This document shows, one piece after another, positions 1 through 47,768 of a DNA stretch of 47,768 bases. The stretch spans positions 1 to 47,768 of the forward strand of contig JAENRP010000334.1 in assembly GCA_024741835.1 (NCBI GenBank), in the 5' to 3' direction. Both the position numbers and the translations under genes were made by a program. Below the pieces are notes generated by a model. That model saw only the letters and a program-made list of their open reading frames with translations, ran no database searches and was not told the DNA's origin. The stretch is from Diplocarpon mali (Eukaryota > Ascomycota > Leotiomycetes > Helotiales > Drepanopezizaceae). The stretch's first letter is position 1. Each line of letters starts with the position of its first letter.

Positions 1-1478
1 TTAATTTTAGCCTTAAAGATCACTTTATAATTATTATTTATAAATTATATAAATTGATTATTAAAAACTCCTATATAATTTAATTCTATATAAATCTTAT
101 AATTAAATAAAAGATTAATGCCTAAGCTAAGCATAAAGAGAATATTTTATAAAAGGAAAGAAACACTAGTAACATTTATCTCTACTATACTTATTAAGTC
201 TATATATAACCTTCTACTACCAACCTTAATAAAGCGCCTTTTTATTTTAATAAGTAGGCCTTTAAATAGGTAGAGTCTATTAATTATATATACTATATAA
301 CTAATATCACTATACCAATTAGATTTAAAGATCTTATAAAGATCGGCTTTTAAGATATAAGCATCTTTATTATAATTATTATCTAAATCATTAGAAGTAG
401 ATTCAAGTTCAAATAACCTACTATTATTATTAGAAGTATCTGCTAAAGTTCTGGCTAAATAGCCTTTTCCTTTGCCTTTCTTTAATAGTTATAGCCTTCG
501 GTAGGATAAGGGCAGTTTACTTCTTAATTTTTACTTTAATTGCTTCTTAATATTAAAGCTAGCAACTATATTAATCAGTTGCCTTTTAACTTTACAATTA
601 ATAATATTATAAGCACTATTATAGAAGTAGCATCCCCGATAAGCTTAAGGGCTTGTCTTACGCTCCTTCCTCTTCTTAGGCTTATCGTTGCCTTATAATA
701 TAGCATTTGCCGATTTAAAGCGTCCTTTGAAGTCTTACTCGACAGTTCGAAAGAGGTCGATCTTCTTATAAATCTTAAGGTTAGGTTAAATAAGAAGAGA
801 TTATTTCGCAATAGCAAACTTAAAAGAAAGGCTATTAAGTAAGAAACTAAAAAGCTAAGTTTCCTTAAAAGTCATAGCTATCCTAGGATCTATAGCTCTT
901 ATTCTCTTCCTTACTTTATATAATATAAATTAAGTAAAGTCTATATTTATATCTATATCCTTACTATCTTTATCTTTTCTATACTAAAATAAAGTGATCT
1001 ACTATAGTAGATACTAAGTATTAAAGGCAATTATCTAAGAGTATTTTACCTTTAAAGTATCCTATCTTATCTTCGCATTATTATAAACTTAAATAAAATC
1101 TTAGTCTTTATTACTTAAACCTCTATTAATCTTAAGCTTACATTTAGCTAAAGCTAGCCTATACTCCTTCTCCTTTTCCATATTTAAAATCTGCCTTTAG
1201 GATTCTCGGTTATTATCTACTAAGGCTCTTAGGCTAAGCTTATTTAATATATTAAGTAAATCCTTAGCAGTTATATTAGCTATTAAAGTAGAAGTAGACG
1301 AATTAATAAAAGGAATATAAAGGGCTATTCTTATATATTTAATAAGTGTCTTTTAAATCGCTATTTTAATGCCTTTACTCTTAAAGTAAAGCTTTAAATC
1401 GTCGAACTATTATTATCAGTTCTTTTAAGAGAGTTAAAGGTCTTTAAGTCTAGTATTTCGATCGGAATCAGAAGCTAT
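1..1478 (-). pseudogene. Ty1/copia gag-protease remnant, cut by the window start
   Basis: On the minus strand one frame can be followed from about 1478 to about 60 with many TAA/TAG interruptions. It reads as a gag protein with a basic stretch (KPKKRKERK) at about 650-680. A degenerate zinc knuckle follows at about 590-632, starting C-Y-F-Y where C-x2-C is expected and ending in a Cys. A segment at about 150-330 resembles the start of a copia aspartic protease: it reads W-Y-S-D-I-S, then LYLFKG and RRFIKVG, where the family usually has a D-[ST]-G-A motif followed by a similar stretch. The rest of pol would lie left of position 1. Stops and lost Cys, His and Gly residues fit RIP. The copia assignment is my recognition of the family pattern, not a search result. 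No start codon can be fixed; a frame opening ASDSDRN at about 1478 is one candidate. It is non-functional. Confidence 0.62.
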
Positions 1479-2079
1479 TACCGTTTCAAATAGAATTGCG
1501 TTTAAAATCAAATAAATTAAATAGTTAAAGGCACTCCTCCTATTAAAAAGTCGAAATAATTAAATAGCAGGTATTATAAAAGTATTAAATAGGGAAGAAG
1601 TCCTCTTATCGAAAAGGGTTTTTAGGCTATAATATAAGGAATCACACCTCCTATAAAATATAATAAAGCAAGGAATCACACCTCTTATAGTACCAAAAGG
1701 GTTATAGAGCAAGGAATCACACCTCTTATAATATAGGTTAGCTAAATAGGGAATCATACCTCTTATTCGCCAATTGCTCGCCTCTTACTACAAATCTTAT
1801 TCAACTTCCTACTAATAGTTGCAGCGCAAGTGCTTTCTAAAGGAAGTCAATAATCTATTATCAGTCTATCTAAGGCTTATAACCTATTAAACTTAAGTAA
1901 GTCGGCGCAATAGGTAAAAGAGGCTTCTAAAGGTCGATGGTCGATATATTAGTAAGAGTTAAGGAAGGAAGGTTACCCCTTTCTTCCCTACAACTATATA
2001 TATATCAATATCCTACTGACTAAGCAATAGGGTCATATAACAATATATCGGAGTGATGGCTATATCACCCATCTCAACA
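1479..2079 (-). mobile_element. Copia-type LTR and leader region
   Basis: Read on the minus strand this begins with TGTTGAGATGGGTGATATAG at 2079, a typical TG start for an LTR, directly abutting gypsy fragment D. It retains many CpA and TpG dinucleotides, so it is less mutated than its surroundings. It ends just before the gag-like frame near 1478. The inner LTR border and primer-binding site cannot be placed without the partner LTR, which is outside the window. The block includes a short degenerate tandem repeat. Confidence 0.5.
1636..1766. repeat. Four-unit degenerate tandem repeat
   Basis: The core AAGGAATCACACCTCTTATA recurs at 1636-1653, 1670-1689, 1711-1730 and 1749-1766 with spacing of 34-41 bp. 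The CACACC core is unmutated in the first three units, and only the fourth reads CATACC. It lies in the copia LTR/leader. Confidence 0.75.
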
Positions 2080-3396
2080 TACCTTTAGGTTCCTTTATCT
2101 TCTATAATTTAAAGACATTTAATTAAGGCTAAGTGCTTCTTAGAGTTCTTTTATATTATAATTTCTATTTCCTTATTATTATTCAAATCTTTAAAGGCAA
2201 CTGGGATATGCTTTCTTAGCACTTTGTTAAAGCGTTTAGTTAAACTAAATAGGTCTTTAAATATAAGGTTAATTTGCTAAGCTATAATATTCTCTATAGC
2301 TTTCTCTATTGCGGTTGAACTAGTGTATTTATTAATGAATTTCTTTTATTTTAATATCTATCTCTTTTGCTTAAGGTCAGAGGTTTATATAATAACTTCG
2401 ACTTCTTAATCTTTAAGCTTAGAGCTATCTTTATCTATTATATCTCTAATTAATTCGTCTACTATATCGGCTTTATCCTTATTTATTATAGTTTTAAATT
2501 ATTAGGTGTCTTTTAGCATTTGGACTTTATATTAAGATTCCTAAGTTGTATATATTAATTTCTAGACTTTAGCTGGTTTTATTAGTATTAAAGGAGTGGT
2601 AGATCTAGAAGGATACTAAGTATTCTAAGGGTTTCTAGATATAGAAGTAGCATTAATATTAGCAGATATATTACTATTAACCTACTTTAAAATAGAAATA
2701 CCTTTAACTTTAATAGCAGTCTAGTTCGAAGTTTAGTTAATAAGTACTCCCTTAGGTAGATTATTAGCTAGACTTATATATATATAAGTTAAGACCTTAA
2801 AGTTGATTTCGATAATGCGCTTCTATTTGGCCAAATCCTTATCCTACTTTATATTATATATTATTATTCGAATAGTTTATAGCTATAAATGATTCTAGTG
2901 TTTTTTAATAAGAATAGCATCTGGCCTAGGATCTTTAATATAAAGCATCTTATACTTATTAATATATATGACCTTAGTATTAATAAAATGAAGGAAAAGA
3001 GGGCAATTGTTGCGGTACTTATATAGAGTATAATTAGGTTCTTTATTATTGTAAAAGTTATAGGTTAATTGTCTTCTATTGCTATTTCCTTAGTATCTTA
3101 TAGCATTAATATTAGTAGAGTGCTAGTTAGGATTAATTCCTCCTTCTTTAGTTAGCTATTATATTCTTATATTAGCTAGTTATTCTAAATGATAAGAAGT
3201 AGGAGTCTGGTAATAGGAACTATTAGGTTAGCTTATAATAGCTGAGTTTTATCTATTACTAAACTAGGGAATATGCTATTTTTCTTATAAGAGATTATTA
3301 ATCCTAGTTTTTAAGCTTTGGATTTAGAGTTCTATAAATTAAGTCTTAAGTTCCTTAATTCTAGGGTTAGATCTTACTCTTAGGTTAGGCCTGCGA
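2080..3396 (-). pseudogene. Gypsy copy D: internal gag-protease fragment
   Basis: This stretch is collinear with 29951-31266 of copy B in the same orientation. It covers roughly gag residue 247 onward into the segment before the protease, including the zinc-cluster region. It carries independent RIP-type differences from B. Both ends are insertion junctions: the copia LTR begins at 2079, and the 5' LTR of copy A begins at 3397. The cut at 3396 falls inside palindrome site P2, two bases short of its end. No frame remains open and the rest of element D is not in the window. Confidence 0.82.
3376..3396. repeat. Palindrome P2 (copy D), interrupted
   Basis: This holds the first 21 of 23 bases of the gag palindrome. 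The last two bases are lost where copy A's LTR starts at 3397. Compare the complete sites at 5323 and 31247. Confidence 0.7.
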
Positions 3397-3641
3397 TATA
3401 GAGACCTAGGACGGATAGGTCTTATGATATATATCATATGATCGGCGCAGGACGGTAGGAGGATAAAAGGGCTATCTTCTATATATAGAAATAGCGCGTG
3501 TCGCTATAGTACTGAATATACCCTATACTTAGGACTTGTTCTTAATATTATATCTAAGAGAGCCTGCTTATAGTGCTTCCTCCTCTTGTTTTTAAGTCTT
3601 CCTTTAGGCCTATTCTTATATTATCTCCCTTCTGTTTTATA
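3397..3641 (+). repeat. 5' LTR of copy A (245 bp)
   Basis: It is the same length as the three other LTRs in the window. It starts TATAGAGACC and ends GTTTTATA. Family LTRs normally start TG and end CA, so I infer TG-to-TA and CA-to-TA changes by RIP. Borders were set by comparing all four LTRs and their different flanks. Confidence 0.85.
3479..3488 (+). promoter_or_regulatory. Candidate TATA box in the LTR
   Basis: CTATATATAG lies about 80 bp inside the LTR and is conserved in all four LTRs. Its place fits a U3 promoter, but short AT motifs are common in this DNA, so the call is tentative. Confidence 0.3.
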
Positions 3642-3642
3642 T

Positions 3643-3660
3643 TAGTGACTTACGCAGGGA
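3643..3660 (+). other. Candidate primer-binding site, copy A
   Basis: One base after the LTR end the sequence reads TAGTGACTTACGCAGGGA. A primer-binding site usually starts TGG; TAG is its expected RIP product. Copy B has the same site (TAGTAACTTATATAAGGA). I cannot name the tRNA. Confidence 0.4.
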
Positions 3661-4584
3661 CCGATTTCTTAAGATTTCCGTCCTTATATAACCTTATCGA
3701 TCTCTTAGTTCGTAGATAAAAGACCGGCCTTTGAAATACGTCTTTAAAACACTTATAGCATCTTGATCAACTTTAAAAACCTTATCCTTAATTGCTTAGT
3801 TACTTGGAATTGTCGATTTTCGTTTAGCAACTATTAATAACCTTAGATTTTCCCTTTTCGGCTCTGCTTTGAAAACCCCTATTTTCTTCCTTAACTTTGA
3901 GATTTTCGGAATTTTCGGCTTCTTAGTATAAAAAGTTTGGCGAATCCTATAATAGTAATCTTAAATAGTAGTAGTTTTAAGTACTTAAGTAATACTAAGC
4001 GCAAACTCCAATTGGAAGTGTTTCCTTAGAATCTTTAGAAATCCGAATCTGATAATTCAGCTGCCTCGGCTTAATAGAACTTTAAAAACTGCCTTAGAAT
4101 TATCTCTAAAGACCCTTTTATTCTAAGGACTAATAGGAATTGGCCTAAAGGTTAAGAAGAATCTTAAATATAAACCTTATCTTAGAAATTTATCTTAAAT
4201 TAAGTAAACCTTATCTTATTGCAATTAATTATAACGCTCCTATTAGCTATTTAGCACCTACTTAGAATCTCTTAGCAAACTCAAATTAAACTTTTAATAG
4301 AATCCGGAATTCTACTCCTAAGCCTAGCCTATAAGTAGGAGGATAAAAAGACATCTTTAAATAACTTAAGGCCGCTACTTACTTTTTTAATATCGATATT
4401 AGAAAATATTAAAAATAATATTAATTTTAAACTTTTCGCTAACCCTTTATCTAAATCTTTTCAAACTCGTCTTAGTTACTTTAAGATTAACTTAGATTTT
4501 AAACGTTTTTTAAGCCCTTTTGAATTTCGAAGTACTCCTTTTAGTAACTAATTATACGATATTAAGGCTTCCCCTTTGCCTTCT
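3661..4584 (+). other. Leader between LTR and gag, copy A
   Basis: About 0.9 kb holds no frame I can support as a gene. It contains palindrome P1. Copy B has the matching stretch at 32008-32931. Presumed 5' UTR and packaging region. Confidence 0.6.
4314..4336. repeat. Palindrome P1 (copy A, leader)
   Basis: A 23-nt quasi-palindrome in the untranslated leader, ACTCCTAAGCC / A / GCCTATAAGT type. It is one of two sites outside coding frames. Confidence 0.75.
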
Positions 4585-5322
4585 ATGGATTTTATCAACT
4601 TAGACGGTTAGTATGAAACGATGATAGCCGCATTTAAGGCTATTACTAGCCACTTTCCCCTTCCTAGTTCCCTTAGTGCTCCTTACTTTATAGGAGCTAA
4701 TATTACTGATTTCCTTAAGTAATATAAGGAAACTTGTTACGATTTTAGTATTCTATAAGTAGATATGATTTCTTAGCTCCTTTACTACTATAATTATATA
4801 AGTAGAGATATTATTAAATCCCTCCTTAAATAGAAGATGTATAATTTATAGGAACTCCTTATTAAGGCTCTTAAGTTTAAATTCTAAGAATTTGATAGAT
4901 AGTAGATTCGCGATACTCTAGCTTTCTTAAAAGAATTTGTTTTAGTCACTTGAACTCCTAAGGAACTTAAGAACTACTATCGGACTTTTACTTGTATATC
5001 AAATACCTTAATTAGCTAGAAAATACTTAGTAAAGTTGAATAAGGCCGCCTTTTCTTACTTAGATTACTTATTAGCCTTTAAAATAAGATTATTAAGTAT
5101 TTTAAGATCGATAAGTAAGACCTTATAACCTTTGCCTTATTTAAGGAATTCTTAGCCTTTGCTTTAAAATCAGATCTTAGTAAGAGAACTATTAATGCTA
5201 TAGAATAGGAAAAAGCCTTTACTTCCTCTTATACTAAAGACCTTAAGAGCCTGGTCTAAGAATACTCGAAAGCTTTAAAAGTTATAGAAGAGGCAAAGAA
5301 GAACCTAGTAGTTATACCTTTT

Positions 5323-5345
5323 ACTTATAGTCCTAACCTAAGAGT
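5323..5345. repeat. Palindrome P2 (copy A, gag)
   Basis: 23 nt, read in gag as T-Y-S-P-N-L-R-V at residue 247. The same residue number holds in copy B. Confidence 0.8.
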
Positions 5346-7067
5346 AAGATCCAACCTTAGAATTGAGGAACTTAAGACCTAATTTGTAGAACTTTAAATC
5401 TAGAGCTTAGAAACTTAGATTAATAATCTCTTATAGGAAAAATAGCATATTTTGCAATTTGGTAATAAGTAAAACTCAGCTATTATAAGCCAATTTAGTA
5501 GTTCCTATTACTAGACTCCTGCTTCTTATTATTCGGAATAATTAGCTAATATAAGAATGCAATAGCTGGCTAAAGAAGGAGGAATTGATCCTAACTAGCA
5601 CTCTGCTAATATTAATACTATAGGATACTAAGGAAACGGCAATAGAAGATAATTAACTTGCAACTTTTGTAATAATGAAGAACCTAACTGCGCTTTATAT
5701 AAGTATTGTAACGATTGCCCTCTTTTCCTTTGTTTTATTAATACTAGGGTTATATATATTAATAAGTATAGGATGCTTTATATTAAAGATCCTAGGCTAG
5801 AAGCTATCCCTATTAAAAAGTACTAGAATCGCTTATACTTATAGACTATTTGAATGATAATATATAGTATAAAATAGGACGAGAATTTGGTCGAACGATA
5901 GCATATTATAGAAATAAACGCTAAAATTCCAACTTATATATATATAGGTCTAATTAGCAACCTATTTAAGGGAGTTCTTAAAGAACTAGCTTCTGATTAA
6001 ATAGCTATAGAAGTTAAAGGCATCTCTATCTTAGGATAGGTTAATAATAATATTTTAGCTAATATTAATACTGCTTCTGTATTTAGGAACCCTCGGAATT
6101 CTTAGCGTCCTTTTAGATCTACTACTTCCTTAATACTAATAAAACTAGCCAAAGTCTAAAAATCAACGCATGCGACTTAGGAATCTTAGTATAGAGTCCA
6201 AATGCTAAAAGATACTTAATAATTTAAAACTATAGTAGATAAGGATAAAGCTAATATAGTAGACGATTTGATTAGAGATATAATAGATAAAGATAGTTTT
6301 AAGCTTAAAGATTAAAAAGTTAAAGTTATTATACGGACCCTTAACTTTAAATGAAAGAGACAGATATTAAAATAGGAAAAATTCGTTAATAAATACGCTA
6401 GTTTAACCGCAATAGAGAAAGCTATAGAGAATATTATAGCTTAGCAAATTAACCTTACGTTTAAAGACCTATTTAATTTGATTAGACGCTTTAATAAAGT
6501 GCTAAGAAAGTATATTCCAATTGCTTTTAAAGATTTGAATAATAATAAGGAAATGGAAATTATAATATAAAAGAACTTTAAGAAGCACTTAGCCTTAATT
6601 AAATGTCTTTAGATTATAAAAGACAAAGGAACCTAAAGGTACTACGATATTATAGCAATAGCTTTAATATCTTAGAATATCAATTGAAATTGTTTAGCAA
6701 TTGCGATAAAAAGCCCTATTGTTATTTATTCTATAAAAGAATTAATTAAAGTAAAGGCTCTAATTGATTATAATTCAGAAGTTAATGCAATAATTAGAAA
6801 AGTGGCGGAAATAGCTTAATTAATAATTATTAGCAATCGACTCTTTATTTATTCAACTATCTCTAGATCGAAATACAATTTTAATAGATAAGTGAAAAAC
6901 GTAAAGGTTAAAGTCAAAGGAATTATTAATTATATTAACTTTCTAATAATAGAGAATTCTTCAAATGATATTCTTTTAAGAATGCCCTTTATTTTAAAAT
7001 CTCAGCTAACATTTAACTATTTTAAAGATAGTCTTATAAAAGCTAGTCTTTAAAATATAGATCGATC

Positions 7068-7074
7068 TTTAAAA
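7068..7074 (+). promoter_or_regulatory. Candidate -1 ribosomal frameshift site
   Basis: The heptamer T TTA AAA is set in the gag-protease frame exactly as a canonical X-XXY-YYZ slippery site requires. A -1 slip leads into the RT frame (next codon AGG at 7074). Copy B has C TTA AAA at the same place. The frame change itself is present in both copies; only the choice of slip site is inference. Confidence 0.45.
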
Positions 7075-7238
7075 GGACAAATGGTTATTATAAGAGATAT
7101 AGCCGAATTCTAAAATAAGGTTTTAAGAAACGATTAGCTAATATAAGGGCTAGACTTAATGCTAATAAAGGAAGGCACTTAGCGAGAAGTTATAGTAAAA
7201 GAAAGGTAAGTTTGCTAATTTTAAATAATAGTAATTTG

Positions 7239-7261
7239 ACTCGCGGTCCTAGACTAAGAGT
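7239..7261. repeat. Palindrome P3 (copy A)
   Basis: 23 nt, read in pol as T-R-G-P-R-L-R-V at residue 56, between protease and RT. Confidence 0.8.
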
Positions 7262-7400
7262 TAAATCTGGAATTTTAAAAAATAGTACAATCGGCGTTTT
7301 ATCGGCTTAATAATTAAGAAAAAAGAAAAATAAGGTAGAGAAGAGAGTTCGTTTTACAAATTTCGATAATTCACTAATCATTTTAAAAAACCTAAAAACC

Positions 7401-7423
7401 ACTTATAGGCTAGACCTATAAGT
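7401..7423. repeat. Palindrome P4 (copy A)
   Basis: 23 nt with 10 of 11 arm positions paired: ACTTATAGGCT and its near-complement. Read in phase in pol at residue 110 as T-Y-R-L-D-L-(stop)-V. Confidence 0.8.
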
Positions 7424-9367
7424 GAAAAATAATAAAATTACTAATAATATTTCTATCTATATACTTTAAATTAACAACTTAGAAAATCTTTTATTTGTTT
7501 TTAAAAAGGAAAATTTGGACTATTTCATAGGATTTGATAAAAAAGGAAAGAAGTAAAGAAGCATAGTACTAGCTAATATTCGAACTATATATAAAAGCAA
7601 AGCTAATAAAGTACAACTAGTAAATTAAGGAATCTCTAATGGCTTAAAGCCTAAAGGATTAGATGATTGGTTTAAATAAGATAAGAAGCTTCGACCTTTA
7701 AAGCTAGGTGGCAAATTCGATAAGTTTATTATAGGCAGATTTTCTAATAAACCCATTGGATATCGGCTAATAAAAGAACATTTTAATATATTGAAAATTA
7801 AAGAAGACTTAATAGAGCAAGAATGCGAACTACTTTATAAAACCTTAATAAATTAAGAGGACGCTTTAGCTTTTGATTAGATAGAACTTAGCCAGATTTA
7901 AGAAGAGGTTACGCCTTATATTAAGATTAAGATAATACCTTATAAAGCCTAGTAAGAGAAAACATTTAGTATTTCTAAAGCTCTTTAAGAAAAAGTAATT
8001 GAAATGTTAAAGGATAGGCTAAAGTAAAGTGTTCTTAAGTTCTATAATAGCCTTTATAGGAATAAATAGTTCTTAATTGCTAAGAAAGAAAAGGGAATTT
8101 ACAGACTAATAATAGTAGTAGTAGAGATGAACCAAGTAACTATTAAGGATGCTAACGTTCCTTTAAATATAGATAAGTTCTTAAATGAATTTGTAGGATT
8201 AACCTATAGCTCTCTTATTAACTTCTTCTTTAGATATAACCAATTTATTCTTAATATTAAATCGAGAGATATAATAGCAATTTAAACCCCTCTTAGGCTA
8301 CTTTAAATAATAAGATTACCTTAAGGGGCTATAAATTCGATCGCTTAATTTATTTAAGTAATTTATAAGATACTAGTAGATTGCATACCTAATATTGCGC
8401 TCTCTTATATAAATAATATAAGAGTAAAAGGATTAAGATTATTCTATAACTATAAAGAAGTTCTCCTTAGTATATAACGATTTATAATAGAATACATTTA
8501 GAACCTAGACTAGGTGCTTATACAATTCGAAAGGGTAAAAGCAATAGTTAGTCTAAAGTTATAATACTATCTTCTATTAATGGAAATTGTTAGTTTTATT
8601 ACTGATTCTAATAGCCGAAGTCCTTAAAGGGCTAAAGTACTTAAAATCGATAAATAGAAGAGGTATAATAATATAGCAGAAGCTCGCGCGTTTATTAGCG
8701 TTATAGTATACTATTATATATAGATCAAGGATTTTGCTAAAAAGGCAGTACCTATTTATTCCTTATTTTAAAAAGGGGCTGAGTTTTAATAGGAGGAACC
8801 TTAAATAGAGGCTATAAAACAACTAAAGCAAGCGTTGCTTAAAGCGCTATATCTGATTAAAATAGACTATAGAGCTGACGCTAGGCCAATTATACTAATA
8901 GTTAATATAAGCTTAATCAGATAGGATACTATCCTTTAATAAGCTAATAGCTAGTAGAGAAGACATTTAGCTCGCTTTAAAAGTGGTCTTTAGAATCTAA
9001 TAGAGATAAAGTATAATACTATTAAATAGGAATATAAAGGAGCTTTAAAAGTAATAAAAAAGATAAGAAGCGACCTTTATAATACTTACTTTATCTTTGA
9101 AACTAATACTAAAGTACTAGTAGAACAATTGAATAAAGCTGCAAGCGACCTACCTAAAGCCTTACTAATAAAATGGATTACTTAAATAAGATTAATAGAC
9201 TTTGAAGTCAAATATATTTTAAGAATGAAAAATACTACTGCTAACGGCCTTTTAAAAAGAACTCGTCCCTACCCTTCTAATTTGATTAAAGAAGACGAAA
9301 TAGATATTAATAAGTAGGTAAAGAATAAAGTTAGTTATCTATCAATATATTGCCTTAAAGGGACTTG

Positions 9368-9390
9368 ACTTACAGTCCTGGCCTGCGAGT
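9368..9390. repeat. Palindrome P5 (copy A), different phase
   Basis: 23 nt at the RNase H-integrase junction. It is the only coding copy read in another phase: the pol frame gives L-T-V-L-A-C-E-S. The same phase is kept in B. Confidence 0.8.
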
Positions 9391-10802
9391 CAAATAAGAG
9401 AATTTTATTATCTAACTACTTAAGTGACTCTAAAGAAATCGCGAAATTTTTAATTATACTTAGATAATTAAAGATAGTTGCTCTTAAGGATTTTTAGAAA
9501 TTCAAAGCTAAAGTTCTGATTTATTTAATACAAGGAAGACGATTATTCAAAAGGAGCGATAACTTATTTCCTATATAGCTCTATTTAAATAATAACAAAC
9601 TGCGAGCTAAGGCTATTTAAGATATTTATAAGAAGACTGGCTACCGAGGAGCTAAGTCTACCTACTACTAACTCTTAAGGAAATTCTTTTAAAAGGGTTC
9701 TTTTAAAGACTGCAAAGCCTTTATAAAAAGTTGCGTCCCTTATTAGAAACGAAAACCTAATTATAAAGAGAATCCCTTATTCCTAACCTGGCTATTAGGC
9801 CTTTTCTATAAAGTCAATCTTAATATTATATAAGTACTAATAACTGAAAATAGGATTATATATTTTATTCTAGTAAAGGAAGACCTATTAGGATGGCCTA
9901 AAAGACGACCTTTGAGATTTACTAACTTTGAATCTATTGCAAAGTTCCTTTAGGAAGATGTGGTCTATTGCTATAGACTTTTTGGCAGATTAACTATTAA
10001 TAAAGGCTTTGAAAATAAAGGAGTGGTTAAAGCTTTTTTATAAAAATATAGTATTAAATAGGTTTAAATCTTAGCGTATAACTCAAAAGCTAATAGAATA
10101 GTAAAGCAAGGATATTGCGATATTTTAAATAGGCTATCTAAAGTTATCTATAGAGGATTTAAGAATTAGATAAAACACTTTTATAGAATACTCTTTGCTT
10201 ATCGAACGATAATCTATAAACCGACTAGAGTTATACTATTTTTCCTTATCTATAGTAGAAAGGCATAGCTCCCTTTTAAATCCTAATAGCCTATTTAAAG
10301 ATTGTTCGACTATAGTCAAATTTAGAACTGTTCTAATTTGCTAATAATAAGATGCCGATAACTTAAGCTTTAAGATATAGATATAGAGGAAATCATTTTA
10401 TAAAAGAAATGATATTAGGAAAAAGCTAAGGAAGCATAGGCTGCTTTTAAAGTACTTAAAATGCACTCTATTTAAAAAGATAATCTTGTCCTAGTCTACG
10501 ACGTTATAAGAAGTATTAATATATTAGCTAATACTAAATTTGACTATCGATAGCTTAGTCTATTTAAGGTTAAATCTAAGTAGAAAGAAAAAGGATACTA
10601 TTCTCTTTAGGAACTTAATAGAGTCGATATTAAAGGAACCTTTATAGCTAACTGACTAAAGCGCTTTTATTAATGCGACTAGACCTTATTCCTTTTAAAA
10701 GACGAATTAGAAATTGATATAACCTTTAAATCTTTTGCAAGAACTGACAGCGATATAAGCAACTTTAAACCCTTAGATAAAGACTAAGATTTTTCCAACT
10801 TA

Positions 10803-10825
10803 ACCTATAAGCCAATCTTACAAAT
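10803..10825. repeat. Palindrome P6 (copy A), degenerate
   Basis: Near the pol C-terminus, residue 1244; read as T-Y-K-P-I-L-Q-I. It is the most worn copy in element A, but B and C keep the arms. Confidence 0.65.
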
Positions 10826-10907
10826 AGAGAATATTAAAATACCTAACTAATCGCAACCTTAAGTTATTATTCTTAAAATATCTAAAGAATATAGATAGGA
10901 ATATTAA

Positions 10908-11219
10908 ACGATTTCCTAGCCTATCAATTGTCTTACCTTCCTTTAATTCTTATTTTTACATTTTTAGCAAAGTCGCCTCCTTTATTATTTAAGATATGGA
11001 TCTTTTAGGATTACTTTAAATTCTTACTTGCTCTAACTTATTTTGCATTCTTAATATTAGCCTTTAATTATAGCATTCCTATTACTTTCCTTAAATAATA
11101 AATAAAAAGTCCAATTTCCTTAATATATATATAGTAAACCTATTGTAGCTTATATGCCCTTTTAATTCTTATACCCTATTGAAATCTCTTATTTATACTC
11201 CCTATCTTTTATAAGCAAT
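10908..11219 (+). other. Spacer between pol and ORF3, copy A
   Basis: 312 bp with no supported gene; very AT-rich with a TATATATATA run at about 11124. The same spacer lies at 25372-25684 and 43976-44287. It could hold a promoter or a reinitiation signal for ORF3, but I see no decisive motif. Confidence 0.5.
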
Positions 11220-12065
11220 ATGCCTTTAAAGAACTTATAAATGGTTTTATCTACTGCGATAAGGGATAAATAAGTATTAATTATAAACTTCTCTTAGAAC
11301 AGCAGAGCTATTGTATTGTTAAAGAGCTTTAAGTCGACCTACGTAGCCTTAGGAGATATAGAGTAATAAAAACTCCTTTTAGCTTATGCGAATGCTATTA
11401 ATAACCTTTTAACCTAAGTAGCCTTTGGAATTCTCTAATTTAATAACTTCTTAACTGAAGAATTAAGACTAAAGGGAATTTCTAAAGAGGAGTTCTTAGC
11501 CGACGCAGATTAATACATAACCTTGGCCGATACTTTTAGAATAGACTAAGATAAAAGAGAAGAATCTATTTAATAATTGGATAATTTAGCCATTAATAAA
11601 AGAGGATTCCTATTTCATTTGCGCTTTCTGATAAATATTGATTCTAATAATAGAAGATGAGTATTATTAAAAATTCTTAAGGAAAACACTCCTATTGCTA
11701 GAGCTATTTAGATTCTTAATTTCTTTATCATTTAAAAAGGAGTAGTAAAATTCTAAGGCAATCGAATTTATAGTTGCAGATTTATAGGCCTATTTAATGT
11801 AGTACTTATAGCAGCTAATAGGGCTATAAAAAGATCAAATTAAGCTATAGATATTATCTTACTTAATAGTACTATTATTAATATGCTAAGGCTTTGCGCT
11901 TTTGCTTACAGTTTGCTTCTTTTAAAAGAAAACTGGACTCTTATACTAGAGTTTGGATAAGATTTCTTTAATAATAAAGAAGAGAATTAGTTATTTATAG
12001 TTAAGCCTGCCTTAAAATTCGCCTCTTAGCTTAAAGATATAATAAGTGCTAAACTATATAATTTA

Positions 12066-12088
12066 ACTTACGGTCCTAAACTAAGAGT
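12066..12088. repeat. Palindrome P7 (copy A, ORF3)
   Basis: Residue 283 of ORF3, T-Y-G-P-K-L-R-V. Matches P10 at residue 297 of ORF4. Confidence 0.8.
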
Positions 12089-13451
12089 TAGAAATAAGAA
12101 TTTTAAAACTGGACCTAACCTGCCTTTTATTAAAATGATTTTAAAAACCGCAGCTAAATAGATTGCTTAAACGCTTAGCGCAGCCTCTTTAGAATTTTCA
12201 AAATCTTTAAAGGACTCTCCTTTAGCTAAATAACCAATTTTAGCTTAACCTTTAAGAAGGATGAATCGTTTAATAGCTACCTTGGCTAATTTGCAATTTG
12301 AAACTAAAGGATTGCGCGCTCGCTTAGACTCCTTCTTTAATAACTTAAAGGAGCTAGTTCTTAACTTTTTTATATTTATATATAACTACTTTAAAAACGA
12401 TAATATAAGGAAAGACCCTATTCCTACTGCTTTAAAGATAATTAAAAGAGCTATTAGATAGATTTAATAGCTTATCTTAGATAAGTTCGCTTTTATAGAT
12501 ATTATTCAATTCTTTAATAATTATAAAAGTCAAGAACCTAGTCTCTCGGATGCTAAGCGAGACTATTTTATCTTATAAGAAAGAGAATATAAGGAGGAAT
12601 CTATTGATTAGGACATTTGTAATTATAGCAATATGCCTTAATCGGTTATTCTCAACCTTAAGCTTAAAGAACGATATAATATTCAAGTGTCTTCTGCTAT
12701 AAAAACTCGCTTTCGATAGTATCTTCCTAGCGTAAGAATCGAAGGGAAAAGACTTTACGACCTTTATATTCGCTCTCTTTCGGTTTACTATAGCTTTAAT
12801 TATAAAGGATTTGATATTAATAAAACTATTAAATACCTTAAACTTTTATACGCAATAGAAGATATTGATCTTTTTTTAATCCACCTTAATAATTAGTTCT
12901 TTATCTCTTTAAGGATACGCAAATCCAACCTATTAATAATAGAAGCATCTTTAGGTACTATAAAATTTAAGGCTGATCCTAAAGCCTTAAAAGCATTAAA
13001 GCTAATTGAATAGAATAATTCCTTCTTATCGATATTATTGAATAATAAATAGCAGGAGGAAATAGAAGAAGAAGGGTCAATTGTAATGCCTGAACCCTTC
13101 GGATGCCGCTTCTTAACCGATAATTTTACTATTAATAATAGTGCTTTTATAGGTATATTCCTCTCTATTATAAGATAAGAAGTAGAGATGTATCTTTATC
13201 ACTTCTGCCTTATAGATAGCGCAACCTTTATACCTTCTTATTTTCTTTATAATATGATATTTAGTCTTACTTAATAAGTCCTTCAAATATACTATAGACT
13301 TTACCTCTTAGCTATAATAGTAAGAAGTAGAGGAACCTATCAGCTTATAGCCTACCCCGAACCTCCTTAATTGATTAGCCTTAGTCTTTATAATTAAGTT
13401 GTTTTAATAAAAAGAGATGCAAGTACTGCTAATAAAGAAATTCCGATTTTT

Positions 13452-13474
13452 ACTTGCGGTCCTGGCCTACGAGT
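13452..13474. repeat. Palindrome P8 (copy A, ORF3)
   Basis: Residue 745 of ORF3, T-C-G-P-G-L-R-V; one of the best preserved. Matches P12 at residue 769 of ORF4. Confidence 0.85.
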
Positions 13475-14336
13475 CAATTTTATTAGAAAGCAAGTCTTAG
13501 ATTATCAGATCCTACTAATTAGATAAGGGCTAGCTTTTGAAAGCCTTAATAGGTAGGTCGGCTCTTAATCGAATGTGAAACTTACTCTATCTGCGAAGAA
13601 GATAAGTCGATAGACTTCTTAGGCACTTGGTTCAAAATCTTAATTAGCTTAAATGATTATAAAATTAAAGCGAAAGGAGATCTTGCGACCTATTACTAAT
13701 AATAGCAATCTAATTATAGTAATAATGAAATAAGGATATCTTCTTAAAATGCTTTTAGATAATTCTTATAGAACTGGTGGTTTTATAGCCTTTTGCAATA
13801 ATTATATAGCTATCTGCAATAAGAATACCTTAGAAAATGAAATTCAAATCTTCAATCTTATCTTTTCAGTCTCTGCTTTAAAGCAACCCTTAGTACTTTA
13901 ATAGATTAATGCAAGTAGAACTACTGCACCTTTCAAGGCAGCTTTTTATCTTAAAAACTGCGGCAGCCTCTTTGAAGCTATTATTAGTCGACGCTCTTAG
14001 ATAAACCTATTAGTTATAATTGAAGTATAGGAGTTGTTTCTTTTTAATAAAGACGAATTGAAAATACATTTTGTAAAATATAATTAGGAACTCTTTAATG
14101 CCTTTATTAAGGCCTGGACGAATATTATAAATACTAAATCGCTTCTTTATAAACTTAAGTCTTAAGGATAATGCGATAAAGTAAATGCTATCTGAGAGCC
14201 TAATGTACTAATTAATAAAGATATTATTGCAAGAAAATTCGGAAAAGAGATAAGCCGTAATACTAGTATAGTACTAAACCCTGATTTAGGAACTAATCTC
14301 CTGTTTTTACCCTTAAGCTTAGAGACGCTAAGACTG

Positions 14337-14359
14337 ACTTGCGAGCCTGGCCCGCGAGT
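14337..14359. repeat. Palindrome P9 (copy A, ORF3)
   Basis: Residue 1040 of ORF3, T-C-E-P-G-P-R-V; GC-rich with arms largely intact. Matches P13 at residue 1043 of ORF4. Confidence 0.85.
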
Positions 14360-14537
14360 AAGGTTGGACTCGGCCAGCTTTAGCCTATAAGATAGTTCAA
14401 ATGAACTTTGGCTACTAAATCTAGGAGTACTAATAGAAGATCCTTTAAGAGAGGTCCCTAAAGCTGAAAAATCACTAAGAAGCAAGAACTAACGCAAGAG
14501 AAGAAGACTCCGAAGTGATAATAAAACCGATAATTAA

Positions 14538-15092
14538 GTCGAACGATCTAAAGAATCGAGTCTACTACCCCCTTTGAAAAATCATTTGGAGAAATTGCGA
14601 ATTAGAAGTTGAATTTTTTAGGATTATCTACCTTCTATATACCTGCCCCTCTTTATTCTTAACCTATTGTTCCATTCTATATATATTCTTTATTTACTTT
14701 ATTCTTTATATAATCTATCCTTTGATTATTTCCTCTATATGCAACTTTCTAATGCTTACCTTTGAAATGTCGTCCTTACCTTTGATAATTGTCATTTACA
14801 AAAGTGGGTCCTTGTATGCGTTATATCCTACTTTTATTCCCACTTCCAGGCTTATTATGCCCACTTTTTCTTTATGCACTAGTACGATTCCAAACTTTAT
14901 AAATAAGCCTTTTCCCGCACTACGATTTTACTTTTTTTACTTCTTTTATAACCCTACTAGTACTAATAATACTACTAGTACTATCTTTCTATTATTAATC
15001 TTTTCTAATCTAAGCCTCCTATTTTGATAAAATTCTTTTTAAAGATTTATTTCTTAGCAAGGAACCTTATCACTTTTATTAAATAATTCATT
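14538..15092 (+). other. Spacer between ORF3 and ORF4, copy A
   Basis: 555 bp with no supported gene. It has kept more CpA and TpG than the coding parts and contains TACCTTTGA twice (near 14757 and 14776). Same spacer at 21495-22053 and 40099-40660. A promoter for ORF4 could lie here; none is identifiable. Confidence 0.5.
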
Positions 15093-15980
15093 ATGGCCCC
15101 CTTTAGTATAGGTAAAAAGGTCATACTTAAGAAGAATATATCACTTATTGCCTTAGGTAGTAAGTCTTTAGTAATATCTAGTAATGAACTAATATTAGAA
15201 GGTAGATTCTTATAAGATAGGAAGACTCTTCGGTCATTAGAAGATGTCGTAAGCACTTATAAAACGTTAGGCGAGATAGAATAGTAGGTATTCCTAAATT
15301 CATCTATTAAAGTGCTTAACTATAGAATTTCTATTATTAAGGAAGGATTCTTAGGTTTCGATGATTTCTTAGATAAGGAACTCTAAGGCAAAGGTATTAA
15401 TTGAGAGAAGTTTTTATAAGAGTATTAAAGGTATGCTAATTCAATTGATTTGTTTTAGAAGAACTGAGATAAGAAAAATGAGTATATAAAAAGGTTAATG
15501 CAATTTATAAATGGCATTTATAGCATACTTTTCCAGACCTACTTTATAACTGATATTACTGCTAATAACACCTTATAGGAGCTTAGCAAAATTTTTAAGA
15601 TATACTAATTAGTGGCAAAGGCTATATAGGTATTAAATCATTTCACTATCTAAGAAGGTATAAAGAAACTCTAAGGCAATAAGGTAAGAGGTAGAAAATT
15701 TATTAGTTTCTTAAGCACTATTATGCACGCCACTATTTAGACTATAAAAGACGATCCTACGTAGTACGACAGTCTAGCCCTTTCCGACTAGACAATTTTA
15801 AATACCCTTGGCCTATAATAGTTATAATATAGTCTACTTATTATAAAAGAAAAGATAATCTATCTTATTAAGTATACTATAAACTATTTTAATAATAAAA
15901 TAGAGAGATAGGAATTTGTAGTTCCTACTACTTAGAAAATGCTACTACCTCTAGCGGAACTAACTAACAAGGAAAATCTG

Positions 15981-16003
15981 ACTTATAGGCCCGGCCTATA
16001 AGT
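15981..16003. repeat. Palindrome P10 (copy A, ORF4)
   Basis: ACTTATAGGCC / C / GGCCTATAAGT: a perfect 11-1-11 palindrome. Residue 297 of ORF4. Confidence 0.9.
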
Positions 16004-16166
16004 GGAATTAGCATATGATAGAGAAGTCCTTAAGCATAAGGTACCTATAATACTAGAGATATAAACTGCTAACTATTATAATCCTAAATCTTTAGATATA
16101 GATATATTTGAATTACTATCCTTAGAAATGCCTAGAATACCTTAAATACTAGTGATAAAGAAGTTG

Positions 16167-16189
16167 ACTTGCGAGCCTGGCCTATAGGT
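16167..16189. repeat. Palindrome P11 (copy A, ORF4)
   Basis: Residue 359 of ORF4, T-C-E-P-G-L-(stop)-V. This site has no counterpart in ORF3. Confidence 0.8.
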
Positions 16190-17396
16190 TAATATATATA
16201 ATGATATAGACTTAGAAGAAGATTTACTAAAGGAAGAGAATAGCGCTATTACTAATATATTGGAAATTTTTAATAATATTAAGAAAGATATCTCTAATAT
16301 TATTTAATCCTTTCCTAAGGACTTGCAAAAGTTTATACTTAAATTCTACGAGTCGATAATAAAGCGTTTAAGAAAAGAAGGTTAGGGAGAAGTTTTATTA
16401 GTATAAGAAGGAATGGCAAAGGCTATTAAATAAATTATAAAATTGTACTAAGATAAATTCTCTATAGATAATATTATATAGTTCTTTATCGATTATAAGA
16501 AATTGAATAGTGACTACTATATTCTTAAAGAAAAGTCAGAAGATAGTACGACTATCGTCTCTATAGAATGCTATTAAGTTCCTTTTAATATTAAGATGAT
16601 ACTATAGTATAGTAATAGATTCAAGATTATAGTAATACTAGAAATGAAAATAAGACTTTTTAAATTTGTAGTAGGAATGTTTGAGGACTTTAATTTTAAT
16701 AAATTCTACGCCCTTTATAAATAATAATACGCGTAGTACTATAGGCTGGCGATAATAGGCCTTAATAATGAAGATATATTGTTTAATATTTATAAACTTT
16801 GTACTACTCTTAACCTAAAGTTGTTTTTACTATACTTAAGGAATTATGCAATTGTGGCTACTGGCAATAGAATAGTAAGCTAGGTTAAGAAAGATATATT
16901 ATTAGGATTCGCTAAGTTTAAGGTAGCGCTTAAAGCTTTGAAATTATTCTATAATATCGCTTAGACTCCCGCTTAGTATAATGTTATATTAATTAGTAAT
17001 AAATTGATATTATTCTAAAGTAAAGGTTTTTTAAATATGCCTAAGCTATTTAGCTATGCCTTTCTAAGTGCTATATATATATATGGTTATAGTTCTTGCG
17101 CAAAGACTTCATTTTTAATATTAGTATAAGAAGAACTAGAAATGTACTGATACTACTTCCGAGTCTTTAATAAGAAGCTAGCTCTTCTATCTGCGTTCCT
17201 TTATAATATAACTTATAGTTTAATATAATAGACTTTGAGAATGCACTATAGATTATATCTAGGCGCTTTACTTACTTATTATAATTCTTTATATAAGCTA
17301 GTAATATACCTTAAGCCTATATAGTTTATTAGGGTTGACTACTATTCGAAAATCGTCGCAATTAGAATTGATATTAATATAAGATTTATGAGATTG

Positions 17397-17419
17397 ACTC
17401 TTAGGCCCGGCTCGCAGGT
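17397..17419. repeat. Palindrome P12 (copy A, ORF4)
   Basis: Residue 769 of ORF4, T-L-R-P-G-S-Q-V; counterpart of P8 in ORF3. It lies 34 bp before the junction with copy B. Confidence 0.8.
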
Positions 17420-17453
17420 CAGTCCTCTTAATAATAGAACTATTGACTACTAT

Positions 17454-17698
17454 TATAAAACTGAGGGGAGACAACACAAGAATAGGCCTAAGGGAAGACC
17501 CAAAAACAAGAGGAGGAAGCACCACAAGCGGGCTCTCTTAGACAAGATGTTAGGAACAAGTCCTAAGTATAGGGTATATTTAGTACTATGGCGATACGCG
17601 CTATCTCTATATATAGAAGATGGCCCTTTTATCCTCCTACTGTCCTACGTCGATTATATAATATATATTATAAGACCTATCTATCTTAAGTCTTTATA
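17454..17698 (-). repeat. 3' LTR of copy B (245 bp)
   Basis: The least RIP-mutated LTR here: it keeps GACAACACAAG and GCACCACAAG, where the other LTR of B has GATAATATAAG and GTACTATAAG. Borders agree with the other three LTRs. Confidence 0.85.
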
Positions 17699-17879
17699 TA
17701 TATCCTAAATAACAAAAGTAGTAGCCCCTACTACTATTAGTAAAGAATATAGAATAATATAGGTTAAGGCAATAGCATATCAATTACTAGCAAACCTTAA
17801 GTGCGAGAAAACTAATATATCAAAAGGCCTAAACTAGGGCTATATTATTATTAAAGGTAAAAGAAAAAAAGGAGAGTTT

Positions 17880-17920
17880 NNNNNNNNNNNNNNNNNNNNN
17901 NNNNNNNNNNNNNNNNNNNN
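17880..17920. other. Assembly gap (41 N)
   Basis: Unknown bases directly after a purine-rich run ending GGAGAGTTT and seven bases before palindrome P14. Copy C has a gap at the same point of the element. Confidence 0.95.
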
Positions 17921-17926
17921 CTTTTC

Positions 17927-17949
17927 ACCTACGGGCCGGGCCTAGGAGT
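17927..17949. repeat. Palindrome P14 (copy B, 3' UTR)
   Basis: ACCTACGGGCC / G / GGCCTAGGAGT; GC-rich, next to the gap and outside coding sequence. Confidence 0.85.
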
Positions 17950-18234
17950 TAGAAAAAGAAACTAGCAAAATAAACAAATAAGCTATAGAATCGCAAAAAA
18001 AAACAATTAAAATAGAACCAACCTAAGCGTTAGTTTTCCTTGGTTCTCTTTAAAGGATAGGGAGAACTATTATTAGATAATACTCTCTTCGCCGAACGAC
18101 CACTTCTTCTTATAGCATCGCTATTAGTATCTGACGAGGTAGGTCTCGGTATGGCGGGAGCTTCTATACTCCTTGCGGATGCTAGTATAGTATAATGGCT
18201 TTTGCCGATAGGGAGAGAGACTTATATAGTAGCG

Positions 18235-18259
18235 TTATTATTATTATTATTATTATTAT
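18235..18259. repeat. (TTA)n microsatellite
   Basis: About eight TTA units, coding poly-Asn near the ORF4 C-terminus of copy B. Copy C has only a short, interrupted version at about 36825-36860. Confidence 0.85.
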
Positions 18260-18345
18260 CCTTAAGGGAATTGTTAATAATAGAGGAGGGGAAGGCGGGA
18301 GATTCTATAGATACTACTTCCTTAGCCTTACCCTTTAATAGATTA

Positions 18346-18368
18346 AGTTGCGGGCTGGGCCTAAGAGT
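18346..18368. repeat. Palindrome P13 (copy B, ORF4)
   Basis: Residue 1043 of ORF4, T-L-R-P-S-P-Q-L; counterpart of P9 in ORF3. Confidence 0.8.
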
Positions 18369-19167
18369 CATATCAGGTGTCTTTGCACAAGGCTTCTTAA
18401 TGCTATACTTCTTAAGGAGTATCGTCTTATCAATTATATTATTAGCTTTGATATTATCATCTATGTCCTTAGTCTTTATCTAAGACTTGTTGCTATATAA
18501 TTATAGCTCCAATTGTTAAACCAGCTTCTAGGTACTAGCAAAATCTTTAAAAAGTTCTTATTTATACTTCTTCAGATATGCTATTAGCTAAGATACGTCT
18601 TTTGCGAATAAATCCTTTATAGTTATTACTACTAATAGATCACTCTATAATCGTCTTCTTATAAGAGCGTCTGATAGTAGACTACCTTTTGTTATGCCGA
18701 GCGTTATATGAAACTTGGCTAAGGCTTCTCTAGCAACGCTCTATCTCGCTATACTTGGTTTCTTTATATAGATAGAATCGATGATGAATTCTTCTAAGTC
18801 AGCGCTATTCTCGAGTGATTTATTACTAATAACTTCTATATAGTTGTTGCTAACAGCGAGAAAACCACCCTTTCTAAGTTCTCTATCAGAATCCAGGTTA
18901 ACAAAGGTGCCTTATCTTATAAATACTAAGAATAGAGTAGTCTTATTAGAGATATACTCCTTTAGAATTGTTCTATCCTTAGTATTTAATTCTTTCTATT
19001 AAGCTGCGCTTTATGCCAGATTCAACAAGATCTACTAAGAGTTCTTAGGGCGATAGGGTATAAGTATAGATGACTTATAAGACTTTTCCTATATAGTAAA
19101 TTCTCCGGTCGATTATTTAGCTGCTAGAATCATATAGTAGTCAATGGTTCTATTATCGGGTGGATTA

Positions 19168-19190
19168 ACTCGCGAGCTAGGCCTAGGAGT
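19168..19190. repeat. Palindrome P12 (copy B, ORF4)
   Basis: Residue 769, same as in copies A and C. Confidence 0.8.
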
Positions 19191-20397
19191 TAATCTTACG
19201 AATCTTATATTAGCGTTAATCTTAGTAGAAATAATTCGCGAATAGTGGTTAATGCTTATAAACTATGCAGGCTTGGGATACGCTACTAGCTTGTATAAAG
19301 AATTATAATAAGTTAATAGAGCACTAAGATACAGACTATAGTGCATCCTTAAGGTCTGCTATATTAAGCTATAAGTTATATTATAGAGGAAGGCGGAGGG
19401 AGGGCTTGGCTTCTTATCTAAGGTCCGGAAATGGTATTAGTATATTTCTAGCTCCTCTTATACTATTATTAAAAATGAATTCTTTTTACGATTACCGTGA
19501 CTATACGTGCGTATAGTACTTAGGAAAGCGCAGCTGAACAATTTAGGTATATTTAAAAAACCTTTGCTATAGAGTAATATTAGGTTGTTATTAGTTAGTA
19601 TAGCACTATATCAAGCGGGAGTCCAGGTGATATTATGGAATAATTTTAAAGCTTTAGGCTCTACTTTGAACTTAGCGAAACCTAATAATATATCTTTCTT
19701 AACCTGGCTTGCTATTCTATTGCTAGTAGCCATAATTGCATAATTCCCTAAGTATAGTAAAAACAACTTTAGATCGGGTGTAATGTAAAATTTATATATA
19801 TTAAAGGAAACTTACTTATTAGTTAGAGATACTATTATTAGCTTATAATATTATACATATTATCATTTATATAAAGTATAAAATTTTTCGAAACTGAAGT
19901 CCTTGAACATCCTTATTATAAATTTGCTTAATTATGTCTTTATCTCTAGTGTTACCGCAATCTTAAATCTATCGCTATATTAAAGTATTATCTTAATATT
20001 AAAGGGAACTTTATAGTACTCTATAGATATAATTATTATACTATTTTCTGACTTTTCTTTAAGGATATAGTAGTCGTCCTTCGATTTCTTATACTTAATA
20101 AAGAAATGCATAATATTGTCTATAGAAAATTCGTCTTATTATAACTTTATAATTTATTTAATAGCTCTTGCTATCGCTTCCTATATTAGTAAAACTTCTC
20201 CCCGACCTTCCTTTTTCAAACGCTTTATTATTAACTTATAGAATTTTAAAATAAATTTTTATAGGTCTTCGGAAAAGGTTTATATAATATTGGCTGTATC
20301 CTTCTTAATATTATTAAAAATTTCTATTATATTAGTGATAGGGTTATTCTCTTTATCTGTCAGATCATCTTTAAAGTCTATATTATTATATATTCTG

Positions 20398-20420
20398 ACC
20401 TATAGACTGGGCTTATAAGT
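20398..20420. repeat. Palindrome P11 (copy B, ORF4)
   Basis: Residue 359, same as in copies A and C. Confidence 0.8.
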
Positions 20421-20583
20421 TAACTTCTTTGCCATTAGTATTCTAAGTGTTTAGGGCATCTTTAGGGATAGTAAATCAAACTCGTCTAAGTCTGATAATT
20501 AGTAATCGCAATAGTTAGCTGTTTAAGTTCTAGGTATTATAGGCACCTCTAGCTTAAGGATATCCTCCTTATATAGTACTTCT

Positions 20584-20606
20584 ACTTATGGGCCGGGCCT
20601 ACGAGT
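20584..20606. repeat. Palindrome P10 (copy B, ORF4)
   Basis: ACTTATGGGCC / G / GGCCTACGAGT at residue 297; the GGGCC core is intact. Confidence 0.85.
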
Positions 20607-21494
20607 CAAATTTTGCTCGTTAGTTGAATCTTCTAAGGGTGGTAGCATTTTCTAAGCGGCAGGTATAATAAACTCCTATCTTTCCGTCTTATTATTAAAG
20701 TAGTTTATAGTATACTTAGCTAGATAGATTATCTTTTCCTTTATAATAAGTAAACTATATTATGACTATTATAAACTAAGGGTATTTAAAACTGTTTAAT
20801 CTAGTAATGCAATATTGTTGTATTAAGAAGGGCTGTCCTTTATAGTTTAAATGGCGGAGTGGACAATAGTACTTGAGAAACCTATAAATTTTCTACCTTG
20901 CGTACTATTTTCCTATAGCTTTTTCATACCCTTTTAAATAGTGAAATGATTTAATACCTATATGGCCTTTGCTACTAGTTGGTATATCTCAAAAATTTTG
21001 CCAAGCCCTTATAGGGCATTATTAGCGGTAATATTAGTTATAAAGTATATTTAAAAAAGTATATTATAGGTACTACCTATAAATTGCAATAACCTTTTTA
21101 TATACTTATTTTTCTTATCTCGATTCTTCTAAAATAGATCGATTGAATTAGCATACTCCTAATATTCCTATAAGAATTTTTCATAATCGATTCCCTTTAT
21201 CTTAAGCTTATTCTTAAGAAAATCATTAAAGCCTAAAAATCCTTCTTTGACTATAGAGATTCTGTAGTTTAATACTTTAATAGATGAGTTTAGGAATACC
21301 TATTATTCTATTTCACCTAACGTTCTATAAGTGCTTACCATATCTTCCAATAATCTTAGTAATTTACCCTCTTATAAAAAGCCACCCTTTAACATTAGCT
21401 TATTACTAGTAGTATTTATTAACTTACTACTTAAGGCAACAATTGATATATTCTTCTTAAGTATGGCTTTCTTATTTAAGCTTAGTGGTACTAT

Positions 21495-22053
21495 AATGAA
21501 TTAGTCGGCAGGAGGGGTAGCTTTAAATAAAGAGATGATTATTTAAGAAAGATTAATAATATAAGAGGCCTATATTAGAAAAGATTAATAATGGAAAGAT
21601 AATAGTAGTAGTATTAGTATTATGGGTCTAGTAGGGTTATAGAGAAAGTAAAAAAGTAAAATCGTTGTACGGAGAGAGGCTTATTTATAGAGTTTAGAAT
21701 CGCGCTAGTATATAAAGGAAAAGTAGGCATAATAAGCTTGGAAGTAGGAATAAAAGTAGGATATGACGTATATAAGGACCTATAATTAGTAAATGATAAT
21801 TCTTTAAAGGTAAGGATGACATTTTAAAGGTAAGCGTTAGAAAGTTGCATATAAAGGAAATAATCAAAGGGTAGATTATATAAAGAATAAAGTAGAGTAA
21901 AGAATATATATAGAATAGAATAATGAATAAAGAATAAAGAGGTATAGGTATATAGAAAGTAGATAATCTTAAAAAAATTCAATATCTAATTTGCAATTTC
22001 TCTAAATGGTTTTTAAAAGGGAGGTAGACTATAATTCTTTAAATCGAATCGAT
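21495..22053 (-). other. Spacer between ORF3 and ORF4, copy B
   Basis: 559 bp without a supported gene; matches 14538-15092. Nothing else seen. Confidence 0.5.
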
Positions 22054-22231
22054 TTAATTATTAGTTCTATTATCACTTTAGAGTCTTCTTCTCTTATATT
22101 AGTTCTTATTTCTTAACAATTTCTCAACTTTAAGGACCTCTCTTAAAGGATCTTCTATTAGTACCCCTAGATTTAGTAATTAAGGTTCATCTAAACCTTC
22201 TTATAGGCTTAAGCCAGCTAAGTCCAACCTT

Positions 22232-22254
22232 ACTCGCAGGCCAGGTTCGCAAGT
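22232..22254. repeat. Palindrome P9 (copy B, ORF3)
   Basis: Residue 1040 of ORF3. Confidence 0.85.
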
Positions 22255-23116
22255 CAGTCTTAGCGTTTTTAAACTTAAGGGTAAAAATAAGGGATTAGTT
22301 CCTAAATTAAGGTCTGATACTATGCTAGCGTCTTAGTTTGTCTCTTTTCTGAATTTTCTTATAATAATGCCTTTATCAATTAGTACATTAGGCTTTTAAA
22401 TAGTATTTACTTTATTGCATTATCCCTAAGACTTGAGTCTATAAAGAAGCGACTTAGTGTTTATAACGTTCGTCTAGGCCTTAATAAAGGCGTTAAAGAG
22501 CTTTTGATTATATTTTATAAGGTGGATTTTCAATTCGTCTTTATTAAGAAGAAATAACTCTTATACTTTAATTATAACTAATAGATCTGTTTAAGAGCGT
22601 TAATTAATAATGGCTTTAAAGAGGCTACCGCAGTTCTCAAGATGAAAAGCTGCTTTAAAAGGTATAGTAGTCCTACTTATATTGATCTATTAAGGTATTA
22701 GAGGTTACTTTAAAGCAGAGATTGAAAAGATAAAGTCGGAGATTCAAGTCTCATTTTCTAAGGTATTCTTATTATAAATAGCTATATAGTTATTACAAAA
22801 GGCTATAAAACTACCAGTCTTATAAGGATTATTTAAAAGTATTTTAAAAAGGTATCCCTATTTCGTTATTACTATAATTGGATTGCTATTATTAGTAATA
22901 GGTCGCAAGATCTCCTTTCGCTTTAATTTTATAATTATTTAAGCTAGTTGAGATTTTAAACTAAGTGCTTAAGAAGTCTATCGACTTATCTTCTTTATAG
23001 ATAAAGTGAGTTTCACATTCGATTAAAAGCCGACCTACCTATTAAGGCTTTTAAAAGCTGGCCCTTATCCGATCGGTAGGATCTAATAATCTAAGACTTG
23101 CTTTCTAATAAAATTG

Positions 23117-23139
23117 ACTCGCAGGCTAGGACCGCAAGT
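23117..23139. repeat. Palindrome P8 (copy B, ORF3)
   Basis: Residue 745 of ORF3, T-C-G-P-S-L-R-V. Confidence 0.85.
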
Positions 23140-24502
23140 GAAAATCGGAATTTCTTTATTAGCAGCACTTATATCTCTCTTTATTAAAACAACTTAATTA
23201 TAAAGACTAAGGCCAATCAATTAAAGAGGTTTAAGGTAGGCTATAAGCTAATAGGTTCCTTTACTTCTTACTATTATAACTAAGAGGTAGAGTCTATAGT
23301 GCATTCGAAGGACTTATTAAGTAAGATTAAATATTATATTATAAAGAAAATAAGAAGGTATAAAGGTCGCGCTATCTATAGGGTAGAAGTGATAAAGATA
23401 TATTTCTACTTCTTATCTTATAATAAAAAGGAATATACTTATAAAAGTACTATTATTAGTAGTAAAATTGTCAGTTAAGAAGCGGCATCCGAAGGGTTCA
23501 GGTATTACAATTGACCCTTCTTCCTCTATTTCCTCTTGCTATTTATTATTTAGCAATATCGATAAAAAGGAATTATCCTATTCAATCGGCTCTAATGCCT
23601 TTAAGGCTTTAGGATCAGCCTTGAATTTTATAGCACCTAAAGATGCCTCTATTATTAATAGGTTAGATTTACATATCCTTAAAGAGATAAAGAATTAATT
23701 ATTAAGGTAGATTAGAAAAAGATCGATATCTTCTACTATATAAAGAAGTTTGAGGTATTTAATAATTTCATTAATATCAAATCCTTTATAATTAAGACTA
23801 TAGTAAACCGAAAGAGAGTAAATATAAAGGTCGTAAAGTCTTCTTCCTTCGATTCCTACGCTAAGAAGATACTATCAAAAGTGAGTTTTTATTATAAAGG
23901 ATACTTGAATATTATATCGTTCTTTAAGTTCGAGGTTAAGAATAACTAATTGAAGCATATTGCTATAATTACAAATGTCTTAATTAATAGATTCCTCTTC
24001 GCGTTCTCTTTCTTATAAGATAAAATAGTCCTGCTTAGTATCTAAAAGATTAGGTTCTTAACTTTTGCAATTATTAAAGAATTAAACAATATCTATAAGG
24101 GCGAACTTATCTAAGATAAGCTATTGAATTTATTTAATAGCTCTCCTAATTGTCTCTAGAGTAGGAGGAATAGGGTCTTCCCTTATATTATTATTTCTAA
24201 ATTAGTTGTATATAGATATAAAGAAGTTAAGAATTAGCTCCTTTAAGTTATTAAGGAAGGAGTCTAAGCGAGCGCGCAATCCTTTGATTTTAAATTACAA
24301 ATTAGCTAAGGTGGCTATTAAATGATCTATCCTTCTTAAAGGTTAAGCTAAAATTGGTCGTTTAGCTAAAGGAGAGTCCTTTAAAGATTTTGAAAATTCT
24401 AAAGAGGCTATGCTAAGCGTTTAAGCAATCTATTTAATAGCGGTTTCTAAAATCATTTTAATAAGAGGCAAGTTAGGTCTAGTTTTAAAATTCTTATTTC
24501 TG

Positions 24503-24525
24503 ACTCTTAATCTAAGACCGCGAGT
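24503..24525. repeat. Palindrome P7 (copy B, ORF3)
   Basis: Residue 283 of ORF3; arms partly worn by RIP. Confidence 0.75.
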
Positions 24526-25371
24526 TAAATTATATAGTTTAGCGCTTATTATATCTTTAGGCTAAAAGGCGAATTTCAAAGCAAGCTTAACTATAAATAA
24601 CCAATTCTCTTCTTTATTATTAAAGAAATCTCATTTAAACTTCAGTATAAGAGTCCAGTTTTCTCTTAAAACAAGCAACCTATAAGCAGAAGCGCAAAGC
24701 CTTAGCATATTAATAATAGTACTATTAGATAGGGTAATATCTACAGCCCAATTTGATCTTTTTATAGCTTTATCAGCTGCTATAAGTACTGTATTAAATA
24801 GGCCTATAAATCTGCAATTGCGAATTCAATTGCCTTAGAATTTTACTACTCCTTTTTAAATAATAAAGAAATTAAGAATTTGAATAACTTTAATTATAAG
24901 AGTATTTTCCTTAAGAATTTTTAATAATACTCGCCTTCTATTATTAGAATCAATATTTATTAAGAAATGTAAACAAAATAGGAGTCCTCTCTTATTAGTA
25001 GCTAAATTATCCAATTGTCGAATAGATTCTTCCCTTTTATCTTAGTCCATTTTGAAAGTATTAGCCAAGGTTATATATTAATCTGCATTAGCTAAGAATT
25101 CCTTTTTAGAGATTCCCTTTAATCTTAATTCTTCGGTTAGGAAGTCGTCAAATTAGAGAATTCCAAGGGCTACCTAGGTTGAAAGGTTGCTAATAGCATT
25201 TGCGTAAGCTAAAAGGAGTTTTTATTACTCTATATCTCTTAAGGCTGTATAGGTCGATTTAAAGCTCTTTAACAATGCAATAGCTCTACCGTCCTAAGAG
25301 AAGTTTATAACTAGTGCTTATTCATCCCCTATCGCAGTAAATAAAACCATTTATAAGTTCTTTAAAGGCAT

Positions 25372-25684
25372 ATTGCTTATAAAAGATAGGGAGTATAAAT
25401 AAGAGAGTTTAATAGGATATAAGAATTAAAAGGGCATATAAGCTGCAATAGGTTTGCTATATATATATTAAGGAAATTGGACTTTTTTATTTGTTATTTA
25501 AGGAAAGTAATAGGAATATTATAATTAAAGGCTAATATTAAGAATGCAAAATAAGTTAGAGTAGGCAAGAATTTAAAGTGATCCTAAAAGATCTATATCT
25601 TAAATAATAAAGGAGGCGACCTTGCTAAAAATGTAAAAATAAGGATTAAAGGAAAGTAAGATAATTAATAGGCTAGGAAATCGT
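25372..25684 (-). other. Spacer between pol and ORF3, copy B
   Basis: 313 bp, no gene seen; matches 10908-11219. Confidence 0.5.
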
Positions 25685-25766
25685 TTAATATTCCCACTTA
25701 CATTCTTTAGATATTTTAGGAATAATAACTTAGGGTCGCGATTAGTTAAGTATTTTAATATTCTTC

Positions 25767-25789
25767 ACCTGCGGGACTGGCTTATAGGT
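25767..25789. repeat. Palindrome P6 (copy B)
   Basis: pol residue 1244, T-Y-K-P-V-P-Q-V; better preserved than in copy A. Confidence 0.8.
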
Positions 25790-27201
25790 CAAATTAGAAA
25801 AATCTTAATCTTTATCCAAGGGTTTAAAATTGCTTATATCGCCGTCAATTCCTATAAAAGATTCAGAAGTTATATCAATTTCTAATTTGTCTTTTAAGGA
25901 GAATAAGGTCTAGTCGCATTAATAAAAGCGCTTTAGTTGATTAGCTGCGAAGGTTCCTTTAATATCGACTCTATTAAGTTCCTAAAGAGAATAGTATCCC
26001 TTTTCTTCCTACTTAGACTTAACCTTAAATAGACTAAGCCATTAATAGTCAAGTTTGGTATCTGCAGATATATTAATACTTCTTATAATATTATAGACTA
26101 AGATAAGATCATCTTTTCAAATGGAGTGCGTTTTAAGTACTTTAGAAGCAGCCTACGCTTCTTTAGCTTTTTCCTAATATCGTTTCTTTTGTAAAATGAT
26201 TTCCTTTATATCTATATCTTAAAGCTTAAGTTATTAGCATCTTATTATAAGCAAATCGGAACGGTTTTAAATTTGACTATAGTCGAATAATCTTTAAATA
26301 GGCTATTAGGATTTAAGAAAGAGCTATGCCTCTTTATTATAGATAAGGAAGAATAATATAACTCTAATCGATTTATAGATTATCGTTCGATAAGTAAAGA
26401 GTATTTTATAAAAGCGTTTTATCTAATCCTTAAATCCTTTGTAAGTAACTTTAGATAGACTATTAAAAATATTATAATATCCTTATTCTACTACTCTATT
26501 AGCTTTCGAGTTATACGCTAAGATTTGAACCTATTTAATACTATATTTTCGTAAGAAAGCTTTAACTACTCCTTTGTTTTTAAGGCCTTTATTAATAGTT
26601 AATCTGCTAAAAAGTCTATAGCGATAGACTACGTCTTTTTAAAGGAACTTTACAATAGATTCAGAGTTAGCAGATCTTAAAGGTCGTCCTTTAGGCTATT
26701 CTAATAGGTCTTCCTTTATTAGAATAAAATATATTATCTTATTCTTAATAGTTAATACTTATATAATATTAAGGCTGACTTTATAGAAAAGGCCTAATAG
26801 CCAGGTTAGGAATAAGGGATTTTCCTTACAACTAGGTTTTCGTTTCTAATAAGGGATGCAACTCTTTATAAAAGCTTTATAGTTCTTAAAAGAGCCTTTC
26901 CAAAAGAATTTTCTTAAGAGTTAGTAGTAAGTGGACTTAGCTCCTTAGTAGCCAGTTTCCTTATAAATATCCTAGATAGCCTTAGCCTTTAGTTTTTCGT
27001 CGTTTAAGCAAAGTTATATAAGGAATAAGTTATTGCTCCTTTTAAATAATCGTCTTTCTTATATTAGATAAATTAGAGCTTTAGCTTTGAATTTTTAAAA
27101 ATCCTTAAAAGCAATCGTCTTTAGTTGTTTAAGTGTAATTAAAAACTTTGCGATTTCTTTAAAGTCACTTAAATAGTTAGGTGATAAAATTCTTTTATTT
27201 G

Positions 27202-27224
27202 ACTTATAGGCTAGGCTTGCGAGT
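27202..27224. repeat. Palindrome P5 (copy B), different phase
   Basis: RNase H-integrase junction; the pol frame reads R-L-A-S-L-A-Y-K-S, in the shifted phase also seen in copy A. Confidence 0.8.
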
Positions 27225-29168
27225 CGAGTCCCTTTAAGGCAATATATTAATAGATAACTAACTTCGTTTTCTACCTACTTATTAATATCTGTTTCATCTT
27301 CTTTAATTAAATCAAAGGGGTAGGGCCGAGTTCTTTTTAAAAGGCCGTCTATAGTAGTGTTTTTCATTCTTAGAATATATTTGACTTTAAAGTCTATTAG
27401 TCTTATTTAAGTAATCCATTTTATTAGCAAGGCTTTAGGTAGGTTGCTTACAGCTCTATTCAATTATTCTACTAGCACTTTAGCATCAATTTTAAAGATA
27501 AAGTAAGTACTATAGAGGTCGCTTCTTATCTTTTTTATTACTTTTAAGGCTCCTTTGCATTCTCATTTAATAGTATTATACTTTATCTCTATTAGATTCT
27601 AAAGACCACTTTTAAAGCGAGCTAAATGTCTTTTCTATTAGCTATTAGCTTATTGAAAGATAGCACCCTATCTGATTAAGCTTATATCAACTATTAGTAT
27701 TATTAGCCTAGCGTTAGCTCTATAGTCTATTTTAATTAGATATAGCGCTTTAAGCAACGCTTGCTTCAGTTGTTTTATAGCCTCTATTTAGGGTTCCTCC
27801 TACTAAAACTCAGCCCCTTTCTGAAATAAGGCGTAAATAGGCGCTGCCTTTTTAGCGAAATCCTTGATCCAAATGCAATAGTATACTATAACGCTAATAA
27901 ACGCGCAAGCTTCTATTATATTATCATACCTTTTCCATTTATCGATTTTAAGTACTTTAGCCCTTTAAGGACTTCGGCTATTGGAATTAGTAATAAAACT
28001 AACAATTTCTATCGATAGAAGATAGTATTATAACTTCGGACTAACTATTGCTTCTACCCTTTCGAATCGTATAAGCACTTAGTCTAGGTTTTAAATATAT
28101 TCTATTATAAATCGTTATATACTAAGAAGAACTTCTTTATAGTTATAAAATGATCTTAATCCTTTTACTCTTATATCGTTTATATAAAGGAGTGTAATAT
28201 TAGGTATATAATCTACTAGTATCTTATAGATTACTTAAACAAATTGAGCGATCGAATTTATAGCCTTTTAAGGTAATCTTATTATTTGAAATAGCTTAAA
28301 AGGGGTTTGAATTGCTATTATATCTCTCGATTTAATATTAAGAATAAATTAGTCGTATTTAAAGAAGAAGTTAATAAGAGAGCTGCAGGTTAATCCTACA
28401 AATTCATTTAAGAACTTATCTATATTTAAAAGAACGTTAGCATCCTTAATAGTTACTTAGTTCATCTCTACTACTATTATTATTAGTCTATAAGTTCCCT
28501 TCTCTTTCTTAGCAACTAAGAACCATTTATTCCTATAAGGGCTATTACAGAACTCGAGAACTCCTTACTTCAGCCTATCCTTTAATATTTCGATTACCTT
28601 TTCTTAAAGAGCTTTAAGGACTTTGAATATTTTCTCTTACTAAGCTTTATAAGGTATTATCTTAATTTTAATATAAGGCGTGACCTCTTTTCGAATCTGG
28701 CCAAGTTCCGTTTAGTTAAAAGCTAAGGCGTCCTTTCGATTTATTAAGGTTTTATAAAGTAGTTCGCATTCTTATTCTATTAAGTCATCTCTAATTTTTA
28801 GCATATTAAAACGTTCTTTTATTAGCTAATATCCGATAGGTTTATTAGAAAATCTGCCTATAATAAACTTATCGAATTTGCCACTTAGCTTTAGAGGTTA
28901 AAGCTTCTTATCTTATTTAAACCAATCGTCTAGTCCTTTAAGCTTTAAGCTATTAGAGATTCCCTAATCTACTAGTCGTACTTTATCAGCCTTACTTTTA
29001 TATATAGTTCAAATATTAGCTAGTACTATACTTCTCTGCTTCTTTCCTTTTTTATCAAATCCTATAAAACGGTCCGAATTTTCCTTTTTAAAAATAAATA
29101 AAAGATTTTCTAAGTCATCAATTTAAAGTGCGTAAATGGAAATATTATTAGTAATTTTATTATTTTTC

Positions 29169-29191
29169 ACTTATAAGTCCGGCTTATAAGT
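29169..29191. repeat. Palindrome P4 (copy B)
   Basis: pol residue 110; ACTTATAAGTC / C / GGCTTATAAGT. Confidence 0.8.
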
Positions 29192-29330
29192 GGTTTTTAG
29201 GTTTTTTAAAATGATTAGTAAATTATCGAAATTTGTAAAACGAACTCTCTTTTCTACCTTATTTTTCTTTTTTCTTAATTATTAAGCTAATAAAACGCCA
29301 ATTATACCATTTTTTAAAATTCCAGATTTG

Positions 29331-29353
29331 ACTCCTAGTCTAGGACCGCAAGT
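29331..29353. repeat. Palindrome P3 (copy B)
   Basis: pol residue 56, T-C-G-P-R-L-G-V. Confidence 0.8.
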
Positions 29354-29382
29354 TAAATCGCTATTATTTAAAATCGGCAAAC

Positions 29383-32007
29383 TCACCTTTCTTTTGCTAT
29401 AACTCCTTGCTAAGTGCCTTCCTTTATTAGCATCAAGCCTAGCCCTTATACTAGCTAATCGTTTCCTAAAACCTTATTTTAAAATTCGGCTATATCTCTT
29501 GCGATAACCATTTATCCTTTTAAGGATCGATCCGTATTCTAAAGGCTAGCTTTTATAAGCCTATCTCTAAAATAGTTAAATATTAGCTAAGATTTTAAAA
29601 TGAAGGGCATTCTTAAAAGAATATCATTTAAGGAATTCTCTATTATTAAAAAGTTAGTATAATTAACAATTCCTCCGACTTTAACCTTTACGTTTTTTAC
29701 CTATTTATTAAAATTGTATTTCAATCTAAAGACAGTCGAATAAATAAGGAGTCGATCGCTAACGATTGTCAATCAAGCTATTTCCGCCACTTTTCTAATT
29801 ATTATATTAACTTCTGAACTATAATCGATCAGAGCCTTTGCTTTAACTAATTCTTTTATAAAACAAATAATAATAGGGCTTTTTATCGCAACTATTAAAC
29901 AATTTCGATTGATATTCTAAGATATTAAAGCTATTGCTATAATATTATAGTACCTTTGGATTCCTTTGTCTTCTACAATCTAAAGATATTTAATTAAGGC
30001 TAAGTGCTTTTTAGAGTTCTTTTGCATTATAATTTCCATTTCCTTATTATTATTCAAATCTTTAAAGGCAACTAGGATATACTTTCCTAGCACTTTATTA
30101 AAGCGTCTAATTAAACTAAATAGGTCTTTGAATATAAGGTTAATTTGCTAAGCTATAACATTCTCTATAGCTTTCTCTATTGCAATTGAATTAGCGTATT
30201 TATTAATAAATTTCTCCTATTTTAATATCTATCTCTTTCGCTTAAGATCAAGGGTCTGCGCAATAACTTCAACTTTTTAATCTTTAAGCTTAAAGCTATC
30301 TTTATCTATTATATCTTTAATTAATTCATCTGCTATATCGGCTTTATCCTTATCTATTGCGGTTCTAGACTATTAGGTATCTTTTAGCGTTTGGACTCTA
30401 TATTAAGATTCCTAAGTTATACGCGCTGATTTCTGGACTTTAGCTGGTTTTATTAGTATTAGTAGAATAGAAGATCTAAAAGGACGCCGAGAATTCCAAG
30501 GGTTCTTAGATACAGAAGTAGTATTAATATCAGCTGAAACATTATTATTAACCTATCCTAAGACAAAGATGCCTCTAACTTCTATAGCTATTTGATTAAA
30601 AGCTAGGTCCTTAAGAACTCCTTTAAGTAGATTGCTAATTAGACCTGTATATATATAAGTTGGAATTTTAGCGTTTATATCTATAATATGCTATTATTCG
30701 ACTAAATTCTCGTCCTATTTCATATTATATATTATCGTTCGAACAGTTTATAACTATAAGCGATTCTGGTGCTTTTTAATAGGGATAGCTTCTGGCCTAG
30801 GATCCCTAATGCAAAGTATCCTATACTTGTTAATATATATAACCCTAATATTAATAAAACGAAGGAAAAGAGGGCAATTATTGCAATACTTATATAAAGC
30901 GCAGTTAGGTTCTTCGTTATTGCAAAAGTTGCAGGTTAGTCGTCTTCTATTACTATTCCCTTGGTACCTTATAATATTAATATTAGTAGAGTGCTAGTTA
31001 GGATTAATTTCTCCTTCTTTAATCAACTATTAAGTTCTTATATTAGTAGGTTATTCCAAATGATAAGAAGTAGGAGTCTGGTAATAGGAATTACTATATT
31101 AGCTTATAGTGGCCGAGTTTTGCCTATTACCAAATTAGGAAATATGCTGTTTTTCCTATAAGAGATTATTAATCCTAGTTTCTAAGCTTTAGATTCGGAG
31201 TTTTGCAAATTAGGTCTTAAGTTCCTTAATTCTAAGGTTAGATTTTACTCCTAGGTTAGGCTCGCAAGTGAAAGGTATGACTACTAGGTTCTTCTTTGCC
31301 TCCTTTATGACTTCTAAAGCCTTTGAGTGTTCTTGGACCAGGCTCTTAAGGTCTTTAGTATAAGAGGGAGTAGGGGCTTTTTCCTACTCTATAGCATTAA
31401 TGGTTCTCTTACTAAGATCTGATTTTAAAGCAAAGGCCGCGAATTCCTTAAATAAGGCGAAGGTTATAAGGTCTTACTTATCGATCCTAAAATGCTTGAT
31501 AATCTTATTTCAAAGTCCAGTAGGTAATCTAAGTAAGAAAAGGCGGCCTCTTTCAACTTTGCTAAGTATTTTCTAGCTAATCAAGGTATTTAATATATAA
31601 GTAAAAGTCCAATAGTAGTTCTTAAGTTCCTTAGGAGTATAAGTGACCAGAACAAATTCCTTTAAGAAAGCTAAGGTATTGCAAATCTGCTATTTGTCAA
31701 ATTTGCAAAATTCAAATTTAAGGGCCTTGATAAGGAGTTCCTATAAACTATAAGTTTTCCATTTAGGGAAGGACTTAATAATATCCTTGCTTATATGATT
31801 ATAGTAGTAAGGAAGTCGAGAAATCATATCCTCTTATATAATATTAAAATCGTAATAAGTTTCCTTATATTGCTTAAGGAAATTAGTAATATTAGCGCCT
31901 ATAAAGTAAGGAGCGCTAGGGGAACTAGGAAGGGGAAAGTGACTAGTAATAGCCCTAAATGCGGCCATTATCATTTTATACTAACTGTCTAGGTTAATGG
32001 AATCTAT
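29383..32007 (-). pseudogene. gag-protease of gypsy copy B
   Basis: 874 codons from 32007 (ATA in place of ATG) to TGA 29385-29383. TGA is not the usual product of RIP on CAA, CAG or TGG, so it is a good candidate for the true stop of the zero frame. The distance from start to proposed slip site (2,490 nt) equals that in copy A. Protease motif D-Y-S-S-E-V-N near 29830. The gag palindrome P2 is at residue 247. Plus-strand open stretches at 30809-31161 and 31795-31992 are complements of this gene. Confidence 0.83.
31247..31269. repeat. Palindrome P2 (copy B, gag)
   Basis: gag residue 247; same site as 5323 in A and the broken one at 3376 in D. Confidence 0.8.
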
Positions 32008-32931
32008 AAGGGGCAAAGGGGAAGCTTTGATATTGCGAGATTGATTGCTAAGAGGAGTACTTCGAAATTCAAAAGGGCTTAAAGAATATTCAAAATCCGA
32101 GTCAATCTTAGAGTGATTAGGACGAGTTTAAAAAGATTTAAATAAAGGGTTAGTAAAAAGTTTAAAATTGTTATTATTTTTAGTATTTTCTAATATCGAT
32201 ATTGAAAAAGTAAGTAGTAGTCCTAAGTTATTTAAAGATATCTTTTTATCCTCCTACTTATAGGCCAGGCTTAGGAGTAGAATTCCGAATTCTACTAAAA
32301 GTTTAATCTAAGTTTGCTAAGAGATTCTAAGTAGGTACTAAATAGCTAATAAGAGCATTGCGACTAATCGCAATAAGATAAGGTTTACCTAATTAAGGAC
32401 CAATTTCTAAGATAAGGTTTATATCTAAGATTCTTCTTAGCCTTTAAGCTAATTCCTATTAGTCCTTAGAATAAAGGGGTCTTTAAAGACGATTTTAAGG
32501 CAATTTTTAGAGTTCTATTAAGCTAAGGCGGCTGAATTATCAGATTCGGATTTCTAAAGATTCTAAGGAGGCACTTCCAATTGGAGTTTGCGCTTAGTAT
32601 TACTTAAGTACTTAAAACTACTACTATTTGAGATTACTATTATAGGGTTTGCCAAACTTTTTATACTAAGAAGCTGAAAATTCCGAAAATCTTAGAGTTA
32701 AGGAAGAAAATAGGGGTTTTTAAAGCAGATTTGAAAAGGGAAAATCTAAGGTTATTAATAGTTATTAAATGAAAATCGACAGTTCCAAGTAATTAGGCGA
32801 TTAAAGATAAGGGTTTTAAAGTTAATTAAAATACTATAAGTATTTTAAAGATGTATTTCAAAGGCCAGTCTCTTATTTATAAACTAAGAGATTAATAAAG
32901 TTATATAAAGATGGAAATCTTAAGAAATCGG
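32008..32931 (-). other. Leader between LTR and gag, copy B
   Basis: About 0.9 kb, no supported gene; holds palindrome P1 and matches 3661-4584. Confidence 0.6.
32256..32278. repeat. Palindrome P1 (copy B, leader)
   Basis: ACTTATAGGCC / A / GGCTTAGGAGT, outside coding sequence. Confidence 0.8.
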
Positions 32932-32949
32932 TCCTTATATAAGTTACTA
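32932..32949 (-). other. Candidate primer-binding site, copy B
   Basis: TAGTAACTTATATAAGGA on the minus strand, one base after the 5' LTR; TAG in place of the usual TGG. Confidence 0.4.
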
Positions 32950-32950
32950 A

Positions 32951-33195
32951 TATAAAATAAAGGGGAGATAATATAAGAATAGGCCTAAGGGAAGACCTAA
33001 AAACAAAAGGAGGAAGTACTATAAGCGGGCTCTCTTAGATAAGATATTAGAAATAAGTCCTAAGTATAGGGTATATTTAATACTATAGCGATACGCGCTA
33101 TCTCTATATATAGAAGATGGCCCTTTTATCTTCTTATTATCTTGCGCCGATCATATGATATATATTATAAGACCTATCTATCTCAGGTCTTTATA
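32951..33195 (-). repeat. 5' LTR of copy B (245 bp)
   Basis: Same borders as the other LTRs but far more C-to-T and G-to-A changes than B's 3' LTR at 17454. Confidence 0.85.
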
Positions 33196-35190
33196 TTAAA
33201 TATCTGCCGAATCGTTCTTAGCTTTTAGGAATACGCTATTCTTTAAGGGTTTATATTGGCTTTGCAAACGCTGTTATAAAGTAGGAAAAGCTAAGTAGGT
33301 TAGTTAAGTATAGTATAGCGAGTTAGAAGTGTTATAAAAGTTAATAGGCTTATATTTAAATACTATAACATTCGACCTACGCTCTAGCTGCTTTATAACT
33401 ACGTTATTATCTGCTATACCCTTTTAAAGTATTGCGTCTAAGCCTATATACTATACCTTAGCCTTCTTTAAAAGAGGCTTTAAGATAATATTAATATTAA
33501 ACCTATCTATAAGCGCTATATTCTTAAGCTTTAAGTCTCTTTTATTAGCGAGAACCCCTTTTATCAAATGTATACCTCTCCCTCTTATTAGTAGACTCGA
33601 GCTCCTTGCCTTTATATAGTCTTAAGGATATGTGATTTTTAATAATCTAGGAATTAGAAGCTCCTTTCGATTAATAAGGTGCGTTGTAGCGCAGTTATCA
33701 AATAGGGTTATATTTAAGAGAGCGTAAGGAGCTTTAAGGGTAGAGTATATTCCTAAGGTAAAGTCTTTAAAGAGAGCTGGATCTAAAAGGGCGGCGATAA
33801 TCTTGGATTTGCTACTCCTTAAAGCTTTAGTAGATATTCTTTCCTTAAATTGATTTATAAGAGCTTGTTTAATATAAGAGAGCTTAGCTTAAAGCTCTTT
33901 CTATTCTAAGGAAGCAAGGTTTTTATACGTTCTTTTAACCTTATTATAGCTAGGGAGGTTTCGAAGCGTACCTTCCTTAGCGCTAGTTAAGGCGTATTTC
34001 AGCCTATTATACTCCTTTAAGTTCTAAAAGTGATTTTTAACCTAAGGGCAAAGGCACTTTTTAACGCTCCCTTTAAGAGTCTTCTTCGCCTTGCCTTTAC
34101 TTAGTGCTCTTAGATTAGTATGATCGCTTACTCCTTTAAGCAAGGCGTATACTTTAAGGGTTACCTTTAATAAAGAGCTTATAAGGCTTCGCTCTATTAA
34201 GCTTAAGAACTAATTGATATAATAGACTATATCTTTTCTATACTTCAGACTTAGCTTATTATCTTTAATAAGCTTTGCCTAAGTCTATTAAGACTAAGTA
34301 GGAGCTTAGCGGTAAACTAATTATAGAAACTTTATAATTGCAAAGGAGCTTTAAACCTTTGGGATTCTATATATTCGTACTTCCTAATAGATCTCTTTAA
34401 AGCTAGCAATCCAGGTCTTTAGTTCTACTTTACTACTCCTTATTTTAAAGAGCTTATTATTATAGTCTTCTTAAATTGACTCTATTATACTAACCTTAAA
34501 GGGGGCTAGTTCCTTGCGCAGGTGCTCTACAATCTATTGAATTAATAGTTTCCTTGCTTCCTTGCAATTATATTATACTACTTAAAGCAATATAGGGTAT
34601 ACTATCTTAATAATCCAATAGTATAACTAAGTATAAGAGCTCCTATTCCTTTTCCACATTTCTACTATAAGATTGTATTATATTACTGCCATTTTATACT
34701 CTAGCTCTATATCTTTAGCTATTATCTTCGCAAGTAGTAGTAGAGCTGGCGTTTATTAATTAGTAGCTTCTTACTATTAGTATAACTTATAATAGCTTTA
34801 TAATACTCTCTAGTCCTATCCTTTTATAATTTTTTTAAGCTATAGCAGTTCTATTTCTAGATCTAGCAGATATAGAGCTTTATTCTTATAAAGCAGAGCT
34901 TGATTTCCCATCTTTATAATATATAGTTTAAGGTTATTAACCTATTTTAGCTTTTCTATATGCTTCTAAAGCTGTAGAAATTCGGCCTAAAACTCTAGCT
35001 TAGCGTACTAAATGCGCTATAACTTCCTATCTTAGAGTATAACTCTACTAAAGCTAAGCTCTTAAGCTTCTTTTTGCTAGTATTCGCTTATATTGATTAG
35101 GATGGTAGGAAGTATGGTATTAATTGGCTAGGAGCGTTAGAACGTCGAGTCAGGTCGTATAACGCGTATAGGCGAAGGAGAATGGATGAA
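33196..35190 (-). pseudogene. Copia gag and protease fragment
   Basis: Minus-strand frame segments read as the N-terminal half of a Ty1/copia polyprotein. The gag part (about 34060-35190) is rich in Leu and Lys. A zinc motif near 34000-34060 reads C-L-C-P-x-V-K-N-H-F-x-N-L-K-E (C-x-C...H type). The protease core at about 33680-33700 reads L-F-D-N-C-A-T-T-H-L, followed by GRGIHLIKGVL and the pre-integrase region. The frame ends at 33196, where copy B's LTR begins, so integrase, RT and RNase H are missing. Stops are TAA/TAG, as for RIP. It appears to be a different copia family from the one at 1-2079. The C-terminal border is an insertion or rearrangement junction. Confidence 0.65.
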
Positions 35191-35400
35191 AAATAGTAGT
35201 AAAACCTCTCTAAAAAGCCTTTAAACATAGTGGATTTTTAATCGTTTGCTCCTAAGAGTTGCAAATAGTGCTGATAACTATCGTACTATATTTAAAGGGG
35301 GATTCTTAATAGTAGCAGAAGCTTATAAAATTCTACTTTAACTATATACTTGAGCTCCCTTTATAGAAGTGCTCCGTAGCCACTTCAGGGGTATATTACA
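35191..35400 (-). repeat. Probable 5' LTR/leader of the copia fragment
   Basis: On the minus strand it starts TGTAATATACCCCTGAAGTG at 35400, a TG start precisely where RIP-mutated DNA gives way to normal DNA. Inner border uncertain; no second LTR in the window. Confidence 0.45.
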
Positions 35401-35427
35401 TAAGCCAGTCCTCAGAGGCCTCAGCGC

Positions 35428-35440
35428 CTGAGGCTCCTCA
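35428..35440. repeat. Inverted repeat, left arm
   Basis: CTGAGGCTCCTCA; its reverse complement occurs with one mismatch at 35764-35776. May be a terminal repeat of a small DNA element. Confidence 0.4.
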
Positions 35441-35763
35441 TGGCGCAACAGTTGCAAAATGAAATTAAACACTTGATAAGCGCTACTTGGGCTGTTGTAT
35501 TTACAAACAAGCGAGCATATTAAGCGAGTCTGGTTTTCTTTTGAAATTTACACGAACTAGAACATCCAACATTCAATCGATCAGATAATACAGTAATTGA
35601 GGTTAGAGAAGTTACATATGCTTAAACAACCTTACCAGGTCCGGTTGGGAGGCGAGGAATTTTGTTCGGGCTAAACAATCAGTCTCAAGACACCTAAGTA
35701 GTGTGTCTATATTTTGAAAATACTTACTATCAGAGTCCCCCATCATAAATTTTCAATATTAAC

Positions 35764-35776
35764 TGATGAGCCTCAG
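35764..35776. repeat. Inverted repeat, right arm
   Basis: TGATGAGCCTCAG; pairs with 35428-35440 (12 of 13), 323 bp apart. Confidence 0.4.
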
Positions 35777-36056
35777 GTCATATAATCACTTAAAAATCAA
35801 TTTTCTAGCTAATACACTATGCTGAATATCTTTTGCTTAGTCATTGTCGAGACTAACGAGTAGCGACAGAAAATGTGGGAAGCAAGGGAGGTGGTTGGTT
35901 CTGAGAAGCAAGGTTGTATTTCTCAAGAGTGGTTGTACCACAAAAAGTAATTATATATATAGTGGGTTTATGCCTAAGGCATCTGCTAACTACTCTACGC
36001 TAGTAGTCCATATCTTTTACTCCCTTTATCATCTGCGAAACCTCGGAGAGTAATAA

Positions 36057-36301
36057 TATAAAACAGAAGGGGGACAACATAAGAATAGGCCTAAGGAAAG
36101 ACCTAAAACAAAAGGAGGAAGCACCACAAGCGGGCTCTCCTGGATAAGATATTAGGAATAAGTCCTAAGTATAGAGTATATTTAGTACTTATAGCAATAT
36201 GCGCTATCTCTATATATAAAAGATGGCCCTTTTATCTTCCTACTATCCTACGCCAATTATATAATATATATTATAAGACCTATCTATCTTAGGTCTTTAT
36301 A
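36057..36301 (-). repeat. 3' LTR of copy C (245 bp)
   Basis: Same borders and length as the other LTRs; flank to the left is unmutated island DNA ending GAGAGTAATAA. Confidence 0.85.
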
Positions 36302-36497
36302 TATATCTTAAATAATAAAAGTAATAGCCTCTACTACTATTAGTAAAGAATATAAAACAATATAAGTTAAGGCAATAGTATATCAATTACTAGCAAACCC
36401 TTAAGTATAAGAAAACTAATATATTAAAAGGCCTAAACTAAGGCTATATTATTATTAAAGGTAAAAGAAAAAGAAAAAAAAAGAAGAGTTTTTTTTT

Positions 36498-36534
36498 NNN
36501 NNNNNNNNNNNNNNNNNNNNNNNNNNNNNNNNNN
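36498..36534. other. Assembly gap (37 N)
   Basis: Begins inside a run of T and ends inside palindrome P14, at the same place in the element as the gap in copy B. Confidence 0.95.
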
Positions 36535-36547
36535 TAGGCCTAGGAGT
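36535..36547. repeat. Palindrome P14 (copy C), half lost in gap
   Basis: Only the right arm, TAGGCCTAGGAGT, is present after the N run. Confidence 0.65.
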
Positions 36548-36949
36548 TAGAAAACGAAACTAGCAAAACAAATAAATAAGCTATAGAGTTATAAAAACAA
36601 TTAAAAATAGTACTAACTTAGATATCAATTTTCTTTAGTTCTCTTTAAAAGATAAGGAGAACTATTATTAGATAATACTCTTTTTATAAAGCGCCTACTT
36701 CTTCTTAATAATTTACTATTAGTATTAAAAGAGTCTAGTCTTAATATTATAAGAGCTTTAGTATTTTATAAAGATGCTAGTATAGTTTAATAGCTTCTAC
36801 CGATAGGGAGGGAGACTTATATTATAGTATTATTATTATCATCTTCTTTATTATTATAATTATCTTTTAAAGAGTCTTCTACTATAAAGGGGGATAAGGC
36901 AGGCAATTTAATAGATAATACTTCCTTTTCTTTACCTTTAGTTGATATA

Positions 36950-36972
36950 AGTTATAGGCTAGGCCTAGGAGT
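36950..36972. repeat. Palindrome P13 (copy C, ORF4)
   Basis: AGTTATAGGCT / A / GGCCTAGGAGT, residue 1043. Confidence 0.8.
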
Positions 36973-37771
36973 TATATTAGAGGGTTTAGTATAAGGTTTC
37001 TTAATGCTATACTTTTTAAGAAGGATTGTCTTATTAATTATATTATTAGCCTTAATATTATTATTAGTGCCTTTTGTCTTAGTCTAGGACTTATCCCTAT
37101 ATAGTTATAGCTCTAATTATTAAATCAGCTTTTAAGTATAAGTGAAATTATTAAAAAGTTCCTACTTATGCTTCTTTAGATATATTATCAATTGAGTCAT
37201 ATCTTTAAAGAATAACTCCTTTACTATTATTACTATTAATAGATCGTTCTATAGCTATTTCCCTATAAGTGCCTTTAATAGTAGGCCTCCTTTTATTATA
37301 TTAAGTATTATATGAAATTTGGCTAACGATTCTCTAGTAATACTCTATCTTATAGTGCTAGGTCTCTTTATACTAATAGAATCGATAAGAAAATCTTTTA
37401 AGTCTATGCTATTCTCTAATAAGTTATTACTAACAACTTCTATATAATTATTACTAATAGTAAGAAAGCCACCTTTTCCTAGTTCTTTAGCAGATTCTAT
37501 ATTAATAAACGTGCCTTATCTAGTAAATATAGAGAATAGAGTTGTCTTATTAGAGATATACTCCTTTAAAAGTATCTTCTCTTTAATATTCAATTCTTTT
37601 TATTATACTGCATTTTAAGCTAGATTTAGTAAGATCTATTAAGTATTCTTAAGGCGTTAGGGTATAAGATTTGATAATTTATAGGATTTTTCCTAAATAG
37701 CGTATTCTCTAGTCGATTGTTTAGCTGCTAAAATCATATAGTAGTCAATAGTTCTATTATTAAGTGGATTA

Positions 37772-37794
37772 ACCTGCGAGCTAGGCCTAAGAGT
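37772..37794. repeat. Palindrome P12 (copy C, ORF4)
   Basis: Residue 769 of ORF4. Confidence 0.8.
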
Positions 37795-39001
37795 CAATCT
37801 TATAAATCTTATATTAATATTAATCTTAATAGTAATAACTCTTAAGTAGTAGTTAATTCTAATAAACTATATAGGCTTAGGATACGTTACTAGTTTATAT
37901 AAAGACTTATATCAAGTTAGTAAAGCACTTAAGTATAATCTATAATGCATCCTTAGTATCTATTATATTAAGCTATAAGTCATATTATAAAAGTAGGCAA
38001 AGGGGGGGTTTGGCTTCTTATCTAAGGTCTAGAAGTAGTATTAGTATATTTCTAATTCTTCTTATACTAATATCAAAAATGAATTCTTTTTACAATTACT
38101 ATAACCATACGTGCGTATAATACTTAAAAAGGCGCAGCTAAACAACTTAAGTATATTTAAAAAGCCTTTGCTATAGAATAATATAAAGTTATCAATAGTC
38201 AGTATAGCATTATACTAAGCAAGGGTCTATGCGATATTATAGAACAATTTAAAGGCTTTAAGTGCTACTTTAAACTTAAAGAAGCCTAATAATACATCCT
38301 TCTTAACTTAGCTTGCTATTCTATTGCCGGTAGCTATAATTGCATAATTTCCTAAATATAATAAAAATAAGGTTAGGTCAAAAGCGGTATAAAATTTATA
38401 GATATTAGATAATATATCTTTATTAGTAAGGCCTATTGTTACTAATCCATAGTACTGCGTATATTAGCGTTTATAAAGGGCGTAGAACTTTTCAAAATTA
38501 AAGTCCTTAAATATTCCTATTATAAACTTTGTAAGTCTTATCTTCATTTCTAATATTACTACTATTTTAAAACTATTGCTATACTACAGTATCATCTTTA
38601 TATTAAAGGGGACCTAATAATATTCTATAAAGATAATATTTATATTGACTTTGGATTTCTCCTTAAGAATATAGAAGTCACCCTTCAATTTCTTATGCTT
38701 AATAAAGAATTATATAATATTATCTATAGAAAATTCGTCTTATAGCAGTTTTATAATCTGCTTAATAGCTCTTATCGTCCCTTCTTATGCTAATAAGACT
38801 TCTCCCTAACCTTCTTTTCTCAAACGCTTTATTATTAACTTATAGAATTTAAAAACAAATTTTTATAGGTTATTAGGGAAAGATTGTATAATATCGGCGG
38901 TATCCTTCTTAGTATTATTAAAAATTTCTAGCACATTAGTAATAGTGCCTATTTCTTTATTAGACAATTCATCTTCTAAGTCTATAATATCACATATATT
39001 A

Positions 39002-39024
39002 ACCTATAAGCCGGGCCCGCGAGT
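39002..39024. repeat. Palindrome P11 (copy C, ORF4)
   Basis: ACCTATAAGCC / G / GGCCCGCGAGT, residue 359. Confidence 0.8.
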
Positions 39025-39187
39025 CATTTTCTTTACTACTAGTATTTAAGGTATTTAAGGCATTTCTAAGGATAGTGACTTAAATTCGTCTGAGTTAAAG
39101 GAATAGTGGTCAGGCAGGTCAGCTGCTTAAGTTCCTAGTATTATAGGCACCTCTGGCTTAAGGACATTCTCCTTATATACTAATTCT

Positions 39188-39210
39188 ACTTATAGACTAG
39201 GCCTATGAGT
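39188..39210. repeat. Palindrome P10 (copy C, ORF4)
   Basis: Residue 297 of ORF4. Confidence 0.8.
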
Positions 39211-40098
39211 CAAATTCTCCTTATCAGTTATTCCTATAAAGGGTAGCAGCATTTTTAAAGTAATAGGGATAATAAACTCCTATCTCTCTAACTTATTATT
39301 AAAGTAATTTATAATATACTTAGTAAGATAAGTCATCTTTTCTTTTATAATAAGTAGATTATATTACAACTATTAGAGGCTAAGTATATCTAGAATAGTT
39401 TGATTAGAAAGTGTAAAATTATTATACTATAAGGGTTCATCTTTTATAGTCTAAATAGTAGAATGCATAATAGTACTTAAGAACTTAACAAATTTTCTAC
39501 CTCTAATGCTATTTCCTTGCAGCTTTTTCATACCTTTTTAAATAGTGAAATGATTTAATACCTATATAGCCTTTGCTATAGGTTAGTATATCTTAAAGAT
39601 TTTGCTAAGCCCTTGCAGGGCGTTATTAGCAGTAATATTAGTCATAAAGTAGGTCTGGAAAAGTGTACTATAAGTGCTACTTATAAATTGCAATAATCTT
39701 TTCATATACTTATTCTTCTTATCTCGATTTTTCTAAAACAAATCTATTGAATTAGTATACTCTTAATATTCCTATAGAAATTTTTCACAATCAATCCCTT
39801 TTATCTTAAGCTTATTCTTAAGAAAATCATCAAAGTCTAAAAATCCTTCTTCTATAGTAGAAATTCTATAGTTTAATACTTTTATAAATGAGTTTAGGAA
39901 TACTTGCTATTCTATTTCACCTAATGTTCTATAAGTACTTACTATATCTTCTAATGATCTTAGAGCTTTTCTATCCTATAAAAAGTTACCCTTTAATATT
40001 AGTTTATTATTGGCAGTATTCAAGGGTTTACTGCCTAAAGCTATAACTGATATATTCTTCTTAGGTATAGCTCTCTTGCTTAAGCTCGGTAGTACTAT

Positions 40099-40660
40099 AA
40101 TGAATTATTTAATAAGGAGAGGGTAGTTCTAAATAAAGAGATAATTATTTAAAAAAGATTAACAATATAAGAGGCTTATATTAGAAAAGATTAATAATAA
40201 AAGACAATAGTAGTAGTACTAGTATTATAAGTCTAGTAGGGTTATAGAAAAAGTAAAAAAGTAAAATCGTAGTGCAAGGAGAGGCTTATTTATAAAGTTT
40301 GAAATCGCGCTAATGCACAAAGGAAAAGTAGGTATAATAAGCTTGGAAGTAGGAATAAAAGTAGGGTATAATATATATAAGGACCTATAATTAGTAAATA
40401 ACAATTATCAAAGGTAAGGAAGACATTTTAAAGGTAAGCATTAGAAAGTTATATATAAAGGGAATAATTAAAGAATGAATTATATAAAGAGTAAAGTAAA
40501 TAAAGAATATATATAGAATAGAATAATAGGTTAAGAATAAAGAGGTATAAGTATATAGAAAGTAGATAATCCTTAAAAAATTCAACTTCTAATTTACAAT
40601 CTCTTTAAATGGTTTTTAAAGAGGAAGGTAGTAGACTCGATTCTCTAAGCTTAAGTCGAC
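40099..40660 (-). other. Spacer between ORF3 and ORF4, copy C
   Basis: 562 bp, no supported gene; matches 14538-15092. The minus-strand open stretch at 40391-40585 is low-complexity and not conserved as a frame. Confidence 0.5.
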
Positions 40661-40838
40661 TTAATTATCAATTCTATTATTACTTTAGAATCTTCTTTTC
40701 TTATATTAGTTCTCATTTCTCAGCGATTTCTTAGCTTTAAGGACCTCTTTTAAAGGATCTTCTATTAGTACCCTTAGATTTAGTAACTAAGGTTCATCCG
40801 AACTATCTTATAGGCTTAAGCCAGCCGAGTCTAACCTC

Positions 40839-40861
40839 ACTCGTAGGCCAGGCTCGCGAGT
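40839..40861. repeat. Palindrome P9 (copy C, ORF3)
   Basis: Residue 1039 of this copy of ORF3. Confidence 0.85.
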
Positions 40862-41723
40862 CAGTCTTGGCGTTTCTAAGCTTAAGGGTAAAAACAAAGG
40901 ATTAGTTCTTAAATTAGGGTCTAATACTATACTAGCGTCTTAGTTTATCTCTTTTCCGAATTTTCTTATAATAATACCTTTATCAATTAGTGCATTAGGC
41001 TCTTAAATAGCATTTACTTTATCGCATTATCCTTAAGACTTAAGTCTATAAAAAAGCGACTTAGTATTTATAATATTTGTCTAGGCCTTAATAAAGGCGT
41101 TAAAGAGTTTTTAATTATATTCTATAAGGTAGATTTTCAATTTGTCCTTATTAAGAAGGAATAACTCCTATACTTTAGTTATAATAGAAGGATCTATTTA
41201 AGAGCGCTAACTAATAATAGCTTTAAAGAGGCTGCCGCAGTTCTTAAGATGAAAAGCTACCTTAAAAGGTGCAGCGGTTCTACTTATATTAATCTATTAA
41301 AGCATTAGAGGTTGCTTTAAAGCAAAGATTGAAAAGATAAGATCAGAGATTCGAGTCTTATTTTCTAAGGTATTCTTATCGCAAATAGCTATATAGTTAT
41401 TATAAAAGGCTATAAAGCTATCAATTCTATAAAGTTTATCTAAATGCATTTTAAGAAGGTACCCTTATTTTATTATTACTATAATAGGGTTACTATTATT
41501 AGTAATAGGTCGTAAGATCTCTTTTTACTTCATTTTTATAATTATATAAGCTAGCTAAGATTTTAAACCAAGTGCCTAAGAAGTCTATCGACTTATCTTC
41601 TTTATAGATAAAGTGAGTTTTATATTCGATTAAGAGCCGACCTACCTATTAAGGCTTTTAAAAGATAGCCCTTATTTAATCGGTAGGATCTAATAATCTA
41701 AGACTTGCTTTTTAATAAAATTG

Positions 41724-41746
41724 ACTCGTAGACTAGAACTGCAAGT
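41724..41746. repeat. Palindrome P8 (copy C, ORF3)
   Basis: Residue 744 of this copy; worn arms. Confidence 0.75.
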
Positions 41747-43109
41747 GAAAATCGGAATTTCTTTATTAATAGTACTTATATCCCTCTTTATTAAAACGAC
41801 TTAATTATAAAGACCAAGGCCAATTAATTAAGGAGGTTCAAAGTAGGCTATAAGCTAATAGGCTCTTCTACTTTTCGCTATTATAGTTAAGAGGTAGAGT
41901 CTATAATGCATCTAAAGGACTTATTAAGTAAAACTAAATATTATATTATAAAGTAAATAAGAAGGTATAAAGGTCGCATTATCTATAAGGCGGAAGTGAT
42001 AAAGGTATATCTCTACTTTTTATCTTATAATAGAAAGGAATATACTTATAAAAGTATTATTATTAGTAGTAAAATTGTCGGTTAGGAAGCGGTATCCAAA
42101 GGGTTTAGGTATTATAATTGACTCTTCTTTCTCTATTTCCTTTTGCTATTTATTACTTAATAATATCGAAAAGAAAGAATTATTCTATTCAATTAGCTCT
42201 AATGCCTTTAAGGCTTTAGGATCAGCCCTGAATTTTATAGCACTTAAAGATGCTTCTATTATTAATAAGTTAGATTTGCGTATCCTTAAAGAGATAAAGA
42301 ACTAATTATTAAAGTAGATTAGAAAAAGATCAATATCTTCTATTATATAAAGAAGTTTAAAGTATTTAATAGTTTCGTTAATATTAAATCCTTTATAATT
42401 AAGACTATAGTAAACCGAAAGAGAGCGAATATAAAGGTCGCAAAGTCTTTTCCCTTCGATTCCTACGCTAAGAAGATACTATTAAAAGCGAGTCTTTATT
42501 ATAAAGGATACTTAAATATTATATCATTCTTTAAGCTTAAAGTTAAGAATGACCGATTAAAGTATATTACTATAATTACAAATGTTTTAATTAATAGATT
42601 CCTTTTCGCATTCTCTTTCTTATAAGATAAAATAGTCTTACTTAGCATTTAAAAGACTAGGTTCTTAACTTCTATAATTATTAAAGAATTAAATAATATC
42701 TATAAGGGCGAACTCGTTTAAGATAAGCTATTAAATCTATTTAATAGCTCTCTTAGTTATCTCTAAAGCAATAGGAATAAGGTCTTCCTTTATATTATTG
42801 TTTTTAAAATAGTTATATATAAATATAAAGAAGTTAAGAATTAGCTCCTTTAAATTATTAAAAAAGGAGTTTAAGTGAGCGTATAATCCTTTGGTTTCAA
42901 ATTGCAAATCAGCTAAGGTAGCTATTAAACGATCTATCCTTTTTAAAGGTTAAGCTAAAATAGGTTATTTAGCTAAAGGAAAGTCCTTTAAAGATTCCGA
43001 AAATTCTAAAGAGACTGCGCTAAGCGTTTAGGCAATTTATTCGGCAGCAGTTTTTAAAATCATTTTAGTAAAAGGCAAGTTAGGTCCAGTTTCAAAATTC
43101 TCATTTCTA

Positions 43110-43132
43110 ACTCTTAGTTTAAGACTGTAAGT
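43110..43132. repeat. Palindrome P7 (copy C, ORF3)
   Basis: Residue 282 of this copy; worn arms. Confidence 0.7.
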
Positions 43133-43975
43133 CAAATTATATAGTTTAGCACTTATTATATCTTTAAGTTAAGAAGCGAATTTCAAAGTAGGCTTAATTA
43201 TAAATAACTAATTCCCTTCTTTATTATTAAAGAAATCTTATCTAAACCCTAGTATAAGAGTCCAATTCTCTTTTAAAATAAGCAAACTATAAGCAGAAGT
43301 GCAAAGCCTTAGTATATTAATAATAGTACTATTAAGTAGGGTAATATCTATAGCCTAATTTGATCTTTTTATAGTCCTATCAGCTGCTATAAATACTGCA
43401 TTAGATAAGCCTACAAATCTGCGATTGCGAATTCGATTGCCTTAGAATTTTACTACTCCTTCTTAAATAATAAAGAAATTAAGAATCTATATAACTCTAG
43501 CTATAAGAGTATTTTCCTTAAGAATTTTTAATAATACTTGCCTTCTATTATTAGAATTAATATTTATTAGGAAGCGTGAACGAAATAAGAGTCCTCTCTT
43601 ATTAATAGCTAAATTATCTAATTATCGAATAAATTCTTCCCTTTTATCTTAGTCCATTTTGAAAGTGTTAGCTAAAATTATATATTAATCTATATCTGCT
43701 AAGAATTCCTCTTTAGAGATTCCCTTCAATCTTAATTCTTCAGTTAGGAAGTCGTCAAATTAAAGAATTCTAAGGGCTACTTAGGTTAAAAGGTTATTAA
43801 TAGCATTTGCGTAAGCTAAAAGGAGTTTTTATTACTTTATATCTCCTAAGGCTGCGTAGGTCGATTTAAAGTTCTCTAATAATATAATAGCTCTGCTATC
43901 CTAAGAGAAGTTTATAACTAGTGCTTATTCATCCCCTATTGCAGATAAAACCATTTATGAGTTCTTTAAAGGCAT

Positions 43976-44287
43976 ATTACTTATAAAAGATAGGGAGTAT
44001 AAATGAGAAAGTTCAATAGGGTATAAGAATTAAAAGGGCATATAAGCTATAATAGGTTTGCTATATATATATTAAGGAAATTGGACTTTTTATTTATTAT
44101 TTAAGGAAAGTAATAAGAATGCTATAATTAAAGGCTAATATTAAGAATATAAAATAAGTCAAAGTAAATAAGAATTTAAAGTAATCTTAAAAGATCTATA
44201 TCTTAAATAATAAAGGAGGCGACTTTACTAAAAATGTAAAAATAAGGATTAAAAGAAGGTAGGACAATTGATAAGCTAGGAAATCGT
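43976..44287 (-). other. Spacer between pol and ORF3, copy C
   Basis: 312 bp, no gene seen; matches 10908-11219. Confidence 0.5.
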
Positions 44288-44369
44288 TTAATATTCCTAT
44301 CTGCATTCTTTAGATATTTTAAGAATAATGACTTAAGGTTATAATTAGTTAGGTATTTTAATATTCTTT

Positions 44370-44392
44370 ACTTGCAAGACCGGCTTATAAGT
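44370..44392. repeat. Palindrome P6 (copy C)
   Basis: Near the pol C-terminus; read as T-Y-K-P-V-L-Q-V. Confidence 0.8.
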
Positions 44393-45804
44393 TAAGTTGG
44401 AAAAATCTTAGTCTTTATTTAAGGGTTTAAAATTGCTTATATCGCTGTCAGTTCTTATAAAAGATTCGGAGGTTATATCAATTTCTAATTCGTCTTCTAA
44501 AGGGAATAAGGTTTAATTGCATTAATAAAAGCGCTTTAATCAGTTAGCTGCAAAGGTTCCTTTAATATCGACTCTATTAAGTTCCTAAAGAGAATAGTAT
44601 CCCTTTTCTTTTTACTTAAACTTAACCTTAAATAGACTAAGCTATTAATAGTTAAGTTTAATATCTGCTAATATATTAATACTTTTTATAATATTATAAA
44701 CTAGGATAAGATTATCTTTTCAAATAGAGTGCGTTTTAAATACTTTAAAAGTAGCCTATGCTTCCTTAGCTTTTTCCTAATATCGTTTCTTTTGTAAAAG
44801 GATTTCCTCTATATCTATATTTTAAAGCTTAAGTTATTAGCATCTTATTATAAGTAAATCAAAACGGTTTTAAATTTGATTATAGTCGAATAATCTTTAA
44901 ATAGGCTATTAGGATTTAAAAGAGAGCTATGCCTCTCTACTATAGATAAAGAAAAATAGTATAACTCTAGTTGGTTTATAAATTATCGTTCGATAAGTAA
45001 AGAGTATTTTATAAAAGTATTTTATCTAATTCTTAAATCCTTTATAAGTAACTTTAGATAGTCTATTAAAAATATTGCAATATCCTTGCTCTACTATTCT
45101 ATTAACTTTTAAGTTATATACTAAGATTTGAACCCGTTTAATACCATATTTTTATAAAAAAGCTTTAACTACTCCTTTATTTTTAAAGCCTCTATTAATA
45201 GTTAGTCTGCTAAAAAGTCCATAGCAATAGACTACGTCTTCTTAAAGGAACTTTATAATAGATTCAAAGTTAGCAGATCTTAATAGTCGTCCTTTAGGCC
45301 ATCTTAATAGGTCTTCCTTTATTAGAATAAAATATATAATCCTATTTTCAATTATTAATACTTATATAATATTAAGACTGACTTTATAAAAAAGGCCTAA
45401 TAGCTAGGTTAAGAATAAGGGATTCTTTTTATAATTAGGTTTTCATTTCTAATAAAGGATGCAACTTTTTATAAAGGCTTTGCAGTCCTTAAAAGAACCC
45501 TTTTAAAAGAATTTCCTTAAAAGTTAGTAGTAGGTAGACTTAGCTCCTTAGTAGCCAGTTTCCTTATAAATATCCTAGATAGCCTTAGCCTTTAGTTTTT
45601 CATTATTTAAGCAAAGTCGTATAAGAAATAAATTATCGCTCCTTTTAAACAATTATCTTTCTTATATTAAATAAATCAAAGCTTTAGCTTTGAATTTCTA
45701 AAAATCTTTAAAAGCAACTATCTTTAATTGTTTAAGTGTAATTAAAAATTTTGCGATTTCTTTAAAGTCACTTAAGTAATTAAGTGATAAAATTCTCTTA
45801 TTTA

Positions 45805-45827
45805 ACTTATAGGCTAGGCTTGCGAGT
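45805..45827. repeat. Palindrome P5 (copy C), different phase
   Basis: RNase H-integrase junction, same shifted phase as in A and B. Confidence 0.8.
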
Positions 45828-47768
45828 CGAGTCCCTTTAAGGTAATATATTAATAGATAATCAACTTTATTCTCTACCCACTTATTAATATTTATTTTAT
45901 CTTCTTTAATTAAATTAAAAAGGTAAGGATAAGTTCTTTTTAAAAGGCCATTAGTAATAGTATTTTTTATTCCTAGAATATATTTGACTTTAAAGTCTAT
46001 TAGTCTTATTTAAGTAATCTATTTCATTAGTAAGGCTTTTAGTAGGTCGCTTATAGCTTTATTTAATTATTCTACTAGCACTTTGGCATTAGTTTTAAAG
46101 ATAAAATAAGTGCTATAAAGGTCGCTTCTCATCTTTTTTATTACCTTTAAAGCGCTTTTACATTCCTATTTAATAATATTATACTTTATCTCTATTAGAT
46201 TCTAAAGACCACTTTTAAAGCAAGTTAGATATCTTTTCTATTAGCTATTAGCTTATTAAAGGATAGTACCCTATTTAATTAAGCTTATATCAACTATTAG
46301 TATAATTGGCCTAGCGTCAGTTCTATAGTCTATTTTAATCAAATATAGCGCTTTAAGCAACGCTTGCTTTAGTTGTTTTATAGCTTCTATTTAAGGTTCC
46401 TCCTATTGAAACTCAGCCCCTTTCCGAAATAAAGAGTAAATAAATGCTGCCTTTTTAGCAAAATCCTTAATTTAAATGCGATAGTATACTATAACGCTAA
46501 TAAATGCGCAAGCTTTTACTATATTATTATACCTCTTCTATTTGTCGATTTTAAGTACTTTAGCCCTCTAAGGACTTTAGCTATTAGAATTAGTAATAAA
46601 ACTAATAATTTCCATTAATAGAAGATAGTATTATAACTTTAGATTAACTATTACTCTTACCCTTTCGAATTATATAAGTACTTAATCCAGGTTCTAAATG
46701 TATTCTATTATAAATTGCTATATGCTAAGGAGAACTTCTTTATAGTTATAAAATGATCTTAATCCTTTTACTCTTATATTATCTATATAAGAGAGCGTAA
46801 TATTAGGTATATAATCTATTAGTATCTTATAAATTACTTAAATAAATTAAGCGATCGAATTTATAGCTCCTTAAGGTAATCTTATTATCTAAAGTAGCCT
46901 AAGAGGGGTTTGAATTGCTATTATATCTTTTGATTTAATATTAAGAATAAATTAGTTGTATTTAAAGAAGAAGTTAATAAGAGAGCTATAGGTTAATCTT
47001 GCGAATTTATTTAAAAACTCATCTATATTCGGAGGAACATTAGCGTCCCTAACAGTTACTTAGTTCATCTTTACTACTACTATTATTAATTTATAAGTTC
47101 CCTTCTCTTTCTTAATAACTAAGAACCATTTATTTCTATAAGGGCTATTATAGAACTTGAGAATACCTTACTTTAGCCTATCCTTTAATATTTCGATTAC
47201 CTTTTCTTAAAAGGCTTTAAAGACCTTAAATGTTTTCTCTTGCTAGACTTTATAAGGTATTATCTTAATCTTAATATAAGGCATGACCTCTTTTTAAATC
47301 TAGCTAAGTTTTATCTAATTAAAAGCCAAGGCGTCCTTTCGATTTATTAAGGTTTTATAAAGTAGTTCGCGTTCTTACTCTATTAAGTCTTCTCTAATTT
47401 TCAATATATTAAAACGTTCTTTTATTAGCTAATATCCGATAGGTTTATTAGAAAATCTGCCTATAATAAACTTATCGAATTTGCTACTTAGCTTTAGAGG
47501 TCGAAGCTTCTCGTCTTATTCAAACTAATTATCCAGTCCTCTAAGCTTTAAGCTATTAGAGATTCCCTAATCTACTAGTTGTACTTTATCAGCCTTACTT
47601 TTATATATAATTCAAATATTAGCTAATACTATACTTCTTTACTTCTTTCCTTTTTTATCAAATCTTATAAAACGGTCCGAATTTTCCTTTTTAAAAATAA
47701 ATAAAAGATTTTCTAAGTTATTAATTTAAAGTATATAAATAGAAATATTATTAGTAATTTTATTATTT

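Follow-up and report, generated by a model that had tools for sequence, protein, structure and literature searches.

A short GC-rich, near-palindromic module recurs in several families of LTR retrotransposons in the Diplocarpon mali genome. Wherever it lies in a clear reading frame it keeps to the same one, its tandem copies change in number and its copies decay by RIP. On balance we favor a micro-insert that was copied among these elements, tolerated in linkers and multiplied passively with its hosts.

Module sequence and abundance

The window, which is the whole stretch of 47,768 nucleotides that we analyzed, holds 21 sites that differ from ACTTGCGGGCC-N-GGCCCGCAAGT at no more than 7 positions, while three successive base shuffles of it gave none at ≤7 mismatches, with two sites at 8 mismatches in one shuffle. 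The core of the module is 23 nt long with a variable center base. Little-mutated copies read approximately ACTCCCGGKCCNGGMCCGCGAGT, with G or C at 18 of the 22 defined bases in a window whose GC content is 0.289. A pattern scan of the whole 49.4-Mb genome, which the earlier note had proposed, found the motif far above chance, with 5,559 sites at ≤1 mismatch compared to 7 for a reversed-pattern control. Module-bearing contigs are numerous within the 49-Mb assembly, the sites adjoin LTR retrotransposon domains, and the module is seen in both orientations. The exact core pattern had no match in GTDB contigs, a prokaryote collection. The 228 sites from the window and the fetched stretches resolve into 28 flanking contexts (under alternative clustering rules, 205 sites fell into 30 contexts, or the number of contexts was 42); a few sites are counted twice in this set and in the 183-site set used below, owing to the overlap of L043 and L049.

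The host element in the window

The window contains three copies (A, B, and C) and a fragment (D) of one element, G1 (Table 1). G1 is a Ty3/gypsy-like LTR retrotransposon by its 250-nt direct repeats and the domain PF17921; its reverse transcriptase was assigned by eye, and Pfam gave no match in the single RT-like piece of L024 that was searched (479-730). The palindromes had been said to occupy fixed positions common to the copies, and this is borne out, as the 14 copy-B positions mapped by their flanks recur in A and C, with 14 sites in B, 12 in A and 9 in C. Copy C leaves the window, so that four copy-B positions have no counterpart there. The earlier counts for A, B and the single broken site in D were reproduced, and nine of the sites claimed for C were mapped; the tenth would adjoin an assembly gap and could not be placed. 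Fragment D is interrupted inside its palindrome by copy A, which starts at 3396. Among the element ends compared, this A-into-D insertion falls within a palindrome, the flank at L012 7995 starts with letters like those of half a site, and the others show nothing of the kind; the module was rejected as an integration target of the elements.

Table 1. Elements, domains and module sites of the window
Feature	Position	Strand	Evidence or remark
Copy A of LTR retrotransposon G1	3396..17453	+	self-BLAST 86% to 33196-19134; 3' end cut by copy B
Copy B of G1, ~15.7 kb, LTRs ~250 nt	17448..33196	-	direct repeats 17448-17699 / 32945-33196, 88%
Copy C of G1	36051..47768	-	85% to copy B; runs off window
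Integrase zinc-binding domain PF17921, copy A	9591..9761	+	Pfam; 3' of site 9368
Integrase zinc-binding domain PF17921, copy B	26831..27001	-	Pfam
Broken palindrome, fragment D	3376..3398	-	cut by copy A start at 3396
Module, copy A	4314..4336	+	flank mapping; frame ambiguous
Module, copy A	5323..5345	+	flank mapping; frame ambiguous
Module, copy A	7239..7261	+	flank mapping; frame 1 favored
Module, copy A	7401..7423	+	flank mapping; frame 1 favored
Module, copy A, 5' of integrase zinc domain	9368..9390	+	flank mapping; frame 2 favored
Degraded module, copy A	10803..10825	+	flank mapping; no clearly open frame, either strand
Module, copy A	12066..12088	+	flank mapping; frame 1 favored
Module, copy A	13452..13474	+	no clearly open frame, either strand; spacing 23 in 17/17 copies found
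Module, copy A	14337..14359	+	flank mapping; frame 1 favored
Perfect 11-1-11 palindrome, copy A	15981..16003	+	frame 1 favored; both arms fully CpG-converted
Module, copy A	16167..16189	+	flank mapping; frame 1 favored
Module, copy A	17397..17419	+	flank mapping; frame 1 favored
Module, copy B, adjoins N gap	17927..17949	-	flank mapping
Module, copy B	18346..18368	-	frame 1 favored in one analysis, ambiguous in 42-context analysis
Module, copy B	19168..19190	-	flank mapping
Module, copy B	20398..20420	-	flank mapping
Module, copy B	20584..20606	-	flank mapping
Module, copy B	22232..22254	-	flank mapping
Module, copy B	23117..23139	-	flank mapping
Module, copy B	24503..24525	-	flank mapping
Module, copy B	25767..25789	-	flank mapping
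Module, copy B	27202..27224	-	flank mapping
Module, copy B, 10/11 pairs	29169..29191	-	flank mapping
Module, copy B	29331..29353	-	flank mapping
Module, copy B	31247..31269	-	flank mapping
Module, copy B	32256..32278	-	flank mapping
Module, copy C	36950..36972	-	flank mapping
Module, copy C	37772..37794	-	flank mapping
Module, copy C	39002..39024	-	flank mapping
Module, copy C	39188..39210	-	flank mapping
Module, copy C	40839..40861	-	flank mapping
Module, copy C	41724..41746	-	flank mapping
Module, copy C	43110..43132	-	flank mapping
Module, copy C	44370..44392	-	flank mapping
Module, copy C	45805..45827	-	flank mapping

The site at 15981 is a perfect 11/11 palindrome, as the earlier note had it, and the same site is also perfect in L006, L011, and L014 and imperfect in its other copies. 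That the site stays perfect despite RIP had been pointed out; this is expected because CpG mutation converts both G-type arms to ACTTATAGGCC, and no special cause is needed. The description of the motif as lying inside every gene holds only in part, since at 10803 and 13452 neither strand offers a clearly open frame.

Other host families and reading frame

The motif is not confined to one gypsy element, the scope given to it in the earlier note, but is genome-wide and is carried by two gypsy-like families (G1 and G2) and two copia families (C1 and C2). Its surroundings there include coding sequence, an LTR-like stretch and places without a clearly open frame. In Pfam, G2 matches RVT_1, Integrase_H2C2, and SH3_Tf2-1, and C1 and C2 both match RVT_2, so that both LTR superfamilies host the module. 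A Pfam scan of 20 pieces, 4 of them expected to be module-free, matched 3 pieces, all in L008, and the genome gave one DDE_1 match. In G1 and G2, modules are found on the 5' side of the integrase zinc domain, and in C1 and C2 on the 5' side of the reverse transcriptase; in C1 a module adjoins a DTG motif, which we take to be that of the protease. Because the copia and gypsy contexts differ, sole vertical inheritance from one ancestral element was rejected as a full account.

The usual frame of the module reads TPGPGPRV, and the opposite orientation reads TRGPGPGV. A clear frame was found in 17 of 42 contexts and was frame 1 in every case, these 17 representing about 11 separate places as several share one array. 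Of the remaining 25 contexts, 14 fit frame 1 best, 6 frame 2 and 5 frame 3. The insert length was 23+3n in 71 of 72 sized copies.

Search for traces of insertion

No empty site was found among the 72 sized copies at three sites in the genome, a number that includes the source copies and comes from two candidate sets, of 284 and 171, from each of which 40 were scored. Among 132 flank-matched copies from 13 window-family contexts, the spacing was always 23 (once 24) and none was empty. The search for empty sites suggested in the earlier note thus found none in the genome. A single outside protein, P0004, resembles an empty relative: aligned with the C2 linker, it shows gaps of 9 residues at one module and of 22 residues at a second module plus half of a third. 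Another homologue, P0003, has a linker of similar length and its alignment does not isolate the modules; the protein searches returned one, none and three homologues. In a first screen for duplications, 7 of 320 combinations of offset and length stood out; no target-site duplication or inverted flank held up. The repeat test, in which the weak context L053 1462 was omitted and L024 5946 was added by hand, was not significant for target-site duplication, with a best uncorrected P of 0.0095 over 49 offsets and three word lengths. In this respect the module differs from a MITE, which would show such a duplication.

Weighing the explanations

Were the palindrome a candidate binding site of a dimeric host or element protein, kept or created by selection in many LTR elements, one would understand its near-symmetric sequence with a variable center base, the many sites per element, and its occurrence both in an LTR-like stretch and at places lacking a clearly open frame; the protein could be, for example, a zinc-cluster factor that binds an inverted CGG repeat. 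We nevertheless consider this unlikely. The preference for one frame is unexpected of a DNA-binding site, 13 of the 16 copia stretches yielded no module, and mixed arm types are in excess with CC scarce. Genome-wide, the 1,080 exact-pattern sites comprise 15 CC, 794 CG, and 271 GG, compared to about 157, 510, and 413 expected if arms were independent, although these counts are themselves not independent owing to multi-copy families; by context there were 17 CG, 11 GG, and 0 CC (exact P of 0.029). The unequal arm types fit an asymmetric founder. It is a shade less probable still that the peptide is what matters, serving as a Gly/Pro linker or as a spacer for polyprotein processing, and that it was expanded as a coding minisatellite and exchanged between elements by recombination. 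The sites are located in linkers, the frequent transversion differences (positions 9, 12, and 15) coincide with third codon positions of frame 1, and insert lengths vary by multiples of three, with C2 modules spaced 39 or 48 nt apart apart from one 90-nt step. Yet the same DNA occurs in the LTR-like stretch and without a clearly open frame, the two orientations give different peptides, the module is probably once in frame 2 (9368), and several synonymous positions hardly vary beyond RIP-type change.

A structural RNA or DNA hairpin required by the elements is most improbable, and the structural signal proposed in the earlier note is unsupported. Five chosen sites folded as RNA gave z scores against shuffles of −3.36, 0.60, −2.67, −2.25, and −1.81, so that three fold better than shuffles but two less convincingly and one of these poorly, and good folding of some sites is what any near-palindrome should show. 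In the commonest form, which makes up 105 of the 183 fetched-set sites and 794 of the 1,080 exact-pattern sites genome-wide, the fifth pair is mismatched, and the freely varying mirror pair 9/15 of 23 shows no compensatory change between the arms, its counts at 183 sites (GG 105, GT 63, TT 15) fitting independence. Pairing of the flanks exceeds the shuffle mean at offsets 8 (13 versus 7.7) and 10 (14 versus 7.2), out of 28, with 12 offsets tried and no correction. An extended 35-nt palindrome was rejected, as the RRWYY flank consensus is symmetric yet per-site pairing at offsets 1 to 6 does not exceed that of shuffled flanks.

The tiny parasitic repeat of the earlier note is the better of the two readings it offered, except that the repeat occurs in several LTR retrotransposon families rather than one gypsy element. 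In the micro-insert model that we favor, the module would have been copied again and again into LTR retrotransposons of several families within one genome, probably by recombination or template switching between elements, and its copies would then multiply passively along with them. Each site would have arisen by insertion or copying, with a coding footprint that must be a multiple of three and so 24 nt or slightly more for a 23-nt core. The excess of sites over the reversed control, the hosts in both superfamilies, the preference for one frame, the 23+3n inserts, the unequal arm types, the copia stretches without a detected module and the gaps of P0004 speak for this model; the lack of empty sites in the genome and of a supported target-site duplication or inverted flank, the linker of P0003, the 25 contexts without a clear frame and the frame 2 preference of 9368 speak against it. 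Coding modules mostly occupy linkers between protein domains, which are likely places of tolerance: either orientation is open in the usual frame and adds a Gly/Pro-rich linker, so that little harm should result. Tandem arrays expand and contract, probably via recombination between modules, and RIP mutates the copies at CpG and CpA.

More tentatively, and with greater doubt than in the model itself, the module could be a palindromic parasite of retrotransposons that hitchhikes on their replication from copia to gypsy families and back. Among mobile sequences of eukaryotic nuclear genomes, it would possibly be the smallest that codes for protein. Its near-symmetry and the coincidence of third codon positions on both strands would allow entry in either orientation with an open frame and a harmless Gly/Pro linker. 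If spread between copia and gypsy is true, the module preserves a natural record of how unrelated retrotransposons exchange sequence and illustrates the rebuilding of their polyprotein linkers.

Comparison with known systems

The ultra-short invasive elements of Podospora mitochondria, reportedly very short repeats, resemble the module in their small size and proposed mobility but differ in being mitochondrial. The same likeness and difference apply to the Fusarium palindromic microsatellites, as they are outlined in PMC7218506. In-frame palindromic inserts and short GC palindromes have already been described, in Rickettsia and in fungal mitochondria, respectively. Rickettsia palindromic elements (RPE) are presented in PMC10969869 as palindromic repeats that sit in frame within numerous unrelated genes, where they encode an additional peptide. 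The module likewise lies in frame in unrelated coding sequences of several families, but RPE are ~150 bp long and sit in bacterial cellular genes, whereas the module has a 23-nt core and, among the stretches examined, was seen only in retrotransposon sequence; the GTDB comparison concerned the core pattern alone. Yeast mitochondrial GC clusters (GC42) are summarized as short GC-rich palindromes spread in AT-rich DNA, whose units merge and shuffle and for which AG target-site nucleotides and cluster-free positions are reported (PMC4478555). The module is likewise a short GC-rich palindrome within AT-rich DNA, but it resides in LTR retrotransposons and has neither a supported target duplication nor an empty site in the genome. 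The coding palindromes of Nematomorpha mitochondrial genes also place inverted repeats within protein-coding sequence (PMC6649704) and differ in being long (up to 284 bp), perfect and mitochondrial. No report of a comparable module in LTR retrotransposons was found among the top-ranked open-licence papers, going by the openings of their abstracts.

The module also carries a caution: a GC-rich core that has escaped RIP can be mistaken for a conserved signal.

Abundance of the palindrome

At up to 7 mismatches, the 23-nt palindrome (11-1-11) reported in the earlier note was found at 21 sites in the window and at none in three base shuffles of it, confirming that the motif is real. The genome-wide search pointed the same way: in the assembly that holds the window (676 contigs, 49,369,952 bases), 5,559 matches with at most one mismatch were obtained for ACYYVYRRKYC-N-GRMYYRBRRGT, against 7 for the reversed pattern used as a control. 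The little-mutated form ACTCSCGGKCCNGGMCCGSGAGT gave 208 matches under the same threshold (reversed form, 0) and no exact match in a prokaryote or a viral contig collection. Among the zero-mismatch matches listed in contig order as far as contig C8, sites lay on contigs C1, C4, C6, C7, and C8 and none on C2, C3, or C5, and all those listed on contig C1 (560,066 bases) fall within 398,024-522,786. Such an uneven spread would fit a confinement to repeat islands, with sites in host genes still possible.

Tracing the 14 sites of copy B by their flanks recovered the counts claimed previously for the gypsy-like family G1 in copies B (14) and A (12) and in fragment D (one broken site), while copy C, which leaves the window at its end, gave 9 sites inside the window and not 10. 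Copy B, ∼15.7 kb long, is an LTR element whose LTRs measure ∼250 nt. On the 3' side of its integrase zinc domain, copy A continues for over 7 kb (9762-17447) with signs of open frames; Pfam returned no match where parts of the equivalent region in L024, another stretch of the assembly, were scanned.

Host elements

The palindrome had been tied to a single gypsy element, a restriction that does not hold. Depending on the clustering rule, 28, 30, or 42 distinct flanking contexts were obtained, and the hosts include, besides G1, a second gypsy-like family (G2) and two copia families (C1 and C2). Domain names are from Pfam where cited and were otherwise assigned by eye.

Features of the host elements in the window and in other stretches (L numbers) of the assembly
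Feature	Location	Remark
Broken site, fragment D	3376-3398	Cut at 3396, start of element A
Integrase_H2C2 match	9591-9761	Copy A
Integrase_H2C2 match	26831-27001	Copy B
G2	L008	RVT_1, Integrase_H2C2, SH3_Tf2-1 (Pfam)
C1 (copia)	L043, L047-L049	RVT_2
C2 (copia)	L053, L056, L065; also L012, L013 (by alignment)	Arrays 5' of reverse transcriptase

Modules of family C1 occupy three places: 5' of the reverse transcriptase, beside a DTG protease motif, and in a stretch termed LTR-like because in L020 two copies of it lie on either side of the inner C1 sites. The LTR-like context (L026, L027, L030, L031, L038, L039, and L041) has T-runs that vary and repeats of a TTAAGGGGTGATTT unit, and it resembles the coding sequence that precedes the C1 module on its 5' side. 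Among 16 copia stretches of 2.5 to 2.7 kb, picked by eye from a copia listing with 150 of 1,082 candidates scored, 3 had an array; none was detected in the fetched sequence of the other 13, which represent about five families.

Reading frame and occupancy

In frame 1, its usual frame, the module translates as T-P-G-P-G-P-R-V, and on the opposite strand as T-R-G-P-G-P-G-V. A stop-codon test gave a clear frame in 17 of 42 contexts, all frame 1, corresponding to about 11 places since array members are not independent; in the remaining 25 the best frame was 1 in 14, 2 in 6, and 3 in 5. The proposal that the sites lie inside every gene of the element was borne out in part: frame 1 is favored at 7239, 7401, 12066, 14337, 15981, 16167, 17397, and 18346 and frame 2 at 9368, which lies 5' of the zinc domain of the integrase, but 10803 and 13452 are without a clearly open frame. 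Transversion differences are frequent at positions 9, 12, and 15 of the 23, which are third codon positions in frame 1 on both strands, and positions 5 and 19 differ by C/G, altering P/R and R/G. It is possible that the module acts at the peptide level, as a linker or processing module.

Among 132 flank-matched copies of 13 window-family contexts, the spacing was 24 nt in one and 23 nt in all others; the fourteenth context, beside an N gap, had no flank-matched copy. The earlier note had suggested looking for empty sites in related elements, and none was found among 72 copies, source copies included, sized with joined-flank probes at three G2 and C1 sites (of 284 and 171 candidates, 40 each were scored). 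Inserts measured 23 (26 copies), 26 (1), 68 (7), 71 (8), 77 (19), 89 (6), 113 (3), 131 (1), and 19 nt (1), thus differing by multiples of three with the single exception of 19; 8 more copies matched by one flank only.

The C2 array of L065 has lost sequence between modules. Aligned with it, the outside C2 homologue P0004 has gaps of 9 residues over one module and of 22 residues across a second module plus half of another, at positions that are uncertain as the linker is weakly conserved. P0003 has a linker of similar length, its alignment leaving the modules unisolated, and the C2 linker is outside the coverage of P0001 and P0002. The module motif was not found in any of the four proteins.

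Arm types and proposed spread of the module

Arms of little-mutated copies read either ACTCCCGGKCC (C type) or ACTCGCGGKCC (G type), and CpG mutation converts these into the common forms ACTCCTAGGCC and ACTTATAGGCC, respectively. RIP is visible in the element copies (TpA/ApT of 1.39 in the window): relative to L024, window copies carry T at 62% of CpA and 49% of CpG cytosines but at only 12% of CpC and 20% of CpT. Neither CpG nor CpA occurs in the GGCC halves of the core, which are conspicuous in AT-rich DNA. The site at 15981 is indeed a perfect palindrome, and the symmetry noted earlier as kept "despite RIP" is the outcome expected when two like arms are saturated. Long stop-free frames around Integrase_H2C2 matches were also seen on contigs C102, C200, C498, and C38, alongside a RIP-mutated majority.

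Independent arms would give binomial proportions, with about 157 CC, 510 CG, and 413 GG expected genome-wide, against exact-pattern counts of 15, 414+380, and 271. The 183 fetched sites comprised 1 CC, 105 CG, 74 GG, and 3 others. Since copies belonging to one family are not independent of each other, only the test by context is fair; it gave 17 CG, 11 GG, and 0 CC (exact P = 0.029), a modest departure from independence. The mirror pair 9/15 is consistent with independence. In the search for target-site duplication, 7 of 320 combinations were flagged at a first screen, and the best P in a scored test, 0.0095 uncorrected over 49 offsets per word length, was taken as not significant.

Our best reading is a copied, tolerated micro-insert, which would pass by copying among LTR retrotransposons and be retained where a Gly/Pro linker is harmless. 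Recombination or template switching would be the simplest route between elements, because module arrays visibly recombine. Possibly the palindrome is instead bound by a dimeric protein. Excerpts from the open-licence literature describe the Rickettsia RPEs, palindromes inserted in frame and about 150 bp long (PMC10969869), the GC clusters of yeast mitochondria, which are short, mobile GC palindromes (PMC4478555), mitochondrial palindromes in Fusarium (PMC7218506), and coding palindromes in Nematomorpha (PMC6649704); unlike the module here, none is reported in LTR retrotransposons in those excerpts.

Copy A of G1 starts within the palindrome of fragment D; among the other element ends listed, only one, at L012 7995, has a flank with partial likeness to a site. 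At ∼2077, G1 sequence adjoins the end of another repeat (window 1-2077); in L012 (2905-4981) this repeat end adjoins a different G1 position, 18 nt from a palindrome.
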